Under the pieces are notes generated by a model. It worked only from the letters and a program-made list of their open reading frames with translations, ran no database searches and was not told the origin of the DNA. A program made the position numbers and the translations under genes. From a virus, in the IMG/VR virus record IMGVR_UViG_3300008116_003012, positions 55,007 through 119,006 of that record: a stretch of 64,000 nucleotides of DNA; one strand, given 5' to 3'. This document shows, piece after piece, positions 1 to 64,000 of this stretch (position 1 is the first letter of the stretch; every line of letters starts with the position of its first letter).

Positions 1-499
1 TTACTTGACCAATCACATTTCCAGTTAGATTACCAATAACGTTTCCAGTTAAGTTACCAGTAATATTTCCTGAGATATCTCCGCTAAAGTTTCCTTCAAA
101 AGTTCCTGTGATTATATTAGCAGTGATATCACCGTTAATAACAATATCTCCAACACCTTCAATATTGTAACCATTTAAAGTTAAATCGCCGCCAAGCCTA
201 GGATTAGGATCTTCTATTAAACTGTTGATAGAATCTTGTACATTAAAAGTTACACTGTTAGAATCATAACTTAGAGACAGATTGTTGTTAGCACTTGCTA
301 TACTTCTAAATCTTAGAGTATTAAGAACTTTATCAAGAAAAATAGGGCTGCCGTTGCCTAAATTTTCTGCATATAAAACAACATTGTTTTTTATATTTTG
401 AAAATTTTGATTTGATTTTTCAAAAGCAGTTCGTAAGTCATCACCCGTGCCGTCATTAGGGTAACTGCCTAAATCAACTAGATTAATCTGCAGCGTCAT
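1..499 (-). CDS. Tail-fibre/virion structural protein, N-terminal part (cut by window edge)
   Basis: The reading frame is open from an ATG at 499 down to the left window edge, about 166 codons, so the C-terminus lies outside. The N-terminus carries the pattern NDGTGDDLRTAFEKSNQNF, which closely matches the start of the giant fibre gene next door (NDGTGDSIRESFRKVNDNF). This signature is typical of fibre and baseplate-associated proteins of marine T4-like phages. The last visible part is a run of short G-N-(L/I)-(T/S)-G repeats, as in beta-structured fibre shafts. An AAGGAAA ribosome site lies just upstream, behind a late-promoter-like CATAAATA. It probably assembles in the virion tail; its exact position there is unknown. 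Confidence 0.8.
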   Translation of the reverse strand, partial: MTLQINLVDLGSYPNDGTGDDLRTAFEKSNQNFQNIKNNVVLYAENLGNGSPIFLDKVLNTLRFRSIASANNNLSLSYDSNSVTFNVQDSINSLIEDPNPRLGGDLTLNGYNIEGVGDIVINGDITANIITGTFEGNFSGDISGNITGNLTGNVIGNLTGNVIGQV

Positions 500-519
500 A
501 TGTTTCCTTAGTTGTACTA

Positions 520-527
520 TATTTATG
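520..527 (-). promoter_or_regulatory. Late promoter-like motif (CATAAATA)
   Basis: CATAAATA on the minus strand, 20 bases before the ATG at 499, matches the T4-type late promoter TATAAATA at seven of eight positions. It would drive the left-edge fibre gene. Confidence 0.5.
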
Positions 528-546
528 CACCATTTTTAAATATCCT

Positions 547-1665
547 TTAAGCGAATGTAGCATTTAGAGTGTACCATTTGCCGCTTTGAACACCAGGAAT
601 AGAGTCTCTAGTGCAAACAAATTCTAGTGAAGTTTGACTGCTTAGTCTAAATCCAATATTTTCTCCTAGAGTGTTAATTTCATATCCGTCATTAGGATAA
701 ACACTTACATTTAAAAGACTATCATTTCTAACGATAATTCTATACCCCTTTGGAGCACCGTTAGGTAAAATTACTCCTGGAGCAGGATTTCCCGGAGCAG
801 GAGCACTTACATTAGTAATTACACTAACACTCTTTGTTAGTTGATAGGCTCCTGCTTGAGTAGCTCCTGATGCTGTAATATTGTCTTCTACACTGTATGT
901 TATTAATCCAGAGACTTCTAATTCTCCTAGAATTCCTACACTAGTTAAGCTAGAATTTAGTACATTAGCAGCTAATGTATTACCGGTTAGAGTGTTTGCG
1001 GCTGCGGTAAATGTTCCTGAGCCGCCTAGCGTTATAACTTGGCCGTTAACTGTAATACTACTGTTAGCCAGCATTGTGTTAGTCACTGTGCCAGTGTCAG
1101 TTGTATAAACACCGTTTGTAACAGTTGCAGCATTTCCTGTTAAGTTACCGTTAAAAATATTTGCAAATATTTTATTAAATCTAGTTCCGCCTGTGCCTAA
1201 GTTACTTTCAATGTCAGTCTTAACAATAGTATTAGGTTGAGCAGTTATACTAGTTTTTTGTAGGCCAACAGAGACATTGTTATCTATGTTGTTGCCTGTT
1301 GTTTGAATAGTGAATTTAATGTCATTAGTTGGACTAACTCCGCTGGCTCCAAGCTGAGTTCCGTAAACTATTAACTGATCTCCTTCAGTGTATCCATTGC
1401 CGCCATTAACTACTACGACTCCCGTGTACCTAGGAACGTTAGGACCGCCGCTGAACAACGGAACATCTGTGTAAGACACATTAACTACAGCACCGTAACC
1501 ATTTCCTGTTACTGTAGTAACAGCAGCTTGAACCGTTCCAACACCAGCAACTGGAACACCGCTGTCTATTGTAAATGTAGTTGATAATTTTAAAGCATTT
1601 TGTCTTCTTGAAAGAACAGTTGCGCCATCTTCAAAATCTTCAAATAATTGATTGACACCTGCTAG
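547..1665 (-). CDS. C-terminal part of the giant tail-fibre protein, in a shifted frame
   Basis: About 372 codons are open in the frame +1 to the end of the 2386-aa fibre gene. A plausible GTG start exists at 1479, but coding-like sequence continues upstream to 1665 (LAGVNQLFEDFEDGATVLSRRQ and onward). That stretch has no ATG and no ribosome site and reads as the natural continuation of the upstream protein. The content is low-complexity beta-type fibre sequence: G-N-G-Y turns, 'LTGNTLAANVLNSSLTSVG' type repeats, and a C-terminal tip-like domain ending in KWYTLNATFA. I infer that this is the C-terminal domain of one long fibre, separated by a real or sequencing-derived frameshift. Confidence 0.7.
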   Translation of the reverse strand, partial: LAGVNQLFEDFEDGATVLSRRQNALKLSTTFTIDSGVPVAGVGTVQAAVTTVTGNGYGAVVNVSYTDVPLFSGGPNVPRYTGVVVVNGGNGYTEGDQLIVYGTQLGASGVSPTNDIKFTIQTTGNNIDNNVSVGLQKTSITAQPNTIVKTDIESNLGTGGTRFNKIFANIFNGNLTGNAATVTNGVYTTDTGTVTNTMLANSSITVNGQVITLGGSGTFTAAANTLTGNTLAANVLNSSLTSVGILGELEVSGLITYSVEDNITASGATQAGAYQLTKSVSVITNVSAPAPGNPAPGVILPNGAPKGYRIIVRNDSLLNVSVYPNDGYEINTLGENIGFRLSSQTSLEFVCTRDSIPGVQSGKWYTLNATFA

Positions 1666-4600
1666 CTATTTGTGCCGGTGCCGCTGCACCTGTTCCTAAA
1701 TTACCTACAAAACTGTTAGCATTGATGTTTTGAATTTCTGCTAGAGATACACCTGCATTTTTAATGCCTACCCAACCGTCAGTAACTTCAAAGTTTGCAC
1801 TGTCAAAACTTGCTAGGCCACTTAATGCTTGTTTTTGTGCTGCTGTACCTGTAGGAGCAGCGCCAGCAGTTGCAGACAGTTGCATTGAAAGTTTGGATTG
1901 AACTATTCCTGCTGTTGCACTAATGTCATCATTGACAATGCTGTTATTGGCTATTTGGAAATCAATATAAGAATTGTTTAGACTTTCAACAGTTGCACCA
2001 GTAGAATGTACAGCGCCAGCAGTTTCAAATTTAGCTCTTGTAACATTATCAAATCTATTAGCAACAGTAGTAATAGCTCCATAAGAAAATATTTCATTTC
2101 CTATTCTTAAGAATCCATTGTTAGGGAATCCTGTAACATCGTCTACTACAATACCTCCGCTTACACTAGATTGAGTAGTTCCTATTATTCCAGAATCTAT
2201 AACAGGCAATACTGTAATACCTCCTACAAGTAAAGCTGTTACAGTAGTGTCAACAGTTGCACTAAGCACACCTCCGACTGTGCTACTAATAATTGCAGGA
2301 CCAGCTCCAGTAAACACTGGTAACTGACCTTTGTTAGTAGATATTACAGCAACATCTTTTAATTCTGCAAAAGTATCAGACTGTTCAACTAAATTGTCAA
2401 CATATCCTTTTGTTGCAGCATCGGTGTCTGATGAAGGTAATGCTAGGTTAATAATTCTATGAGGAGTAGGAGGATCACCGCCTCCCATATTTAGATCCCC
2501 GCCCATTGGTAAAGTACCTTGTAGATCTAAGAATCCGCTACCAGCAGGTATTCTTTGACTGTCAGTAACAACACCTCCGTTGTGTGTAATACCTAAACGT
2601 CGATCAATATAACCCCTAACTGCACTTTCTGTTGGAACAGTATCTTCAGCATTGTCAGTCATAGTGACATCTGTAGAGAATTCTTTTACAGTAGTACCTC
2701 TCTTAAATCCAATACCGTCTAAGTTACTTAGAGCAATACTTGCAGCAAAAGTAACAGTGCCTGTTCCTTGGTCTACGCTAAAGAATCGTCCTACACGGAA
2801 TATACCGTCTTGGTCTGTACTTACATAGAATACGCGACCTTGTGTTTCTTCTCTAACTTCTTGTGTAGGTTCCGGAGGTGAAGCAGGAGAACCAAACACG
2901 TTGTTAGGATAGTTACTACTGTTGTAACCGCCAGTACCAATATCTAAAAAGTCATGTCCTGTTGCACGGCAAGTACTAATATTAACAGTAATTTCTGCAG
3001 GAGATTCTGCTTTTACACCTGCTCTTAAAACAGTTGATTGTACTGTTGGCAAACTTTGATAGAGGCCGGTGCCAGTAACAACACTTCCGGATCCGTATGC
3101 TATATCTTCTAAATCAACATATGCAGACTCTGCTCCGCTTTCGTCAGTGTAACCTGTAATTCTAAATGTTTTTCCAGCATGTGCTAAAATAAGATTTCCT
3201 GAATTTAATCTTCCTTTGGTAAAATCGCTCTGTATAGTTTTTATAGCAATTCTAGTATCGCCTACTTTTGAGCCCATAGTTTTTAAACCACCGTCTACAT
3301 AGTCAACGTCGTTTAATTTTAATTCATTAGATTGTAATATGGCATAATTATAACTTGTATCAAAAGTTAATATTGCTGTGTCACCGTAAGAAACAGTACC
3401 TGTTCCTGGAGTTGCAGCAAGAACATTATCACCGGGATTGTTGTATGTAAAACTGTTAGGAGTCGGAACAGAAATAATAGTTATAGAAACATCATTAAAC
3501 GTATCATCTGTTGTACATCTAACTTCGTCAATAGAATCTCCAGGATTTAATCCATGGGGTTCTGAAACTGTTACTGTTGCAGTATTACTAGCACGTGAAA
3601 CAGTTGAAATTGCCTTTTGGATTAATAAATTTCCTTCAATTGGGCTATTTCTAGTATAAGCAAGTGTTCTATATACTGTTCCTTCTTCAGCAGGGTCAGT
3701 AAATTCTAATGCTGTCGAAGGTCGTGTAGGTCTAATTACATTTATTCCGGTAAATTTAAAATTCTGTAAACTTCTTATAATTACCAATTGTCCGTCAGTT
3801 AATGGAGCACTTATTCCGCCTGTTACCGCATCAGCATTTAAATTTAATTTAAGCACAGGTCTAGTACCTAATACACCACCTGTGTCAACACCTTCTCCTA
3901 CAGAAGTAGTAAGTTCAACATTACTTACTTCATATCTAACAATGTCGCCTAAGTATGTTATGTCAAACGTTGCACCAGTTCCGGTTCCGCCATCGGAAAG
4001 AGTAGTTACTGTTCCTTTGACAGTCGGGTATCCACCAACGGGATTTATGCTGTAATCTCCAACTTCAATAATTTCAAATCTAGTAATTATACCGTCGCTA
4101 GGTCCTGTAGGTGCTAGTTTTACAGGATCATTATCAATTTCTATTACCCTGATTCTAGTAGTTTTTCCATTAGGATATAATGTGCCGCCTACTACATCTA
4201 TAAATTCTTCCTTAGAATATCCTAAACCTCCGCTAACAATAGTTACATTGTTTGGATTAGTTGGAGTATTAACAACTGCACCTGATCTAGTATTTGAAGT
4301 ATCTATTTCAATTTCAGATACATTCTGAGGTGCAAAACTATAATTGTCAACATATATACTAATTTCTCCTGCTACGTTTTTAGCAGCAAAACTTCCTCTT
4401 CTATATATCTTAGCAACTTGTTGAGTGTCATTGGCTAATGCTACTGGATCAGGAACCTCATTAGGATCACGTCCTGCTGCCCTCATTCCGTACTTACCGT
4501 ATGAGCTATTACCTGCAACACTTCGAATTTGAGAACCGTTTAATGCATAGTAACTAGTCCAGTTATAGTAGGTAAACACAGATACAAGTTCTGCAATACC

Positions 4601-7600
4601 GTTGTTGGTACAAATTACTCCGTAGCCTAAATCGTTAACCTGTGTATAGTCGTTAGCCAACATACTTCTGTTTCCAGGAGTTTCGATAATTATATCAATT
4701 CCTTTTATATCAAAAGTAATAGAACCTGTTGTTGTATGAGCTTTGTCTAGTGTAATAAAATCTTCTGTAACAGAAACAATTTTTGCTCCGGCTGCAAGAA
4801 CACCTGTTCCGCTAACTTTAGTTAATCGCATTCCTTTAACTAGCCCAAGCGTACTGTCCATAGGAATGGTAAATTGACCAACAGTAATGTTTGCATTAGA
4901 TGTTAAATTAGTTGCATCTGGAGTTATTTCAGAACCTAAATAATCTATAAATGGAGTTGAATCATCTAAGATTACTTCAGCAGTAGCAGTGCCAGGATCG
5001 TAAGTAGATACGTTAATCTGATATCTTTCTCCATTTATGTAAAATGCATTAGGAACTTGAATCTCTCTAACATTAAGTCCGCCTATAGTTAGATTGTATT
5101 GATCAGTAGTTGACAATACTTTGGCAGGAAGATTTCCACTGAATCCGTCAATAAACATTCCTCCCCTAAAGCTTTGTTCGTTAACGCTTCCGCTCAAGCT
5201 GGTTGCAGTTTGGCAGTATGGAGATTTAGTTTGAATTTGACCTTCTGGATCAAGAACCATCATAAAGCCGCCGTGACCTTGGCAAGTAATGTTACGCAGG
5301 ATAGTTCCGTCGTTCATTAAGAACACATCCATGTCTTTATTTTCTTTAGGAGGATTGTTAACTCCTATAATAATGTTCTGTATACCTGCAATTAAATCTG
5401 CTACAATAGCTGCAACTGTAGGGCTAGCAGAAAGCAATGGTTGTACCAAAGTATTGATGCGTCCGATGCCTGCAAGAGTTTCTGTTAGTTGAGCTGTTAT
5501 TGCAATTCTAGAACTGGCGTTTCTCTTGTAGGAATAACCTGCTCCTAAAGATCGTTCAATACCTCCATCGGTTATATCGTCAGCTAATGCTTCTACAATA
5601 TAGCCTACATCTCTTGCACACAACACACTGTCATAATCTAAATCTGGATAAGTTGCGTTTATATAAGACACAACTTGATTGGAAATATTTGTTTTAGCAG
5701 CCAATAAGATTCCTGCCTCAACAGTATGGCCGCCAGTTTTTGCAATAGTATCATCGAAAATACCGCTGAGTCCAGTTGGGTCAGATAGATAGTGATATCC
5801 AAATTTGTTGTCTTTTGGAGCTAGACCTGAACTGTTTAAACCTCTTATAGTTGCCCCAACTAATTTAGTTTGCGGAACTTTATCAATTTCAAAACTAGTA
5901 TCATCTCTAAATCTAGTCACTCTGGTTAAATTCTGGAATCGGCCTGTGCCTGACATTACTCTTAAGTACATGCCAACGGTTAACTTGTTTACTGTTCCAG
6001 TAGACAATGTTATTACATTTCCTTTAATTGTGCCAGGGGACGTTTGAGCATCAATCGCTTCACAACTAAAGCTGACAGAACTTGTTGTTCCAGTTATTAC
6101 AGTGTATGTACCGTTGTATGCAGATGGCACTGCACCGCTAACGGTTATAGTAGTACCGTCCGGGAATGGAATACTAGCTTGCGGAGCAAATGACAAAGTT
6201 GCAATGCTACCAGTACCAGTTGCACCTGTACTAACTAATTCGTTTGAAGATGCTGCTGCTGTTTGAGATAAGAATGTTCTTGACAAGCCGTCAAACTCGT
6301 CATCTCTATAGAAGTAGATATTAGCCCATGGACTTAAACTTTGTCCTGCAGCCGGTCTAATAATTACACGTCTAAATTCATCGCCCTTGATAGATACGTT
6401 AGTAGCTATTCTAATTGGCAATTGTTCGTAATACACTCCACTTTCTATTCTAATTGTCACTTGTTGTTCAGGAACAGGCTGACCGTACTCTAATTCTTCG
6501 CCTGGAATAAATTCTAAAGGAGTTCCAGGTTGCGCTGTTCCGTTAGCTACAATGTCGCTTATCGATGCAAAAAATTTAGTTATTAAAGGTAATGTTCCTT
6601 CTTCTGCTTCGTTTCCAGCTGTAGATTGGCTAATAGTTCCCCTCTTTCCAAATGCTCCGGCAGTTGTAGTTGAACTGATTGTATTATTCACTAATATTTG
6701 TTGCATTAACAATTTTATGTAATTAATACCATCTAATGTTTGAGAAAGTTGCTCTGTAGGTAATGCAGAAGCTGCGCCTCTTCTATAAGCTTTTGCAGCT
6801 TTGATAACATTTGAATTTCCGCCGTAAAGCACATCTTTTTTAACTGCTTCTACAATATAGCCTACATCTCTTGCACACTTAACTTGATCGTAATCAACTG
6901 TAGTAAGTTTAGAATCTATGTACAAAACAACTTCGTTTTTTATAAATTCTAAATTACTTTCTAATTTTGAAGCAGCATCTATGTAGCCAGTTTGAAAATA
7001 AACTATATCTTTAGTATCATGTAGTAATTCTACAATATATTGATCGTTAACACCACTGACTCCTACATAGTTTATTACTTTACCTGTAGCTCCGCTTCCT
7101 AATCCTTTAATGATACTGCCTTCTCTTAAATCTCGGTTTTCAACATTTATACTTTGATCAACACCTTGACCGTCAGTAAACACGTTCAATGTTCTAATTG
7201 ATCCAATACCTGAAGTTAAAGAATTAATATAAGCTTTATATGCGTTGCTTCCGTATGTTAGGGGTTGTCTATAAGGACCTGGTTCAGTCTCACTTATTCT
7301 TATCATTTCTTCTGCTTTTTCGCAAGCCTTGCTTAGGCTAGCATAAGCAGAAGAAAATGCTCTTCCTTGTCTTTCTTCTGGAATGTTTAGTTGTTCATCA
7401 CTTCCTGTTGTAGAAACAAAAAGATTGTTAGGACTTACATAGCTTGAACTATCAACATAAAGTTTAGTTGCTGCTTGAAGGTCATCTAAGCCAAAAGGTG
7501 TTCCTACTCCTGAAAAACTTCCTGGGTGATCAAATAAAATTAAATCACCTTCCATGTTATCACCTTGTCGACGAACAGTGCTCTTACGAGGCAAGGATTC

Positions 7601-8800
7601 ATCGCTTATCCAGTTTCCAGAAAGTGTAGGATCGTATGCAGCATCTACAAGTTGTTCATCTCCTCTAAATTGAGAAACTAAACTAAATGTTAGGTCTTGT
7701 CCTGGACTTACGCCGCCTAGACTTGTTCCAAGTATTTTAAGATCATCACCTTGAACATATTCATCATCCCCAAAATCAACAAAAGTAATAATAATATTAT
7801 TTTCAGAGTATATAGGATTGTTATTAGTTTTTTCTACTCGTACTGTTGCTCCAGATCCGATGCCAGTAACAGTTGTTACGTTTAATTCTTCATAGATAAA
7901 CGGAACAGATAGCCCTGTTCCAGAAATACTAGTAGGATCAACATTGTATACAGTTTGACTAATCTCAGGATCAATGTTAACAACTATGCGAGTGTTGTTA
8001 AAATTAACATCATCAATGGCTTGCTCTCTAGAAGGATATACTGCTAATCTATCATCATCGTAATATCGAAGATAGTAAGTGTCTTCGGTGATTAGTCCAG
8101 TTGCCGGAGTGTTTCCTGTATTTACATAAACAAATGCTGCACCGTTAATTGAAGTATTAAATCCATGTCCAGGTATAACGGCATACCCGTCTTGATCCCA
8201 ATTATCAACTGTTAAAGAATATTCAGATACATCTTCAGGTTCAGAACGAACTCTGATGCGTCCACCTATACCTGTAAAACCTCCTGTTTGCACATATCTA
8301 CGATCAGCATATCCTCTAGTTATTACTAGGTCATCTTCACCTATAGATGTATTGTGTAACGTATTGAATAAGTTTCTAGCTTCTGCACTAGGGTTTGCAA
8401 TATTGCCTATAGCAAATTGATTACCATTTAGGTGATTTCCTAAAACTGGTTCGTCGTCATTAACTAATCTTCCGCCGGTTGTAGTAATGACAATTTCATT
8501 TTCGTCAGCATGATTAACCAGTATTCCTTCTCCGCCTACTAATTTCTTAGCAACTAATGCATCGGCAAATTCACTTGAAACAATAACTTTATCAGCATCA
8601 GAACCGAGGTCTCCTCTTGGTACTCCATTAGGGAATCCGTCCGGTGTATCATCCAAATCTCCGAAAGATATCGTATCGCCTGATCCAAATATTGCAAAAA
8701 GTTGTGTAAAATTATCGTTTACTTTTCGAAAAGATTCACGAATACTATCACCAGTTCCGTCGTTACCCTGTGTACCAATGTCGATAGTTTGTCTTGCCAT
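1640..8800 (-). CDS. Giant tail-fibre / virion structural protein
   Basis: This 2386-codon gene starts MARQTIDIGTQGNDGTGD, the N-terminal signature of large fibre-like proteins in marine T4-like phages. Two copies of a helical module with the core CARDVGYIVEA lie near residues 630-700 and 1055-1125, each followed by Y-(K)RG/N-type sequence. A beta-helix-like central region (about residues 770-1250) contains VSIKGDEFRRVIIRP and ILRNITCQGHGGFMM. A segment near residue 2000 carries GRVFYVSTDQDGIFRVG, common in these fibres. The frame ends abruptly in a non-fibre-like tail (ASRCQSII), while the shifted frame continues the expected sequence. The leader has a good ribosome site (ACGGAG). The role is structural, presumably host recognition. 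Confidence 0.85.
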   Translation of the reverse strand: MARQTIDIGTQGNDGTGDSIRESFRKVNDNFTQLFAIFGSGDTISFGDLDDTPDGFPNGVPRGDLGSDADKVIVSSEFADALVAKKLVGGEGILVNHADENEIVITTTGGRLVNDDEPVLGNHLNGNQFAIGNIANPSAEARNLFNTLHNTSIGEDDLVITRGYADRRYVQTGGFTGIGGRIRVRSEPEDVSEYSLTVDNWDQDGYAVIPGHGFNTSINGAAFVYVNTGNTPATGLITEDTYYLRYYDDDRLAVYPSREQAIDDVNFNNTRIVVNIDPEISQTVYNVDPTSISGTGLSVPFIYEELNVTTVTGIGSGATVRVEKTNNNPIYSENNIIITFVDFGDDEYVQGDDLKILGTSLGGVSPGQDLTFSLVSQFRGDEQLVDAAYDPTLSGNWISDESLPRKSTVRRQGDNMEGDLILFDHPGSFSGVGTPFGLDDLQAATKLYVDSSSYVSPNNLFVSTTGSDEQLNIPEERQGRAFSSAYASLSKACEKAEEMIRISETEPGPYRQPLTYGSNAYKAYINSLTSGIGSIRTLNVFTDGQGVDQSINVENRDLREGSIIKGLGSGATGKVINYVGVSGVNDQYIVELLHDTKDIVYFQTGYIDAASKLESNLEFIKNEVVLYIDSKLTTVDYDQVKCARDVGYIVEAVKKDVLYGGNSNVIKAAKAYRRGAASALPTEQLSQTLDGINYIKLLMQQILVNNTISSTTTAGAFGKRGTISQSTAGNEAEEGTLPLITKFFASISDIVANGTAQPGTPLEFIPGEELEYGQPVPEQQVTIRIESGVYYEQLPIRIATNVSIKGDEFRRVIIRPAAGQSLSPWANIYFYRDDEFDGLSRTFLSQTAAASSNELVSTGATGTGSIATLSFAPQASIPFPDGTTITVSGAVPSAYNGTYTVITGTTSSVSFSCEAIDAQTSPGTIKGNVITLSTGTVNKLTVGMYLRVMSGTGRFQNLTRVTRFRDDTSFEIDKVPQTKLVGATIRGLNSSGLAPKDNKFGYHYLSDPTGLSGIFDDTIAKTGGHTVEAGILLAAKTNISNQVVSYINATYPDLDYDSVLCARDVGYIVEALADDITDGGIERSLGAGYSYKRNASSRIAITAQLTETLAGIGRINTLVQPLLSASPTVAAIVADLIAGIQNIIIGVNNPPKENKDMDVFLMNDGTILRNITCQGHGGFMMVLDPEGQIQTKSPYCQTATSLSGSVNEQSFRGGMFIDGFSGNLPAKVLSTTDQYNLTIGGLNVREIQVPNAFYINGERYQINVSTYDPGTATAEVILDDSTPFIDYLGSEITPDATNLTSNANITVGQFTIPMDSTLGLVKGMRLTKVSGTGVLAAGAKIVSVTEDFITLDKAHTTTGSITFDIKGIDIIIETPGNRSMLANDYTQVNDLGYGVICTNNGIAELVSVFTYYNWTSYYALNGSQIRSVAGNSSYGKYGMRAAGRDPNEVPDPVALANDTQQVAKIYRRGSFAAKNVAGEISIYVDNYSFAPQNVSEIEIDTSNTRSGAVVNTPTNPNNVTIVSGGLGYSKEEFIDVVGGTLYPNGKTTRIRVIEIDNDPVKLAPTGPSDGIITRFEIIEVGDYSINPVGGYPTVKGTVTTLSDGGTGTGATFDITYLGDIVRYEVSNVELTTSVGEGVDTGGVLGTRPVLKLNLNADAVTGGISAPLTDGQLVIIRSLQNFKFTGINVIRPTRPSTALEFTDPAEEGTVYRTLAYTRNSPIEGNLLIQKAISTVSRASNTATVTVSEPHGLNPGDSIDEVRCTTDDTFNDVSITIISVPTPNSFTYNNPGDNVLAATPGTGTVSYGDTAILTFDTSYNYAILQSNELKLNDVDYVDGGLKTMGSKVGDTRIAIKTIQSDFTKGRLNSGNLILAHAGKTFRITGYTDESGAESAYVDLEDIAYGSGSVVTGTGLYQSLPTVQSTVLRAGVKAESPAEITVNISTCRATGHDFLDIGTGGYNSSNYPNNVFGSPASPPEPTQEVREETQGRVFYVSTDQDGIFRVGRFFSVDQGTGTVTFAASIALSNLDGIGFKRGTTVKEFSTDVTMTDNAEDTVPTESAVRGYIDRRLGITHNGGVVTDSQRIPAGSGFLDLQGTLPMGGDLNMGGGDPPTPHRIINLALPSSDTDAATKGYVDNLVEQSDTFAELKDVAVISTNKGQLPVFTGAGPAIISSTVGGVLSATVDTTVTALLVGGITVLPVIDSGIIGTTQSSVSGGIVVDDVTGFPNNGFLRIGNEIFSYGAITTVANRFDNVTRAKFETAGAVHSTGATVESLNNSYIDFQIANNSIVNDDISATAGIVQSKLSMQLSATAGAAPTGTAAQKQALSGLASFDSANFEVTDGWVGIKNAGVSLAEIQNINANSFVGNLGTGAAAPAQIASRCQSII

Positions 8801-8836
8801 GTATTACTCCGTTAGAAGATTTTCATCTCTTTTCAA

Positions 8837-8844
8837 TATTTACC
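8837..8844 (-). promoter_or_regulatory. Late promoter-like motif (GGTAAATA) for the giant fibre gene
   Basis: GGTAAATA on the minus strand lies 36 bases before the ATG at 8800 and shares the TAAATA core of T4-type late promoters. It sits back to back with a plus-strand motif at 8865-8872. Confidence 0.4.
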
Positions 8845-8864
8845 AAATTTTTTTGTAAACTTAA

Positions 8865-8872
8865 TGTAAATA
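8865..8872 (+). promoter_or_regulatory. Late promoter-like motif (TGTAAATA)
   Basis: TGTAAATA lies four bases before the ATG at 8877. If it is used like a T4 late promoter, the transcript would start at or just inside the start codon. Confidence 0.45.
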
Positions 8873-8876
8873 AACG

Positions 8877-9164
8877 ATGTATCTTAAAGAAGAAATAGAA
8901 ACTGTCTCGTATACTAGAAAAAGTAAATTAGGAATAGAACATGCGTATGTTCGATCTAAGAAAATATGTATTTTTCGTTGCGACAATTGCGGATTGGTAT
9001 TCCAAAGAGAACGTGCTAAAATGAGTCCTAAAAGGCTAAGCAACAACTATTTTCATTGTTGTAGTAATTGCGATGCTAAACGCTTTGCTCAAAAGAAAGG
9101 TACTGATAGACGCACTATGTGGGATAAACCTGCAAGTAGTTTAGATGATATAAGTAAATTATGA
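8877..9164 (+). CDS. Small zinc-ribbon-like protein
   Basis: A 95-aa basic protein with two cysteine pairs that can form a zinc ribbon: CDNC at residues 39-42 and a CC..C cluster around residues 61-66. The N-terminal half has alternating basic and aromatic residues. Small proteins with this layout recur next to structural genes in marine T4-like phages; their function is unknown and I cannot assign one. The stop codon overlaps the ATG of the following SGNH-like gene by four bases, so the two are probably translated together. Confidence 0.6.
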   Translation: MYLKEEIETVSYTRKSKLGIEHAYVRSKKICIFRCDNCGLVFQRERAKMSPKRLSNNYFHCCSNCDAKRFAQKKGTDRRTMWDKPASSLDDISKL

Positions 9165-10045
9165 ATAATCTATTTGTTTATGGAGATAGTTTTGCTTCTC
9201 CGTCTGCTATCACAAAAGAAACATGGGTTAATATTTTAGCTGATAGTCTTAATTATCAAGTAGTCAACAATGCTGTTTTAGGAAGTAGCACAGAGTATTC
9301 TTTTTTTAAATTTGTAAAAGATGCTCAAAATGATATTTTTAAAGAAGAAGATATAATTATTTTTGTAATAAGCAGTCCAGGGCGCTTATATTTTAACTAT
9401 CAATTATTTGATGATCCGTCAACTGGATCTAGATTTTTAGGTCCTATAAGAAAGACAGATCTTTCAAATTTATGGTATAAAGAAAATAAAGATAATATTA
9501 AATGGTATGTAAGAAATACAAATCAAGAATTAAATCAAATTAATCATGAATCTTATATTGAAGTTTTAAAGTCTTTTGCTAGAAAAAATCCTAAACTAAC
9601 GTTTTTTGTAATGCATAATCCTGAACCTTTAAATCTTTTTAAACTAGATCAATGCCCTCCTAATTTTTTCATGCCGGATATTTGTTTAGTTGAAATATCA
9701 AATAGAGAAATTATCGATCAAACTAACTGTGATTTTTCCAGCTGGACTAGATATACAGATATAGATTGTAGATTAAATCATTTAACTAATCCAAATCATA
9801 AAATTTTAGCTAATTCTATAAAAAATACTATAACCAAAAAAACTATAGATTTTTGGAATTATGATTTATTTCATCAAGGAATAATTAAACAAATTACAGA
9901 TTTAGCAGAATACAAACATTTTGTTGATAAACAGATTTTATTTCAATTTCCGAGAATTGAAAAAAAATTATCTAAAAAAGTTTCAATATTTAGACAGTGT
10001 ATAAATAAAATCACGAAAGGGGAACATTATGTTCACATTTATTAA
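9161..10045 (+). CDS. SGNH/GDSL-hydrolase-like protein
   Basis: A 294-aa protein beginning with a beta strand and the GDSF box (G8-D9-S10), which places the putative nucleophile Ser10 as in SGNH esterases. Further blocks fit the fold: NNAVLGSSTEY (block II-like Gly/Asn) and a long internal strand IIIFVISSPGR. The C-terminal D-x-x-H is less clear; CRLNHLTNPNHKILAN is the best candidate for the catalytic His block. Phage SGNH proteins are thought to remove or add ester groups on surface glycans, which fits its place beside fibre genes. Composition is very AT-rich, like the island further right. Confidence 0.6.
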   Translation: MNNLFVYGDSFASPSAITKETWVNILADSLNYQVVNNAVLGSSTEYSFFKFVKDAQNDIFKEEDIIIFVISSPGRLYFNYQLFDDPSTGSRFLGPIRKTDLSNLWYKENKDNIKWYVRNTNQELNQINHESYIEVLKSFARKNPKLTFFVMHNPEPLNLFKLDQCPPNFFMPDICLVEISNREIIDQTNCDFSSWTRYTDIDCRLNHLTNPNHKILANSIKNTITKKTIDFWNYDLFHQGIIKQITDLAEYKHFVDKQILFQFPRIEKKLSKKVSIFRQCINKITKGEHYVHIY

Positions 10046-10340
10046 AAAATTATTTGGTTTCGATCAAGAAACTATTAAGGCAGCTGGAGTACAAATTGAA
10101 CAGGCACCTTACAAAGTACCTGAGCCAGTAGCTCCGACTCCAATCCCACTAGTACCAGAGGCAGTACCAATGGTAGCAGTAGAAAAGCCAGCACCTGTTG
10201 TTGAAGCTGCTCCCGCAAAGCCAGCTCGTAAACCACGTGCTCCAAAAGCGCCTGTCGCAGAAAAAGCAGCCCCTGTTAAGAAGGCTGCTGCAATTAAGGC
10301 TGCTCCAAAAGCTAAAACACCTCGTTCAAAGAAGGTTTAA
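10029..10340 (+). CDS. H1-like basic Ala/Pro/Lys-rich protein
   Basis: A 103-aa protein with a short amphipathic start (MFTFIKKLFGF), a Pro/Val/Glu-rich middle, and a C-terminal half made almost only of Ala, Pro, Lys and Arg (PAKPARKPRAPKAP and similar). The tail resembles histone H1-type and bacterial nucleic-acid-binding tails, so binding DNA or RNA is a reasonable inference. It starts inside the preceding gene behind AAAGGGG, and its last 15 bases overlap the end of the convergent uvsE gene. Its GC content is visibly higher than that of the gene before it. Confidence 0.65.
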   Translation: MFTFIKKLFGFDQETIKAAGVQIEQAPYKVPEPVAPTPIPLVPEAVPMVAVEKPAPVVEAAPAKPARKPRAPKAPVAEKAAPVKKAAAIKAAPKAKTPRSKKV

Positions 10341-11351
10341 TTGTTTAGCCTGCTGATGTAGGCTAAAACTGGCAATATTTTTGCCTTTGCTTTCACACAT
10401 GATATCATGTGTACCCAAAAAGCTCAGTGCCCATTCGTTCACTGCTGTATTCCAGTAGAAGTTTGAATGTGCTCTGAGCTTTTGTTTTTTGTGCCCAGCT
10501 TCTAGCAATGCTGTATAAGCAGGTAGTGTTTTATCGCAATGTCCTGGCAACCATTCTTCACGACTGACTGAATAATGTACTACAGGACGAACGCCGCGCC
10601 AAGAGTCAATTACACGTAGAACTCTATCGTCGGAGGGTTGAATGTAGTCTCCTGTACGGACCCAGTGATGGTGTATATCAAGCACGAGGGCGCAATGCTT
10701 TTGCAGTTCGAGACTGCTTTCGATTCCCCATGCGTTTTCGTCATTTTCGATGGTAATGCAGTTTCTTGCTTCTGGAGTGAGTCGTGAAAGAGCGTCGATG
10801 ATACCGGCTGGACCTCTTCGACCCGAGATGTGGACATTGATTTTAAAGTCCTGAAACGATTTACCAAATCCCATCCATCGGGCCATATCCACATGATATT
10901 CAAATTCCTCAATAGATCGATTTACAATATCATCTGACTCAGATGCCAACACGCAAAACTGCCCAGGATGCATACTAAGCCGAACACCCATCTTGCGAGC
11001 CAAATCGCCCACGGTTCCAAAGTGCTTTTCTGCATAGGCTCTAACATCGGATAGCCCATAGAAGAACTTCCAGCTAGGCTCAGTGTATACAGGAAGTATA
11101 TCGCTGCTGAGTCGTACCATTCTAAGATTTTCATCAAGTGCTCCTACACGTTCTACCAGCTTGCGAACAGCTTCAATGTTACCTTTCATTAGGTCCCATA
11201 GTTTTTCTTCAGCTACGCTCTGGCTCTGTCTATTTAACCAACTGACAGTAGTACTGCCAGTATTATACTGTTTAGCATCATCTTTGGGTTTAATACCGTT
11301 AACTTGATCAGGAGTGTCAATCCACTTGCAAGCAAAACCAATACGCTTCAT
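10326..11351 (-). CDS. uvsE: UV damage endonuclease UvsE/UVDE
   Basis: A 341-aa TIM-barrel endonuclease that nicks DNA 5' to UV photoproducts, starting an excision pathway independent of UvrABC. It shows the family blocks in order: N-terminal RIGFACKWI, VRLSSDILP, RLSMHPGQF (metal-binding His), HISGRRG, the metal-binding acidic block ITIENDENAWG, LVLDIHHHW and PVVHYS. The length is usual for the family. Its transcript appears to start from a near-consensus sigma70 promoter (TTGACT-17-TATAAT) about 35 bases upstream, so early expression is likely. A phage of sunlit water would benefit from this enzyme. Confidence 0.93.
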   Translation of the reverse strand: MKRIGFACKWIDTPDQVNGIKPKDDAKQYNTGSTTVSWLNRQSQSVAEEKLWDLMKGNIEAVRKLVERVGALDENLRMVRLSSDILPVYTEPSWKFFYGLSDVRAYAEKHFGTVGDLARKMGVRLSMHPGQFCVLASESDDIVNRSIEEFEYHVDMARWMGFGKSFQDFKINVHISGRRGPAGIIDALSRLTPEARNCITIENDENAWGIESSLELQKHCALVLDIHHHWVRTGDYIQPSDDRVLRVIDSWRGVRPVVHYSVSREEWLPGHCDKTLPAYTALLEAGHKKQKLRAHSNFYWNTAVNEWALSFLGTHDIMCESKGKNIASFSLHQQAKQLNLL

Positions 11352-11366
11352 AAAAATTAATCAAAT

Positions 11367-11404
11367 AAAAAGGACATAATGTATTATAACATCTATGTCC
11401 TTTT
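11367..11404 (-). terminator. Hairpin terminator after the dadA-like operon
   Basis: Perfect 11-bp arms (11367-11377 and 11394-11404, AAAAGGACATA and its complement). On the minus strand a U-rich tract follows immediately. It lies just past the stop of the dadA-like gene and would end the queD-to-dadA transcript. The uvsE promoter is embedded in the same bases. Confidence 0.75.
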
Positions 11405-11411
11405 AAGTCAA
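11383..11411 (-). promoter_or_regulatory. Sigma70-type promoter for uvsE
   Basis: TTGACT at 11411-11406, a 17-bp spacer, and TATAAT at 11388-11383, all on the minus strand. The start codon of uvsE lies 31 bases beyond the -10. The -10 sits in the loop of the terminator hairpin. Confidence 0.8.
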
Positions 11412-12596
11412 TCAATCTACTAGCCGAACTAGTTTCATTGCAGTAGCAGGACTCAGTGTCCAACCTAGGTGCCCATGTCCTGTATGATAATAGACATCGG
11501 GTGTGTTAGATGCCTGCACTATGGGCATCATGTTTGGAGTCATAGGCCGTAAGCAAGCCCAACTTGAATAGTCACTAGTATTAATTTTTGGAAAGTTTTC
11601 ATGAACCCAATTTAACAAAGGTTCAATTCGATCTCTGCGTATGTCATAATTTTCGCCTGCAAGTTCCGCAGTGCCTGCAACACGGAAACGATTGCCTAAT
11701 GTGCTGGTAACAATCTTAGCTTGATCATCTAGTAGACTAACTTTAGGCACATGCCGCATGTCTTCTTCTTGAATATTGATAGTGATACTATATCCCTTGA
11801 CTGGGTATATAGGCAAACTATCTCCGAACATACTAGCAATCTTTACGGATCCAACACCTGCGGAAACTACTACAGTGTCAAACTGATCGAATAAGTCTTG
11901 AGAAAAACTGCTGTTTATTTCTAAGTCAAAAATAAACTCTACACCATATTTCTTTTCTAATACGTTTGACAGTTCAATGCAGAATTTGTGTATGTCTCCA
12001 GTCCAATCGCTAGGAGTCCATGCACCGCCTATTACATCTTCTAAGTCTCCAAGTGCGGGATCTAAACTAGTAGCTTGTAATGGACTTAGCATATTCCATT
12101 CGCAACCGTAGGCATTATACAGTTCTTTTACATCGTGAGCATTCTGTAGGTACTGCGGATCTTTATAGAAGTGCAATATGCCGCAGTAACTTTGATCAAA
12201 CGCAAGACCTTCTTCCTCTATAATTTGTTTGTAGAGTTTTCTAGATTCGATACCTAATCTAATAGTTTCAGCAGTGTTTCTGGCATAGTCACCTTTAACA
12301 GTATTCCAGAGAAAACTAGTCATCCATTTGATCTTGCTAATGCTAGGGGTAGGACGAATCAGTAACGGAGCATCTTTTTGAAACATCCATTTCATACCTT
12401 TCCAAACATTGCTCCAAGTAGTCCATGTTTCACTGTTGCTGACAGAAACTTGTCCACCGTTGGCAAAGCTAGTACGCATAGCAGGATGACGCTCTTGTTC
12501 AAGTACAGTGACCTTGTGACCTGCCCGTGCTAGATAATAGGCTGCTAATATGCCTGTAATGCCTGCACCAATTACTGCTATTGATCTATTAGTCAT
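11412..12596 (-). CDS. FAD-dependent D-amino-acid dehydrogenase-like oxidoreductase
   Basis: A 394-aa member of the DAO/DadA flavoprotein family, which oxidises the C-N bond of amino acids and passes electrons to the respiratory chain. It has the N-terminal FAD dinucleotide-binding motif (AVIGAGITG, then the acidic strand end VTVLEQE) and the DadA-like SFANGGQVS segment. A further FAD site reads TVVVSAGVGS, and the C-terminal block is HTGHGHLGWTLSPATA. The length is close to bacterial DadA (about 430). It is the last gene of a tight operon with QueD-like, cupin and class II aldolase genes (one-base spacing or overlap), so its substrate may be linked to theirs rather than free D-alanine. Such an enzyme is unusual in a phage. 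Confidence 0.85.
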   Translation of the reverse strand: MTNRSIAVIGAGITGILAAYYLARAGHKVTVLEQERHPAMRTSFANGGQVSVSNSETWTTWSNVWKGMKWMFQKDAPLLIRPTPSISKIKWMTSFLWNTVKGDYARNTAETIRLGIESRKLYKQIIEEEGLAFDQSYCGILHFYKDPQYLQNAHDVKELYNAYGCEWNMLSPLQATSLDPALGDLEDVIGGAWTPSDWTGDIHKFCIELSNVLEKKYGVEFIFDLEINSSFSQDLFDQFDTVVVSAGVGSVKIASMFGDSLPIYPVKGYSITINIQEEDMRHVPKVSLLDDQAKIVTSTLGNRFRVAGTAELAGENYDIRRDRIEPLLNWVHENFPKINTSDYSSWACLRPMTPNMMPIVQASNTPDVYYHTGHGHLGWTLSPATAMKLVRLVD

Positions 12597-13247
12597 TTAA
12601 TACTTTCCGCTAGCCAATACAATTTTACAAATATGCTCTAGTCGTTCGATATGTTCATAGGCACGCCATGGTGAGGTATCAATTGCTACAACACCGTGTC
12701 CTTTAATACCTACAATATCATAGGCAATGTTGCCGTCTCGATCTAATTGTAATTGTTTGTGACATTGGTCCGCAAGCTCTTGACTTATAGGAGGTACATC
12801 TCCTACGTTAGGTGCTACCCGAGTATATCGATTGAGTTCTGGAAATGCGGCACTTACCGTACTCAAATCAATGCCGGCATGCATAGCCGCAATACAGTAA
12901 GTAGGATGCACATGTACTACTACACGGACTTCCCCTGTATGCTGTCCCATTTCTTTTTGTAAACCAAAATGTAATGGTAGCTCTCCACTGGGCTTTAGGT
13001 TGGCGCTGATCTCAGTGTAGGGCAATTCTTTAACTGCATGATACAGGCGAGGAGGTTGATCCCAGTATCCTTTCTCGATGCCAATCTTTTTAAATTGATC
13101 AGGTTGCAGTGTTTGTTTACGCACACCACTAGGTGTAATGTAAAAGTGATCCCTGTCGTGATGGCGAATACTTACATTACCATCACGACTTGTGATCCAG
13201 TTACGCTTATAAGCGTCAACCATTATATCGCAAATTGTTTCTAACAT
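12597..13247 (-). CDS. Class II aldolase/adducin family protein
   Basis: A 216-aa zinc-dependent class II aldolase or dehydratase of the FucA/AraD/MtnB family. It shows GNVS (residues 23-26) for phosphate binding, the catalytic SGELPLH (Glu89, His93), and the metal ligands VHVHP (His112, His114). A third ligand lies in the C-terminal GHGVVA (about residue 184). All metal and catalytic residues appear intact. Members cleave or dehydrate sugar phosphates; the exact substrate cannot be read. It starts with a TAATG overlap on the cupin gene and ends directly before the dadA-like ATG. Confidence 0.85.
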   Translation of the reverse strand: MLETICDIMVDAYKRNWITSRDGNVSIRHHDRDHFYITPSGVRKQTLQPDQFKKIGIEKGYWDQPPRLYHAVKELPYTEISANLKPSGELPLHFGLQKEMGQHTGEVRVVVHVHPTYCIAAMHAGIDLSTVSAAFPELNRYTRVAPNVGDVPPISQELADQCHKQLQLDRDGNIAYDIVGIKGHGVVAIDTSPWRAYEHIERLEHICKIVLASGKY

Positions 13248-13579
13248 TAATGATTTCTCTTCCCGTCAAATACGCAAACAAAGTAAAGATTATTAGATTT
13301 TGATTTGTTATGAACACGATGAAATGCACCGTCTGGAATTAATACAACGTCACCTTCTAAAACATTAAATCGCTTGTCGTCTATTTCTATCTCTCCTATA
13401 CCCAATACAAAATAATAAACTTCTTCTTGTCCCGGATGACTATGACCTCTAGTGCTTTGTCCTGCCTTTAAGTCAGTAGAACTTAGCACTAGATTGTTTA
13501 AAGTTTTATTATCTTTGAGCACATAGGTTTCGTTGTCTTTGACAATTTCCCCTCCTACATTGTATATGCTCAATTTCAT
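13247..13579 (-). CDS. Small cupin protein
   Basis: I place the start at the ATG at 13579, giving 110 aa. It lies one base after the queD-like stop, with GAGGG just upstream; a longer frame reaches 13618 but would begin inside that gene. The protein is a single-domain cupin with the first metal motif GHSHPGQEEVYYF (His46, His48, Glu52) and the second motif GDVVLIPDGAFHRVHN. Such cupins isomerise or epimerise small molecules or act as metal-dependent dioxygenases. Its position between QueD-like and aldolase genes suggests a step on a carbohydrate-like intermediate, which is inference only. Confidence 0.8.
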   Translation of the reverse strand: MKLSIYNVGGEIVKDNETYVLKDNKTLNNLVLSSTDLKAGQSTRGHSHPGQEEVYYFVLGIGEIEIDDKRFNVLEGDVVLIPDGAFHRVHNKSKSNNLYFVCVFDGKRNH

Positions 13580-13580
13580 A

Positions 13581-14108
13581 TTAGCCCTCGTAGATTGCCG
13601 AATTACCTGCGTGTTCAAACACTTCCGCTGACTTTAATCTAACACCCGCACCTACTGGATAGCGAGCTTCAAACACACGACCGTCAGGGTGTGTCCAACC
13701 GCGACCTTCTTGATATGCAGTTAGAATTTCGTTCATAGTCTTGTATACTAATTCAGCAAACATTTCGCAGCCTACACCATCTACAATGCGTAGATCAATG
13801 ATACCCATGTTTTTAAATCCGCCTTGGATTTTGTTTAGTTCTACAAATGTGCCACGTTCCGGATCGTCTTTGCCAATTACCAATGTATGGTCAAATTGCC
13901 ATTCACTCCATTCTTTAAATGCTTTTAATCCACCGAAGTCCATAACCCAATTACGATCATCTAGTGTTTCAGATTCAAAGATTAATTTGATACCAATTGA
14001 GTATCCGTGTAGCATAGAGCAATGACTATGTGTGCTTTTCCACTGTCTAAAACAGCATGAGAGTCCTCTATCGTTACCGTATGTTTTTGTTGAAAGATAT
14101 TTTGCCAT
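13581..14108 (-). CDS. QueD-like 6-carboxy/6-pyruvoyl-tetrahydropterin synthase family protein
   Basis: A 175-aa T-fold protein. It has the family's Cys and His cluster HSHCSMLHGY (Cys30, His34), the catalytic DHT (FDHTLV) and the C-terminal pterin-anchoring Glu in FEHAG. Canonical QueD has HGH; here it is HGY, a variant I associate with the divergent branch found in some proteobacteria and marine phages. QueD makes 6-carboxytetrahydropterin on the way to preQ0 and queuosine, which phages can use for tRNA or DNA modification. No queC, queE, folE or transglycosylase gene is visible here, so the pathway must be completed elsewhere. The leader has a strong AAGGAGA site. Confidence 0.8.
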   Translation of the reverse strand: MAKYLSTKTYGNDRGLSCCFRQWKSTHSHCSMLHGYSIGIKLIFESETLDDRNWVMDFGGLKAFKEWSEWQFDHTLVIGKDDPERGTFVELNKIQGGFKNMGIIDLRIVDGVGCEMFAELVYKTMNEILTAYQEGRGWTHPDGRVFEARYPVGAGVRLKSAEVFEHAGNSAIYEG

Positions 14109-14198
14109 CTCTAGTCTCCTTATGTATGAGCAAGTTTGACGACATGCAGAGTTTATAAAGCGGGATGAATGACGTTAAAGACCGCTATGATACTTATC

Positions 14199-15374
14199 TC
14201 AAGCTACCTTGAGCAAGATAATTTCTTCGTTAATGCGTCCGTTCATCTTAGTGTCAGTTGCATTAATTTCGTCTAGAAACTTTCGCAGTGCAATTTTGCC
14301 AGCCGCTTTAAACTCTTTCAGTTTCTCTTCTGGCTTGCGAAGTGTCTTGCAAATGCTCTTAGTCTCATCAAAGCCTGTAATGGTAGTACCTTTGATGCCT
14401 AGTGTGTTAAACTCTGAGGCCACATACTTGCCCAACTTACGGCTCTTGGTGTTGTAAATCCAAAGTTCGCCTGCGCCAATAATGTCAACAGGATTAACAC
14501 TAACAAGTTTCAAAGGTTCGTTAGTCTTCATGAACTTGAGTTTAGCAACCAACTTGTCCTTAGGCACTGCCTTGGTCTTACGAGGCGCACGATTGACTTT
14601 GGCTTCTTGCATCAACATTGTGCAGGCAGTTTGAATCTCAGTTAAGAAGATAATAAAATTCTTAATCTGTTTGCGGCTACGATGCTTGTATGCTTCTTTA
14701 AGTTGCTCGTCTGCCGAACCACTGGCCAGTTCTTCAAGTTCTGCCAAATCTCGAGCGTAGAAGTCACGAATGATACGTGCGTGAGCAGCCTTTGCGCCTT
14801 TGCCTTTCAGCAAGTTCAGCATCTTAAATGCTTTAGGATCAAAGTTTTCTGGATCATTCTGAAAGTTTTGATACGCTTCTTCAATCTCTTCTGTCATCAA
14901 CATGGCAGCATCACGTACTCGTTCTTGAATAGTGACAACAGGACCTGTAGGCTTTGCTTCTACAACAACACCGCTTTCGTCAATGTCGTCTTTGCCTTCG
15001 TCGATAATTTTAGCAATCTCAGAACCTAACCAAGTGGCAGTGTCGCGACCTTTGTTAAAGTCAGGACGATTACTTTGCATACCACGAAGCAGACAAGCGG
15101 CAACTGCACCGACTGTCATGCCGCAACGATTATCTTTTGTTTTCTTAAAACTTTGAACAGTCTTTTTGTCGTAACCGTTCTTGTTCATCCACTCGATGAC
15201 TTTAACTTTGAGTTCTTTACCGCTAGACTCCATTCGGTAGTATTGCATAGCACCGTGAAAATAACGAAGAAACTTAGTTTCATCCCAAGTTTCGCAACCT
15301 GTCCAATCTGGACTATAGTCACGTTTAGCTTTTTCGCGGATTGCAATAGATGCTTTTTTAAGTTTAGTTGCCAT
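14199..15374 (-). CDS. Conserved phage protein of unknown function (391 aa)
   Basis: A 391-aa soluble, lysine-rich protein. The N-terminal part (about 1-130) has W/Y-rich helical sequence (SPDWTGCETWDETKFLRYFH), the middle (150-270) is strongly helical and charged, and the C-terminal part (about 280-360) looks beta-rich. I do not recognise a named domain. It starts behind AGGAGCG and a consensus sigma70 promoter, so it is probably made early and in quantity. It stands first in its own transcript, after the QueD-like operon in map order. Confidence 0.7.
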   Translation of the reverse strand: MATKLKKASIAIREKAKRDYSPDWTGCETWDETKFLRYFHGAMQYYRMESSGKELKVKVIEWMNKNGYDKKTVQSFKKTKDNRCGMTVGAVAACLLRGMQSNRPDFNKGRDTATWLGSEIAKIIDEGKDDIDESGVVVEAKPTGPVVTIQERVRDAAMLMTEEIEEAYQNFQNDPENFDPKAFKMLNLLKGKGAKAAHARIIRDFYARDLAELEELASGSADEQLKEAYKHRSRKQIKNFIIFLTEIQTACTMLMQEAKVNRAPRKTKAVPKDKLVAKLKFMKTNEPLKLVSVNPVDIIGAGELWIYNTKSRKLGKYVASEFNTLGIKGTTITGFDETKSICKTLRKPEEKLKEFKAAGKIALRKFLDEINATDTKMNGRINEEIILLKVA

Positions 15375-15403
15375 TAGGCGCTCCTGTGTTAAACAATACT
15401 TAT

Positions 15404-15432
15404 ATTATAACATCAAAATAGTGCTGTGTCAA
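15404..15432 (-). promoter_or_regulatory. Consensus sigma70 promoter
   Basis: Exact TTGACA (15432-15427), a 17-bp spacer, and exact TATAAT (15409-15404) on the minus strand, 29 bases before the ATG at 15374. It overlaps the stop codon of the upstream gene. Confidence 0.88.
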
Positions 15433-16274
15433 GTCCAAAGACTGCCACGAATTTTAACCAAACGGCATAACATTTCGGTATCTTCTTGCTCGTATGCTTG
15501 CTCAATTTCATGAGTTTTGGCTAGAGCAGTGTCGCCCAAAGCACGTAATTCTGGATTCTTGCTTTCTTTCATAAAACTCAATCCAGTGTCGCCGTGTTCT
15601 TGACGCTTGCGTTCGCAGTACTCTGACCAGCCGCTGGCATCGTGCGGATCTGGACGATTTGGATAAACTTCCGTCCACCATTTGTACAAAGCCAAAATTT
15701 CCAAAGCTCGTTCAGCTTGCGGAGTAGGTTGTCCAATATGCGGGTCTCCAGTTTCAAAACCTTCGTCTTCTCCCCAGCGAAGTTTGCTTTGCCAATCTAA
15801 GTTATCTAGACCTGCCTGCGGACAACGCCAAGTTCTCCAACGCCACCAACCAGTAGCCCAGAATGGAGCATTGTATTTTGCCTTTTCTTCTTTGTCAGCC
15901 CAAGCAATGTGCCACCAGGCTAGTTCAACTTCGACGAATTCAACAAGTTCGTTGAATAGGCAAGGGAGGAACCGGTTGCCCACGTCGCACCAGTTACCGG
16001 GCTTGATGTCACGAGGGTGAGCGGTAAGACTATGAGTGCGAGTAACCCAACGGTTATTAATATAGTACTTAATAGCATGTAATGTATCCGTAGGCCAGTA
16101 TACGACCTTTTGTAAGTAATCGAGTCCTTCTTCTGCTAACCAGTAACGAAAGCTGTGTTTCATTTGGGCCGCAGTAGTCCATTCATCCCAACCTTCAGCA
16201 GTCTTGGCTCCGCCCTTAGCGGTACCTCGAAGCCAGTCAGCGAACTTTGAGTTGGTCCAATAGTGGTTACGCAT
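15429..16274 (-). CDS. Tryptophan-rich phage protein of unknown function
   Basis: A 281-aa protein with an exceptional number of Trp residues, notably WATGWWRWRTWRCP near residues 139-152 and WYWPTD-like segments. The opening NHYWTNSKFADWLRGTAKG occurs in hypothetical proteins of large myoviruses. I know no function. It begins within one base of the preceding gene's stop and ends under a promoter for the next gene. Confidence 0.65.
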   Translation of the reverse strand: MRNHYWTNSKFADWLRGTAKGGAKTAEGWDEWTTAAQMKHSFRYWLAEEGLDYLQKVVYWPTDTLHAIKYYINNRWVTRTHSLTAHPRDIKPGNWCDVGNRFLPCLFNELVEFVEVELAWWHIAWADKEEKAKYNAPFWATGWWRWRTWRCPQAGLDNLDWQSKLRWGEDEGFETGDPHIGQPTPQAERALEILALYKWWTEVYPNRPDPHDASGWSEYCERKRQEHGDTGLSFMKESKNPELRALGDTALAKTHEIEQAYEQEDTEMLCRLVKIRGSLWT

Positions 16275-16717
16275 TATAGTTTCTCGTATGTTTGTTTAAA
16301 AATATCTAACTTAACTACACCGTAGTCGTTTTCACCGTGACGAACAATAACATCTTCGTCTGGATTATAGTGTAACTTCTCACCCCATGATGTGTCAACA
16401 CTTCCAGAGTGATCTGCTAGTTTAGCCACTTTGATAATCTTCTTTGGTGTGCAAACACTGTTGCCTAAATCATCTTTAAGATCGTTAAACTTCTCTGGAC
16501 TGATAGGATACTGTTCACCTTTAGGTCCAGTCATGATATAGAATCCTTTTGGATACTTAACTGGACCTTCAAGAGTGTCAATGGTGCCAGGCTCGTTGGC
16601 AATCTCATAACGCTCTTTGGCAGGACGTTTGTAAGTTTTAAATCCACCGTCCTTGAACCATTCGTCGTTAATGCCCTTGCCCATTCCTTCTACAATATTG
16701 ATAAACTCTCGAATCAT
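16274..16717 (-). CDS. Phage protein of unknown function (147 aa)
   Basis: I choose the ATG at 16717, which follows the BI-1 gene stop as TAAAATG; the TTG at 16735 would lie inside that gene. The product has an acidic N-terminal helix (MIREFINIVEGM). A beta-rich body follows, including YPKGFYIMTGPKGEQYPIS and RHGENDYGVVKLDIF, resembling small SH3-like or 'PGDYV'-type phage proteins in general form. No enzyme motif is visible. Its stop overlaps the next start. Confidence 0.65.
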   Translation of the reverse strand: MIREFINIVEGMGKGINDEWFKDGGFKTYKRPAKERYEIANEPGTIDTLEGPVKYPKGFYIMTGPKGEQYPISPEKFNDLKDDLGNSVCTPKKIIKVAKLADHSGSVDTSWGEKLHYNPDEDVIVRHGENDYGVVKLDIFKQTYEKL

Positions 16718-16718
16718 T

Positions 16719-17390
16719 TTATTTTCTTTCGCCAAACAGTTGTAACAAGTTTAAAAACAAGTTAATGAAGTTAAGGTATAGTGTCAATGCACCTGCAACT
16801 TCGCCATTGCCAATTTGATCATAACTGAGCATTTCTCGAATACGCTGTGTGTCGTAAGCAGTAAGACCAAGGAAGATGATAATAGCCAATGCTGAGATTA
16901 CCATTTGAAATACAGTACTACCGATAAAGATGTTAATAATGCTAGCAATGATAATTGCAATCAATCCAACAAACAATAAACTGCCTAGTTCAGATAGATC
17001 CTTTTTAGTAAAGTATCCATAAAAACTCATAACTCCAAATAATACTGCGGCACCCATAAAGGCTGTAACAATACTGCCCATATTGTAAACTACAAAGATT
17101 GTAGCAAAACTTAGACCCATTAGTGCGGCAAATCCGTATAGCAAGAAGTATGCTACAGATTTACTCACTTTCTCCAAAGCAAAACTAATACCAAACACTA
17201 ATACTAGAGGTGCAAAAATTACTAACCATTTCATTGCACCAGTAAAGAAAAATGTCATCAGTGCCGCATTGGTTCCTACAAAATGACTGACTAGCATAGA
17301 AACAATAACTGCTAATCCCATATTTTTATAAACGCCAGCCATTGCTGTATTAATAGCACTAGCGTCTCGATAATTTGCTGTTGTGTACAT
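16719..17390 (-). CDS. Bax inhibitor-1 (BI-1/YccA) family membrane protein
   Basis: A 223-aa inner-membrane protein with seven hydrophobic segments between about residues 20 and 220. It has the family block YDTQRIREM after the sixth segment and the terminal GALTLYLNFINLFLNLLQLFG signature. Bacterial YccA binds and restrains the membrane protease FtsH; relatives conduct calcium. In a phage it may protect phage proteins from FtsH or alter lysis timing, which is inference. It sits in a run of minus-strand genes with ten bases to the gene upstream. Confidence 0.9.
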   Translation of the reverse strand: MYTTANYRDASAINTAMAGVYKNMGLAVIVSMLVSHFVGTNAALMTFFFTGAMKWLVIFAPLVLVFGISFALEKVSKSVAYFLLYGFAALMGLSFATIFVVYNMGSIVTAFMGAAVLFGVMSFYGYFTKKDLSELGSLLFVGLIAIIIASIINIFIGSTVFQMVISALAIIIFLGLTAYDTQRIREMLSYDQIGNGEVAGALTLYLNFINLFLNLLQLFGERK

Positions 17391-17400
17391 AAAGTTCTCC

Positions 17401-17583
17401 TTATCCTTTATTTAATACGATTTTAAATCGTTGTTCAAAAGCTGGTGCAAGGCAGCTATAAGTTTGTTGAGTAAACGTATTAGTATAAAAGACCCAAGTC
17501 CTTCCGTCTAACTCTCTTACATCATCTACATAAAACTCTGTACGGTTATCCCCTGTCCATACTTGGTGTCTTTCTATTTTCAT
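17401..17583 (-). CDS. Small beta-rich protein of unknown function
   Basis: 60 aa from the ATG at 17583, which overlaps the previous stop as ATGA; a longer frame to 17640 would start inside the upstream gene. Sequence such as RHQVWTGDNRTEFYVDDVRELDGRTWVFY suggests a compact all-beta fold, like the small SH3-type proteins common in phages. No function can be given. Confidence 0.6.
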   Translation of the reverse strand: MKIERHQVWTGDNRTEFYVDDVRELDGRTWVFYTNTFTQQTYSCLAPAFEQRFKIVLNKG

Positions 17584-17804
17584 CTTAATGCGTCCATTGT
17601 TAATTCTTTGCCGTAAACATGTGCTACAGGTTTGAGCCATCCTCGATCAATACAGGTAGCAATAATCTGTCGATATTCTCGTGGGCAGTGTTCATTAATT
17701 TCAAATCCTGCCCTAGGGCATATCACTAAACCGTCGTTGAGCATAAACTTACTATCACCTTGTCTCACTGTTCGTATTTTTGATACTTGTTGAATAAATT
17801 TCAT
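17580..17804 (-). CDS. Small protein of unknown function (74 aa)
   Basis: 74 aa with mixed alpha and beta character and three Cys residues. No domain recognised. Both ends use four-base ATGA overlaps with neighbours, which supports real translation within an operon. Confidence 0.6.
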   Translation of the reverse strand: MKFIQQVSKIRTVRQGDSKFMLNDGLVICPRAGFEINEHCPREYRQIIATCIDRGWLKPVAHVYGKELTMDALR

Positions 17805-18049
17805 CGTAGTGCCTCAAGTGTTTGTTGTTTGGCTTCTTCTTTAACTTCTTGATTATGAATAGTTTGAAGTCCTCGGAACATGTCTTCAATTACATGTATG
17901 ATAGCATCTTTGCCTTCTTCAGTCAAATGACTATACTCCGGACTGACAGAACTTTCGTGCCAAACACTTTTGTTCCGACTGAGTTCTAACAAGGCACCAT
18001 AAACAATGTCCTTGTTCATACTTCGTCGCAGATTAAATTTTTTCGCCAT
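17801..18049 (-). CDS. Small helical protein of unknown function
   Basis: 82 aa from the ATG at 18049, with GAGG eight bases upstream; the frame is open further, but that part is the antisense-like shadow of the ligase gene. The sequence looks like a small winged-helix-type protein (KDIVYGALLELSRNKSVWHES, then HLTEEGKDAIIHVIEDMF). It overlaps the ligase 3' end by 17 bases and the next gene by four. Confidence 0.6.
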   Translation of the reverse strand: MAKKFNLRRSMNKDIVYGALLELSRNKSVWHESSVSPEYSHLTEEGKDAIIHVIEDMFRGLQTIHNQEVKEEAKQQTLEALR

Positions 18050-19346
18050 GATCAAAGCCTCGGAAACGGAGGAACCGCGGAAAGCGTAGAGAATAAGTAC
18101 CATCTTGGTTTTGCGTGATAGCGTCTGCACGGACTTCCACAATGTCGCCCACAATCTTATCACGGGCGGCCCAAAAAGCAATACGCTGATCATCAGTAAA
18201 CCCAGAACCAACATTGACCAAAATCCTACGTCCGTCATCTTCGCCTTCACAAACTAACGCACCTAAGCGTCCAATATTTTTACCAGTACCTTCTTCAACT
18301 GCGGTTACAGTTAGACTCACTTCAATAAATGGCTTTAACTTGAGCCATGCCACTGAACGTTTGCACTTGTAACCTGCGTTGGCGTCTTTCAACATAATGC
18401 CTTCATAGCCGCCAGCAATGGCCAGAGCGTTAATTTCTTTATAACGCTTTTGTCCGGCAGCAGTGTCTAAGTCTACAGTTTCTTGCGCCACAACTGTTAC
18501 ATTGGGCAGTACAGATTCATTAGCTGTAAACCAAGTCTTGAGCCATTCACTCCGTGCTTCTTGTGTAGTAGCACTTTCGCCAGTTTCAAACTCAGCCAAC
18601 GGCAATGCATCAAACAAGTTAAGAACAGCATCGTTAGCCTTTGCACTACTCTTGCGGTGAATCTGCTTCATCAAATCTTGAAATGTCCCGCTCATGATCT
18701 CACCGTCAAGCACCATAGGCTCAGTAAAGCCCTTGGCAATTTTTGCCAACTGTTCTTTGACATGAGGAAAGTTTACCAGCTCTTTGCCATTGCGACTAAA
18801 CTGATCAACACGACCATCCGGGTAGACAATTGTAATAACTCGTACACCGTCCAGTTTAACTTCAATGATCTTTTTACCTACGACTTTGCTTTCATGATTG
18901 GCACTGTCGTGTGCAAGCTGACAACTAAACACAGGAACGCTATAGTGGACATAATCTTTTTCCGTTACACGATTGATTGTTGCTTCGCTGAATCCTGCTC
19001 GCATGTCTTTAATAAGAATGCGTCGGTACCATCCATTCCATTGTGCCTTAGTGGCTGTCTTCATCAAGTTAGCAACAGTGTCACGGGCAAGGTTGCCGGT
19101 GAGTGAGCGATTAACAAAGCCAGTAACAATGAGGCTAAAACTATCCCAATCCAAACCAGGCCCATCTTCATCTTTTTTCTCCGGGATCTGTTTCAATCCA
19201 AAGGTGATCATAGAGTCCAATGCCAATCGACACCCGTCGAAAAACTCTGTGTTGCCTGCCACTGCTTCTTTTAGCACTTCGGCTTCTTTAGCCAAACGAC
19301 TGTTATCTGCTTCAATGGCTGCGATTACTTCCCAAGGTTTACGCAT
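18033..19346 (-). CDS. ATP-dependent DNA ligase
   Basis: A 437-aa ligase that seals nicks during phage replication and repair, comparable to T4 gp30. Motif I KLDGVRV holds the adenylated Lys164. Motif III is in PMVLDGEIM, motif IV in GYEGIMLKD, motif V in AWLKLKP, and an OB-fold domain follows (LTVTAVEEGTGKNIGRLGALVCE). An N-terminal helical domain of about 130 residues precedes the catalytic core. It is expressed from its own sigma70-type promoter, in keeping with an early gene. Confidence 0.93.
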   Translation of the reverse strand: MRKPWEVIAAIEADNSRLAKEAEVLKEAVAGNTEFFDGCRLALDSMITFGLKQIPEKKDEDGPGLDWDSFSLIVTGFVNRSLTGNLARDTVANLMKTATKAQWNGWYRRILIKDMRAGFSEATINRVTEKDYVHYSVPVFSCQLAHDSANHESKVVGKKIIEVKLDGVRVITIVYPDGRVDQFSRNGKELVNFPHVKEQLAKIAKGFTEPMVLDGEIMSGTFQDLMKQIHRKSSAKANDAVLNLFDALPLAEFETGESATTQEARSEWLKTWFTANESVLPNVTVVAQETVDLDTAAGQKRYKEINALAIAGGYEGIMLKDANAGYKCKRSVAWLKLKPFIEVSLTVTAVEEGTGKNIGRLGALVCEGEDDGRRILVNVGSGFTDDQRIAFWAARDKIVGDIVEVRADAITQNQDGTYSLRFPRFLRFRGFDHGEKI

Positions 19347-19375
19347 TTAAACTCCTAATCTTTTACAATGCTTGT

Positions 19376-19404
19376 ATTGTAACATCAAAAGTTTAGTAAG
19401 TCAA
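19376..19404 (-). promoter_or_regulatory. Sigma70-type promoter for DNA ligase
   Basis: TTGACT (19404-19399), 17-bp spacer, TACAAT (19381-19376) on the minus strand; the ligase ATG is 29 bases downstream. The spacer ends in TTTTGATGT, the same bases as in the promoter at 15404. Confidence 0.8.
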
Positions 19405-20118
19405 GTGTTTGTCTGTTTTAAATGGCTTACCTATTTGGGCATACGGTAAATTCCTGATGATTTTCTTTTTGAGAGAACGGATTACAGGGTGTGTATGATC
19501 CCAATCAAATGCTTTGAGTATCTTATGATATGTTGTCTTTTTGCTACGTTTTGCTCGATTACTGTCCAAATATTGTTTGGCAGAATCAAAGTCGTCGCCA
19601 AAACGATTATACAGTTCACAGGCAATGTTAAAGCTAAATGCGCCCATTTCGTCTGGATGTCCGTAATACTCTTGTTCTTTACGGTCACGGGCATAGTAGG
19701 CAGTGCTTTCGTAGCCTGGTATTGCTTTGAACTGTCTTGTGCGATATTGTCTTAGGTGTATTATTTCGTGTAACATTGTGTCTGCAAACAACATACACAT
19801 TCTTTGCCAGCGAGTCTCAGACACTTTGATCTCGCCATCGGTATCCTTGTAACTAAACACTATTTCTATTTGACGCTTGCCTTCAACATCGTAGTCTGCA
19901 TAGTAAGTTCCGCCGATGTAAACTAATCCTGCTTCGTGTGTAGGATCGTGATCCATACGAACTTTAATGGGCAAATACTGTTTAATATGGCTGCTTAGGA
20001 GTTTTTGTAGATCTTTGACAGAAAATCTCTTGCCTACTATAGAAGGTTTAAGCCCGTACAACATAGTGTACAGGCTTTTTCTGTCCAATAATGACCAGTT
20101 AAACGGTTTTCTTGACAC
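19393..20118 (-). CDS. Putative zinc metallopeptidase (HEIIH)
   Basis: A 241-aa protein starting at GTG 20118 behind AGGAGAGT. It has a gluzincin-type HExxH motif (His117, Glu118, His121) on a helix preceded by LFADTML. A downstream Glu in HPDEMGAFSFNIACEL is well placed as the third zinc ligand. The layout recalls SprT-like peptidases but without a zinc ribbon. A second gene at 23924 has the same plan, including DPDELDAYALSIAIEL. The target is unknown. Confidence 0.65.
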   Translation of the reverse strand: MSRKPFNWSLLDRKSLYTMLYGLKPSIVGKRFSVKDLQKLLSSHIKQYLPIKVRMDHDPTHEAGLVYIGGTYYADYDVEGKRQIEIVFSYKDTDGEIKVSETRWQRMCMLFADTMLHEIIHLRQYRTRQFKAIPGYESTAYYARDRKEQEYYGHPDEMGAFSFNIACELYNRFGDDFDSAKQYLDSNRAKRSKKTTYHKILKAFDWDHTHPVIRSLKKKIIRNLPYAQIGKPFKTDKHLTY

Positions 20119-20137
20119 AGGACTCTCCTATTTTATA

Positions 20138-20145
20138 TATTTAAG
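20138..20145 (-). promoter_or_regulatory. Late promoter-like motif (CTTAAATA)
   Basis: CTTAAATA on the minus strand, 19 bases before the GTG start of the metallopeptidase-like gene at 20118. It carries the TAAATA core of the window's other late-type motifs, followed by an AGGAGAGT ribosome site. Confidence 0.4.
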
Positions 20146-20175
20146 TCCTATACTAAAGTACATAATGTGCGTAGT

Positions 20176-20796
20176 TTATGGCCGCTTGTCGATAACTTTA
20201 TCAGCAAGTCCATAGGCTACAGCTTCTTCTGCGCTTAAAAATGTGTCAAACTTCATAGTTTCAAACAGTTCTTCGTACTTTTTACCTGCTGTGTTGTGCT
20301 TAACATACAGTTGAGTCAGTCGTTCGTTCAATCGTTTGCTTTCGCCCATGGCACGAACAGCGTCTTCGAACTGTAATTCTTGCACATGAACTGACCCACG
20401 GGTTCCTGGAGTACCTGAGCTAACACGGTGAATCATAGTTCGACTTTCGGGCAATACAAAACGCTTACCCGGAGCACCTGCTTGTGCTAAAAATGAACCC
20501 ATACTACAGGCTTGTCCAAGAACAATGGTGCTAACAGCAGGCTTAATAAACTGCATGGTATCGTAGATAGCCAACCCAGCAGTCACTGACCCACCGGGAC
20601 TGTTGATAAAGAACTGAACATCTTCAGTACCTTGACTTTCAAGAAACAACAGTTGAGCAACAATGATACTAGATGTATGCTCGTTAACATCAGTGTCCAG
20701 CATAACAATGCGATCTTTCAGCAAGCGGCTGTAGATGTCGTAAGCACGTTCACCTCGGGCTTCTGTTTCGATAACGGTTGGAATAAGATTAGGCAT
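20176..20796 (-). CDS. clpP: ClpP-type serine protease
   Basis: A 206-aa homologue of the ClpP peptidase subunit, which forms a two-ring barrel and degrades proteins fed by Clp ATPases. The catalytic triad is visible: Ser98 in ACSMGS, His123 in TMIHR, and Asp in MKFDTFLSAEEA. The handle block FFINSPGGSVTAGLAIYDTM is intact. No Clp ATPase gene is in the window, so it may use the host unfoldase or process virion proteins such as a prohead protease would. It has its own near-consensus promoter and AAAGGAT ribosome site. Confidence 0.93.
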   Translation of the reverse strand: MPNLIPTVIETEARGERAYDIYSRLLKDRIVMLDTDVNEHTSSIIVAQLLFLESQGTEDVQFFINSPGGSVTAGLAIYDTMQFIKPAVSTIVLGQACSMGSFLAQAGAPGKRFVLPESRTMIHRVSSGTPGTRGSVHVQELQFEDAVRAMGESKRLNERLTQLYVKHNTAGKKYEELFETMKFDTFLSAEEAVAYGLADKVIDKRP

Positions 20797-20816
20797 TGTG
20801 ATCCTTTAAAATTTTA

Positions 20817-20845
20817 AGTATATGTTCATTGATACTTGTCGTCAA
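20817..20845 (-). promoter_or_regulatory. Sigma70-type promoter for clpP
   Basis: TTGACG (20845-20840), 17-bp spacer, TATACT (20822-20817), minus strand, ending 20 bases before the clpP ATG. The -35 lies inside the end of the upstream gene. Confidence 0.7.
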
Positions 20846-21272
20846 GCTCAACATTAGTCAAACCTGCAACAGTTTGAAACTTCTCCCATGCTGCCTTGGC
20901 CGCTGGGTTCTTCTCCAGTTCGATACTGGGCAACACTGCTTCAAGCCAAATTTCAGGACGACGAGCAGGCCGAGCACCAAACTTACGAGGCTGATGCAGT
21001 TTGCCAGTTTCCCAAAGTTCGATAGTCACTGAACGAAAAAGATCTTCATCTTCATCTCCGTAATCTGACCACTCTGGATTACTACCACCAAAGAATCCAC
21101 GCATTAAATTAGCGTCAGATCCTCCAGCATAACCTTGCCAAATTGCCTGCCATTGATCGTTATTATTTGGATCAAAATCTGTGCGAGTAATAATAACCAG
21201 CACATCGTCAATCATTACTTTACCGTCAACAATGTCTTTAACACAACGGCTATAACTTAGTCCAATTTTCAT
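20826..21272 (-). CDS. Phage protein of unknown function (148 aa)
   Basis: A 148-aa protein with a beta-type N-terminal half (SYSRCVKDIVDGKVMIDDVLVIITRTDF), an acidic centre and a Trp-rich C-terminal part. The ATGA overlap with the upstream gene marks it as part of one operon. No family recognised. Confidence 0.6.
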   Translation of the reverse strand: MKIGLSYSRCVKDIVDGKVMIDDVLVIITRTDFDPNNNDQWQAIWQGYAGGSDANLMRGFFGGSNPEWSDYGDEDEDLFRSVTIELWETGKLHQPRKFGARPARRPEIWLEAVLPSIELEKNPAAKAAWEKFQTVAGLTNVELDDKYQ

Positions 21273-21499
21273 CTTCTACCTTGTTTAACGTTTCTAACTA
21301 AAGGACCTTCTGTAGTAAAACTCAGTCCTGCACTCTTGCCTTCGTACACTACACCATTCCATTTCATATCGAGTTTAATGGTACGATTAATACTGACTGC
21401 ACAATGATCATGTTCTCGGAAACTTAACATTTCTCCGACCATTCTACGTCCGTTGTCTTCGCACATGATTTCGCAAGTATTTTCAACGACCTGCCTCAT
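21269..21499 (-). CDS. Small protein of unknown function (76 aa)
   Basis: 76 aa, mostly beta-strand-like (VGEMLSFREHDHCAVSINRTIKLDMKWNGVVYEG), with a basic tail. Overlaps both neighbours by four bases (ATGA). Perhaps a small DNA- or protein-binding accessory protein; no direct evidence. Confidence 0.58.
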   Translation of the reverse strand: MRQVVENTCEIMCEDNGRRMVGEMLSFREHDHCAVSINRTIKLDMKWNGVVYEGKSAGLSFTTEGPLVRNVKQGRR

Positions 21500-21786
21500 G
21501 ATAACTCAAACCTTACTTCTTTAATACTATCCCATCGAAAACTTTTCCAAGCTTTGGATTCTAGGTCATACACTGGCATAACCTCTTCGTTAACTTTCTT
21601 TTCTTTCTTGGGCTCTGTACTTTCTACAATTTCAACAGCAGGAACAAGTTCTGGATTGGTTGTACAATTCATTACTCGTTCCGTACCATCTTTTTTTGTA
21701 AAGACCACAGTAGTAGGACCGTAAGCCAAATGACTTTTCAGCCAACGCTTAAAGATTTTAACATCTTTCTCACTTAGATTCTGCAT
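21496..21786 (-). CDS. SH3-beta-barrel protein of the DUF2693 type
   Basis: 96 aa. The segment VVFTKKDGTERVMNCTTNPELVP followed by VYDLESKAWKSFRWDSIKEVRF is the hallmark of small WYL/SH3-like proteins in T4-like phages, where a linker of variable length joins the two halves. They are assumed to bind nucleic acid or ligands, but the role is unproven. A long charged linker (residues 52-68) is present here. Confidence 0.7.
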   Translation of the reverse strand: MQNLSEKDVKIFKRWLKSHLAYGPTTVVFTKKDGTERVMNCTTNPELVPAVEIVESTEPKKEKKVNEEVMPVYDLESKAWKSFRWDSIKEVRFELS

Positions 21787-21913
21787 CGTGTGCCTCTAAT
21801 TTTTGTTTAAGTTCTGCATTCTCTGCTTCTAATGTTTCGATATGACTTGCTAGTTGCATCATCATTTCGTACATATTTTTAGCAGTTGTTTTTGTAATGT
21901 CAGCAATATTCAT
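21770..21913 (-). CDS. Short coiled-coil protein (47 aa)
   Basis: ATG at 21913 follows directly on the phosphoesterase stop (TAAATG); the stop TGA is at 21770. The 47-aa product has an N-terminal helix and a leucine/heptad coiled coil (MQLASHIETLEAENAELKQKLE). Its 3' end overlaps the DUF2693-type gene by 17 bases. Its size, spacing and clean coiled coil make it a credible small gene, perhaps an oligomerising adaptor. Confidence 0.6.
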   Translation of the reverse strand: MNIADITKTTAKNMYEMMMQLASHIETLEAENAELKQKLEAHDAESK

Positions 21914-22768
21914 TTATACCTCGATAATTTTAGTAATGTCCCAGCCACTTTGCTCACTGTAGCCATCGGACTCGTATCCCCTCGGGTTGCAGACAATACG
22001 AGTTTCACCTATGACATAGTCAAAAGGATGATGTGTATGACCATGTGTCCACAGTTTGATCTGCGGATGATCTAGAATGAACTCACTAAGATCGCTACTG
22101 TAAGCACCGTTCATTAGATATTGATCCTTGTAGTTTTCATGTGTGCTGAGCTTACTGGGCGAATGATGTCCAACTACAACAAACTTTTCGTCATGCTTTT
22201 CAGCAACAATAGTCTTGATGTATTGTAACATCTTTATGTGTCGAACTACAGTGTCTTCTGGACGAACTTTACGATAGTCGGCATTTTCTACTCGAATGAT
22301 ACGGAAATCGTTCATCATGTCGCGCACCGCCTGCAGAGTCAAACTGTCTTGACGATTCATGTCAGTCCACAGTGTACCACCGATAAACGTAATGTCATCG
22401 ATCTTCTTGCTTTCACATTCTAAGAAATAGACATTGTCAAACTTAGCACACTCGTTACGCAACACTTCTAGTGTCTGAAACCATTTGCCGTTATAGAACT
22501 CATGATTACCTGCAACGTAGATAACGTGAGGAAACTGAAAGCTACAACGCTTTAGAAAGTCGCGAAACCGCTGAACTCGAATTTGCTTTTTACCTAATTC
22601 GGCAAATGCACCTTGACTGTAGGGATTAAAATCCGCAGCCGGGTGACTGTGCAAATCGTCAGCAATCATAATGTCGCCTCCAAGTATCAGAACATCTGCA
22701 CCTTCGTCATTTTTAATATTGATATCGGAAAACTCTAAATGGAGGTCCGATACTAGTTTAATCTTCAT
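21914..22768 (-). CDS. Calcineurin-like metallophosphoesterase
   Basis: I choose the ATG at 22768 (MKIKLVSDLHLEF), giving 284 aa; earlier codons lie inside the upstream gene. The binuclear metal motifs appear in order: SDLHLEFSD, LGGDI, AGNHEFY, GHHSPS and THGHTHHPFDY. The fold hydrolyses phosphodiesters in nucleotides, nucleic acids or phosphoproteins; the substrate is not apparent. A second, smaller member lies at 61148. Confidence 0.88.
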   Translation of the reverse strand: MKIKLVSDLHLEFSDINIKNDEGADVLILGGDIMIADDLHSHPAADFNPYSQGAFAELGKKQIRVQRFRDFLKRCSFQFPHVIYVAGNHEFYNGKWFQTLEVLRNECAKFDNVYFLECESKKIDDITFIGGTLWTDMNRQDSLTLQAVRDMMNDFRIIRVENADYRKVRPEDTVVRHIKMLQYIKTIVAEKHDEKFVVVGHHSPSKLSTHENYKDQYLMNGAYSSDLSEFILDHPQIKLWTHGHTHHPFDYVIGETRIVCNPRGYESDGYSEQSGWDITKIIEV

Positions 22769-23189
22769 TTGGAAATCTCTCTGCATAACGTGCATCTGCT
22801 TCTGCTCGATGCACTGGACATAATGTTTTAATCCAACCTTTACCCCCAGCTGTGCCAGGAGCTCCACATTCTTCACAACTGCGTTCAGCCCATGCTTCTG
22901 CCATACGCACCATACCGCTAATTTGGTCATCACCTCCGGTGTAATAGAAACGTAGTCCACCGAACTTTTCTTTAATCTGTTCTACAACTACCTGTTCAAC
23001 TACAGGACGAGTTTCTCGATTCTTGTTCCACCAATCAATATGACTTTGGATGTTAGCGCATAGGCTTTCAATAATAGGCCACCAGCCTGCTCCTATTGCA
23101 AATCCGCCATAGGGAGTTGCAAACATTTTGGGATACTTCTCTTCCATACGTTTGGCAAACTCATCATATTGTTGTTCAGTATATCTCAT
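22758..23189 (-). CDS. Phage protein with C-terminal zinc-finger-like module
   Basis: 143 aa. The pattern EKFGGLRFYYTGGD, then a helix, then CEECGAPG and LCPVHR is a recurrent module in phage and bacterial small proteins; the two Cys/His pairs can bind zinc. The N-terminal half is helical with several Trp. Function unknown. It overlaps neighbours at both ends. Confidence 0.65.
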   Translation of the reverse strand: MRYTEQQYDEFAKRMEEKYPKMFATPYGGFAIGAGWWPIIESLCANIQSHIDWWNKNRETRPVVEQVVVEQIKEKFGGLRFYYTGGDDQISGMVRMAEAWAERSCEECGAPGTAGGKGWIKTLCPVHRAEADARYAERFPNED

Positions 23190-23920
23190 TGTGCAATCTT
23201 TACATAATTAAGTCGAGTTTCAATTTTCTTACACAACCAATTCTCAGCATGTTGTTTTACTTTGGCTTTGATTACCACAGCCGGGCCTACTCGGGGCTCT
23301 TTATTACTCATCCAGCTGACAATCTTATTGTCTATTATAGCAAGAATATTCCAAGCATCAAAGTTTTTTGAACGATTGACTTGCAGGACCTCGCAGTCCT
23401 TGTCGAGCAACATGTCTCCAATTTCTGCTAACCCTGCATTATCTGCAACACGAAACATTTTTTCAAGTTTGTTTTTGCTCACATCTCGAGCATACACACT
23501 GGGCAAACATGCAATAAACCCAATCTTGTTAGAAGGCATGTGCTCAGTCATTAGCAAACTAAAAACTTCAGTTTGGAACTCGTTATCTCCTTTGACAGCA
23601 GAAAACATTAACCGTTTGTAATAGTTGCGGATCTCGTCGCTCAATTCGGCATCTTGAGTTTCTAAAGCCAATGACATAGGTCGAAATTCTTGTTCAGCTT
23701 TATCGTACTTGTCAATACCTAAGGCATGTCGAATTAGTGTTTTGTTGTCGTGCTTGACAAAGAGAAACTTGCCTTGGTTGTCGTGGACATACTCGGCAGT
23801 TTTTATGTATGCTTTGTTAGTACGTTGAGCGGCACAGGCCAACTCAAGGACTTTTTGGACGGGGAATTCTGCGCTCACTTCTAGAAACTTTCCAGTAGGA
23901 TTATCGTTGCTGATGATCAT
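23186..23920 (-). CDS. Phage protein of unknown function (244 aa)
   Basis: 244 aa if started at the ATG at 23920. A promoter -10 (TAAAAT) touches that ATG, so translation may really start at GTG 23878 (codon 15, behind GGAAAG), giving 230 aa. The last strand-rich part (VVIKAKVKQH...ETRLNYVKI) resembles the C-terminal tail 'kVKxHxExxGxkqTxLxRV' seen on many phage proteins. The rest is mixed alpha/beta without a known motif. Confidence 0.6.
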   Translation of the reverse strand: MIISNDNPTGKFLEVSAEFPVQKVLELACAAQRTNKAYIKTAEYVHDNQGKFLFVKHDNKTLIRHALGIDKYDKAEQEFRPMSLALETQDAELSDEIRNYYKRLMFSAVKGDNEFQTEVFSLLMTEHMPSNKIGFIACLPSVYARDVSKNKLEKMFRVADNAGLAEIGDMLLDKDCEVLQVNRSKNFDAWNILAIIDNKIVSWMSNKEPRVGPAVVIKAKVKQHAENWLCKKIETRLNYVKIAQ

Positions 23921-23949
23921 ATTTTACACGAAAATGTGTCTGCTGTCAA
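23921..23949 (-). promoter_or_regulatory. Sigma70-type promoter
   Basis: TTGACA (23949-23944), 17-bp spacer, TAAAAT (23926-23921), minus strand. The -10 abuts the ATG at 23920, so the transcript would begin inside the annotated gene. Confidence 0.65.
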
Positions 23950-24583
23950 GTGTTTCCAAATGTTTATAAACCTTTTTGGCTAGCTTTTTAAGTAGCGCAT
24001 TGTCTTTGAAGTAGGCAATGTAACAGTTTAAGTTAGGACTTACTAACATATCTCCCCGTTTCATTTTACCCAAAATAGTCATTTTAACCATATTTCGTTT
24101 GGCTCGAGACGCAGGCATGGCTCGCAACAGTTCGATAGCAATGCTTAGTGCATAAGCATCTAACTCGTCTGGATCAGCTAGATACTTGCTAAATGGCTCG
24201 TGTGCATGTTCACTGTAGCTTTCAAAATACCTTTGACTACTCTGAGTTTGGTGACGCATTTCATGTACTACCGCATCAAAGATTTGAATTAAAAAATCTG
24301 TAATTTGATTATGTTGAAACTTGTTGTCACCTAAAAAGTTGTGATGCACTACAACTTCTATTGCTGTTTCATTATTAAAATCATCTTCAGGATCATAATA
24401 TGCCATAACATAAAAATGATCGTGATCTAATGTCTTGTCCTTCTTAGTTTTAATGGCAAGATCTATGTCGTTGTTTTTAAATTCTTTTTTAGTAGCAAAT
24501 ACTAACTTGCGAAAGCTAGTTGACGGATGACTCTTTCGAACGTTTTGACATACATTATTAACACGTTCGATAATTGAGTTCAT
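23924..24583 (-). CDS. Putative zinc metallopeptidase, paralogue of the 19393 gene
   Basis: 219 aa with an HExxH-type motif (VVHEMRH; His107, Glu108, His111) followed by DPDELDAYALSIAIEL, matching the arrangement in the 241-aa protein at 19393. Overall similarity outside the motif is low. Presumed peptidase; target unknown. It follows the IF-1 gene by one base, so the two are likely co-translated. Confidence 0.62.
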   Translation of the reverse strand: MNSIIERVNNVCQNVRKSHPSTSFRKLVFATKKEFKNNDIDLAIKTKKDKTLDHDHFYVMAYYDPEDDFNNETAIEVVVHHNFLGDNKFQHNQITDFLIQIFDAVVHEMRHQTQSSQRYFESYSEHAHEPFSKYLADPDELDAYALSIAIELLRAMPASRAKRNMVKMTILGKMKRGDMLVSPNLNCYIAYFKDNALLKKLAKKVYKHLETLDSRHIFV

Positions 24584-24584
24584 G

Positions 24585-24803
24585 TTACATCCTGTAAATG
24601 ATACGACCTTTAGTTAGATCGTATGGACTCATTTCTAGTTTAACTTTATCACCCATGATAACTTTAATTTTGTGTTGCTTGAGTTTACCGCCCATGTAAC
24701 ACAATACTTCATGTTCCATATTGTCTACTCTAACTCGAAATGTAGAGTTAGGTAACACCTCTTCTACTTTGCCTGTGATTTCTAATAGTTCTTCTTTAGC
24801 CAT
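24585..24803 (-). CDS. infA: Translation initiation factor IF-1
   Basis: 72 aa, the exact length of bacterial IF-1. It starts MAKEE and keeps the OB-fold blocks [18 protein letters not shown], a basic loop ([10 protein letters not shown]) and [23 protein letters not shown]-1 binds the ribosomal A site and helps IF-2 and IF-3 select the start codon. A phage copy could tune host ribosomes to phage messages, such as the leaderless transcripts suggested elsewhere in this window; that link is inference. Its ATG lies inside the end of the AbrB-like gene (8-base overlap). Confidence 0.93.
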
Positions 24804-24969
24804 TTTTTGAAATTGATATTGCTCCGTCTACTACAGACACTGTTAACGTGTCTCCTTCTTTCCAGCCTGTTTGCTCCAACACTTCGGGAGGAAATTTTAG
24901 AATAACATTGTCAGGATCTCCCGGAATGTCTTCAAAAATATCTTCAGCCTTAAATGTTAATACTGTCAT
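24796..24969 (-). CDS. AbrB/SpoVT-like small DNA-binding protein
   Basis: 57 aa from ATG 24969 (overlapping the previous stop) to TAA 24796. The sequence [31 protein letters not shown] fits the swapped-hairpin AbrB fold found in MazE-type antitoxins and in many T4-like phages, where the GDP-(D/E)-NV variant is common. It probably binds DNA as a dimer and may regulate phage genes. No toxin gene is adjacent; the partner in translation coupling is IF-1. Confidence 0.78.
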
Positions 24970-25523
24970 TATATATCCTTAGTGTCATCGTATTTAACCA
25001 CTAACCAACCTAACCGGTGTAAATCACTTTCAATTTCCTCAGTTACTACACTTTCGGAAACATAACCAGTTCTAGCTTTCCATTGCTTGTCAGTTTCTTC
25101 ACTAGTATAATCAGCAATTTGGCCGCCGATTCCACTACAGTACCAATCAATGTAGTCGCCTTCTTGTCGCATGTCTGCAATTATACCGCCAGCTGATCTC
25201 CAACTGCAACTCCATTTCTCTTCTTTTAAAATGGACCACATTTCACGTTTGATAAAATCGTTGTTGCACATTGCCGCATATAAATTCTGTGCATAAGATT
25301 CGCTAGCTCGAACTTTCTCTAGTATCCAATCAGTAGTCACTAGATCGTATTCCATATTATTTTTCATAGATTCAGGAGTTTGCCATTTTTTATCAGCATC
25401 TTCGACAATCTTTTGAAACATATCTAAGTAATCTTGATTAGGCTCTTCGCCATTTTCTTCCATGCGTTTTAGATAACCTTCCTTTTGAAAGGTGTGTCGT
25501 TCAGGGCTTTTGCTTGGTTTCAT
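24969..25523 (-). CDS. Phage protein of unknown function (184 aa)
   Basis: 184 aa, acidic and helical in the first 100 residues. A conserved-looking C-terminal part follows: WSILKEEKWSCSWRSAGGIIADMR, then DYIDWYCSGIGG. Proteins with this AGGI/ADMR block are frequent in marine myoviruses. Function unknown. It is the first gene of the minus-strand block and is divergent from the island's first radical-SAM gene. Confidence 0.62.
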   Translation of the reverse strand: MKPSKSPERHTFQKEGYLKRMEENGEEPNQDYLDMFQKIVEDADKKWQTPESMKNNMEYDLVTTDWILEKVRASESYAQNLYAAMCNNDFIKREMWSILKEEKWSCSWRSAGGIIADMRQEGDYIDWYCSGIGGQIADYTSEETDKQWKARTGYVSESVVTEEIESDLHRLGWLVVKYDDTKDI

Positions 25524-25549
25524 ACTTTGTTGAATTGTTTTATAAACCT

Positions 25550-25557
25550 GTTAAATA
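25550..25557 (+). promoter_or_regulatory. Late promoter-like motif (GTTAAATA)
   Basis: GTTAAATA six bases before the ATG at 25564; it carries the TAAATA core of the window's late-type motifs and marks the left border of the enzyme island. Confidence 0.5.
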
Positions 25558-25563
25558 TAATCA

Positions 25564-26550
25564 ATGAACTTTACAGAAATACCATTTGAAAAAATTGTGC
25601 GTTTTGGACAACGAACAATGTTGACTCGCCCGTTGTTTTCCACAAGCTGGATACTAGGACGTTTTTGCAATTACAAATGTAGTTATTGTTGGCCTTATGC
25701 ACGTAGCGATCAACTTGATTATCAAAGTTTAGACGTATATAAGTGTACAGTAGATCAAATAAAAAGTCAAGCTCGTTTGAACGGATTTACCGAATTTCAT
25801 TGGAGTTTCAGTGGAGGAGAACCTACTGCTTACAAAGGGCTATTAGAACTAACCAAATATTTAGATGATGGTGTGCAGACTCCTTATCAAAGTGTACACA
25901 TGACTACCAATCTATCACCTGGATTAGAATGGTGGAAACGTTGGTCTAATGCTACTTCTATGTTAGCTAGACGCAGTATTACAGCAAGCCATCACGCAGA
26001 GTTTGCTAAAGAACAAGAGTTTGGTGATAAGATTTTACATCTAACAGACGAAAATGTTTTTGTCACTATCAATCAAGTAATGGTACCTGAGTTATTTTTT
26101 CAACTGTACGAAAAACTAGAACGCTTTCATCGAAGAGGAATAAACGTAACGTTGAAGCCGCAAAGCGATCCTACAGCTAGTCGTATAGTTGATGGGTACA
26201 CTGACGAAATGACGCAGTTGATGCGTACAGGTTTCCCGCAACAGTCACAAGGTGAAGATATATATCAAATATCACTGTTTGATAAAAGTAATGAAGAATA
26301 CCTATTTGATCAAGCTGAGAGATTCAACGCATTTGGATTTAATAAGTTTAAGGACTGGTCTTGCAATAGCGGATATCAAAGTGTTATTATAAGAAGTAAC
26401 GAAGTTAAAAGAAGTTATAGTTGTCATGACGGAGCATTAGGAACGTTAACAGAAGGGTTTAATCTTTTTAAATCTCCTAAGGTTTGTATAACTCCTACTT
26501 GTGTAAGTTCTGCAGACAGTAAAATACCAAAAATAAAAAATGAATATTGA
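25564..26550 (+). CDS. Radical SAM protein
   Basis: 328 aa. The CxxxCxxC cluster motif is CNYKCSYC (Cys35, Cys39, Cys42), and the SAM-binding GGEPT is at 86-90. Later Cys residues (CNSGYQ, YSCHDG, CITPTC) sit where SPASM/twitch auxiliary clusters bind in peptide- and carbohydrate-modifying enzymes. It generates a 5'-deoxyadenosyl radical; the substrate is unknown. The next gene, a methyltransferase-like one, overlaps its end by 11 bases, and another radical-SAM gene follows, so the three form one operon. Confidence 0.9.
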   Translation: MNFTEIPFEKIVRFGQRTMLTRPLFSTSWILGRFCNYKCSYCWPYARSDQLDYQSLDVYKCTVDQIKSQARLNGFTEFHWSFSGGEPTAYKGLLELTKYLDDGVQTPYQSVHMTTNLSPGLEWWKRWSNATSMLARRSITASHHAEFAKEQEFGDKILHLTDENVFVTINQVMVPELFFQLYEKLERFHRRGINVTLKPQSDPTASRIVDGYTDEMTQLMRTGFPQQSQGEDIYQISLFDKSNEEYLFDQAERFNAFGFNKFKDWSCNSGYQSVIIRSNEVKRSYSCHDGALGTLTEGFNLFKSPKVCITPTCVSSADSKIPKIKNEY

Positions 26551-27139
26551 CACAGAACATTTACATCATTGGATGCAGGCTATTAGGCAAAGTCCTGATC
26601 CTATGCGTACAATGGACGCCTTTTGGAGTGGACAGCTTCGCAGCAAAGAATGGCTTATAGATTGTTTAGATGAGCATGTACACCACAGTTCTAGTATAGA
26701 CATTCACGGAGGATGGGTAGGTGTACTGGCTAGTATGATTTTTCAAAGCAACATACCTGTTACTACTATTAGAAGTATAGACATTGATTCGTCGTGTGAA
26801 TCTATTGCCAACATGATGAACAGACAAGAATATTTGAATAATAAATTTAGAGCTGTAACTGCTAACATGTGTGAGATTCGTAGCGACGCTGATATTTCTA
26901 TTAACACTAGTTTTGAACACATATCTCAAGACGATTATGATTTATGGTTAAGCGGATTGAAGCACAACAGTTTAATAGTACTGCAAACAAATAATTACAA
27001 AATACCTGAGCATATTAGAATTTCTAAAAATTTAGAAGAATTTAAAGAACAAGCAGGTTTAGAAAAAGTTTTATATTCTGGAGAATTAGAGTTACCTTTA
27101 TATAAAAGATTTATGATTATAGGATATAAGAATGTTTAA
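26540..27139 (+). CDS. Class I SAM-dependent methyltransferase-like protein
   Basis: 199 aa Rossmann-like protein. A degenerate motif I (IDIHGGWVGVLASM) is followed by an acidic strand end RSIDIDSSCESIANMM, as in class I methyltransferases. A motif IV-like strand ISINTSFEHIS comes next. Similar small methyltransferases occur in marine phage islands; the acceptor is not known. It overlaps radical-SAM genes on both sides and probably acts on the same molecule. Confidence 0.65.
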   Translation: MNIDTEHLHHWMQAIRQSPDPMRTMDAFWSGQLRSKEWLIDCLDEHVHHSSSIDIHGGWVGVLASMIFQSNIPVTTIRSIDIDSSCESIANMMNRQEYLNNKFRAVTANMCEIRSDADISINTSFEHISQDDYDLWLSGLKHNSLIVLQTNNYKIPEHIRISKNLEEFKEQAGLEKVLYSGELELPLYKRFMIIGYKNV

Positions 27140-28223
27140 ATTTTCAGAACTACACGCAGTTCATTTAGAAATTACTAATAATTGTCAAGCAAAATGTCCT
27201 ATGTGTTCTAGGAACTACAGGGGAGGATTAGAAAATCCGTACATCAAAGTTAATGAATGGTCACTTGAAGATTTTTCTACAATCTTCAATCAAGAAGTAT
27301 TAGATCAATTAAAGAGTATTTTCTTTTGCGGAAATTTTGGAGATCCTATTATCAACAACGACCTAGCAGAAATGTGTGGGTACGCTACTAACGGAAATCC
27401 AAATTTACAAATAAGAATACATACTAACGGCGGAGCACGATCTAAAGAATGGTGGAGGTCATTGCCCGCAAAACTTCCTAGAAATCATTTTGTTATATTT
27501 GGGATTGATGGACTAGAAGATACTCATCACATTTACAGAGTTGGTACTAAGTATCAACAGGTTATCGATAATGCCAAAGCATTTATAGATGCCGGAGGGA
27601 TTGCAGAATGGGTCTTTATTAAATTCAAACATAACGAACACCAAGTAGAAGAAGCAAGGAAAAGAGCTAAAGAATTAGGATTCAAACTATTTACAGTTAA
27701 AAACAGTACTAGATTTTTAGAAGAAAAATTTAAAGTCCTTGATAAAAATGGAAACACTGATTATTACTTAGAACCTCCTACAAACAATCAAGTGACTTTA
27801 ATTTCACCTGATATGATTAAAAATTATAAGGTATGGGTTGATGATTCTAACATTGAATGTTACGTTCAACAAAATAGAGAAATATACATAGACGCATACA
27901 AAAATTTATTTCCCTGCTGTTTCCTTGCATCTACTCCTTATAATTATACAGAAGAAAATGACTTTACGTTCCCTGTAAGACAAGAAGTAAAAAAACAGTA
28001 TTCTAAATTAGTAGAATCGCTAGGCGGAATAGAAAATCTAAGTGCCACAAAGGTAGGTGTAAAAAATATACTAGAATCTAATTCTTGGCAAACTGTTTGG
28101 GATTATTACTGGAATGAATATAAACTAATTGTTTGTGCTAGAACTTGCGGAGTTAGTGCAAGCAAACCAATTTCAAAACCTAAAGATCAGTTCGTAGAAA
28201 GATCTAACCTTAAGGAAGAATGA
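27132..28223 (+). CDS. Radical SAM protein with SPASM-like C-terminus
   Basis: 363 aa. CxxxCxxC is CQAKCPMC (Cys18, Cys22, Cys25), right after a strand beginning HLEITNNC, a layout typical of SPASM-family maturases. The C-terminal part has CYVQQNREIYIDAYKNLFPCCF and CARTCG, likely ligands for an extra Fe-S cluster. The canonical GGEP is replaced by FCGNFGDPI. It ends convergent with, and overlapping by 14 bases, a glycosyltransferase-like gene. Confidence 0.88.
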   Translation: MFKFSELHAVHLEITNNCQAKCPMCSRNYRGGLENPYIKVNEWSLEDFSTIFNQEVLDQLKSIFFCGNFGDPIINNDLAEMCGYATNGNPNLQIRIHTNGGARSKEWWRSLPAKLPRNHFVIFGIDGLEDTHHIYRVGTKYQQVIDNAKAFIDAGGIAEWVFIKFKHNEHQVEEARKRAKELGFKLFTVKNSTRFLEEKFKVLDKNGNTDYYLEPPTNNQVTLISPDMIKNYKVWVDDSNIECYVQQNREIYIDAYKNLFPCCFLASTPYNYTEENDFTFPVRQEVKKQYSKLVESLGGIENLSATKVGVKNILESNSWQTVWDYYWNEYKLIVCARTCGVSASKPISKPKDQFVERSNLKEE

Positions 28224-29379
28224 TATCTCTAGAGTGAAGACTTAATAAATGATTTCTATTCCAGTCTAACACACTGTACATTTCTTTATAAAGACAGTGT
28301 AATTGATCGTTAGACAGGCTGTTAATGTAATCAATAAGTTTAAAAATCTTTAATAATCTTTCTGCATGATCAGATTCTTCATCGTAAGACTCGTCCCACC
28401 ATTTATCAAAAGTTTTAAACCCTAGTTCTTTCAAATACTGTAAAGTAAATGGGGCACCTATCATTATAAAAGGTGTTAGTGTAACCATAGAGTTAAATGT
28501 TTTTTCAGTAATTGTAGCAGTAGGTTGAAAAAATACTGATTCAGTAACTATTGCTGCAAACGAATCTTCAAAACTTTTTAAAAAGTTTTCTAAATTTCCA
28601 TCCCAAGTCCACGGAAAGTTTGCAATTTTAGGAAATTTATAATTTTCAATTACAATTTTATCAATCTTATTATCAATGAAAAAATCTGTTTGATTTAAAA
28701 TTTTATTTCCTTCTTTTAGATAGTACCAAGGTAAAGTTTTAAGCCAAGTGATATCTTCGCATATATTGTTACAGGAAAACGGCCAACTGTACTTCCCTGG
28801 CTTATCAGCTAGATAACACATTAGTAAGTGTCTATGATTAGTAAATCTATTTGCAGAACACCAAAACTTATATTTGATTTCATTTTTGGGCTTAAACAAT
28901 TCTGCGTTATACTTATAACCAATTGATTCGGTTTGATTTTGAAAATCTAAACACTGTAATGTTAAATTAGGATAATTTTGAAAAATATATTTTGTTGTAT
29001 TGTATTCACAACAATGAACAGTTATGCTAATTTCTTCTTCTCTAGCAAACTTATCTGCAACATCTAACACAGGAGTTCGCAATTCTGTATGAAGCTGGTC
29101 GTTGTATTCTAGTTCATTGTATTCTTTTACAGTTTTATCAGTATCTGAATAATATCTAAACCATTCAAACAAATATATTTCTATCCCAGTTTCTTTAAGT
29201 AAATGTTTGTTTAAATTGTGTTTAATGTTGTCTAAAGAAAATTCTTTTCCTTGTCCTATATAAACAATTGAAGGAACTTTAGTTCTTCCCAAAGCGGTAG
29301 ATTCAATTATTTCATTGTCTAGTACAATAGTAGAAGATAACTCAAAAGGAAAGTTATGATAATAAATGTTTTCCCGCAT
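28210..29379 (-). CDS. Glycosyltransferase-like protein
   Basis: 389 aa. The C-terminal third has the arrangement TESVFFQPTATITEKTFNSM...PFIMIGAPFTLQYLKELGF. This matches the E-x4-(S/T)EK(T/x)...P.I..G...(N/Y)L..LGF pattern of alpha-fucosyltransferase-like and related GT-B enzymes in marine phages. Conserved ends such as FDKWWDESYDEE are also typical. A relative at 50921 keeps the same order (EKTWKAIITSKPFLI). Donor and acceptor are unknown. It follows the amidinotransferase gene by one base. Confidence 0.6.
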   Translation of the reverse strand: MRENIYYHNFPFELSSTIVLDNEIIESTALGRTKVPSIVYIGQGKEFSLDNIKHNLNKHLLKETGIEIYLFEWFRYYSDTDKTVKEYNELEYNDQLHTELRTPVLDVADKFAREEEISITVHCCEYNTTKYIFQNYPNLTLQCLDFQNQTESIGYKYNAELFKPKNEIKYKFWCSANRFTNHRHLLMCYLADKPGKYSWPFSCNNICEDITWLKTLPWYYLKEGNKILNQTDFFIDNKIDKIVIENYKFPKIANFPWTWDGNLENFLKSFEDSFAAIVTESVFFQPTATITEKTFNSMVTLTPFIMIGAPFTLQYLKELGFKTFDKWWDESYDEESDHAERLLKIFKLIDYINSLSNDQLHCLYKEMYSVLDWNRNHLLSLHSRDIILP

Positions 29380-29380
29380 A

Positions 29381-30367
29381 TCAATGACTTCTAAATAAAT
29401 CTAATGTGACACAATGGAACCCGCCTCCTAGTGTACGTTGTTGTCTTGCTGGCAGCATTGCACATTCTATTTTGTGCTTCTCTAATTCTTTTCTAAGTTC
29501 GTGTTGATGATCTGGTATTGCCGCTAGATTAGGATTGACAGAAAAGATATTCATAGCAACCCATTTGCTACTGTTACAATAGCCAGGGTAGTGTGCGACT
29601 TCGCCAGGGTCAGGTGCCCATACAACATCCCAATTTTGCAACGGCTTTGGTAATTGTTCGACACTTTTTATCCTGCTGGGATTTAACAGCATTAATCCTT
29701 CTCTTAGTAATGTAATAGTACTGTCAATGTGCATGTAACTATAGACACCTTCTAGTGTCCATACACGCTTGTTACCTACTAGATTTTGTAGATATTCTGC
29801 ACCTTTTTTATTTCCGCTGTTGCTGACAAGATATATTAAGTCATCATTTACTTTTAAAACATTTGCAGCATCAAAACAAGGTTGTGTTTCATTTAATGCA
29901 AGAGTGTCTTTATCTCCTAAGCAATTTAGGTTGTATAATTCTTTATTGTAATTAATAGGTGCTTCAATATATTTTGCACCTAATCGCTCTAAAGGTTCAA
30001 AATGTTCATGCATAGCAAGATATTCTTTATGTCTTGCACGTAAAGGTTGCGGCGTTGCTAAAATTGTATCGTTATATACTATGACGCTGTCTCTAGGACA
30101 ATAATTGTAATAATTAGGTAACGGAGTGCGTTTTGGTCTTAATACTTCTACACTTTCTCCTTTAAGAAAGTTGCAAAATGTTTCTAAGTCTTCATTGGCT
30201 TCGTCTATTACTTGTTGAGGATATAATCCTTCAGGAATGTCACTAGAATCTTTTTTATCTGCGTAATTTACAACTCGAAGACTTACATCAAGTTTAGGTA
30301 TTCTTGCACCATCAGCAACACCTACAATAACTGTTTTAAGAGTATCCCACTCGTTTTTGCTTAACAT
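29381..30367 (-). CDS. Amidinotransferase (glycine/inosamine amidinotransferase family), copy 1
   Basis: 328 aa. Family enzymes move an amidino group from arginine to an amine through a Cys intermediate. The triad is visible: FDAAN (Asp166), MHIDST (His213) and GGGFHC (Cys319), plus the N-terminal block DTLKTVIVG. The length matches phage and bacterial relatives. A second copy at 33267 is highly similar (MHIDST, LGGGFHCVTLDL shared). Neighbouring sugar-nucleotide and aminotransferase genes suggest an amino-sugar acceptor. Its start has a GAGGT site. Confidence 0.9.
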   Translation of the reverse strand: MLSKNEWDTLKTVIVGVADGARIPKLDVSLRVVNYADKKDSSDIPEGLYPQQVIDEANEDLETFCNFLKGESVEVLRPKRTPLPNYYNYCPRDSVIVYNDTILATPQPLRARHKEYLAMHEHFEPLERLGAKYIEAPINYNKELYNLNCLGDKDTLALNETQPCFDAANVLKVNDDLIYLVSNSGNKKGAEYLQNLVGNKRVWTLEGVYSYMHIDSTITLLREGLMLLNPSRIKSVEQLPKPLQNWDVVWAPDPGEVAHYPGYCNSSKWVAMNIFSVNPNLAAIPDHQHELRKELEKHKIECAMLPARQQRTLGGGFHCVTLDLFRSH

Positions 30368-30391
30368 TTAATTACCTCGGACAAATAAAAG

Positions 30392-30399
30392 ATTAAATA
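30392..30399 (+). promoter_or_regulatory. Late promoter-like motif (ATTAAATA)
   Basis: ATTAAATA, 27 bases before the chosen ATG at 30427. A matching minus-strand ATTAAATA at 30408-30415 points toward the amidinotransferase gene, so the two divergent units have interleaved promoters. Confidence 0.45.
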
Positions 30400-30407
30400 G
30401 TAGCAGT

Positions 30408-30415
30408 TATTTAAT
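30408..30415 (-). promoter_or_regulatory. Late promoter-like motif (ATTAAATA), minus strand
   Basis: ATTAAATA on the minus strand, 40 bases before the amidinotransferase ATG at 30367, interleaved with the plus-strand motif at 30392-30399. Confidence 0.38.
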
Positions 30416-30426
30416 TGAATACTACT

Positions 30427-30840
30427 ATGCTTACACAAATTTTTTCAAAAGTAAACCCAGAAAAACTGTTACATTCTGTATATAGGCCCACTGTTAAGTC
30501 TAACAGAATAGACTTAGCACCTCCAGAACAGTTTTTGCAATTGTCAATAATCAATCCTTCACATGGAAAAAAATATGATAAGCACTATCATATATGGAAA
30601 ACTCCTTCATTTGATAAGACTATTGCACAAGAATCATGGGTTATAATATCTGGTTCAGTAAGAGTCAGCTTTTATGATACAGATAATCAATTACTACAAG
30701 AAGAAATAATAGGGCCTGGAGAGTGTTCTATGACTTTTGAAGGAGGTCATACTTACGAAATCCTTGAAGAAAACACTTCAATCTACGAATTTAAAACAGG
30801 TCCTTATAACGGAAGAGAAAATGACAAACAGTTTTTTTGA
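30427..30840 (+). CDS. Cupin protein of the surface-polysaccharide type
   Basis: 137 aa from the ATG at 30427; a TTG at 30415 is less likely. A single cupin barrel with the motifs HYHIWKTP and SWVIISGSVRVSFYD. The ending YEFKTGPYNGRENDKQFF is a tail I associate with cupins in LPS/capsule sugar clusters. It may isomerise or stabilise a sugar or acid intermediate. It overlaps the UDP-sugar dehydrogenase start by 20 bases. Confidence 0.75.
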   Translation: MLTQIFSKVNPEKLLHSVYRPTVKSNRIDLAPPEQFLQLSIINPSHGKKYDKHYHIWKTPSFDKTIAQESWVIISGSVRVSFYDTDNQLLQEEIIGPGECSMTFEGGHTYEILEENTSIYEFKTGPYNGRENDKQFF

Positions 30841-31585
30841 TAATAAAACAGTAGGTATAGCAGGCTACGGATTTGTTGGAAAAGCCACGCATCGAGGTAT
30901 TCTCAACGACATGCCTGTATTAATTCACGACCTACAAAGAAATACAAACTTATCTGATCTCCAAGATGCTAGTACAGTATTTTTCTGTGTACCTACTGAT
31001 AATCAAAATGATGTAAATCGTTTACTTAATGAGATTAAAAAATTAAAAGAAATTAATAAAGAATGTAAGATTATTATTAGAAGTACAATTCCCTTAGGAA
31101 CATCTAAACGTATAGAAGAACTAATACAAGACAAAATTATCTATATACCAGAATTTTTCCGCCAGCGCATTTGGGAAGAAGAGTGCGGTCGCAGACCATT
31201 GATAGTAGGTCACAACGGAATAAATGTCAAAGAGTGGATCGGAGACGATGACTTTTTAGAATGTTCCTTAGAAGAAGCAGAACTAATAAAAATGTTCAGC
31301 AATAATTTTGCTGCATTAAGAGTTGTCTTTGCAAATCATTTCTACGAGTTAGCTGAACAAAGTAATTGCAACTACGATGTAATTACAAAATTATTTTCTA
31401 AAGTCATGCATCCTGAATCCTATCTTGAAGTAAATGAAGATTTAAGAGGATTCGGAGGGAAGTGTTTGCCAAAAGATTTAGATTTTATAATCAACACTTT
31501 CAATCAATTAGGATTGTCTCAAACATTATTTGATTCTGTTAAGAAAGATAACGAACAATGGAAAATTACCGTAAGAGAATCTTAA
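30821..31585 (+). CDS. UDP-glucose/GDP-mannose dehydrogenase-like protein, short form
   Basis: The ATG at 30821 (MTNSFFDNKTVGIAGYGFVG) gives 254 aa; a longer frame from 30737 overlaps the cupin gene. It has the NAD-binding GYGFVG, the strand VFFCVPTD, RSTIPLGT, and the catalytic Cys block GFGGKCLPKD. The family oxidises the C6 alcohol of a nucleotide sugar to a carboxylate. At 254 aa it lacks most of the usual C-terminal sugar-nucleotide domain (full length about 390-450), a compaction also seen in other phage enzymes here. A decarboxylase-like SDR follows with a 28-base overlap. Confidence 0.85.
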   Translation: MTNSFFDNKTVGIAGYGFVGKATHRGILNDMPVLIHDLQRNTNLSDLQDASTVFFCVPTDNQNDVNRLLNEIKKLKEINKECKIIIRSTIPLGTSKRIEELIQDKIIYIPEFFRQRIWEEECGRRPLIVGHNGINVKEWIGDDDFLECSLEEAELIKMFSNNFAALRVVFANHFYELAEQSNCNYDVITKLFSKVMHPESYLEVNEDLRGFGGKCLPKDLDFIINTFNQLGLSQTLFDSVKKDNEQWKITVRES

Positions 31586-32460
31586 TAACTGGTGCTGCGG
31601 GTCTTATAGGTAGAGAACTTTGTAATAAGTTATCTCTCAAGCATCATGTTGTAGGAGTTGATAATAATTTTAGATTTAATGACTACACTCCAGAAAACTG
31701 CTACTATGTTAAGAAAGATTTAAAAGAATTTATAGCATCTGCTGACAATGACTTTGACTACGTATTTCACATGGCGGCTATAAATGGTACAAGTCATTTC
31801 TATGACATGCCTCTAAATGTATTAGAAAATAATATTACTACAGATTTAGAAATATTCAATTTTGCCGGAAAAAATAAAAACTGCAAATTAATATATGCCA
31901 GCAGCAGCGAAATTGTTGCAGATTCAAAAAACTTTCCTACGGCTGAAGAAACAGATGTTGTTATAAAAGACATACACAATTCAAGATGGAGTTATCGATT
32001 ACCAAAAATTGTATCTGAAAATTATCTATTCAACAGCAACTTAGATTTTTTAATTGTGAGATTTTTCAATGTCTACGGTGCTAACAGTACCAAAGGACAT
32101 TTTATAGGTGATATTTTAGAAAAAATAAATTCTAATGTATTTGAAATACATGGGTCTAACGAAACAAGATCTTTCTGTTATATAGATGATGCTATTACTG
32201 CACTGTTATCTATATACGAACAAGTCAGCAGAGAAGTAATCAATATAGGAGCACAGGAAGAAATATCTATTCTAGATGCTGCAAATCAAATTGCAGAGTG
32301 CATGGGTATTAAAGATCCTAACTGGAAAATAGTTCCTAGCAGATATGGCAGTGTTGATAGAAGAATTCCTGATATAACAAAACTTAAATTTTATTTTAAG
32401 CAATATAATCCTATATCTTTTAAACAAGGTATAGAGTTGATTCTAAAGTCTCGTCAATAA
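31558..32460 (+). CDS. Extended SDR, UDP-glucuronate decarboxylase/epimerase-like
   Basis: 300 aa with NAD-binding GAAGLIG (residues 12-18) and catalytic YRLPK (Y-x3-K). The active-site strand reads YASSSEIV: the S-E pair matches UDP-glucuronate decarboxylases (UXS, ArnA), whereas 4,6-dehydratases have T-D-E. The C-terminal DRRIPDITKLK also fits the decarboxylase signature RRKPDI. With the dehydrogenase upstream it could turn UDP-glucuronate into UDP-xylose or a 4-keto-pentose. The family assignment is firm, the exact reaction inferred. Confidence 0.82.
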   Translation: MENYRKRILITGAAGLIGRELCNKLSLKHHVVGVDNNFRFNDYTPENCYYVKKDLKEFIASADNDFDYVFHMAAINGTSHFYDMPLNVLENNITTDLEIFNFAGKNKNCKLIYASSSEIVADSKNFPTAEETDVVIKDIHNSRWSYRLPKIVSENYLFNSNLDFLIVRFFNVYGANSTKGHFIGDILEKINSNVFEIHGSNETRSFCYIDDAITALLSIYEQVSREVINIGAQEEISILDAANQIAECMGIKDPNWKIVPSRYGSVDRRIPDITKLKFYFKQYNPISFKQGIELILKSRQ

Positions 32461-33257
32461 CACTTAGTAAAAATAGTTATTCCGCTTTTTTCTTTATGTG
32501 TGCCAGCGCCCGCATGTAGTCTGTTTCGTTCAAACACAATTACATTGCCTGGAGTCCATTCTACTATATTTGAAACAGTTAGTCCATGAAGACTTTCTAT
32601 ATCAATATGATTTAAGTATTTGCTGTGCATTGCTTGATCAAACAATTTACTTTTATCATAGTTAACAATTTGAGAATAATCATAGCAACGATTATCAACT
32701 TTGCCAATTTTTTTATCAGACCTAGCTTCTATTAAGTATTCTAGTTCTTTTATCAGTTTGCTGTCCACGTTAAAGTCTGTTATAGATTCTGGAGAATCTA
32801 TACATTGTTTATAAAATTCTCTAATATCTTTTACAGTTTGAAATTGTTCTTGTTTGTTGGGCAGTTGATATTCAAAAGGCGAGTTTTCTTTTTTGCTAAA
32901 TTTTGCACTGTGTCCGTTCCAAAAGTTATCAAAGAATACAGTGTAAGATTCTCCGTTATTGTAAAGAGGAATTATTATTCCATGTCCAGTACTTTGTTCT
33001 TCAGTATCTCCGCTGTCAACATGTAACTTAAAGCTTATTTTAAATAGATTAAAAATTACTTCATCAACTTGATAATTGTAATCTAATACTGAGTCTAGTA
33101 CTTTTTTAACAATATGTTGAGGCCATTGGTCCATATCCCACCTAGGATGCTTACTAGCAACATCTGGTCTTATATCAGACCGATGATCTAAAATATTTTG
33201 ATAATAAATTAGTTCATTGATCTCTGCCGGAGTAAGGACATTTTTTATTTCAAACAT
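32454..33257 (-). CDS. 2-oxoglutarate/Fe(II) oxygenase-like protein, copy A
   Basis: 267 aa. LHVDSG supplies the HxD iron ligands and RLHAGAG the distal His, followed by a KSGITIFT strand where the 2-oxoglutarate-binding basic residue sits. The 268-aa protein at 35437 is a clear paralogue (SLHVDSG, RLHCAGSG, GLTIFT; also RCYDYS/TDIVN in both). The substrate is unknown. A CATAAATA motif lies six bases before its ATG. Confidence 0.75.
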   Translation of the reverse strand: MFEIKNVLTPAEINELIYYQNILDHRSDIRPDVASKHPRWDMDQWPQHIVKKVLDSVLDYNYQVDEVIFNLFKISFKLHVDSGDTEEQSTGHGIIIPLYNNGESYTVFFDNFWNGHSAKFSKKENSPFEYQLPNKQEQFQTVKDIREFYKQCIDSPESITDFNVDSKLIKELEYLIEARSDKKIGKVDNRCYDYSQIVNYDKSKLFDQAMHSKYLNHIDIESLHGLTVSNIVEWTPGNVIVFERNRLHAGAGTHKEKSGITIFTKCY

Positions 33258-33263
33258 ATAAAA

Positions 33264-33271
33264 TATTTATG
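33264..33271 (-). promoter_or_regulatory. Late promoter-like motif (CATAAATA)
   Basis: CATAAATA on the minus strand six bases before the ATG at 33257. It overlaps the last codons of amidinotransferase copy 2, so the oxygenase has its own start signal. Confidence 0.55.
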
Positions 33272-34253
33272 GCTTAGATCTAATTAAATCTAGTGTAACG
33301 CAGTGAAATCCACCGCCTAGTGTTCTTTCGTGACGCATTGGTAACATAGCACAATCTATTTTATATTTTTCTAATGCTTTTCTTAAAGGTTCTTGACTTT
33401 CTTCTACAACAATTAAGTTAGGATTAATCGAAAAAACGTTCATGTTCATCCATATGCTGGCATTGCAATAACCAGGATAATGTCCTATATCTATAGGCTC
33501 AGATGCCCAAATGTAATCCCAACTTTGTAACGGCTTAGGTAGTTGATCTATGCTTTTTATTCTGCTGGGGTTCAACAACATTAGACCTTCTCTAAGGAGG
33601 GCAATGGTGCTGTCAATGTGCATGTAACTATAGACACCTTCTACTAAATGTACTTTAGCATTGTTTCCTACTAACTCTTGTAGATAGGCAGCTCCTTGTT
33701 TATTGCCACTATTGCTGACCAAATAAAACAGATCTTGATTGCATTTTAAAACATTAGCTGCATCAAAACTAGCTGTAGTTTCTGTTAGTGCCAAGACATC
33801 TTTGTCTTGTACACAAGCTTCGTTGTATAGACTATCTGGATGGTCTGGTCTATTTTTAATATATCTAACTTCTGGATATTTTAAAAAGCAGTGTTCTAAG
33901 GCAAGATGTTCATTCTTTCTTGCTCTCAGCGGTTGAGGTGTTGCAAGTATTAAGTCATCATAGACTAATACGCCATCCCTTGGGCAATAGTTATAGTATT
34001 CTGGAATAACACCGTCGTCGGGTCTAAGAACTTCTATGTTTTCTTTTTTTAAAAAATCACAGAACACTTCTAAATCTTCATTGGCTTCATCTATAACTTG
34101 TTTTGGATAGAGTCCTGTTGGGATGTCATTTATGTCAGTGACATTTGCATAATTAACTGTTCTAAGGCTTAAATCTACTTTAGGAATAGCGGCGTTTGTT
34201 GCACTACCTACAATTACAGTTTTTAAAGGATCCCATTCATTTAAACTTAGCAT
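33267..34253 (-). CDS. Amidinotransferase, copy 2
   Basis: 328 aa, the same length and order as the gene at 29381: DPLKTVIVG, FDAAN (Asp164), MHIDST (His212), GGGFHC (Cys318). The two differ mostly in the central acceptor region (residues 110-160) and near the C-terminus. This suggests related donors but different acceptors, or a recent duplication under divergence. It is transcribed toward the 2OG oxygenase gene. Its ATG follows an AAGGAAA site. Confidence 0.9.
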   Translation of the reverse strand: MLSLNEWDPLKTVIVGSATNAAIPKVDLSLRTVNYANVTDINDIPTGLYPKQVIDEANEDLEVFCDFLKKENIEVLRPDDGVIPEYYNYCPRDGVLVYDDLILATPQPLRARKNEHLALEHCFLKYPEVRYIKNRPDHPDSLYNEACVQDKDVLALTETTASFDAANVLKCNQDLFYLVSNSGNKQGAAYLQELVGNNAKVHLVEGVYSYMHIDSTIALLREGLMLLNPSRIKSIDQLPKPLQSWDYIWASEPIDIGHYPGYCNASIWMNMNVFSINPNLIVVEESQEPLRKALEKYKIDCAMLPMRHERTLGGGFHCVTLDLIRSKP

Positions 34254-34267
34254 TTATCATTTTCCTT

Positions 34268-34275
34268 GTTAAATA
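34268..34275 (+). promoter_or_regulatory. Late promoter-like motif (GTTAAATA)
   Basis: GTTAAATA five bases before the ATG at 34281; only 27 bases separate this ATG from the divergent ATG at 34253. Confidence 0.5.
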
Positions 34276-34280
34276 CATTT

Positions 34281-34778
34281 ATGCAAAATTTTGGAAAAAC
34301 ACCTGTGTCTTGGAATATAGAAAATTTTAAAAAATTACCATATAAACTCGATCCTGATTTAATAATGTGTGAAGAATACGTAGCCGTAGGTCACCATTTA
34401 GAATCTATGAAGTTTTACAATTGTTTTGAAACAGACATAGGATTTCCTTTAGATAGTATTGTTAAAAATTTTGATTTTTTATCTAACATTCGGATCGCAG
34501 TAAATCTGTTTACACCCGGACAGTACATTCCGTTGCACTCTGACAAGTACGAAAGATTTAGCAAACTTAACAAGCTTTCAAACTTAGATTCTGTTGTTAG
34601 AATTATTCTAATGTTAGAAGACAATGTGCCTGGACAGTTTTTACAAATTGAAGATAAAGTAATTTATTCTTGGCAAGCAGGAGATTGGTTTGCGTGGAAG
34701 TCTACTGCCCAACATGCCTTTTATAATTTTAGCAAGCAGAACAGATATTCTCTACAGATAACCGGAACATTAAATTAA
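34281..34778 (+). CDS. 2OG/Fe(II) oxygenase of the Asp/Asn-hydroxylase type
   Basis: 165 aa from the ATG at 34281; a TTG at 34266 lies within the promoter motif. The sequence GQYIPLHSDKYERF gives HxD, then a jelly-roll region. AQHAFYNFSKQNRYSLQITG supplies the distal His and the Arg for 2-oxoglutarate, in the spacing of aspartyl/asparaginyl beta-hydroxylases. It overlaps the end of the convergent DegT-like gene by four bases. Confidence 0.75.
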   Translation: MQNFGKTPVSWNIENFKKLPYKLDPDLIMCEEYVAVGHHLESMKFYNCFETDIGFPLDSIVKNFDFLSNIRIAVNLFTPGQYIPLHSDKYERFSKLNKLSNLDSVVRIILMLEDNVPGQFLQIEDKVIYSWQAGDWFAWKSTAQHAFYNFSKQNRYSLQITGTLN

Positions 34779-35365
34779 TTAAAAATAGGTAATAAAGAAA
34801 GATCAGGGTAGTCTGTATAGTCTACTGTTCTTGGAGCAATGTCTTTAACTTTATTAAATTTTTCTATACCAGCAGCAGCAGTTTCTGGAGTCATATAATA
34901 ATGATATCCCATGGTGTAAATTTTCTGTTCAGCCCATAACACATCGCGATCTCTACCATCATAGCTCATTCTTACTAGTTGATCTCTATCTTCTTTATTA
35001 TCTAATAGAATCATCCCTCCTCGGCCTAGTCCCAAATGCTTACGAAACTGAAAACTTAAACACATATTTGTTCCGGAAATGTAACTTTGTTCTTTCCAAA
35101 GAACCGCAGCATCTATTATGTTTGTATTAGACAAATAATAATAGTCTTGCCATTGCTCGTCCTTCCATTGCCATTCTATGTTTAATTTCTTTAAAGTCAT
35201 AGGCACTGAAACATATGTATGTTTTGGACTACTGCTTGTTTTGATGTCTTGTAATCTAAGACATAGTTCTATTGCATGAGTGCAACAATCTGTAGCAACT
35301 GCATATTTAGAACCATAGTACTCGGCTATGGTATTTTCAAATTGGGTTATAGTATTAAAGCTCAT
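34775..35365 (-). CDS. Minimal DegT/DnrJ/EryC1-type PLP aminotransferase
   Basis: Only 196 aa against about 380 for the family, yet the core PLP blocks are present in order. These are YAVATDCCTHAIELCLR (phosphate-binding loop), IDAAVLW (the Asp-Ala pair near the ring), FQFRKHLGLGRGGMI (the Schiff-base Lys in the SF..K.L..G.GGM block) and GYHYYMTPETAAAGIEKF. Most of the small C-terminal domain is missing. Family members aminate keto-sugars, e.g. ArnB makes UDP-4-amino-arabinose. It could act after the dehydrogenase and decarboxylase at 30.8-32.4 kb. Late motif five bases upstream. Confidence 0.8.
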   Translation of the reverse strand: MSFNTITQFENTIAEYYGSKYAVATDCCTHAIELCLRLQDIKTSSSPKHTYVSVPMTLKKLNIEWQWKDEQWQDYYYLSNTNIIDAAVLWKEQSYISGTNMCLSFQFRKHLGLGRGGMILLDNKEDRDQLVRMSYDGRDRDVLWAEQKIYTMGYHYYMTPETAAAGIEKFNKVKDIAPRTVDYTDYPDLSLLPIFN

Positions 35366-35370
35366 GACAA

Positions 35371-35378
35371 TATTTATT
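35371..35378 (-). promoter_or_regulatory. Late promoter-like motif (AATAAATA)
   Basis: AATAAATA on the minus strand, five bases before the ATG at 35365. Confidence 0.52.
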
Positions 35379-35406
35379 GTTTATAATTTAGAGCATTTTT
35401 TTTAAT

Positions 35407-35414
35407 GTTAAATA
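35407..35414 (+). promoter_or_regulatory. Late promoter-like motif (GTTAAATA)
   Basis: GTTAAATA 22 bases before the ATG at 35437; unlike most island units this one leaves room for a leader with an AGGAAG ribosome site. Confidence 0.48.
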
Positions 35415-35436
35415 ATGGTATCAACAGGAAGAATAA

Positions 35437-36243
35437 ATGATTAGTATCCATAATAAAATTCTAAGCAACGAAGAAGTAAAAATTTTATTAGACTATTTTC
35501 AAAAAGACGATGAAAAAGTAGATGCAAGGCCGGATGTAAGAAGTAAGCATCCTATATGGGAAGAGACAGATTGGCCAGAATATATTATTCAAAATGCATT
35601 AACTAGAATATTAAACTACGATTACAAGGTAGAAGAAGTTGTATTTTTTGAATCTAAAATAAGCTATAGCCTTCATGTTGATAGCGGAAAATGTCCTAAA
35701 TCTAGAACAGGAAATGTTGTTATATTTCCGTTAACAGTTGAAGGTCTTGGTACAACTGCGTTGTTTAACAATTTTTGGAATAAAGACAGCACTAGATTTA
35801 GTAGAGTAATACTAGAACCTTTTGAATATAATTTACCTAATAAATTTAATGAATTGACTTATGTAAAAGATTTAAGAGAGTTGCTAGTAAAGTGTAAAAC
35901 TGATCCGTTGTCAATTGAAGATTTTAATGTAGATAGTGCATTTATATCTACTATAGAATATCTTATTGATGCTAGACAAGACAAAAAAGTTAGTAAAACC
36001 GACGGAAGGTGTTACGACTATACTGATATTGTTAATTGGAAAGCTGATGAAGAGTTTGATAAAACATTGCATCAACAACATTTAAGTCATATACCAATTG
36101 AAACTTTACAAGGTCTTACTTTGAATTCAATTGTAAATTGGAACATAGGAGACTGCTTTTGTTTTGAAAGAACAAGATTACATTGTGCAGGATCTGGTCA
36201 CAAAGTAAAAACAGGATTAACAATTTTTACTCAACGTGCTTGA
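35437..36243 (+). CDS. 2-oxoglutarate/Fe(II) oxygenase-like protein, copy B
   Basis: 268 aa paralogue of the 32454 gene. HxD is in SLHVDSG, the distal His in RLHCAGSG, and the end strand is GLTIFTQRA. The N-terminal segment DARPDVRSKHPIWEETDWP corresponds to DIRPDVASKHPRWDMDQWP in copy A. Two copies flank the aminotransferase and small hydroxylase genes. Substrate unknown. Its 3' end overlaps the B12-type radical-SAM gene by 17 bases. Confidence 0.75.
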   Translation: MISIHNKILSNEEVKILLDYFQKDDEKVDARPDVRSKHPIWEETDWPEYIIQNALTRILNYDYKVEEVVFFESKISYSLHVDSGKCPKSRTGNVVIFPLTVEGLGTTALFNNFWNKDSTRFSRVILEPFEYNLPNKFNELTYVKDLRELLVKCKTDPLSIEDFNVDSAFISTIEYLIDARQDKKVSKTDGRCYDYTDIVNWKADEEFDKTLHQQHLSHIPIETLQGLTLNSIVNWNIGDCFCFERTRLHCAGSGHKVKTGLTIFTQRA

Positions 36244-38122
36244 CTGTACATTTCCAATATTGATTTTTTCTTTGATAGTGATATGCAACTCTAAAGAACT
36301 CTTCTTCTGAAAGAATACGATGATCACCTGTATGATTTATTTCAATCACTGATGATTCTTGCCCTAATACTATTTTCGTAGTTTCAATATCTTGGCTGTT
36401 GTAAGTAATAGGATATTCTGTGTCTTTATCAACACAAAGTAAAATATTTAAATCTTCTAATGTTTTATTATTTAGATTGTATGTAACTTTTAAAAAATTA
36501 CTTAGTTCATCAACAAACTGTTGTCGGTTTCTATGAAATTTAACACACGTAGCTGACTTGTATTCCCAATAGGTGTTATTTAATTTCGTTCCCCAAAACT
36601 CTCCGTTAAGTATAACATTTTCTATATTTTCTTTAGTTAAAGTATGCTCAGAGTAAAACAGCTTAGGTTTAGCTTGTTCTATGTAGTTTATAAGATCAGA
36701 TGTAAAACGAGTTTCATTAATTTTTAAAACATTCTTAACATACTTTATTATGTGATGAGCCCATCCGTAATAATACATCACAATTATCCAATGTGAAAAC
36801 ATGTAACCTTTTATTACTTCTTCAAATGTTAAATGCTTTGTTGAACAAACAGTTCCCATAGTTTCAGTAATATAATTTTCTTCATCTTCTACATTTAACC
36901 AAAATGTGTCTAATGGAACTATCTTAGAAACTATATCTTTGCTTTTTAAATACTCAGGATTACTCATTGGAGCATTAGGAGTTAATGACAGTGGATGAAT
37001 CATTAAGAAATTTTCTTGCCCCATATCAATTAATTTTTGTATGCCTGTTATAAAGCTATCAAGAGTCTCTTCAGGCATAGGCCATATTAATTCAGAGTAT
37101 GTTTTTATATCATTTTCTTTAAAAAAATCCATTGACTCTTTAATAGTTTTTTCTTGAAGATTAAATCTATCAATGGCTTCTAATGTTTTTTCATTTAAGC
37201 TTTGTAGTGCAAATGTAATTCCTTTGAACAAGTTAGTGCCTGCTTTTTTGTCCAAGGAAGATATTTTTTTAATTCTTTCTGTATTATTTTTTGCCCAGTC
37301 TACATCCCATACATTAGGATATCCAGTTTCTAATTTTTTCTTTATAACATAGGCAGTTATATCATAATCTCTTTCAAGCATTCCCCAGTTACTATCGCAT
37401 ATTGACACGTATTCAATTTTGTTTTCTGAAATCCAATCAATTTCTTTATAAACTCTTTCAAGGTCAAACAGCTTTACTTTATTCCAATAGGAACTGCCTA
37501 TATCGCAAAAGCTACAATGATAAGGGCAACCTCTTAGTGTTTCATAAGTTACTTGCCATAGAAACTTTTTATTATGTCTTTTTTCATAATTTTCCATAAT
37601 AAAATTATAGAACCCCGATAATATAGGACTAGGCAGTTTATTAAGATTCTCAGTTCGATTTATTCCAGGTATAATTTTTCCAGGAAGAGAAATTCCGCCA
37701 ATGTCATCAAAGTTTTTAGAATCTAAATTGTTTAAAATAGATGTTAATGCGTTTTCGTTTTCCCCTAAAACTGCTATGTCAAAACACTTATTAGTTTTTA
37801 ATAAAAAGGGATCTGTTGTACTAACTTGAGGCCCGCCTATAATTATAAAACTTTCAGGCCATTTTTCTTTAATTCTTTTTGCAAGTTTTCGATTATAGTT
37901 CCAATTCCAGATATAGCAACTCATAATAACAACGTGAGGTGTATCTATTCTAGAAACAAATGACTCAATTGATTCTTTTTCTATTAGTACGTCTTTTAAA
38001 ATAAAATTATTCTTAACAAAGTCGTTTTCAATCGCAGTAAGCCAATGATAAGATATAGCAAGTGGCAAAAATTTATTAGGGCCGTAACTGTCAACGACTT
38101 GAATCAAATATACATTTTTCAT
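36227..38122 (-). CDS. B12-binding-domain radical SAM protein
   Basis: 631 aa. An N-terminal cobalamin-binding Rossmann domain (about residues 15-150, with FIIIGGPQVST as the typical strand and loop) is followed by the radical-SAM core. CPYHCSFC supplies Cys199, Cys203 and Cys206. A long C-terminal part (residues 430-631) follows. This domain order is that of class B radical SAM methyltransferases, which methylate unreactive carbon or phosphorus atoms, and of related RiPP/antibiotic enzymes. The DxHxxG B12-ligating motif is not evident, so cobalamin may bind base-off without a lower His. Late motif six bases upstream. Confidence 0.87.
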   Translation of the reverse strand: MKNVYLIQVVDSYGPNKFLPLAISYHWLTAIENDFVKNNFILKDVLIEKESIESFVSRIDTPHVVIMSCYIWNWNYNRKLAKRIKEKWPESFIIIGGPQVSTTDPFLLKTNKCFDIAVLGENENALTSILNNLDSKNFDDIGGISLPGKIIPGINRTENLNKLPSPILSGFYNFIMENYEKRHNKKFLWQVTYETLRGCPYHCSFCDIGSSYWNKVKLFDLERVYKEIDWISENKIEYVSICDSNWGMLERDYDITAYVIKKKLETGYPNVWDVDWAKNNTERIKKISSLDKKAGTNLFKGITFALQSLNEKTLEAIDRFNLQEKTIKESMDFFKENDIKTYSELIWPMPEETLDSFITGIQKLIDMGQENFLMIHPLSLTPNAPMSNPEYLKSKDIVSKIVPLDTFWLNVEDEENYITETMGTVCSTKHLTFEEVIKGYMFSHWIIVMYYYGWAHHIIKYVKNVLKINETRFTSDLINYIEQAKPKLFYSEHTLTKENIENVILNGEFWGTKLNNTYWEYKSATCVKFHRNRQQFVDELSNFLKVTYNLNNKTLEDLNILLCVDKDTEYPITYNSQDIETTKIVLGQESSVIEINHTGDHRILSEEEFFRVAYHYQRKNQYWKCTVKHVE

Positions 38123-38128
38123 ATGTAT

Positions 38129-38136
38129 TATTTATT
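38129..38136 (-). promoter_or_regulatory. Late promoter-like motif (AATAAATA)
   Basis: AATAAATA on the minus strand, six bases before the ATG at 38122. Confidence 0.52.
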
Positions 38137-38152
38137 AACGCATTTTTTTAGA

Positions 38153-38160
38153 AGTAAATA
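38153..38160 (+). promoter_or_regulatory. Late promoter-like motif (AGTAAATA)
   Basis: AGTAAATA immediately before the ATGATG at 38162-38167; transcript start would fall at or after the ATG. Confidence 0.48.
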
Positions 38161-38164
38161 TATG

Positions 38165-38722
38165 ATGTTAACTACAAAAAATTTAATAGATTGGGATAAA
38201 ATCATTTTCAACATCAGTCCTGAAAGCGGTGATCCAATCACTATGTCTGCTGTGCTAAACAAATCAGAGCACTCAAGGACTGACAAACAACTTATGTCAG
38301 ACTATGAAGAAATAGCAAAGACATGGCTAAATGCAGGTTACAACTTAGAAAATATCAAATGGTATGATTATTATCCAGGGGAACATTTTGATAAAAGTAT
38401 AGAAACTGCTTTTGAAAATTTAGTAAATGCCAAAGCTAGAAGAGTTTGGATTAGTGAAATAATGCCTGGAATAACTTCGCCTTATCACTGGGACGTAGAA
38501 GACTATGAGCAACAATGGCTTAGTGAAGGCAATCTAGTTAGATATACTTGTTTTATAGAACAGCCTACTGATGGTCACATTTTTGTATTAGAAGATCAAC
38601 ACTTTTATAATCCCGAACAGCATTCAGTAATCAAATGGGAAAATCATCGTCACTATCACGCTGGATCAAACTGCGGATTTAAACCCTTTTATCTTTTTCA
38701 TTTTGTAGGAACTCCTAGATGA
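38165..38722 (+). CDS. 2OG/Fe(II) oxygenase-like (HWD type)
   Basis: 185 aa from the second ATG (MLTTKNLIDWDKII), matched to MLTTNGLINWESII of the 52144 paralogue; the frame is open further upstream but without support. Iron ligands: HWD in SPYHWDVEDYE and a distal His in HYHAGSNCG. The end strand FYLFHFVG is shared with the paralogue. The next gene is a third relative and starts with a four-base overlap. Substrate unknown; the three form a phage-specific subfamily. Confidence 0.7.
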   Translation: MLTTKNLIDWDKIIFNISPESGDPITMSAVLNKSEHSRTDKQLMSDYEEIAKTWLNAGYNLENIKWYDYYPGEHFDKSIETAFENLVNAKARRVWISEIMPGITSPYHWDVEDYEQQWLSEGNLVRYTCFIEQPTDGHIFVLEDQHFYNPEQHSVIKWENHRHYHAGSNCGFKPFYLFHFVGTPR

Positions 38723-39264
38723 TCAATTATATAGGAAACTCTAGTTCTATTATTAATTGGCAAGCACTGATAGACAATTTAAAAAATCAAGAGCCTGCTT
38801 ATGTAGGCCCTAGTCACAGTAGAAAAGATAATATTCCTGGAGTTCATAACATTTTAGATAAGTGGGATGCCGCAGGATATGTGTTACAAGAAAATGGCGG
38901 CACTGTTGGATGGGATATGTTTCTCCCTCATAAAAATTTTGACGTTGAAATAGTTAACAAATTTGCTAAGTTCGTAGGACTTACATCTTATAACAGTGCA
39001 TGGGTCAGCAGAGTTAATCCAGGTATGGTTGTTCCTTATCATTGGGATGTTCATGACAATGAAGAAGAACTTTCTAGAATGGGAAATTTTAAAAGATGGC
39101 ATTGTCACATTAGTGCCTCGAGTTTTGGTCATGCATTTTTTGCAGACAATCAATGTTTTTATAATCAAGAGCAGGGTGCGGTTTACGAATGGGACGATAG
39201 GCGACATTGGCACGGTGGAATAAATTGCGGACTAGTGCCAAAGTATGTTTTTAATTTTTGGTAA
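38719..39264 (+). CDS. 2OG/Fe(II) oxygenase-like (HWD type)
   Basis: 181 aa. VPYHWDVHDNEEE supplies HxD and HWHGGINCG the distal His, aligned with the gene just before it (YHWDVEDYE, HYHAGSNCG). Tandem overlap (ATGA) suggests the two act as a pair or heterodimer. Three bases later the twitch radical-SAM gene begins, so hydroxylation and radical chemistry are co-expressed. Confidence 0.7.
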   Translation: MINYIGNSSSIINWQALIDNLKNQEPAYVGPSHSRKDNIPGVHNILDKWDAAGYVLQENGGTVGWDMFLPHKNFDVEIVNKFAKFVGLTSYNSAWVSRVNPGMVVPYHWDVHDNEEELSRMGNFKRWHCHISASSFGHAFFADNQCFYNQEQGAVYEWDDRRHWHGGINCGLVPKYVFNFW

Positions 39265-39267
39265 TAT

Positions 39268-40686
39268 ATGGAAGAAATAAACGAATACTGGGAACAACCA
39301 GAAGAAACTAAAATTGGTCATTGGCAAAATGTCATAAAAGAAAAAACAGGAAGTTCTACTTTCTGTGCTTTACCTTGGGTACACTTTGCTACACGACCAA
39401 ACGGAGATATGCGTCTTTGCTGTTCTGCTAACGCTAGTGGTGCTGGTACTGATCATGAAGTAGGTCTAGTTAAAAATGAAAGAGGAGTTCCTGCAAACTT
39501 TGGCAAAGAAACACCTATGAGTGCATGGAACAATGAATACATGAAGGATGTACGTTTGACTATGTTAGAAGGAAAAATTCCTGCTAGTTGTCAAAAGTGT
39601 TACAAAGAAGAAAGCAAAGGTGTTGCTAGTAAACGTATTTGGGAAACAGCTTATTGGACGTTAGACGGTGTTGACCTAGAAGAACTAGTAAAGCAAACAG
39701 AAGAAGATGGAACTATACCAGAAAAACTAGTTTATCTAGATTTAAGACTAGGGCATACTTGCAATCTAAAATGTGTTATGTGCAGTCCTCATGACAGCAG
39801 CTTATGGGTTCAAGATCATAAAAAAATCTATCCTTTGTTACAGCATGATGCTTTAAAAAATCAAATGGGATGGGATCAAAAGAGTTTTAATAACTATTGG
39901 CATGAGAATCCAGACTTCTGGAAAGAAATGTATGCACAGATTCCTAATCTTAAACAGGTGTACTTTGCAGGCGGTGAACCTCTTTTAATTAAAGAACATA
40001 AAACTTTCTTAGAAGAAATTATTCGTCAAGGATATGCTGACAAAATATTGATTAGATATAACACCAACGGACTGCTAATAGATGATACTATAATAGAGCT
40101 ATGGAAAAAATTTAAAAAAGTTAAAGTTGGGTTTAGTATAGACGCATTAACTGATAGAAATTACTATATTAGATTTCCTAGCGAATGGAGTAAGATAGAA
40201 AAGAATCTTCATATATTAGACAACACTCCTAGCAATATAGAAGTTAGCATTGCTACTGCTATACAAATTTTAAATATAAAACATTTACCAGAATTTGCCA
40301 AATGGAAGATTCAACAGAACTTTAAGAAAGTAAACTTTGAAAACGTTACAGGAGGCATACAAGCCGGCGGCGGAATTTTTAATATGCATTTGTTGTATAT
40401 TCCTACTTTTTTAAGTATACGCTGCTTACCTAACGAAGATAAAGCAGAAGTTAGAAAACTTTTTGGAGAGCTTGCTAATTGGTTGTATGTAAACTATAGA
40501 CAAGATGAAGATTTTTGGAAGATTAATCCTTACGGATGGAAACGTTGGCAAGCTGTGTTAGATTTTATGGATGCCGAAGATCACACACATTTGCTGCCTG
40601 CGTTTAAAGAATACATTGAAAATTTAGATCCAATTAGAAAAACTAATTTTAAAAACTATTTTCCTGAACTAGCTCACTTAATATAA
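39268..40686 (+). CDS. Twitch-domain radical SAM protein, copy 1
   Basis: 472 aa with an auxiliary-cluster domain before the core. It reads FCALPWVHFATRPNGDMRLCC (Cys33, Cys51, Cys52) and CQKCY (Cys108, Cys111), then the CxxxCxxC CNLKCVMC (Cys165, Cys169, Cys172) and GGEPLL. The same order appears at 46946. Such twitch proteins are common in aquatic bacteria and phages, and related SPASM/twitch enzymes modify peptides or sugars. It is followed by a one-base overlap with another radical-SAM gene. Confidence 0.88.
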   Translation: MEEINEYWEQPEETKIGHWQNVIKEKTGSSTFCALPWVHFATRPNGDMRLCCSANASGAGTDHEVGLVKNERGVPANFGKETPMSAWNNEYMKDVRLTMLEGKIPASCQKCYKEESKGVASKRIWETAYWTLDGVDLEELVKQTEEDGTIPEKLVYLDLRLGHTCNLKCVMCSPHDSSLWVQDHKKIYPLLQHDALKNQMGWDQKSFNNYWHENPDFWKEMYAQIPNLKQVYFAGGEPLLIKEHKTFLEEIIRQGYADKILIRYNTNGLLIDDTIIELWKKFKKVKVGFSIDALTDRNYYIRFPSEWSKIEKNLHILDNTPSNIEVSIATAIQILNIKHLPEFAKWKIQQNFKKVNFENVTGGIQAGGGIFNMHLLYIPTFLSIRCLPNEDKAEVRKLFGELANWLYVNYRQDEDFWKINPYGWKRWQAVLDFMDAEDHTHLLPAFKEYIENLDPIRKTNFKNYFPELAHLI

Positions 40687-41684
40687 TGAAAAGAAAGATT
40701 ATAAAAATTACCAACAATGTAAGTCCTAATGTTTTTAGGCTTGAATGGGTAGTGGGTAATTTGTGCAATCGTAAATGCTGGTATTGCTTTCCCGGAGCAA
40801 ATGAAGGAACTTATCCTTTTCCTTCTGATATAGAGCTCATAAAGAAGAACTTTACTACCATGTTTGACAGTTACAAGGAAAACGGTATAGATACGTTTGA
40901 AATATTACTTACAGGAGGAGAGCCTACTTTATGGAAAGAATTTCCTGAAGTACTAAACTTTTTTAAAGAAAACTATAATGTTGTAATACGCACATTAACT
41001 AACGGGTATAAAAAATTAGATTGGTGGAAAGAAAATGCAAAATTTTTCGATCATGTAGAGATATCAGTACACAATGAAAATTCTGATATAGACCATATAA
41101 TTTCTGTAGCAGATTACTTATTTGAATCTAAAACTATGGTAGTGGCAAATGTTTTAATGGATCCTAAAAACTTTGATGTTTGTAAAGACATTGTTGAAAA
41201 ATTAAAGACCAGCAAACACCCATGGCCTATTATAACTAAAACAGTGTTCTTTGAAGGTATTCCTGACTATACAGAAGAACAGTCTTTGTATTTTAAGGGA
41301 ACGTTAAAACATAGACTTCCTGACATAGAACAAGTTAAAACATTCTTTAAGGGTAGAATAGAAGGTAATAGATATCAAGTTACTTACGATGACGGAGAAA
41401 TATTTGTAGTACCAAATGATAGATGGATAGCGTTAGAAAAATTAAATCATTTTTACGGATGGGAATGTAATTTAGGTGTTGAAGCTATGCAAATTACCAG
41501 TGAAGGGATACTAACCGGCGGGTGCGGCCAGCAGCTACACGGAAGCGATCATCACTACAATATTTTAGATCCAGACTTCAGTAATAAATTTAAAGCTCCA
41601 AAAAATCCAATAACCTGCAAACAGATTACTTGCGGATGCACTACAGAAATACATATTAATAAATCTAAGTTAAATAATATATAA
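40686..41684 (+). CDS. Radical SAM protein (CNRKCWYC type)
   Basis: 332 aa. Cys27, Cys31 and Cys34 bind the 4Fe-4S cluster; TGGEPTLWKEF follows. The C-terminal region has CNLGVEAM, GGCGQQ and CKQITCGC, which can hold a second cluster. It is a close relative of the gene at 43994 (NLCNYKCSYCYPGA, GGEPTLWKDL, matching CNLGLDHL and CMCG). The two enzymes flank the nitroreductase, TauD-like and GNAT-like genes. Confidence 0.88.
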   Translation: MKRKIIKITNNVSPNVFRLEWVVGNLCNRKCWYCFPGANEGTYPFPSDIELIKKNFTTMFDSYKENGIDTFEILLTGGEPTLWKEFPEVLNFFKENYNVVIRTLTNGYKKLDWWKENAKFFDHVEISVHNENSDIDHIISVADYLFESKTMVVANVLMDPKNFDVCKDIVEKLKTSKHPWPIITKTVFFEGIPDYTEEQSLYFKGTLKHRLPDIEQVKTFFKGRIEGNRYQVTYDDGEIFVVPNDRWIALEKLNHFYGWECNLGVEAMQITSEGILTGGCGQQLHGSDHHYNILDPDFSNKFKAPKNPITCKQITCGCTTEIHINKSKLNNI

Positions 41685-41696
41685 TGGAGATTTCAA

Positions 41697-42305
41697 ATGG
41701 GTAATTTAACTGATGCCGCAAAAAGTGCCAATCACTGCCAAAGAAATTGGTCTAATCGTTTAGTAGACGAAGATATAGTACAAGAACTTATAGGTGTTGC
41801 TACTAATATGCCTACTAAACAAAACGAAGAATACTACGGATTGTTAGTAACAACAAATCAAGAATTTAATCATACTGTTTATATGCACTCATACGCGGTT
41901 GCAAAAAACGTTATGAAATTACCTTTTGAAAGACGTCACTTAACTAATCACAATACTCAATTAAGAGCTCCTTTACAATTTCATTATCTTGTTGAAGCTG
42001 GAAAGAAATTTCAACACGGACAGCTTGAAAATGCAGGATTTTTTAGCATAGGAATTAGTGCAGGCGCACTAGGTTTAGCAGCTAACTCTCTTGGATTAAA
42101 AACAGGATACTGTGTTTGTTTAGATCATCAACCTATAGTTACCATGATAAATCAAGAATTTAATACACCTTATACTGGTATCTTATTAAGTATAGGTATA
42201 GGATATCCTGAAGAAAATCTTAGATGGAACATTGGTCGAAGACCAGCTGGACAAACTTTTGTTAAGCCATCATATAAAAAATCTATAAAAGTTTTTAGGA
42301 AGTAA
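41697..42305 (+). CDS. Nitroreductase-fold flavoprotein
   Basis: 202 aa. The N-terminal CQRNWSNRLVDEDIVQELIGVATNMPTKQN fits the FMN-binding start of nitroreductases (R-N-W, then P-x-K-N for phosphate). SIGISAGALGLAANSLGLKTGYC fits the central dimer/flavin helix. This subfamily occurs in marine phages. It would reduce a substrate, or recycle a cofactor, with FMN and NAD(P)H; it could supply electrons to the neighbouring radical-SAM enzymes, which is speculative. Ribosome site: GGAG before the ATG. Confidence 0.65.
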   Translation: MGNLTDAAKSANHCQRNWSNRLVDEDIVQELIGVATNMPTKQNEEYYGLLVTTNQEFNHTVYMHSYAVAKNVMKLPFERRHLTNHNTQLRAPLQFHYLVEAGKKFQHGQLENAGFFSIGISAGALGLAANSLGLKTGYCVCLDHQPIVTMINQEFNTPYTGILLSIGIGYPEENLRWNIGRRPAGQTFVKPSYKKSIKVFRK

Positions 42306-42313
42306 TCCTATCT

Positions 42314-42321
42314 AATAAATA
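42314..42321 (+). promoter_or_regulatory. Late promoter-like motif (AATAAATA)
   Basis: AATAAATA 21 bases before the ATG at 42343, with a short leader containing AGGA. Confidence 0.5.
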
Positions 42322-42342
42322 TTAGAAAATAGGACTTTCGCG

Positions 42343-43398
42343 ATGAAAATAAGCAAAATACCAGGACTAGGTAGATTCGGTGTCTACATTGATAATGTCG
42401 ATCTTAATAACATTTCAACTGAAGAATGGATGGAGATTGGAAAAATACATTTAGAGTCTCTAGTCACTATAATTAGAAATACAGACGTAACACCCTTAAA
42501 TTACTATAGACTAATGATGCAGTGGGGTCCAAGCAGATGGAACCGCCCAATTTCATTTTATAAAAAATACGGTAAGCCGTTGAAAGAATTAGTATTAAAC
42601 AAAGAATTGGACGAAGAAGATCAATTGGTATTTGATAACGGTCGTAGATGGCAATATGACAAACGCTGCCCTGGCATGGTTTGCGTAACTCCTAAGAAGA
42701 ATACTCGCGGTGAAAGTATGGGAATATTTGGAGACGGTGAGTTGTTATGGCACAGTAACGAATGTGGTGATGTGGCATTTACTCCTGGGGTAGCATTATT
42801 AGGATTTGAAAACGTTGATAAAACTGCTACTGGGTTTTGTACCAGTCCAGATTGGTATGAAAAGCAAAGTGAAAGCTTTCGCAGTGAGTTAGACGAGATG
42901 ATTATTGTACATAACTATCGTCCAATGGCAATGAGTCCTATTGTAATTGAAGATCAAGAAAAGTTTTATAAAAACAATATGGCTCCTGAGAATGACATGA
43001 AGGTGCCGTTGATTATAAAGAGTCCTGGAGATATCAAAGGAGTACATTTAGGAATTAATACGTTTGATAAAATTGAAGGTATGAGTTTAGAAGAAAGCAA
43101 AAAGATCTTTAATAAAATCCGAAGCGAAATGATTGTTCCTGAATATTGTTACGATCACTGGTATGGAGGCAAAGACATTTGTTTATTTGACAACAGCATT
43201 ACTTTACACAATAGATCTATACATGAGAGCATTGGTGTAGCACCAAATCGACTTGGTTTAAGGATTCAATACGACTTTGACAAATTAACTGGTAAATCTT
43301 ACAATCCATTTTATCAAGAAGAATTTAATCAACTTAAACAAGACAGACTATCTATCTTAGACAAAGCCATGGAAGGCATGGTTATTAGCACTAACTAA
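42343..43398 (+). CDS. TauD/TfdA-type 2OG dioxygenase
   Basis: 351 aa. The N-terminal part (GRFGVYIDNVDLNNIS) and the spacing of iron ligands fit TauD/clavaminate-synthase-like enzymes. The proximal motif is LLWHSNECG, where His is followed by Asn instead of the usual Asp. The distal His lies in LFDNSITLHNRS, and the Arg of APNRLGLRIQY can bind 2-oxoglutarate. The Asn could weaken the facial triad or indicate altered chemistry. Overlaps the next ATG by one base. Confidence 0.75.
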   Translation: MKISKIPGLGRFGVYIDNVDLNNISTEEWMEIGKIHLESLVTIIRNTDVTPLNYYRLMMQWGPSRWNRPISFYKKYGKPLKELVLNKELDEEDQLVFDNGRRWQYDKRCPGMVCVTPKKNTRGESMGIFGDGELLWHSNECGDVAFTPGVALLGFENVDKTATGFCTSPDWYEKQSESFRSELDEMIIVHNYRPMAMSPIVIEDQEKFYKNNMAPENDMKVPLIIKSPGDIKGVHLGINTFDKIEGMSLEESKKIFNKIRSEMIVPEYCYDHWYGGKDICLFDNSITLHNRSIHESIGVAPNRLGLRIQYDFDKLTGKSYNPFYQEEFNQLKQDRLSILDKAMEGMVISTN

Positions 43399-43994
43399 TG
43401 TCTTACAAGATTGTTGAATATTCACCTACTCTAGACCTTGAAGAATTCTATAAAGAAAATCAACGCCGAGGCCTAGAGAATAATGCTACTCAACAGGCAA
43501 TGTTTGATTGTTTTCGTAATGAAAAGCAATGGAACGGTTGGCTAGTAGAATACAATAATAGATTTATCGGAGGTGTGTGCATACACAGCTTCGATGATGT
43601 CATGGGTCCCAACAGCTATAGAATCTATGCCAGATCTTGTTTTCATACAGAGTACAGTATGAAACCTACTGGTTATATAAAAGAACACTACGCTAGTTTA
43701 CAGAATGTAGGCTTACAACTTTTTACTCCTGTTTCTATTGAGTGGGCAGGATTAGATAAAAAATTCTACGGTAGCAGTAACTCTAGAGATGTAGGGTCTG
43801 CACAGGTTGTAGATAAAGTTTGGTTTCCAAGGTTAGCAGAAAGAGGAATATTTACTAAAGTTAAAGAAGTATTCTATCGAGGACACTACCAAAATATCTG
43901 GGAGCTAAATGTACAAGAATATCTTCAACAGATTCAAAAAGTTCCTCTTTGGGAATGTCAGTTTCCTTTAAAAGACGTAAGAAAGAAAATTTAA
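43398..43994 (+). CDS. GNAT-like acyltransferase-type phage protein (tentative)
   Basis: 198 aa. The pattern WLVEYNNRFIGGVCIHSFDDVMGPNSYRIYARSCF resembles GNAT folds, with a beta bulge followed by a long helix, and related proteins occur in marine phage islands. No clear acetyl-CoA pyrophosphate loop (R/Q-x-x-G-x-G/A) is visible, so the call is tentative. One-base TAATG overlaps join it to both neighbours, the dioxygenase and a radical-SAM gene. Confidence 0.45.
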   Translation: MSYKIVEYSPTLDLEEFYKENQRRGLENNATQQAMFDCFRNEKQWNGWLVEYNNRFIGGVCIHSFDDVMGPNSYRIYARSCFHTEYSMKPTGYIKEHYASLQNVGLQLFTPVSIEWAGLDKKFYGSSNSRDVGSAQVVDKVWFPRLAERGIFTKVKEVFYRGHYQNIWELNVQEYLQQIQKVPLWECQFPLKDVRKKI

Positions 43995-44971
43995 TGTTAA
44001 CTCAAGTCATTGAAGGAAGAGCAAGTAATGTACTTACAATAGAATTTATGCTAGGCAATCTATGTAATTACAAATGTTCTTACTGTTATCCGGGAGCGCA
44101 CGAAGGTACTCATCTTTGGCCTGATGTAGATATCATTATAAAAAATATTTCACATTTATTTGACGTATACAAATTGCAGGGGAAAACTAAATTTGAATTA
44201 TATATTGTAGGAGGAGAACCTACACTATGGAAAGATTTACCTAAGTTTTGTAATTTTTTAAAAAATAATTATGATACAATTATTAGAATGTCTACTAACG
44301 GATACAGAAAATCTGATTGGTGGAAAGAACATTCTAAACTTTTTGATGCTGTAGAAATTTCAGTACATCACGAATTTGCCAAGTCAAATCATATTAAAGA
44401 AGTTGGTGATACGTTGTATAGAGAAAATACCAATCTAGTTGCAAACGTCTTGATGGATCCAAATCATTTTGATAAATGTATGAATCTTTTAGAAGACTTA
44501 AAGACTAGTAACGAATCATGGCCTATTATAGCTAAGACTGTACACATTGACGGTAATACTTTGTATACAGATTCTCAAGAAGAATATTTAAAATCATCGC
44601 TAAAAAGAATGCCAAACATGAGTTGGTGGAAAAATTTAAAACACAACGAAGAATATGAAACTTGGGTTATTGAAGACAATATAAAGAAAAAGGTAGAAGA
44701 CAATTACCTACGTTTAAACGGAAAAAATAGATTTAACGGTTGGAGTTGTAATCTTGGATTGGATCATTTACATATATCTATGTCCGGAGAAGTAACTGGA
44801 AAATGTGGGCAATCTCTTTACGGTAAAAAGATTTACTATAACTTGTATAAAGATAATTTTTCTTTAGTTTTTAATCCTACGATAGGTCCTGTAATCTGCA
44901 CCAAAGATGTTTGCATGTGCGGATTTGAAACTAATATAAGTAAAAAAATAATTCCTATTAAATCTCAGTAA
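43994..44971 (+). CDS. Radical SAM protein (CNYKCSYC type)
   Basis: 325 aa from the ATG at 43994 (TAATG overlap); an upstream ATG at 43949 is inside the previous gene. Cluster Cys24, Cys28, Cys31; VGGEPTLWKDL; C-terminal CNLGLDHL, KCGQSL and CTKDVCMCG as putative second cluster. Clear paralogue of the 40686 gene. Its 3' end overlaps a convergent radical-SAM gene by 14 bases. Confidence 0.88.
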   Translation: MLTQVIEGRASNVLTIEFMLGNLCNYKCSYCYPGAHEGTHLWPDVDIIIKNISHLFDVYKLQGKTKFELYIVGGEPTLWKDLPKFCNFLKNNYDTIIRMSTNGYRKSDWWKEHSKLFDAVEISVHHEFAKSNHIKEVGDTLYRENTNLVANVLMDPNHFDKCMNLLEDLKTSNESWPIIAKTVHIDGNTLYTDSQEEYLKSSLKRMPNMSWWKNLKHNEEYETWVIEDNIKKKVEDNYLRLNGKNRFNGWSCNLGLDHLHISMSGEVTGKCGQSLYGKKIYYNLYKDNFSLVFNPTIGPVICTKDVCMCGFETNISKKIIPIKSQ

Positions 44972-46052
44972 TAGGAACAATACTATTAGCATTCCATAAA
45001 GCGTTAAAGTCATCAGCTTCTTTTGCTTTTGGAATACACATTCCGCAGCCGCATCGTTGATTAGGACAGATTATCGGAGCAGGATTTTTCATTCTTTCTT
45101 TTAAATCACTTAGCATTTTATCTGCATCTTTAAGCAATCCTAACGATCCTCTTTTTTGGTTGTGTAATGCTTGACAAGTTTGATGATGATATACTAATCC
45201 TGTATGTTGATCTATGTGCAGGAAAAACCAATCTACCATACAGCTCCAGTTTTTAAAATTTGTATCAATAACATCAACAGTCTTCCATTCTCCGTCAACC
45301 TTACCTGTCAAACATCTTCCGCCACAGCAGCGTCTACCTTCAGTTATCTCTTTAGTTAAATTTTTTATACCAAGCTGTTGACAATACCAATCTTGTTGTT
45401 CTTTAGTGTATTCGTGACTTGTTCGTCTTTGAGATCCATCAACGTCAATAAACCAACCTTTTCTTTCTACATTTCCGTCACCTATAGGTCGAAGTTTTAC
45501 ATTGACATTATTTTGTTTAAGCAACTCGTATACTTCAACACACTCGTTCCAATAATCTTGGTGCATCATTAAATTAACCTGCAACCAAATGTCAGTTTTA
45601 CTAAGTGTTAGTATATTTTCTATAACTTGTTTTTTAAGATTAGGATGTCCTTCAGCATGATAACTAACTGTTACTCCGTGAAATCTTTTAATTATTCTAT
45701 CATTAAATTTACTATTCCATGCTCCGTTAGTAGTTAAACTTAGACGGAATTGTTGTTTATCTTCTTTTATAATATCAGCTAAATCCCAAAACGCAGGATT
45801 CATAGTTGGCTCACCTCCAGTGAAGTTGATATTTGTGTAGGAATCATATTTTCTATTTTGATTGTATACTGTAGTCCATTGTTTTATAAACTCAAAAGTT
45901 TTAAGGTATTCTTCTAAACTAGAATGAGAACTAACATTGTCGTGTCTAGAGATTTCGCAATAACTACAATCGTAATTGCATCTTCTACCAGTATCCCATG
46001 TGACCATCATAGCTTCTTTAGCCGTTGGGTTGATTGCTATAGTTTTAATCAT
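44958..46052 (-). CDS. Radical SAM protein (CNYDCSYC type) with Cys-rich C-terminus
   Basis: 364 aa. The start VTWDTGRRCNYDCSYCEISRHDN has Cys25, Cys29 and Cys32; FTGGEPTMNP follows. The C-terminal part contains RRCCGGRC, CMVDW, HHQTC and CPNQRCGCGMC, enough Cys for one or two extra clusters. It parallels the 46045 gene (VEWNLGKRCNYDCSYCPSSIHDN). Overlap of 8 bases with that gene indicates one operon of three radical-SAM genes. Confidence 0.88.
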   Translation of the reverse strand: MIKTIAINPTAKEAMMVTWDTGRRCNYDCSYCEISRHDNVSSHSSLEEYLKTFEFIKQWTTVYNQNRKYDSYTNINFTGGEPTMNPAFWDLADIIKEDKQQFRLSLTTNGAWNSKFNDRIIKRFHGVTVSYHAEGHPNLKKQVIENILTLSKTDIWLQVNLMMHQDYWNECVEVYELLKQNNVNVKLRPIGDGNVERKGWFIDVDGSQRRTSHEYTKEQQDWYCQQLGIKNLTKEITEGRRCCGGRCLTGKVDGEWKTVDVIDTNFKNWSCMVDWFFLHIDQHTGLVYHHQTCQALHNQKRGSLGLLKDADKMLSDLKERMKNPAPIICPNQRCGCGMCIPKAKEADDFNALWNANSIVPITEI

Positions 46053-46953
46053 TTTTTATTTTAGTTAACGGTATGTCAGAAGCACACGTACAAAAATTTC
46101 TGTCGCATACAATAGGGTCAGATGGTGTTACAAAAGTATCGTTGTATACGTTTCCAAGACTTCCTCCTACTCTGCAAGTGGCACGGTGTACTTCTCCGTC
46201 CCAGTTAATCATAAGACTTTCTATGCCAGCATTACATGTCCATCCTTTATATTGATTTAGATGTAATTTGATAACATCATTGGCATGTTTAAGCCTAGGC
46301 ATGTCAGGCTCTTCTTTTAAAAATATTACAGTATTTTCTTTAACTGTTGCATCTTGTTCTTTAATCCATATTAAGTCATCTGGATGGTATCGCATGTCAT
46401 CAAACAAATCATGATCACCTTCGGTCCATCTTATTCTTCTAACAGTAATCGGTATACCGTGTGCCTTAAGTGCTCCGTGAACTGCTTTAACATAAGTCAT
46501 ATGACTGTGATGTGCCATTAGTTGTGCTATTATATTAACATTAGACTTATCACTAACTTTCATTAATGTGTTGCCAACACGCATCCAGTCATATTCAAAG
46601 TGAACACTAAACACTAACTGATCTACCGGCAGTGTAGTGTAAAACTCTGCAGGCAATGTTCCGTTGGTAGTTACACTAATCCAACTTATACCAACATGCT
46701 TACAGTACTGTAACAGTTCTTTAAACTTAGGATGCACTGTAGGTTCGCCGCCTGTGAAACTTAATCTAATAGGTTTGCCTAAAGTCATTAGTTTATCAAC
46801 TGTTGCTTTAAGAACTTCTATATCTGTATGTGCGCTGGTATTGTCGTGTATGCTACTAGGACAATAACTACAATCGTAGTTACAGCGTTTGCCAAGATTC
46901 CATTCAACTTTTACGCTATTTTGATGCGGCCATCTACTAGTGACTTTAAACAT
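46045..46953 (-). CDS. Radical SAM protein (CNYDCSYC type)
   Basis: 302 aa. Cys24, Cys28 and Cys31; SFTGGEPTVHPKF; C-terminal CNAGIESLMINWDGEVHRATC and CDRNFCTCAS, a SPASM-like arrangement. It sits between the 44958 paralogue and the twitch protein at 46946, overlapping both by eight bases. Probably acts on the same substrate in sequence. Confidence 0.88.
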   Translation of the reverse strand: MFKVTSRWPHQNSVKVEWNLGKRCNYDCSYCPSSIHDNTSAHTDIEVLKATVDKLMTLGKPIRLSFTGGEPTVHPKFKELLQYCKHVGISWISVTTNGTLPAEFYTTLPVDQLVFSVHFEYDWMRVGNTLMKVSDKSNVNIIAQLMAHHSHMTYVKAVHGALKAHGIPITVRRIRWTEGDHDLFDDMRYHPDDLIWIKEQDATVKENTVIFLKEEPDMPRLKHANDVIKLHLNQYKGWTCNAGIESLMINWDGEVHRATCRVGGSLGNVYNDTFVTPSDPIVCDRNFCTCASDIPLTKIKND

Positions 46954-48214
46954 ATGGCTTAAATTCTGGGATAGTTTTTAATAAGTCTTGATTTCTTGTA
47001 GCGTCTAGTTGTCGGTTAAACTCTAGAAATTCAGGCCAAAGGTTATATTGATCTTTGGCTTTGAGATAGTTTATATTATCTTTAATTTGTTGGCGGGTAA
47101 CTTTTTCTAATAAACTGTTATTTTTAATATTTTCAAAAGTAAAAAGTCTAGCGTCTACTGCCTGTAATCTGCGAATTGATTCTTCTTTTAGTTCTTGGGG
47201 CAATACCTGTGCCGACAAACAGTTAGGATAACTGACTCTGTGACTGTAAAAAACTATATTCATCTTATTGATAAAGTAATCAATACATTCTGCTGCTTGT
47301 AATATGTTACCAGCTTGAGCAGTAAATGCACCTACTACTCGACTTACATTAGGAATCTTTTGTATTTCTTTAATGTTAGTTTCTATTTGACTAAAATCAC
47401 CATTGCCTCGAATATAATTGTAAACATCGTGTATACCGTCAATAGAGACATTAACAGCAACGCTTCTAAAGTACGGCCAATAATCATGTATTGTTCTTCC
47501 TTTAGTTATTCCTAGAGTTGTTGCATTAGTAGCATATTTTATTTCTATGTTTTTTCCGTAGGGTTTCAACATGTCTAAAATTTTGTAGTGCTGCGGATCC
47601 ATTAAAGGTTCTCCGCCTGCAAATTCTACCCTACGGAAATGAGGAAGAAGTTTTTCAAAACTTTCCCACCAATGATCTGTGTCTTCAAATGGGCCTATGT
47701 ATTGTCCAGGCTTTCTTACTAACTTAGCTATAGTTGGAACTAGATAGTTGTTTTCTTTTTCGTAAAACGGTTTGACTACATCCCAGTCTTGCCAACTTGT
47801 ACTGTCTAACGGATTACACATTCTACATTTTAAGTTACATAGATTGTTAATTTTAATCTCCATTGTAGGAAATTCAAAAGGCATTGTGTAATCTTCTCGA
47901 AGCTGATCTAATGCAGTTGGATATAAATTAATCCTAGCTTCTGGAATAACGCCATTAACATGACGCTGTCTTAGGCTTTCTACTCCTTGATCTTCTAGAT
48001 CAAAACAGGGTCTGCAAACATCAGGTTTTTCTCCGGAGAGAATCTGTTTTCGAACGGCAAGCATTTTCTCGCTGTTCCATACTTCTTCTAAACTGTTGCT
48101 TTGTATCCATCCTATTGGAAGACTTCGGCAACAGATTTTAATTGCGCCATCTTCTCTTGTTGCTAATCCAGTAAAAGGGTGCATACAAAAAGTTTTGCTA
48201 GTTGTGTTTTTCAA
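46946..48214 (-). CDS. Twitch-domain radical SAM protein, copy 2
   Basis: 422 aa. The start appears to be TTG 48214: the next ATG would remove Cys10, which aligns with Cys33 of the 39268 paralogue (FCMHPFTGLATREDGAIKICC against FCALPWVHFATRPNGDMRLCC). Auxiliary Cys pair CRPC (67, 70); core CNLKCRMC (126, 130, 133); FAGGEPLMDP. First gene of a three-gene radical-SAM operon behind an ATTAAATA motif. Confidence 0.87.
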   Translation of the reverse strand: MKNTTSKTFCMHPFTGLATREDGAIKICCRSLPIGWIQSNSLEEVWNSEKMLAVRKQILSGEKPDVCRPCFDLEDQGVESLRQRHVNGVIPEARINLYPTALDQLREDYTMPFEFPTMEIKINNLCNLKCRMCNPLDSTSWQDWDVVKPFYEKENNYLVPTIAKLVRKPGQYIGPFEDTDHWWESFEKLLPHFRRVEFAGGEPLMDPQHYKILDMLKPYGKNIEIKYATNATTLGITKGRTIHDYWPYFRSVAVNVSIDGIHDVYNYIRGNGDFSQIETNIKEIQKIPNVSRVVGAFTAQAGNILQAAECIDYFINKMNIVFYSHRVSYPNCLSAQVLPQELKEESIRRLQAVDARLFTFENIKNNSLLEKVTRQQIKDNINYLKAKDQYNLWPEFLEFNRQLDATRNQDLLKTIPEFKPYV

Positions 48215-48237
48215 TTTGAATATCCGTCGTTATTTTT

Positions 48238-48245
48238 TATTTAAT
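48238..48245 (-). promoter_or_regulatory. Late promoter-like motif (ATTAAATA)
   Basis: ATTAAATA on the minus strand 23 bases before the TTG start at 48214. Confidence 0.42.
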
Positions 48246-48260
48246 ACAATCTAGGTTGTT

Positions 48261-48268
48261 TATAAATA
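48261..48268 (+). promoter_or_regulatory. Exact T4-type late promoter (TATAAATA)
   Basis: TATAAATA, all eight bases of the T4 late consensus, seven bases before the ATG at 48276. With the usual distance to the start point the message would be leaderless. Confidence 0.65.
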
Positions 48269-48275
48269 TTTTATC

Positions 48276-48983
48276 ATGATTAATCCTGCTGGACCCGTAA
48301 TTACAACTGATAAGATTTTATCAGCTGTTCAAAGTGATTTTGTTAATTCCATATTGAATAGCACAGAATTGTCAAAAATAAAATACGAAATTAACCAACC
48401 ATCTGGAGATTTTTTCTATGATCCTTGGACTATTAAATCGGAATTTAAAAATTCTGTATTTGAAGATATACTAAGTTCTTTAGACTCAGATATAGGAGAA
48501 GCTAGAATCATTGTTCTTAAACCAGGATCTTGCTATCACAGTCATGCAGACATAGATGATAGGTATCATTTAAACTTGCAAGGACAATACTCCTATTTGA
48601 TAGATCTAGACAGCAATCAAATGTTTCCTACTAACGTAGACGGAATTTGGTACAATATGAATGCCGGTGCAAGGCACGTAGCTTCAAATTTTGGATCAAT
48701 AGATAGAATACAATTAGTAGTTAGAAAACTGTTAACAAAAAATCAGTTAACGGACTTTTCAAATATTAACCTTAAAATACTACCTGATTTAAAACATCCT
48801 AGATTTGTGTTCGATGATGTTGTAAGCCCATGGCTTAATCGAGCATCAAAAGAAAAAACAATTTCTAATTTTAAAACAGATTTTAAACAAGCTTGGTTTG
48901 ATATAAAAAATTCATCTTTAGAAGATTTAAAGAAAATATTACCTGCTGGTATAGAACTTACAATTACTTCCAATCGTTATTAA
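48276..48983 (+). CDS. 2OG/Fe(II) oxygenase-like, Asp/Asn-hydroxylase type
   Basis: 235 aa. SCYHSHADIDDRYHLN gives the proximal iron-ligand region, and GARHVASNFGSIDRIQLVVRKL supplies the distal His and a basic 2OG-binding residue. The order matches the hydroxylase-like jelly roll. The C-terminal 70 residues are helical and charged. Preceded by an exact late promoter. Its end overlaps the convergent 405-aa gene by 20 bases. Confidence 0.68.
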   Translation: MINPAGPVITTDKILSAVQSDFVNSILNSTELSKIKYEINQPSGDFFYDPWTIKSEFKNSVFEDILSSLDSDIGEARIIVLKPGSCYHSHADIDDRYHLNLQGQYSYLIDLDSNQMFPTNVDGIWYNMNAGARHVASNFGSIDRIQLVVRKLLTKNQLTDFSNINLKILPDLKHPRFVFDDVVSPWLNRASKEKTISNFKTDFKQAWFDIKNSSLEDLKKILPAGIELTITSNRY

Positions 48984-50181
48984 TATGCCAAGTTGGTCTT
49001 CTTAAAGAATTTATTTCTATAGCTTTAATTATTGATAAATCACCCACATGGGGTAGATCTAAAAATCCAGCTGCTGCTCTTGTAGAAAATGATAGTGTAA
49101 CATTTATATTCTTTTCTTTTAATTTGTTAATTATTTCATTTTCTTTATGTAACCTATAATATAAAGGTTTGAAAGAAGCAGTTCCTTCGTAGCAAAAAAT
49201 ATTTGATAGATTGATAAAAGTTTTTTTATCTTTATCTAGGTAATCTATAAGAGTATGTTCTCCTAAAAGATCTGCTTTTACAAAAGAGTAAGTTACACCT
49301 TCTTTTTTAGGAAAGTGTTCTTTCCAGTAATCTAAAGATTTGTCGTTGTAATCAAAAATAATAACTGAGCCTGTGTCTATTAAATCATGATATAATGTTC
49401 CACTTGCAGGAATAACAAGTTGTTCAAATTTTTCAGTTGAATTTAATGATCTATTACCCTCAGTGTTTTCTGTGTGTACAAAATTAACAGCACATTCGTA
49501 ATCTCTGTTATAGATCCAAGGTAAATTTTTTAAAAAGTCTGTTCTGTTTTCTGGATAGTAGTGACGTTTACTGTTTCTAAATGTATGATCAAAAACTAAA
49601 ACTTTTAGCTCTTTTTCAAATGCTATATTTAAGATATTCCATCCGTGGCATTTATGATTATATTTTTTTAAACTTTGCCCTGTAGAAACTTTTATAGGAG
49701 TATAATCATCGTGATAATTTTCTTTGCTTCTATTAGGCTCTATTTGTGTATGTTCAACACCTAATTCCATTTCTCCTATTTTAGGCATTCCAATTTGTCG
49801 ATATGTTTTAAGATTTATAATATAACACTGTTGATGTAACTCGTAATAAGCATCTTTTCTATCTAAAACATGTCCGCATAAAAAGAAGTCTTTATCAAAA
49901 AGTTCGTTAGCTTTTTCTGCAAAACTATTACCTAAGAATTCTGTTCCAGTACTGAAAACAATAGCATATTCGTAACCATCTGAAGCAGCAGCTTGCAATA
50001 GAATATCTTCATCTAATCCTTGATAAACATCAAACAGTTTTTCGTGTAGACTAGATATAGCAAAATCACTTTGATTTTTTATTATCTCTTTTGTAAAGTT
50101 GTCTTGGATCAATGATAGTCTATCTACTAGACAATAAACTAGTCTTTGAGTCTTACCTTTTTTTAATTTAATTATATTCAT
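48964..50181 (-). CDS. Two-domain protein: glycosyltransferase-like N-terminus, Rossmann-like C-terminus
   Basis: 405 aa. The segment EYAIVFSTGTEF, then FFLCGHVLDRKDAYYELHQQCYIINLKTYRQIGMPKIG, is typical of glycosyltransferase-like proteins of marine phages and bacteria. The strand-turn-acid VVFDHTFRNS and later DTGSVIIFDYNDKSLDYW suggest a second, Rossmann-like domain, possibly binding SAM or a nucleotide. No catalytic residue can be named with certainty. Overlaps the hydroxylase gene upstream by four bases. Confidence 0.5.
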   Translation of the reverse strand: MNIIKLKKGKTQRLVYCLVDRLSLIQDNFTKEIIKNQSDFAISSLHEKLFDVYQGLDEDILLQAAASDGYEYAIVFSTGTEFLGNSFAEKANELFDKDFFLCGHVLDRKDAYYELHQQCYIINLKTYRQIGMPKIGEMELGVEHTQIEPNRSKENYHDDYTPIKVSTGQSLKKYNHKCHGWNILNIAFEKELKVLVFDHTFRNSKRHYYPENRTDFLKNLPWIYNRDYECAVNFVHTENTEGNRSLNSTEKFEQLVIPASGTLYHDLIDTGSVIIFDYNDKSLDYWKEHFPKKEGVTYSFVKADLLGEHTLIDYLDKDKKTFINLSNIFCYEGTASFKPLYYRLHKENEIINKLKEKNINVTLSFSTRAAAGFLDLPHVGDLSIIKAIEINSLRRPTWHINNDWK

Positions 50182-50924
50182 TGTTGTTGAAAATATTGTT
50201 TTCTAAAACTTCTTGCCACTAACTCTACAAACTCATTAATTTTTTTATCTAGTCGACCATGGGCTATAATATGATATCTTGTTGTATTAGAAAAATTTAC
50301 TACACTGTGATAATTTCTAATATTAACTATAAAAGCCTTTCCTTCGTTAAACGGAACACACCCATGATTTTCTAATGTAAGATAACAATCTTCTGGGTGA
50401 ATAACTGCTAAATTTATCGGAACTCCAAATTTTAATGCATCAAAGTTTTCTTCGCCTGGCAGCTTTCCTGGCCGATCACTGTGAGGATTTATGTAGCCTC
50501 CAGGTTCTACAGCCATAATCCTAATTCTTCTATAACTGTCATATGGAAAGTTTTCCCAGAATGTTTTTATTGTTTTACATTTATCTGCTATCTCAGTCCA
50601 ATTATAAGGAACATCGTCCTCGTTAGTGTATCCATGATTGGTCCATGCACCAGTTGCTTCTACATTTATTCCGTGAATGCAAGCACTTTTCCATCCTTGG
50701 CTTTCGCTTTCCCTATGATTGACTATTTTGTCTTTACACTCTAGTATTTCTTTTTTCCAAGAATCTAAATCTATATTAACATCAAGTTCAAGCCAAGCAA
50801 AATCACTGCGATTCAATAACCAATTAGCTAATTCGTAGTCTGACATTTCCATGCTAGGCGGCGATGGTAATTTACTATTAAAAGTTTTGTTAGATAGATA
50901 GAAATTTTTAGCTTTAAATATCAT
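50178..50924 (-). CDS. Aspartyl/asparaginyl beta-hydroxylase family protein
   Basis: 248 aa. RRIRIMAVEPGGYINPHSDRPG holds the proximal His, and VNIRNYHSVVNFSNTTRYHIIAHG holds the distal His and the Arg for 2-oxoglutarate, the family signature. These enzymes hydroxylate Asp or Asn in proteins. It overlaps the flanking glycosyltransferase-like genes by four bases on each side, so its target may be a glycoprotein or fibre; that is inference. Confidence 0.8.
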   Translation of the reverse strand: MIFKAKNFYLSNKTFNSKLPSPPSMEMSDYELANWLLNRSDFAWLELDVNIDLDSWKKEILECKDKIVNHRESESQGWKSACIHGINVEATGAWTNHGYTNEDDVPYNWTEIADKCKTIKTFWENFPYDSYRRIRIMAVEPGGYINPHSDRPGKLPGEENFDALKFGVPINLAVIHPEDCYLTLENHGCVPFNEGKAFIVNIRNYHSVVNFSNTTRYHIIAHGRLDKKINEFVELVARSFRKQYFQQQ

Positions 50925-52102
50925 AAGTTATTAAACTCGATGTCTGTAAATTCTGGAGTATTTGTTTTAATTTCAATATAACGTTTATAATTATGTTGAA
51001 CCGCTTCTTGACAATTTTTCAAAAGATCAGTGTATTGATCTAATGGCAAAGCATTTATTCGTTCTATTTCTTTAATTATTAATTCTGCTCTAATTTTTGG
51101 ATCTGTTTCATCATCATACTGTTCATTGATCATAGGGGAGAATGTTTTAAAATCCAGTCGTTTAAGATTTTTAAGATAACCTGCATCGGAGTATATTAAA
51201 AAAGGCTTTGATGTAATAATTGCCTTCCAAGTTTTCTCTCCCATTTCTACAGAACGAGTATTGTACTTAGATTCTTCTAAATCAAAAAATCCATTTTCAA
51301 TAACTAAATGTAAATCAGATGCAAATAATTCGTTTGGGGTTTCTGCATCTGATTTGAAATTTTCTTTTTCTATATAATGAGGGCATAGTTCTATAAATTC
51401 TATAACTTCGTTAGATAATTCATAGTTGCATACTGTTGTTAAATCGTTTAAAATTCTACTAGGATCGTTTATTATTTTCCAGTTACCGGTCGCTAAAATT
51501 TCTGTTATATCCAATTGTTGTTCAACTGATTTATTAACAGCATCTGTCATGTCATTTTCACAGCCCATAAAAGAATAGTGAAAGTTATCTAACAAATTTT
51601 GTTCTTTTAATCTACACAACATATAAGATCTCCAAGGTCGATGCAATCTGCATAGTACACTGAATTTTTTATTGTCAATTTGTGTTTTATTTTCTGACAA
51701 TTTCATATGTTTAATGTCGTAGTTATATTCTACAACTATGATATTGTTATTGTTAAATCGTTTTTCTATAAACTCTTTTTGCAACTTATTGCTGACTGTA
51801 ATTATTAACTGTCTAGGATTTAATTTCCATTTTTCAAAAAGGAATACTATTTCTTCTATTGTTGAACTTTCTATTGGTTCCCCGTTAAAGTCATAAATGA
51901 GTTTTATATTAGGATTAACTTGTAAAAAATTTAGTTGTTCGTCGGTAAGGCAATCACTAAACTCTATATCGTATACCTGATCGCACCAATTATAGTAAAA
52001 ACAATAAGGTTCAGAAATTGAACTGTTCCAGTCTTCAATAGGAAGTGTATTGTAAACATGCTTGATGTGTCTGTTTATTTTTTTTTGAAATAATAAGGGC
52101 AT
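50921..52102 (-). CDS. Glycosyltransferase-like protein, relative of the 28210 gene
   Basis: 393 aa. The C-terminal block SVEMGEKTWKAIITSKPFLIYSDAGYLKNLKRLDFKTFSPMINEQYDDE follows the same order as in the 28210 protein (TEKTF...PFIMIGAPFTLQYLKELGFKTF..W.DESYDEE). This points to a shared GT-B-like sugar-nucleotide-binding half. The N-terminal halves differ, fitting different acceptors. Its ATG is part of a perfect inverted repeat carrying its late promoter. Confidence 0.58.
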   Translation of the reverse strand: MPLLFQKKINRHIKHVYNTLPIEDWNSSISEPYCFYYNWCDQVYDIEFSDCLTDEQLNFLQVNPNIKLIYDFNGEPIESSTIEEIVFLFEKWKLNPRQLIITVSNKLQKEFIEKRFNNNNIIVVEYNYDIKHMKLSENKTQIDNKKFSVLCRLHRPWRSYMLCRLKEQNLLDNFHYSFMGCENDMTDAVNKSVEQQLDITEILATGNWKIINDPSRILNDLTTVCNYELSNEVIEFIELCPHYIEKENFKSDAETPNELFASDLHLVIENGFFDLEESKYNTRSVEMGEKTWKAIITSKPFLIYSDAGYLKNLKRLDFKTFSPMINEQYDDETDPKIRAELIIKEIERINALPLDQYTDLLKNCQEAVQHNYKRYIEIKTNTPEFTDIEFNNL

Positions 52103-52107
52103 GGTAA

Positions 52108-52115
52108 TATTTATG
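52108..52115 (-). promoter_or_regulatory. Late promoter-like motif (CATAAATA)
   Basis: CATAAATA on the minus strand, five bases before the ATG at 52102, within the inverted repeat. Confidence 0.58.
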
Positions 52116-52130
52116 AGAAATATATGCTAA

Positions 52131-52138
52131 GATAAATA
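52131..52138 (+). promoter_or_regulatory. Late promoter-like motif (GATAAATA)
   Basis: GATAAATA five bases before the ATG at 52144, mirror image of the motif on the other arm. Confidence 0.58.
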
Positions 52139-52143
52139 TTACC

Positions 52144-52773
52144 ATGCTTACTACTAACGGATTAATAAATTGGGAATCCATTATTTCAAATTTGGCAACT
52201 GTTCACGGTTCAATTCGTCATGTAGATCAAACCATTGATCCAACAAAAACAAATTTACAAACTTATCAAGAAATTATTAATAAAGGTCTACTGCCGTTTG
52301 AATTTAGTAGAACACCGTTTGTTGAGATGGTTAAGAATTATTTTGATCAAGGGCTAGATTTTACAAAAATAACCTTTCAAAATTTTTATCCAGATATAGA
52401 ACAGTATAATTCTGAGAATCATTTTTCAAAATCTATAGTAGATAAATTTGAAAATCTTATTGGATGTTCAGTTCAGGAATGTTGGATTAGCAAAGTTGAT
52501 GCATACTCAACTATACCTTTTCACAAAGACGAATTTGATCAAGAGAAAACGTGGATTGAATTAGAAAAGAAAAATTTAGTTAGATATATGGTATTCATAG
52601 ACAATCCTATAAAAGATCAAATTTTTATAGTCGGTGATAAAAAATATGAAAATGTACCTAAGCATACAGTAGTTAAATGGCCTACTACTAAAGAACTGCA
52701 TTCATTGATCAATAACAGTAACCGGCCAAATTACATTTTTCATTTCTTAGGATATCATTTAAATGAATACTGA
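52144..52773 (+). CDS. 2OG/Fe(II) oxygenase-like (HKD type)
   Basis: 209 aa. The N-terminus MLTTNGLINWESII matches the 38165 protein. Iron ligands: HKD in TIPFHKDEFDQ and a distal His in KELHSLI; the end strand IFHFLGYHL matches FLFHFVG. The substrate is unknown. It overlaps the kinase-like gene by 11 bases. Confidence 0.65.
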   Translation: MLTTNGLINWESIISNLATVHGSIRHVDQTIDPTKTNLQTYQEIINKGLLPFEFSRTPFVEMVKNYFDQGLDFTKITFQNFYPDIEQYNSENHFSKSIVDKFENLIGCSVQECWISKVDAYSTIPFHKDEFDQEKTWIELEKKNLVRYMVFIDNPIKDQIFIVGDKKYENVPKHTVVKWPTTKELHSLINNSNRPNYIFHFLGYHLNEY

Positions 52774-53443
52774 TAACTGGAATTACTACTATAAATTTAG
52801 TCAAGTAGGAATGAAGGGAATGTCCCAAACAACCTACGAGCCGTTAATCAATCCTGAAGGAACTGTTTTTTGTGCTAGTTTTAAATTAAACAGTGATTAT
52901 CATAAAGAAATGGGGCCGCGACCTTTATTCACCCAAGAAGTAGTAGATTGGTTCTTTACTAACGAAGTGAAAAATTTAGAACAGTTTTCTAATAAATCTT
53001 ACTGCCCAGAAGTACTCGATATAGATTATACTAATAAAAAAATTTTTATAAAATGGTATAAGCATACGTGTAACGATATGGTATATTCAGGCAATCCTTG
53101 GTCTAAACAATGGGTAGGTCAATTCAAAGAAATTATGATGGATTTAATTAATGAAGGATATTATAAGTTAACTATGTATCCCCATTGTCATTATGTTACT
53201 GATACCGGAGTTATGAAATCTATTGATTGGTACGGATGTCTTCCTAAAGATAATCCATTAGTTCCTAAAAATTGTATGGATGCTATTATTCATGACTCTG
53301 CTAAATTTAGATTAGAAGAAACTGGCACTGCAACTAACGGATATTACAACATGGAAACTATGTTTAAGAGAGGACTCGAAGAACATGTTCTGTGGGGGCA
53401 TCGCAATCTTAAATTTATCTATGATGAGATTTTTAAATCATGA
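52763..53443 (+). CDS. Kinase-fold (APH/Rio-like) protein, copy 1
   Basis: 226 aa. The motif CPEVLDIDYTNKKIFIKWY looks like the N-lobe hinge of small phosphotransferases. Further on, YKLTMYPHCHYVTDTGVMKSIDWYG sits where the catalytic loop and the metal-binding D of APH-type kinases would be. The canonical HxDxxxxN is degenerate, so it may be inactive or unusual. The 55535 gene is a paralogue (EILDIDYTNRKIFLKI, YKMSMHPSSYF). Function inferred from fold pattern only. Confidence 0.5.
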   Translation: MNTDNWNYYYKFSQVGMKGMSQTTYEPLINPEGTVFCASFKLNSDYHKEMGPRPLFTQEVVDWFFTNEVKNLEQFSNKSYCPEVLDIDYTNKKIFIKWYKHTCNDMVYSGNPWSKQWVGQFKEIMMDLINEGYYKLTMYPHCHYVTDTGVMKSIDWYGCLPKDNPLVPKNCMDAIIHDSAKFRLEETGTATNGYYNMETMFKRGLEEHVLWGHRNLKFIYDEIFKS

Positions 53444-53913
53444 AGATTTATATCTTAGGTAAATCGAGAGGGTTAGGATACGATCTTGGAGAACTATTTA
53501 AAGCTGATGGACATCAAGTAATAGGAATTGATCGTTCAACAGGTATTGACATTAAAATAGATTATCAAAATTTTTTACAAGACATAGAACCTGACAGTTT
53601 AGTCATTATTAATGCCTATGCCGATGGATCCCAAATTTCTGTACTAGAACAATTAATTAATAGAAAAAATAAAGTTGTAGTTATGGGATCTATAGCTGCT
53701 AGGTACCAAGATAGTTCTATGCTAGAATACAGTAAGAACAAAAAAGATCTAGAAGATTATTTCATGCACCAAGCTATAGAAACTAAAAAATCAGATCTAC
53801 TCATTTTAAATCTCACAGGTAAATCATATTTAAACAGCAAGTTAATTTACAATTCTATAAACTTTTGGTTACTAAATACTGATATAATAGCATTTTCTTA
53901 TAGGACCAAATGA
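53440..53913 (+). CDS. Short-chain dehydrogenase-like mini protein, copy 1
   Basis: 157 aa, shorter than the usual 250 for SDRs. It begins IYILGKSRGLGYDLG, the SDR cofactor loop (GxxxGxG type). VVVMGSIAAR is the strand with the catalytic Ser position, and YSKNKKDLED is the Y-x3-K pair. The C-terminal substrate domain is missing. The paralogue at 54937 keeps the same features. Both flank the fused hydroxylase and a 57-aa protein. ATGA overlap with the next gene. Confidence 0.72.
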   Translation: MKIYILGKSRGLGYDLGELFKADGHQVIGIDRSTGIDIKIDYQNFLQDIEPDSLVIINAYADGSQISVLEQLINRKNKVVVMGSIAARYQDSSMLEYSKNKKDLEDYFMHQAIETKKSDLLILNLTGKSYLNSKLIYNSINFWLLNTDIIAFSYRTK

Positions 53914-54761
53914 TGCAAACTGGAATAGTAAAATGGTTTAACAACTCTAAATCGTACGGATTAATAATTGCCGACAACGGTGAAGAAATTCCTGTTGTTA
54001 ATTACAGAGAGCATTGTTTGTTAGAAGGTCAAAAAGTTAAGTTTGATCTCAACAATCAAAATGAATCACCAGTTGCTGTAAATTTACAAATTGTAGATAA
54101 AGAATTTAGTAGACTAAAAGAAAAATCTTCAAAATATAAAGAACAAATATTGCACAATTATCCTAGAGTTTCTGTTTATGATAATGTGTTGTCTAACGAT
54201 TACTGCGACGATTTAATAAAGAGAAGTTTAGATCCTAGTTATCCAGGAAGGTACTTGTCAATGTCTGATCATAGGTCTGATTGTGAACACGATACACACG
54301 GGCAAGCTAACGATAGAAATATTCATAGAAGGATATTAAATGATTTTACCTACTCAGACTATGACATAATAGCTACAGCTTGTTCAGAAGCATTAGGTAG
54401 ACCTTATCATCTTATAGAGTCTGCTGATATTCTGTATTACGAAAAAGGTCATTATATGACTCCTCATCATGATTGGCCTTACGATCCTACTAAGTTAGAC
54501 TATTATAAAAAGGCAGGCACTAGAGATGCAGTAGCATTGATATATCTCAATGATAATTTTCAAGGAGGAGAAACATATTTTCCTAAATTAGATGTTACTA
54601 TTACTCCTAAAAAAGGCAGCATGTCAGTTTGGAATCACACTCAAGATTTAAATTTAGATTGGTCGTTAGTACACGAAAGCAAAGAAATTTTAGAAGGTGA
54701 AAAATTTGCTATTATTTTTTGTCTTAGCAGTTTGCCTAGACCTGAAAGTCGAGGAAATTAA
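53910..54761 (+). CDS. Cold-shock-domain / prolyl-4-hydroxylase-type oxygenase fusion
   Basis: 283 aa. Residues 1-62 form a cold-shock-like OB fold (GIVKWFNNSKSYGLI is the classic CSD start). Residues 85-275 form a P4H-type 2OG/Fe(II) oxygenase: HHD (His186, Asp188) in MTPHHDWP, GGETYFP, the distal His255 in LVHES and Lys265 for 2-oxoglutarate in GEKFAIIF. A nucleic-acid-binding domain joined to a hydroxylase suggests an RNA/DNA-linked or ribosome-linked substrate, which is inference. Overlaps the mini-SDR by four bases. Confidence 0.82.
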   Translation: MMQTGIVKWFNNSKSYGLIIADNGEEIPVVNYREHCLLEGQKVKFDLNNQNESPVAVNLQIVDKEFSRLKEKSSKYKEQILHNYPRVSVYDNVLSNDYCDDLIKRSLDPSYPGRYLSMSDHRSDCEHDTHGQANDRNIHRRILNDFTYSDYDIIATACSEALGRPYHLIESADILYYEKGHYMTPHHDWPYDPTKLDYYKKAGTRDAVALIYLNDNFQGGETYFPKLDVTITPKKGSMSVWNHTQDLNLDWSLVHESKEILEGEKFAIIFCLSSLPRPESRGN

Positions 54762-54763
54762 AA

Positions 54764-54937
54764 ATGAATCAACAAGAAGAAGAATTTTTTTTAAAAAAGT
54801 TTATGGAATTACAACAAGCTAATGCAGCTCTATATAAAATATTACTTGATCTCTATCAATTAGAAAATGTTAAAGAAACAGTAGATAAGAAAATGCCAAA
54901 CGGATTTTTAGACTTTGTAAGAAAAAATTTAATTTAA
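54764..54937 (+). CDS. Small acidic helical protein (57 aa)
   Basis: ATG at 54764, two bases after the hydroxylase stop; stop TAA overlaps the next ATG at 54937. The product is almost wholly helical with heptad-like leucines (FFLKKFMELQQANAALYKILLDLY) and a conserved-looking tail (MPNGFLDFVRK). It could be an adaptor, a partner of the fused hydroxylase, or a substrate peptide for island enzymes. No homologue recognised. Confidence 0.62.
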   Translation: MNQQEEEFFLKKFMELQQANAALYKILLDLYQLENVKETVDKKMPNGFLDFVRKNLI

Positions 54938-55563
54938 TGAAAATAGTAATTACAGGACATACACGAGGATTAGGCAAAGCCTTCTACGACTATTTTGTAA
55001 AAGACCCTTCTAACACTGTTATTGGTCTATCTAAAAGTCAAGGAGTTAATGTAGAGTCAACTGACACTGTTATTAATTTAGCAACAGGTTGTGATCTTTT
55101 TATTAACAATGCATACAGCGGCACTGCTCAAAATAGATTAGTTAAAAGACTAAACGGATTAGTGCCTATGATAGTAGTTTCTGGATCTCAGGGCGGATAT
55201 TTTAGTAACTTAATTCCAACAGAATATGGTCAACACAAAAAAGATCTAGCTGAACTGTGTCATATGATTTCGTTAGATAAAAACAGTACTACAAAAATAC
55301 TTCATTTAGATTTGTCTTGTTTAGAGGGCAACGAAGTTGATATTGATGATCCCAACAACATCAAATGCGATTCTATTACAGCGTTAAGTGATATAGTAGC
55401 TACTGTAGATTTTTGGATTAAACTTCCAACATTTAACAACGTTAGATTTAATTTTAAAATCACTGACCTGCTATATAATCAAATATCAACTAAGCTACAT
55501 ACCGGTGCAGAGTTAGACTGTTTATTAGAAAAAATTAAACAGGCTGCTGATAAATCAGCTTAG
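54937..55563 (+). CDS. Short-chain dehydrogenase-like protein, copy 2
   Basis: 208 aa with TGHTRGLGKAF (cofactor loop), LFINNAYSG (the NNAG-type strand), VVSGSQGG (Ser) and YGQHKKDL (Y-x3-K). It is a paralogue of the 53440 protein with a longer C-terminus. These small SDRs are common in marine phage islands, with unknown substrates. Its end overlaps the convergent kinase-like gene by 29 bases. Confidence 0.75.
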   Translation: MKIVITGHTRGLGKAFYDYFVKDPSNTVIGLSKSQGVNVESTDTVINLATGCDLFINNAYSGTAQNRLVKRLNGLVPMIVVSGSQGGYFSNLIPTEYGQHKKDLAELCHMISLDKNSTTKILHLDLSCLEGNEVDIDDPNNIKCDSITALSDIVATVDFWIKLPTFNNVRFNFKITDLLYNQISTKLHTGAELDCLLEKIKQAADKSA

Positions 55564-56239
55564 CCTTTTCCATAGTACTGTCTAAGAAGTTTGTTTTAAA
55601 AGTTTCAAACGTCAGTGTCTGTATTTTCCAGAACGATGTTAGTTCATCTGGATTAATTTTTAAAGAATCAAAAATAGGTTGTAGACTTTTTTGTCTATCC
55701 TTGCTGATATGACTCATCAGACTGCTCATAGTTATTTCTTCGTCTTTATCAGTATAACAAAAGAAATAATTTATGCCTTTCATTTTTCCATCAACAATAA
55801 AATAGCTACTAGGGTGCATGGACATTTTGTAAACACCTAATGCTTTATAACTTTTAATAATATCAAGCATTTGTTCTTCCCAATCTGGAAGTACTTGACT
55901 GTAATCTTTTCCTTGACATCCTGCTAGTTCCCACATGTCAGGTCCGTCTATTTTTAGAAATATTTTTCTGTTTGTATAGTCAATGTCTAGAATTTCTGGT
56001 ACATGCTCAGGATAGTGTTCACTTACTAGTTTAATAAACTCTACTTCACGTAACCATTTATATTCCATTAAGCTAGGATCAACCACTTCGTTTTTCCCAC
56101 CATGATATCCGTAGTCGTTATAGTACCATTGACAAAAAGTTTTTTTATCTTTGCTAATAAGACTTGTATAGATTAGATTATTTCTGCACAATCCTTTTTC
56201 AGGAACGTTATTATAGTAGTATTCGAATTCTGTATTCAT
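55535..56239 (-). CDS. Kinase-fold (APH/Rio-like) protein, copy 2
   Basis: 234 aa from the ATG at 56239 (MNTEFEYYYNNV), matching MNTDNWNYYYKF of copy 1; an ATG at 56266 lies upstream of the promoter. VPEILDIDYTNRKIFLKI and YKMSMHPSSYFIVDGKMKGINYFF parallel the 52763 gene, again with a degenerate catalytic loop. Late motif GTTAAATA four bases before the start. Confidence 0.5.
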   Translation of the reverse strand: MNTEFEYYYNNVPEKGLCRNNLIYTSLISKDKKTFCQWYYNDYGYHGGKNEVVDPSLMEYKWLREVEFIKLVSEHYPEHVPEILDIDYTNRKIFLKIDGPDMWELAGCQGKDYSQVLPDWEEQMLDIIKSYKALGVYKMSMHPSSYFIVDGKMKGINYFFCYTDKDEEITMSSLMSHISKDRQKSLQPIFDSLKINPDELTSFWKIQTLTFETFKTNFLDSTMEKAKLIYQQPV

Positions 56240-56243
56240 GAGA

Positions 56244-56251
56244 TATTTAAC
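56244..56251 (-). promoter_or_regulatory. Late promoter-like motif (GTTAAATA)
   Basis: GTTAAATA on the minus strand, four bases before the ATG at 56239; it lies one base away from the plus-strand motif. Confidence 0.5.
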
Positions 56252-56252
56252 A

Positions 56253-56260
56253 AATAAATA
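56253..56260 (+). promoter_or_regulatory. Late promoter-like motif (AATAAATA)
   Basis: AATAAATA four bases before the ATG at 56265. Only 25 bases separate the two divergent start codons. Confidence 0.5.
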
Positions 56261-56264
56261 ATGC

Positions 56265-56949
56265 ATGATTAAAGGAATTGGCGATAAGCCCTACATTAAC
56301 TTAGATCCTTACTTAGATATAGAAGGATTTAAAAGCCTGCATCCAGAGATTTCTAAAGGTATGGCGTTGGCTAGAGAATACGCTAAAGAAGGCACTTGGA
56401 TGGCGCCTGGATTTAAATGGGAAGACGCTAGTTACATAGTAGACTGGAAACCAATTTACAAAGCCTTTGACGAATATCAAAAACTGTCAGACGATCATCC
56501 TATTAAGATTGCTGGTAAAGATATTTTGCCCAGCAACTTTAAAGATTACAGACAACGTAATATTTCTAGTAGATTGGATTAATAATCTAGTAACTACAGG
56601 TGTCATCGATCAAATAGGCAGAGTTATAATTTTTTTATGCGATCATAATGGCAAAGCATTTGAACATAGAGATTTAGATGCCAAACACGGCATATTTGAA
56701 AATGGTCAATATACCGATCATAAAAATGAATTTATACACATACGCCCGAGAACTAAGAGAGGATTTTATGTTAGAGATTCAGAAACTGAAAACAAATTTT
56801 ATATGAACGGTCATGCATCATTCTGGAATGATCAAGATTGGCATGGAGGAGAATCTTCTAAAGAACAGGAATACGGTGTTAGAATTGACTGTGTATTCTC
56901 AGAAGATTTTAGAAAACGCTTAGGCATTGATCACCTAAACAACTATTAA
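56265..56949 (+). pseudogene. 2OG/Fe(II) oxygenase-like gene split by a frameshift
   Basis: Two frames together encode one oxygenase-like protein. The first runs from ATG 56265 to a stop at 56582 (105 codons, through NFKDYRQR). The second, one frame later, continues NVIFLVDWINNLV to TAA 56949. The second part holds HRD (FEHRDLD) as iron ligands, the distal His in DWHGGESS and an Arg in YGVRIDCVF, as in the 38165-type enzymes. A net one-base change near 56540-56570 separates them. It could be decay, a sequencing error, or programmed shifting; the joined product would have about 228 aa. Confidence 0.7.
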
Positions 56950-56950
56950 T

Positions 56951-57445
56951 ATGCAACTTATCGGAAATTATAAAACTTGGGTTGATCCGCAGTGGTTTAA
57001 ATTAACAACAGAATTACCTGGAAAGCCTAGACCCGATTTTAACAAGTTATTAAATAGTTTTGAAGAAGAACAGTATCAAATAGCTCAAAATGTAGGTTAT
57101 GATTTTTCTAAGCCTCTATGGACTATCTACGAAAAAGATGATATTGTTATAGACATTAATCCGCCTTGGTGTTCTGGAAAAGTAACTTGGTGGATAACAA
57201 AATTAATGCCAGGACAATTTATGCCCATGCATTCAGATCCGTTTACTCATGAATCTAATGTTAAAAGATATTGGATGCCCCTTATGGACTATGAGCCCGG
57301 ACATGTCTTTATCTACAAAGGCGAAATGCTTAAAGATTATAAACTAGGGGACTTATATCTTTTTGACAATGCTACCGATTTACACGGTGCTGCCAATATA
57401 AGTTACTCCCCTAGAATAATGCTTCAGATATCTGAATATCTTTAA
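56951..57445 (+). CDS. 2OG/Fe(II) oxygenase-like protein (HSD type)
   Basis: 164 aa. GQFMPMHSDPFTHE carries the HxD, ATDLHGAANISYSPRIMLQISEYL the distal His and Arg. The frame around this motif resembles the 34281 enzyme (GQYIPLHSDKYE; QHAFYNFSKQNRYSLQITG). It is the last gene of the island and ends one base before the convergent fibre gene. Confidence 0.73.
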   Translation: MQLIGNYKTWVDPQWFKLTTELPGKPRPDFNKLLNSFEEEQYQIAQNVGYDFSKPLWTIYEKDDIVIDINPPWCSGKVTWWITKLMPGQFMPMHSDPFTHESNVKRYWMPLMDYEPGHVFIYKGEMLKDYKLGDLYLFDNATDLHGAANISYSPRIMLQISEYL

Positions 57446-59533
57446 TTAAGTTGCTGTACCAGCAACGGTATTCCAAGCAGTTGCTCCTCTAACCTGCATA
57501 CCTGTACCAGTAACAAATACCATCATTCCTACAGTAGGTGTTGGAATTGCAGTATCTCTATCACCAGTAGTTGCATATACTGGCAATTTATGAGCTACAC
57601 CAGCTTCTACAACTCTTGCACTTAATGTTCCGTTCTCAGCAAGAACCATTTGATATGCAGCATCTGCAGGATCTCTAGTGCCATCTGTTGTAGAAAATAC
57701 TAGTCGTCCAGCAGTTAGACCTGTTCCAGATGGTGTTCCAGTTCCTACTTTAGACTCAATAAATGTACTTAAACCGTAATCTTGATCAACAGAATTATAT
57801 GCTTTTGCTATTAAAGCATATGCAGTATCTCCTGTAGCAACAGCAACAGGAGTTAAAGGATTAGCTCCTCTACGAGTTGAGAATTCTATACCAGTACTGA
57901 ATACTTCTTCTCCTGTGCCAACGTTAGTAAAAGTACTACCTAATATAGATAGTGCTATTCCTATAGAAGTAGGTTTTTCAATAATTAAAGCACTACTAGA
58001 TATTTCACCTACACTTAATGATGCGTCTACTGGATTAAACACTACATTAGATGCATCATCTAAAAGACCAATGTTGTAAGAACCTGAAAGGTTTACAGGT
58101 CCGTTAACCCAAGACACACCATTCCATTCTAATACATGTCCAGCAGCTAAAGCAATACCTCCAATAATAACTTCATTTAAAGAGTCTATACTTAAAGCCG
58201 TGTTAGCCCAATCTGTACCATTCCAGGCTAATACTTGATTAGCAGCTAATGTTCCTGGATTAATTGCAAAATCTGCAAGATCAGCAATCCCTAGACTTGC
58301 ATTTTCCCAGACGTTTGAACCAACATACTTTAAGAATTGTCCTTGAGTAAGACCTAGAGTTAATGTAACATCTGATAGGTCTCCTACTGCTGGAGCTGTT
58401 TCGTCTTGATTGCTCCAGTTAGTTCCGTCATACTTTAACACTTGTCCTTGAGCTAGTGTAAGACTATTTACAATAACATCTGTTAAATTGTTTAATGCAG
58501 TTACTTCGGTACTGTTGATCCAGCTTGAAGTTATTTGATCGTATTTTAGAATATCTCCATCACCAGGAGTTAGAGAAACTGCAACACCGGTAATATCACC
58601 AAAATTTATAGTCGGAGTACCGTTGACCCAACTGAATCCGTCCCATTTAACTACTTGATCAGCGACTGGTGTTCCGGTAATAATAACATCTGATAGTGCG
58701 TCTAATGTAGAGCCGCCGCCACTTGTTGCGTCAGTATCATTGGTCCAATTTTCGCCATCATACTTTAATACTTGTCCAGCAGCAAGTATTCCTGAAATTA
58801 TAATAACATTGCTTAATTCATCTAGTGCAGGAGGTGGTGGAGGTAAACCTATATCATCAGTTCCATTTTCCCAATTAGTACCATTAAACTTTAACACTTG
58901 TCCTGTTGTAGGAGTGCCGGAAAGAACAACATCAGTTAGTCCGTCAAGATTAGTAGCACCACCAGTGCCAGCGTCATCGGCACCGTTAACCCAATTAGTA
59001 CCATTAAACTTTAACACTTGTCCTGTTGTAGGTGTGCCAGAAATAACAACATCGCCTAGCTCGTCAAGAGTAGCGGCTCCACCGCCAGTTCCGACAGCAT
59101 CAGTTCCATTGACCCAATTAGTACCGTTCCATTTTATAACTTGACCAGTAGTCGGTGTGCCTGTAATGACAACATCAGTTAGTTCATCAAGAGTAACGGC
59201 TCCGCCGCCAGTTGCAGTTGATGCAATAGTAATTGTATTTGCATCGGATCTAGTAACAGTTACATTGGATCCTGCAGCCAATGTTACATTATCTACACTA
59301 GAATCTGATCCAGTTAATCTTAAATTTGCGCCGCCCGATACAGTTTCTGCGCTAATAGTATATGTAGTGTTAGTGTCGTCGCCACCGGAAAGTGTGTCAA
59401 CTGCTACACCTCCTGCTGTAGTTCCGTCACCTACATATAATTTTTTAGTATCGGTTGTGAAAACAAGTTCACCCTGTAAAGGAGTAAAAAGTTGTCTCTC
59501 AGCGTTTGTTCCTCTACGAATTTGTAATGCCAT
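57446..59533 (-). CDS. Tail-fibre/virion structural protein with tandem repeats
   Basis: 695 aa. It starts MALQIRRGTNAERQLFTPLQGEL(V)FTTDTKKLYVGDG, a widespread N-terminal module of marine T4-like phage structural proteins. Then come about nine repeats of the type LDELTDVVITGTPTTGQVIKWNGTNWVNG, each roughly 30-41 residues, and a C-terminal domain. Three adjacent repeats are nearly identical at DNA level (58860-59210). Repeat number may vary between relatives. Driven by an exact TATAAATA motif, with a GGGAG ribosome site. Confidence 0.88.
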   Translation of the reverse strand: MALQIRRGTNAERQLFTPLQGELVFTTDTKKLYVGDGTTAGGVAVDTLSGGDDTNTTYTISAETVSGGANLRLTGSDSSVDNVTLAAGSNVTVTRSDANTITIASTATGGGAVTLDELTDVVITGTPTTGQVIKWNGTNWVNGTDAVGTGGGAATLDELGDVVISGTPTTGQVLKFNGTNWVNGADDAGTGGATNLDGLTDVVLSGTPTTGQVLKFNGTNWENGTDDIGLPPPPPALDELSNVIIISGILAAGQVLKYDGENWTNDTDATSGGGSTLDALSDVIITGTPVADQVVKWDGFSWVNGTPTINFGDITGVAVSLTPGDGDILKYDQITSSWINSTEVTALNNLTDVIVNSLTLAQGQVLKYDGTNWSNQDETAPAVGDLSDVTLTLGLTQGQFLKYVGSNVWENASLGIADLADFAINPGTLAANQVLAWNGTDWANTALSIDSLNEVIIGGIALAAGHVLEWNGVSWVNGPVNLSGSYNIGLLDDASNVVFNPVDASLSVGEISSSALIIEKPTSIGIALSILGSTFTNVGTGEEVFSTGIEFSTRRGANPLTPVAVATGDTAYALIAKAYNSVDQDYGLSTFIESKVGTGTPSGTGLTAGRLVFSTTDGTRDPADAAYQMVLAENGTLSARVVEAGVAHKLPVYATTGDRDTAIPTPTVGMMVFVTGTGMQVRGATAWNTVAGTAT
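58860..59215 (-). repeat. Tandem repeat, three units of 120-123 bp
   Basis: The same 41-base stretch begins at 58871 and 58991 (exact 120-base period), and a close variant follows about 123 bases later near 59114. Each unit encodes one copy of the fibre repeat LDEL.DVV.(S/T)GTPTTGQV(L/I)K(F/W)NGTNW.NG. Confidence 0.85.
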
Positions 59534-59571
59534 ATTAATAACTCCCGGTATTGTTGTTACCTTCTTTATTA

Positions 59572-59579
59572 TATTTATA
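59572..59579 (-). promoter_or_regulatory. Exact T4-type late promoter (TATAAATA) for the fibre gene
   Basis: TATAAATA on the minus strand, 38 bases before the ATG at 59533, leaving a leader with a GGGAG ribosome site; a textbook late arrangement for a structural gene. Confidence 0.7.
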
Positions 59580-59604
59580 TCTTTGGCGTACTAAATGGCG
59601 TTCA

Positions 59605-59630
59605 ATAAAAAAGGGCTCCTAAGAGCCCTT
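59605..59630 (-). terminator. Rho-independent terminator
   Basis: Eight-bp stem AAGGGCTC/GAGCCCTT (59611-59618 and 59623-59630) with loop CTAA; on the minus strand six U follow. It ends the transcript of the polynucleotide-kinase-like operon and separates it from the fibre gene. Confidence 0.85.
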
Positions 59631-59647
59631 TAATATGCGTAGTTTAT

Positions 59648-60109
59648 TTACCCAGCAAACCAAATTTGTGTAAAACCTTCTTCTTCTGTAGGCATTTCAA
59701 AGCTGGCAATCATGCTGGCAATAACATGATCTGGAATTTCTTTGCCAGGGCGGCCCATCAATCGACGCATGAGTTCTGTATGCTCAGGTGTTTTAAACAC
59801 CACAGCAATATGCTCATAGTCGGGCAACATAGCAAACTTCTTAGCACGGCTTTTTACAGTTGTGCTAGTTTGATCCCAGATAATATCACGGCCCATTTCT
59901 CGAGCCGAAACTACTTCTTTAGCCATAAGTTCTACAGCAGTAGGCATAAAGTCTGTAAACACTTGACTATAAGTACTGCCAATTTCTTTGGCAAAGATTT
60001 CTACCCATTTGTCTGTGCTAATGTGGGCACAAAGATGCGCCCAGTCTTGAGCTTCGGCCCAGGTACTTTTTCCGCTTGCTGGTACTCCGATTAACTGATA
60101 ACATTTCAT
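59648..60109 (-). CDS. P-loop kinase, polynucleotide-kinase-like
   Basis: 153 aa. GVPASGKST (residues 8-16) is the Walker A/P-loop. STDKW, then IWDQTSTT, then MGRPGKEIPDHVIASMIASFEMPTEEEGF match the lid and substrate region of the T4 polynucleotide kinase 5'-kinase domain and its small relatives. It probably phosphorylates nucleic-acid ends or a nucleotide; a phosphatase domain is absent. Overlaps the next gene's stop by four bases and ends at a terminator. Confidence 0.8.
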   Translation of the reverse strand: MKCYQLIGVPASGKSTWAEAQDWAHLCAHISTDKWVEIFAKEIGSTYSQVFTDFMPTAVELMAKEVVSAREMGRDIIWDQTSTTVKSRAKKFAMLPDYEHIAVVFKTPEHTELMRRLMGRPGKEIPDHVIASMIASFEMPTEEEGFTQIWFAG

Positions 60110-60321
60110 AGTTCATCCAATCTTTGTGCGACTAATGCGGCCACAGTTGTTTGTAATTTTTCAATTTCATCTGCGGCTTCATCTAATAGGTTAGCAATTT
60201 TATCAGGTTTCCCTTCTACTACTGCTAACCTACCAGGAATCTGCCTACGGATTTCTGCCCTTTTTCGCAAACGGAATAACAAACTCTGTTCTGCTACAGG
60301 TAAATGGCTTTCATCAATCAT
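60106..60321 (-). CDS. Small helical protein of unknown function
   Basis: 71 aa, two helices: a basic one (LLFRLRKRAEIRRQIPGRLAV) and an acidic coiled-coil-like one (KIANLLDEAADEIEKLQTTVAALVAQ). ATGA overlap with the kinase gene, two bases from the HD-hydrolase gene. A coiled-coil adaptor is likely; nothing more can be said. Confidence 0.6.
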   Translation of the reverse strand: MIDESHLPVAEQSLLFRLRKRAEIRRQIPGRLAVVEGKPDKIANLLDEAADEIEKLQTTVAALVAQRLDEL

Positions 60322-60323
60322 TT

Positions 60324-60860
60324 TTAAACTCCTACATAACTAGATGCCATGGCATGTAATTCTGGATCACCCTTGGTCATAACAGCCAACAACAATCTCT
60401 TTTCTTCCAAGTAAGTCCGAGCAAAGGCTGGGTCATGTTGCATGATGCTACGACTGTTGGAGATCAAATCTGCCAACTTGATAGTCTGTGCTTCAGCAGG
60501 TGCTGCCGCAGTGTTCTCACGGTCCATAGCCTTGCGATGAGCACGATTGCCATCTTCGGGCTTAGAAACGTCAGTCAACCATCCAACCAAAGTAGCGATG
60601 TCAGCGCCAAACGCCATATGGATATCAGTGTAAGTGCAACCAGTGTCTTCCACAACATCATGCAACCAAGCGGCCGCAACCATATCCGGAGTGCTACCAG
60701 GAACACTGGCAACGATCTTGGCAACTTCTGCTGGGTGAACGATGTAGGGTTCGCCTGTGTACTTACGCTTTTGACCAACTGCGGCATGAGCAGCCATGGC
60801 ATAGACTTGGGCCTTGCGGACAATGTCCATACCGCTTTGTTCCATTGTAAATCCTTCCAT
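60324..60860 (-). CDS. SpoT/MESH1-like HD-domain hydrolase
   Basis: 178 aa, a stand-alone HD phosphohydrolase. The motifs align with the (p)ppGpp-hydrolase half of SpoT: KYTGEPYIVHP (His42), AAWLHDVVEDT (His67-Asp68, Glu71-Asp72) and IKLADLISN (Asp131, Asn135). No synthetase or regulatory domains are present, as in MESH1. It could remove the stringent alarmone during infection and keep host biosynthesis running. It has a consensus promoter with a palindrome in the spacer. Confidence 0.85.
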   Translation of the reverse strand: MEGFTMEQSGMDIVRKAQVYAMAAHAAVGQKRKYTGEPYIVHPAEVAKIVASVPGSTPDMVAAAWLHDVVEDTGCTYTDIHMAFGADIATLVGWLTDVSKPEDGNRAHRKAMDRENTAAAPAEAQTIKLADLISNSRSIMQHDPAFARTYLEEKRLLLAVMTKGDPELHAMASSYVGV

Positions 60861-60886
60861 GCTACTCTCCTTGTTAATAAGTGTAT

Positions 60887-60915
60887 ATTATAGCATGGTT
60901 TTACCATGCTGTCAA
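60887..60915 (-). promoter_or_regulatory. Consensus sigma70 promoter with palindromic spacer
   Basis: Exact TTGACA (60915-60910), 17-bp spacer, exact TATAAT (60892-60887), minus strand. The spacer is a palindrome, GCATGGT-TTT-ACCATGC, extended to 8-bp arms by the flanking bases, and so looks like an operator. Strong AAGGAGAG ribosome site before the ATG at 60860. Confidence 0.85.
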
Positions 60916-61139
60916 TCGGGATCAGGCATCTTTTCTTCTATGATAATTTCTACTACTAAATGCTTACGGAGCCGCATGAAGTTTTTGAACTTGGCTTGGA
61001 TAACCGCTTCATCATATCCGTCATGATAGGGCACAGTAGCCACTTCTTCGTACGGTTGATCATTTTCATCTAGAGCTATAAACTTTAGTTTTACTTTTCC
61101 AGATTCGGGCTTTTTAAACAGATTTTTGATCCAAGTCAT
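60912..61139 (-). CDS. Small protein of unknown function (75 aa)
   Basis: 75 aa, beta-strand start (KVKLKFIALDENDQPYEEVATVPYHDGYDEAVIQAKFKNF) and a basic C-terminal helix, as in small nucleotide- or peptide-binding folds. A TGTAAATA motif lies five bases upstream. Function unknown. Confidence 0.6.
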   Translation of the reverse strand: MTWIKNLFKKPESGKVKLKFIALDENDQPYEEVATVPYHDGYDEAVIQAKFKNFMRLRKHLVVEIIIEEKMPDPD

Positions 61140-61144
61140 ACATA

Positions 61145-61152
61145 TATTTACA
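61145..61152 (-). promoter_or_regulatory. Late promoter-like motif (TGTAAATA)
   Basis: TGTAAATA on the minus strand, five bases before the ATG at 61139, overlapping the end of the phosphoesterase gene. Confidence 0.4.
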
Positions 61153-61696
61153 CATGATGTCCTTTAATTTCATTGTCCTTAATCAAGCGGACTGCACGAT
61201 CCATTGAGATAACAATTTCGCCAGTTGAGTCCATGCCCACATCCATACACCTGTATTTTTCCATACCAGTAGATCCACCGTGTAAATGCCCGTGAAAGTG
61301 CAGTGCTCCCTTGTGCATTTGATCCCATTCTAAGATAGGATAGTGAAACATCACAATCTTATGCCCATCATAGGTAATGTCCAAGTAGTCGTGTACTTCT
61401 GCAAATGCACCACGGAATGTTGCATCCATTAATGTCTTGCGATCGTGATTACCACGTACCAAAATCTTTGTTCCATACAGCCGATTGACCATACGACCAG
61501 CATCACTGCCGCTCATAAATGCTACATCACCTAAGATGTAAACGAGGTCGTCTGGCTGTACCTTAGCGTTCCATTCTTCTGCCATTGCATTGTTCATATA
61601 TGCAACATCGTTATTAAATCGTGCTCTTGTCTGCGGACAAAAACTCATTATGTTCTTGTGTCCAAAATGCAGATCGCTTGTTATCCATACCTTCAT
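61148..61696 (-). CDS. Metallophosphoesterase, short form
   Basis: 182 aa with all metal motifs of the calcineurin-like fold: DLHFGHKN, LGDVAF, RGNHDRK, FHYPI and HGHLHGG. Small phage members of this kind are presumed phosphatases or phosphodiesterases; the substrate is unknown. Ribosome site AAGGATAAG lies in the end of the upstream 53-aa gene. Confidence 0.88.
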   Translation of the reverse strand: MKVWITSDLHFGHKNIMSFCPQTRARFNNDVAYMNNAMAEEWNAKVQPDDLVYILGDVAFMSGSDAGRMVNRLYGTKILVRGNHDRKTLMDATFRGAFAEVHDYLDITYDGHKIVMFHYPILEWDQMHKGALHFHGHLHGGSTGMEKYRCMDVGMDSTGEIVISMDRAVRLIKDNEIKGHHV

Positions 61697-61700
61697 TTTC

Positions 61701-61862
61701 TTATCCTTGAAATTCTATTGCGTTAATCAATATGTCTAATAATTCTCTATTACTTAACGCTTCTAGTGTTTTACGATCGGTAATGGGTTCTACTAGTGTA
61801 CTGTATATTTCAACGCCTTCTTCGATTAAAATCATTAGTTCATCGATTACTAGATTACGCAT
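61701..61862 (-). CDS. Small acidic helical protein (53 aa)
   Basis: ATG at 61862, one base after the phosphatase gene's stop (TAA-A-ATG); TAA at 61701. The 53-aa product is helical and acidic (NLVIDELMILIEEGVEIY...LLDILINAIEF). Tight fit between two genes supports it. Function unknown. Confidence 0.6.
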   Translation of the reverse strand: MRNLVIDELMILIEEGVEIYSTLVEPITDRKTLEALSNRELLDILINAIEFQG

Positions 61863-61863
61863 T

Positions 61864-62331
61864 TTAATCTACACTCTTAAAAGTTCGCCAATCATCAATA
61901 TTGGGTTTTTCATCTTCGTCATATGTCCAACCTAATGCTTTCATCATTCGATGCTTGACCAATAGGTTAGGACTACGGAACCGGCCAGTATCCTCGAAGC
62001 CCATCATTACTCCAACCTCACAAACCGCACCCGACCTGCAAATACCTGCAAAGCAGTGAACAACAACGTTCATTCGATTGGCTAGTGCATGTTGCAACAA
62101 GCGAACAAGCTCGTCGGCTTGCTCTTGGCTACACTTCATTGCTTCTTCTAACACTTGATCATTCTTTTCAACATCCAAAAATTCAAAGTTATGAATTTCT
62201 TTGAACTTGTGTGCAGGAGTAGGGCGCCAGCTTGCTGGATCAACAATGCTGATCAGCATTGAGTTCTCTCCGGCTTCGTGATGGAACCTTGTAGGTATAT
62301 CAGCGGCTGCTACATTTTCAATCCATGGCAT
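61864..62331 (-). CDS. Tyrosine/dual-specificity phosphatase-like protein
   Basis: 155 aa. VHCFAGICRSG contains the HCX5R active site (Cys93, Arg99) of protein-tyrosine and dual-specificity phosphatases. The general-acid Asp could be in FLDVEKND (residues 52-58). It may dephosphorylate host or phage proteins, RNA 5' ends or nucleotides. Fits with the nearby kinase-like, HD and phosphoesterase genes as a phosphate-signalling group. Confidence 0.85.
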   Translation of the reverse strand: MPWIENVAAADIPTRFHHEAGENSMLISIVDPASWRPTPAHKFKEIHNFEFLDVEKNDQVLEEAMKCSQEQADELVRLLQHALANRMNVVVHCFAGICRSGAVCEVGVMMGFEDTGRFRSPNLLVKHRMMKALGWTYDEDEKPNIDDWRTFKSVD

Positions 62332-62340
62332 AATTGCCTC

Positions 62341-62535
62341 CTAAGTTTCTATGTCGATATGTCGACCCTTGTCTAAATCTAGACGAAGATTCCTTGCTAC
62401 TCGTTCTGCTACAATATCTTCAAACTTTCGTCGTTCAATAACTTTACGATAATCTTCGTCTCTTTTATCTTGTAGTGTTCTCTGTTCTAAATTATATTCT
62501 CTAATACGAATTAGATCAGCTCTAGATACTTGCAT
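62341..62535 (-). CDS. Small basic helical protein of unknown function
   Basis: 64 aa, charged and helical (LIRIREYNLEQRTLQDKRDEDYRKVIERRKF), resembling a short nucleic-acid-binding coiled coil. One-base overlap with the gene upstream. Confidence 0.58.
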   Translation of the reverse strand: MQVSRADLIRIREYNLEQRTLQDKRDEDYRKVIERRKFEDIVAERVARNLRLDLDKGRHIDIET

Positions 62536-62762
62536 TATATTCTCTCCTTTTTAACGCGGCCAATTCGGCTCGCTTTGTTCCAATCGTAAGCAATGCCATC
62601 TGGGCATAAACCATCTTTGATGCTGTCTACTCCAAACATACCTACAATTTCAAATTCGCTTCCTGTGATACTAACAAAAGCATCAAGAGTCTTAGCATAG
62701 GCCATTGCCGCATCTAAGCTAGGAAATTCTGTTTCTATTTTTTTGTTTATTACTTTGTACAT
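62535..62762 (-). CDS. Small protein of unknown function (75 aa)
   Basis: 75 aa with a beta-alpha-beta start (YKVINKKIETEFPSLDAAMAYAKTLDAFVSITGSEFEIVG), like small sandwich domains of phage accessory proteins, and a basic end. Its ATG is only six bases past a perfect -10 box, so its message may be leaderless. Confidence 0.62.
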   Translation of the reverse strand: MYKVINKKIETEFPSLDAAMAYAKTLDAFVSITGSEFEIVGMFGVDSIKDGLCPDGIAYDWNKASRIGRVKKERI

Positions 62763-62768
62763 GTATAT

Positions 62769-62797
62769 ATTATACGCTCAAAAGAAAACCCTGTCAA
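62769..62797 (-). promoter_or_regulatory. Consensus sigma70 promoter
   Basis: Exact TTGACA (62797-62792), 17-bp spacer, exact TATAAT (62774-62769), minus strand, six bases before the ATG at 62762. The -35 lies in the 3' arm (minus-strand order) of the terminator hairpin. Confidence 0.85.
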
Positions 62798-62817
62798 CTG
62801 TTAAATTGACAGGGTTT
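62786..62817 (-). terminator. Hairpin terminator after the vWA gene
   Basis: Perfect 12-bp arms AAACCCTGTCAA (62786-62797) and its complement (62806-62817), loop of eight bases. On the minus strand it is followed by TCTTTTG, part of the stem already ending in U residues. It ends the vWA/DUF2828-like transcript. Confidence 0.8.
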
Positions 62818-62842
62818 AGGGGTGTTGTATTTCTACAACAGT

Positions 62843-64000
62843 TTACGCTAACTTGTAGCGATCGACCATTACAGTCTTAAGCATCACGCCTTCTGGAGTG
62901 AACTGTTCAACATCAGCGCCTAGCAAGCTAGCCATGATAGCTGGACTAAATCCACTAACAAGAGCGGCTCCACTCTTGTCTGCCTTAACTGGAACGTTAT
63001 CACTTGCGTTTAAGTTCCAGAATACAACCTTTGGACATGTGTATCCGGCTGCTTCGAACTTGCGTTCGATCATCGCCATCGCACTGTCGTCATGCTTAAC
63101 ACATTGGTTAAACTGCATGTCGCTCAAGATCAATACCATTGCTGGCATGTCACTTTGCGGTGCATTGCCCTTGACAGCCACGTCAAGGATCTTAGTGAAC
63201 GCGGCGTGCAGGTTAGTGCTCATACCCCAATCACTCTTAACCATTTGTGCAGCCTTTTGGACTACGTTACCCTTTAGGGTCATCAGTGCAGGCTTGTCAC
63301 TGAATGTAAGGAATGTGTCCTTGAACACACCCTTGTTCTTGTCAGCCAAGTACAAGCCAAGGCTAGCTGAAACGTCCATGCAAGTTACACCTGTGTTCTT
63401 ACCAGCTGGGCAGCTCATAGAACCAGATACGTCTACCAATGGTAGAATACTTGCTTCTCCTACGTAGTTTGGCAAAGCTTCCCACTGTGCCACAATGTGA
63501 TCAGTGTCAACCTTGTTCAATTCCATACCGTAGTGATTGATAACACCCTTTAGGACATCATGTGGAAAGATTGCGTTGGCGTTAACCTTAACAGTCTTGT
63601 CACCTGATACTAACTTAGCCACGTATTCAGCGAACTTAGGAGTGTGACGTCCAAAGGCCTTCTTGTAGTTGCGCGATGCCACGGATGGCACATGGTTAAA
63701 GTTGATGTTATCCCAGTCGTTGGCACACATTTGTGTTTCAACAACCTTGGTCATTGCTACCAATGACTTGCGGTACTGCTTTGGAGTCATTCCGAAGAAT
63801 GCTCGTACTTCAGCCGCGATCTTGCCCTTACGTGGAGTCCACTTGGCAGCAAGACCAATTTGTGCTCGAAGTGCATCGCCTAACATTGTGTAGGCAGCAC
63901 TCTTCAAGGCTGGGTTTGAGAAGACAAAGATGTCATCCCAACGCCCTACTTCAGGTACCTTACGTAGCAAAGCTAGTGCGGCATCTGGGTCAGTCTTTTC
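62843..64000 (-). CDS. Ro60/DUF2828-like vWA-domain protein (5' end outside window)
   Basis: The frame is open to the right edge, so the N-terminus is missing; 385 codons are visible. The visible start, TDPDAALALLRKVPEVGRWDDIF, is typical of the HEAT-like ring of TROVE/DUF2828 proteins. The C-terminal half is a von Willebrand A domain with the MIDAS motif DVSGSMS and later T..H (STNLHAAF) and LSDMQF. Ro60-type proteins bind misfolded or Y-type RNA; the phage role is unknown, perhaps RNA quality control or host-RNA handling. Confidence 0.85.
   Translation of the reverse strand, partial: EKTDPDAALALLRKVPEVGRWDDIFVFSNPALKSAAYTMLGDALRAQIGLAAKWTPRKGKIAAEVRAFFGMTPKQYRKSLVAMTKVVETQMCANDWDNINFNHVPSVASRNYKKAFGRHTPKFAEYVAKLVSGDKTVKVNANAIFPHDVLKGVINHYGMELNKVDTDHIVAQWEALPNYVGEASILPLVDVSGSMSCPAGKNTGVTCMDVSASLGLYLADKNKGVFKDTFLTFSDKPALMTLKGNVVQKAAQMVKSDWGMSTNLHAAFTKILDVAVKGNAPQSDMPAMVLILSDMQFNQCVKHDDSAMAMIERKFEAAGYTCPKVVFWNLNASDNVPVKADKSGAALVSGFSPAIMASLLGADVEQFTPEGVMLKTVMVDRYKLA

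Follow-up and report, generated by a model that had tools for sequence, protein, structure and literature searches.

A 32-kb island of modifying enzymes adjoins a tail-fibre gene in a large uncultured bacterial virus

Record IMGVR_UViG_3300008116_003012 represents a large uncultured bacterial virus. We analysed a window of 64,000 nucleotides (positions 55,007 to 119,006 of the record), in which a 32-kb block encodes about 40 soluble modifying enzymes and adjoins a tail-fibre gene (Table 1). The original prediction of an enzyme island stands as to its existence; its left fibre edge and its glycosyltransferases do not. Nine radical-SAM (rSAM) proteins, the number predicted, exceed the Pfam cut-off, all inside 25564-48214. 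No further rSAM at this level occurs elsewhere in the 119-kb record, where PHROG alone detects a QueE-like rSAM (record 8653-9516). This abundance is beyond chance: each of 27 related records holds 6-16 rSAM.

Table 1. Genes of the island and its boundaries (window coordinates)
Feature	Coordinates	Strand	Evidence
Conserved protein at left boundary, no recognised fibre	24969..25523	-	
Translation initiation factor IF-1, near left boundary	24585..24803	-	TIGR00008 97 bits vs cut-off 61
Kernel rSAM A, CxxxCxxC and C-terminal auxiliary Cys set	25564..26550	+	Pfam 37.6 bits; aligned Cys columns; 26/31 relatives
Kernel methyltransferase, class I SAM fold	26540..27139	+	AF2 pLDDT 91, Foldseek E 7e-10; 30/31 relatives
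Kernel rSAM B	27132..28223	+	Pfam 34.9 bits; 30/31 relatives
389-aa protein, paralogue of 50921, no family match	28210..29379	-	First called glycosyltransferase
Amidinotransferase 1, predicted StrB1 type	29381..30367	-	Profile A6 to 1bwd E 4e-102; 57% to S-SCSM2R
WbuC-like cupin, below cut-off	30415..30840	+	TIGR04366 30 bits vs cut-off 42
Short NDP-sugar dehydrogenase	30737..31585	+	UDPG_MGDP_dh 57 bits; TIGR03026 85 bits, below cut-off
NAD-dependent sugar epimerase/dehydratase	31558..32460	+	PF01370 114 bits
2OG-like, motif only	32454..33257	-	47% to 35437
Amidinotransferase 2, predicted StrB1 type	33267..34253	-	phmmer to 1bwd E 1e-65
Asp/Asn beta-hydroxylase-like 2OG enzyme	34266..34778	+	PF05118 25.9 bits; 39% to S-SCSM2R
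Short DegT/LegC-like aminotransferase	34775..35365	-	PF01041 63.9 bits; 53% to equally short S-SCSM2R gene
2OG-like, motif only, paralogue of 32454	35437..36243	+	
B12-binding rSAM, KedN5-like C-methyltransferase relative	36227..38122	-	Pfam rSAM and B12-binding; NF033712 210 bits
2OG-like, HxD...R...H family	38045..38722	+	Alignment A4
2OG-like, HxD...R...H family of 38045	38719..39264	+	Alignment; no match in 50,697 phage records
Kernel twitch rSAM C	39268..40686	+	NF033640 407 bits; 98 IMG/VR relatives; phage clade 95/87
rSAM, 43% to 43949	40686..41684	+	Pfam 46 bits
Nitroreductase-like, weak	41697..42305	+	PF00881 E 0.003
TauD-type dioxygenase	42343..43398	+	PF02668 36.7 bits
Conserved 198-aa protein of no assigned family	43398..43994	+	Alignment A5
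rSAM with auxiliary Cys set	43949..44971	+	Pfam 44.7 bits; aligned Cys columns
rSAM D	44958..46052	-	Pfam 48.8 bits; 17/31 relatives
Kernel rSAM E	46045..46953	-	Pfam 48.7 bits; 30/31 relatives
Kernel twitch rSAM F	46946..48214	-	NF033640 320 bits; 30/31 relatives
Kernel beta-hydroxylase-like 2OG enzyme	48276..48983	+	Profile A2 to 7v4f E 7e-13; 31/31 relatives
405-aa protein, no family match	48964..50181	-	First called glycosyltransferase
Asp/Asn beta-hydroxylase-like 2OG enzyme	50178..50924	-	PF05118 30.6 bits
393-aa protein, paralogue of 28210, no family match	50921..52102	-	First called glycosyltransferase
2OG-like, family of 38045	52144..52773	+	Alignment A4
Kinase-fold protein	52763..53443	+	AF2 pLDDT 91; Foldseek top match WbdD E 4e-6
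SDR/RmlD-like fragment, weak	53440..53913	+	PF04321 E 0.002
Cold-shock domain fused to prolyl-4-hydroxylase-type 2OG oxygenase	53910..54761	+	PF00313 and PF13640 over cut-off
Small conserved protein of 57 aa, overlooked at first	54764..54937	+	Free in window and 14 relatives; fused in L033-L035
SDR-like, paralogue of 53440	54937..55563	+	
Second kinase-fold family member	55535..56266	-	Alignment A3
Broken 2OG-like gene (ORFs 56265-56582, 56467-56949)	56265..56949	+	Intact, ~270 aa, in relatives
Asp/Asn beta-hydroxylase-like, sub-threshold	56951..57445	+	PF05118 19.4 bits vs cut-off 22.6
Mtd_N tail fibre, right boundary	57446..59533	-	PF18454 53.9 bits; PHROG tail fibre 9729

The remaining enzyme families largely match expectation. 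The roughly twelve 2OG-type proteins are present: six have family or profile matches (34266, 42343, 48276, 50178, 53910 and, sub-threshold, 56951), the aligned family of 38045, 38719 and 52144 contains HxD...H, and 32454, 35437 and 56467 are assigned by motif. The two amidinotransferases, both strong matches and 67% alike, keep the catalytic Asp/His/Cys motifs (FDAAN, HxDST as HIDST, GGGFHC), and their profile finds 1bwd ahead of AGAT (E 2e-62); closest solved relative and catalytic motifs predict the StrB1 type (inosamine-phosphate amidinotransferase). The anticipated methyltransferase (26540) has mostly class I methyltransferases as its top Foldseek matches, so a haemagglutinin match of profile A1 (E 0.002) was dismissed as chance. 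Kinase and WbdD matches bear out the two kinase-fold proteins (52763/55535), the DegT aminotransferase is found in a short form of 196 aa, and the proposed nitroreductase is present as a weak match. The glycosyltransferase label of 28210, 48964 and 50921 is supported neither by Pfam, PHROGs and PDB profiles nor by Pfam searches with homologues. The B12-binding rSAM 36227 stays below the cut-off of 700 bits for KedN5-type C-methyltransferases. A viperin (pVip) or defence role was rejected on partial, sub-threshold matches (best 53.8 bits; NF038283 cut-off 180).

Fibre genes had been placed on both sides of the island. The right edge is indeed an Mtd_N fibre gene; the left flank comprises 24969, IF-1, uncharacterised genes, a metallophosphoesterase, a ClpP-like protease and a DNA ligase, and the nearest fibre leftward (1640-8800) lies 17 kb from the island. 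Two ideas about the fibres were set aside: Mtd_N suggested a diversity-generating retroelement, and no RVT_1 reverse transcriptase is found in the possibly incomplete record; a collagen-like fibre could be a prolyl-hydroxylase target, and 57446 and 1640 have no Gly-X-Y runs.

The late-type promoters claimed for the island are borne out by ATAAATA, sharply positioned 8-18 nt before the ATG of 31 of 163 strand-run leaders versus 2 of 506 other genes (Fisher p 3e-18), though the strict TATAAATA is rarer in the window than chance predicts (3 observed vs 9.1 expected). This placement implies leaderless late mRNAs. The strict motif lies 15 nt upstream of the ATG of 48276 and 46 nt upstream of that of the Mtd_N fibre; sigma-70 sites in the island are no more numerous than in shuffles. 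An island directed at the translation apparatus or RNA, as a late ribosome or RNA modification set acting with phage IF-1 on leaderless late mRNAs, would accommodate this promoter placement, the neighbouring IF-1 and the cold-shock domain of 53910. We consider it highly improbable: most of the enzymes have no RNA-binding signature, no rRNA-enzyme family is matched, and IF-1 is detected only in relatives with the same left flank.

Seven genes (25564, 26540, 27132, 39268, 46045, 46946 and 48276) form a kernel that recurs in dozens of related freshwater viruses. Its content and orientation are kept in 26-31 of 31 loci, these being the relatives with enough flank from 98 IMG/VR relatives. The rSAM kernel is constant, while few relatives have the cassette of amidinotransferases and sugar genes. 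Close relatives of the tested kernel genes are absent from 50,697 phage records, and megablast finds no near isolate carrying 25000-49000. The nearest DNA polymerase matches, in jumbo phages such as PA5oct and Phosso, reach only 46-50%, so we name no host.

Scattering of these genes in relatives would speak against a link to structural genes. Kernel content and strand are instead kept, and all 18 tabulated records of relatives that contain kernel and fibre have the Mtd_N fibre on the same side, 4-33 kb away, 17 of them on the opposite strand. A marine contig (L114/L176) also has many tandem rSAM genes beside a tail fibre. One relative's record (G007) extends ~50 kb on the fibre side with no Mtd_N match. 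In large phages, the regions beside fibres serve as hotspots for insertions in general, and synteny with a fibre therefore need not mean function. The island could even be a set of auxiliary genes gathered at a hotspot, unrelated to each other and serving no common pathway, as its lower GC (0.30-0.35 vs 0.37-0.43 in the flanks) and the many cassettes that differ between relatives might suggest; we find this very doubtful, since kernel content and strand persist over diverse relatives and bacterial chromosomes also carry the 25564-27132-39268-26540 set.

On those chromosomes, some of the kernel genes form an operon whose neighbourhood contains no recognised fibre, which indicates that the kernel is not intrinsically a fibre system. 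In five Bdellovibrionota (L100, L119, L162, L175, L177), orthologues of 25564, 27132 and 39268 stand side by side at 31-56% identity (45-52% for 25564), joined in three of the five by that of 26540. This operon differs from the island in being cellular, in a clade separate from the phage sequences and, in one case, ~13 kb from murA. Some 'bacterial' MAG matches (L114, probably L096 and L170) resemble phage contigs caught in bins; we left them out of the chromosomal count.

The original prediction knew of no described phage system with this combination, which is too strong, as three phage systems show. Campylobacter phages CP220/CPt10 (Firehammervirus) carry an interchangeable module (PMC2853527). 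Its 10-12 clustered genes include five rSAM genes and one for an AGAT/StrB-like amidinotransferase, and in CP220 it lies between a baseplate lysozyme and a tail fibre. The island shares at least five clustered rSAM with amidinotransferase, exceeding the module in both, but the amidinotransferase is only 26% alike, the rSAMs 22-35% over partial short stretches, and no kernel methyltransferase match or, within the stretch examined, annotated 2OG set is present. Close common descent is thus not indicated; the kernel methyltransferase is absent from phage records. Aeromonas phage 332-Vera (Chimallinviridae), compared by description only, is likewise a large phage whose structural cluster, tail-fibre genes included, contains many rSAM genes (eight), but the available text mentions no amidinotransferase or 2OG set (PMC12390700). 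Synechococcus phage S-SCSM2R groups DegT, rSAM, 2OG and amidinotransferase genes within a few genes (short DegT 53%, AspH-like 2OG 39%, StrB1-like 57%), but has five annotated glycosyltransferases, no kernel and no fibre annotated within the 25 kb examined. The literature examined, in the parts available, establishes no function for these three rSAM clusters.

Pelagimyophages offer a further comparison: a hypervariable fibre-side host recognition cluster between VrlC and gp14, with tail fibres, glycosyltransferases, LPS-type genes and rSAM cassettes; rSAM was reported missing from the freshwater group (PMC7029224). That cluster is glycosyltransferase-rich. The island has one fibre edge and no confirmed glycosyltransferase, and its kernel finds no close match in the phage collection. 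As proposed for those clusters (PMC7029224), the enzymes might make or remodel a glycan of the host surface (LPS or capsule) in infected cells and so block superinfection. The accessory cassette is of sugar type (NDP-sugar dehydrogenase, epimerase, WbuC-like cupin, LegC/PseC-like aminotransferase fragment), one kinase fold resembles WbdD, S-SCSM2R combines DegT and amidinotransferase with annotated glycosyltransferases, and Rhizobiales homologues of 26540 stand alone, one among envelope-type genes by eye. We nevertheless hold this unlikely: no flippase, transporter or membrane glycosyltransferase is recognised, late-type promoters are late for exclusion, and sugar genes are rare among relatives with a constant rSAM kernel. 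A membrane-like segment occurs in 1 of 38 listed island proteins versus 11 of the 72 ORFs elsewhere in the record; the other 37 fit a cytosolic target such as a virion protein.

Two kernel enzymes, 39268 and 46946, match the N-terminal SPASM/'twitch' rSAM family NF033640 at full length (406.8 and 319.7 bits; NCBIfam cut-off 170), and the aligned rSAMs have extra conserved Cys of SPASM/twitch kind. Known rSAM enzymes of this type are largely peptide-modifying, with exceptions such as BtrN. Together with the inosamine-phosphate-type amidinotransferases, the B12-rSAM methyltransferase relative, the short DegT and a conserved 57-64 aa protein that raises the question of a RiPP precursor, the SPASM/twitch enzymes of the island could make a product that diffuses, or a cofactor derived from a peptide (RiPP-like or aminocyclitol-like). 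This seems quite unlikely to us: only 17 of 80 relatives have the small protein, we recognised neither a peptidase nor an exporter, and in three near-identical relatives (L033-L035) the small protein is fused to a homologue of the 53910 oxygenase, an arrangement more like that of a docking domain than of a precursor.

We tentatively favour, as a reading that may well hold yet falls short of probable, a late pathway of several covalent modification steps in the cytosol, whose most likely role is to decorate a virion protein, in particular the Mtd_N fibre. The enzyme families, kernel conservation, fibre synteny, promoter motif placement and near-absence of membrane proteins are directly supported; from them we infer that the enzymes act in one pathway, that its substrate is a protein and that this protein is the fibre. 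Such decoration, as originally proposed, is partly supported by synteny, late promoters, soluble enzymes and the sugar-type cassette; the two-sided fibre edge and the glycosyltransferases have fallen away. The kept kernel strand, the late motif before the fibre itself, the SPASM/twitch Cys, the L114/L176 fibre and the CP220 and 332-Vera clusters among structural genes argue for it; the partial Bdellovibrionota kernel, insertion hotspots, G007 and the lack of a confirmed glycosyltransferase weaken it. Kernel rSAM A, B, C, E and F, often D, with their auxiliary clusters, the class I methyltransferase and the beta-hydroxylase-like 2OG oxygenase would install a common core modification. Exchangeable cassettes would then tailor it, here with the two StrB1-like amidinotransferases, NDP-sugar dehydrogenase, epimerase, DegT, B12-rSAM, extra 2OG and kinase-fold proteins. 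Decoration of the Mtd_N fibre may change host binding or mask the virion. A bolder version, unlikely in our view, is a new post-translational decoration in which at least five rSAM, a methyltransferase and 2OG hydroxylases would act in sequence, with exchangeable guanidino-sugar tailoring, late on fibres via leaderless operons, through a pathway that predatory bacteria would have in common with the phages.

Since 2010, groups of several rSAM genes in the structural regions of phages have been described as highly unusual, with no function assigned. A constant kernel can now be separated from variable cassettes, and it recurs in dozens of viruses and in a small Bdellovibrionota operon. With this separation, a handful of named genes could be co-expressed and their product sought directly.

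The window is the right-hand 64 kb of a 119,006-base IMG/VR virus record. We establish here the enzymes, conserved kernel, fibre synteny, and promoter placement of its modifying-enzyme island, whose genes are named by start coordinate. The island is 98.5% coding and AT-rich (GC 0.30-0.35 versus 0.37-0.43 in the outer flanks), and no near relative of 25000-49000 was found in 50,697 phage records. Nine radical-SAM (rSAM) proteins, as originally predicted, exceed the Pfam Radical_SAM cut-off; all lie inside 25564-48214, and none besides these does so elsewhere in the 119-kb record. Two twitch rSAM proteins carry the extra cluster domain N-terminally, and four aligned rSAMs share CxxxCxxC, GGEP, and three more invariant C-terminal cysteines.

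The predicted count of about twelve 2-oxoglutarate-oxygenase-type (2OG) proteins holds, some of them by motif only, without a family or profile match. Pfam 2OG matches are clear for 34266, 42343, 50178, and 53910; 48276 matches the profile of a solved beta-hydroxylase (E 7e-13), 56951 matches below threshold, 38045, 38719, and 52144 form an HxD...H family, and the others are assigned by motif. One of the 2OG-like genes is disrupted: relatives carry it intact (~270 aa), and in the window it lies in two pieces, each an ORF, owing to either a frame break or an assembly error. Both amidinotransferases are StrB1-like, and a class I methyltransferase fold is seen in 26540 and a kinase fold in 52763 and 55535, all in line with the original prediction; its glycosyltransferase label for three genes finds no support, and its inventory overlooked a 57-aa gene. 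This small protein belongs to a family of 57-64 aa with the motif FYxxKFMExQxxN, which the window and 14 relatives encode next to genes for 2OG or rSAM proteins. Since the same family forms the C-terminal domain of the homologue of 53910, a prolyl-hydroxylase-type oxygenase, in three related loci (L033-L035), the fusion suggests that the small protein partners this oxygenase.

Coordinates of features in and around the island
Feature	Position	Strand	Description
IF-1	24585-24803	-	phage-encoded translation initiation factor, full-length; TIGR00008 97 bits, over cut-off
Variable cassette	29381-38122		amidinotransferases, WbuC-like cupin, short NDP-sugar dehydrogenase, epimerase, short DegT, B12-rSAM
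Small protein	54764-54937	+	57 aa
Broken 2OG-like gene	56265-56949	+	two ORFs
Mtd_N tail fibre	57446-59533	-	right edge of island
RNA-binding protein	62843-63970	-	Ro/TROVE type (PHROG 850)
Protein Hc1-like by eye	L017:2298-2489	-	~63 aa, in a related locus
QueE-like rSAM	G000:C1:8653-9516	-	PHROG 2076; window's own record, outside window

A scan with twitch rSAM 39268 returned 98 related loci, 80 of which were kept; at 95% non-redundancy the relatives number 47, window included. Each gene of the kernel (rSAMs 25564, 27132, and 46045, twitch rSAMs 39268 and 46946, methyltransferase 26540, and 2OG 48276) recurs, with strand kept, in 26-31 of the 31 relatives with at least 6 kb on both sides. 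Every one of 28 examined records holds 6-16 rSAM genes, and 21 hold an Mtd_N fibre. In the originally suggested comparison with relatives, the Mtd_N fibre lies 4-33 kb downstream of 39268 in 18 of 18 tabulated relatives, on the opposite strand in all except one. The fibre table comprises 19 loci, leaving out the window and a near-identical record (L012) and taking the nearer of two fibres for the record of L067; L015/L016 and L033/L034/L035 are near-duplicates, so independent cases are fewer than 18. Six of the seven records without Mtd_N end within 17 kb on the fibre side, judging from contig ranges; the exception, G007, extends further.

Within the window, a fibre bounds the island on the right as predicted, but not on the left, where the edge consists of one unknown gene, IF-1, a metallophosphoesterase, a ClpP-like protease, and DNA ligase, and the closest fibre is 17 kb away. 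IF-1 is kept in at least 8 distinct relatives sharing this flank. Several relatives also encode, left of the island, a conserved protein resembling by eye the chlamydial histone-like Hc1, for which an NCBIfam search gave no match. The Ro/TROVE-type protein to the right is common in large phages. The QueE-like rSAM hints at possible 7-deazaguanine DNA modification in the phage.

Across 37 relatives and the window, an ATAAATA starting 8-18 nt upstream of the ATG, mostly at 11-12 nt, precedes 31 of 163 strand-run first genes and 2 of 506 others (Fisher p 3e-18, optimistic given the kinship of the loci). Window leaders in which it ends a few bases before the ATG are 32454-, 34775-, 36227-, 48276+, 50921-, 52144+, and 56265+. 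T4 late transcripts start ~12 bases past the initial A of ATAAATA; with such a start, mRNAs would begin at the ATG, and by this analogy late transcripts are probably leaderless.

The cassette is whole in L012 and partial in L013, L014, and Synechococcus phage S-SCSM2R; amidinotransferases occur in 4 of 80 relatives and most sugar genes in 3-4 of 80. Its content would fit nucleotide-sugar or guanidino-sugar chemistry. The analogy with streptidine (StrB1, DegT, kinase, twitch rSAM BtrN) should be taken as a lead and no more, since the match of BtrN to the rSAM profile is weak (E 1e-4).

Bacterial homologues were found by the 26540 profile. Five Bdellovibrionota loci (L100, L119, L162, L175, L177) hold orthologues of 25564, 27132, and 39268 together, three of them with 26540 too; one cluster sits on a 936-kb contig, ~13 kb from murA. 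Of the 144 genomes in the class, 15 carry a 25564 homologue, which adjoins 27132 at roughly half of its loci. Phage sequences form a single clade apart from cellular ones (support 95/87), which argues for long residence of the kernel in phages. Best matches in GenBank phages to the kernel genes 26540, 27132, 39268, and 46946, and likewise to 43949, reach at most 28% identity. In Vibrio phage K566 (L092), nicotinamide-nucleotide genes and ribonucleotide reductase flank a cluster of several twitch-like, divergent rSAM genes. A contig of the MAG 'Rickettsiales MED657' (L114/L176), with a tail fibre and many tandem rSAM genes, seems to come from a phage and to have been placed in a bacterial bin.

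The island enzymes likely form one pathway. A virion-protein substrate is weakened by the chromosomal operons, which are fibre-free, and by the standing of fibre regions as hotspots; it is favoured by the absence of membrane parts, the late expression, and the adjoining fibre. A virion protein is our best guess at what the pathway may modify, tentatively held and somewhat short of even chances.
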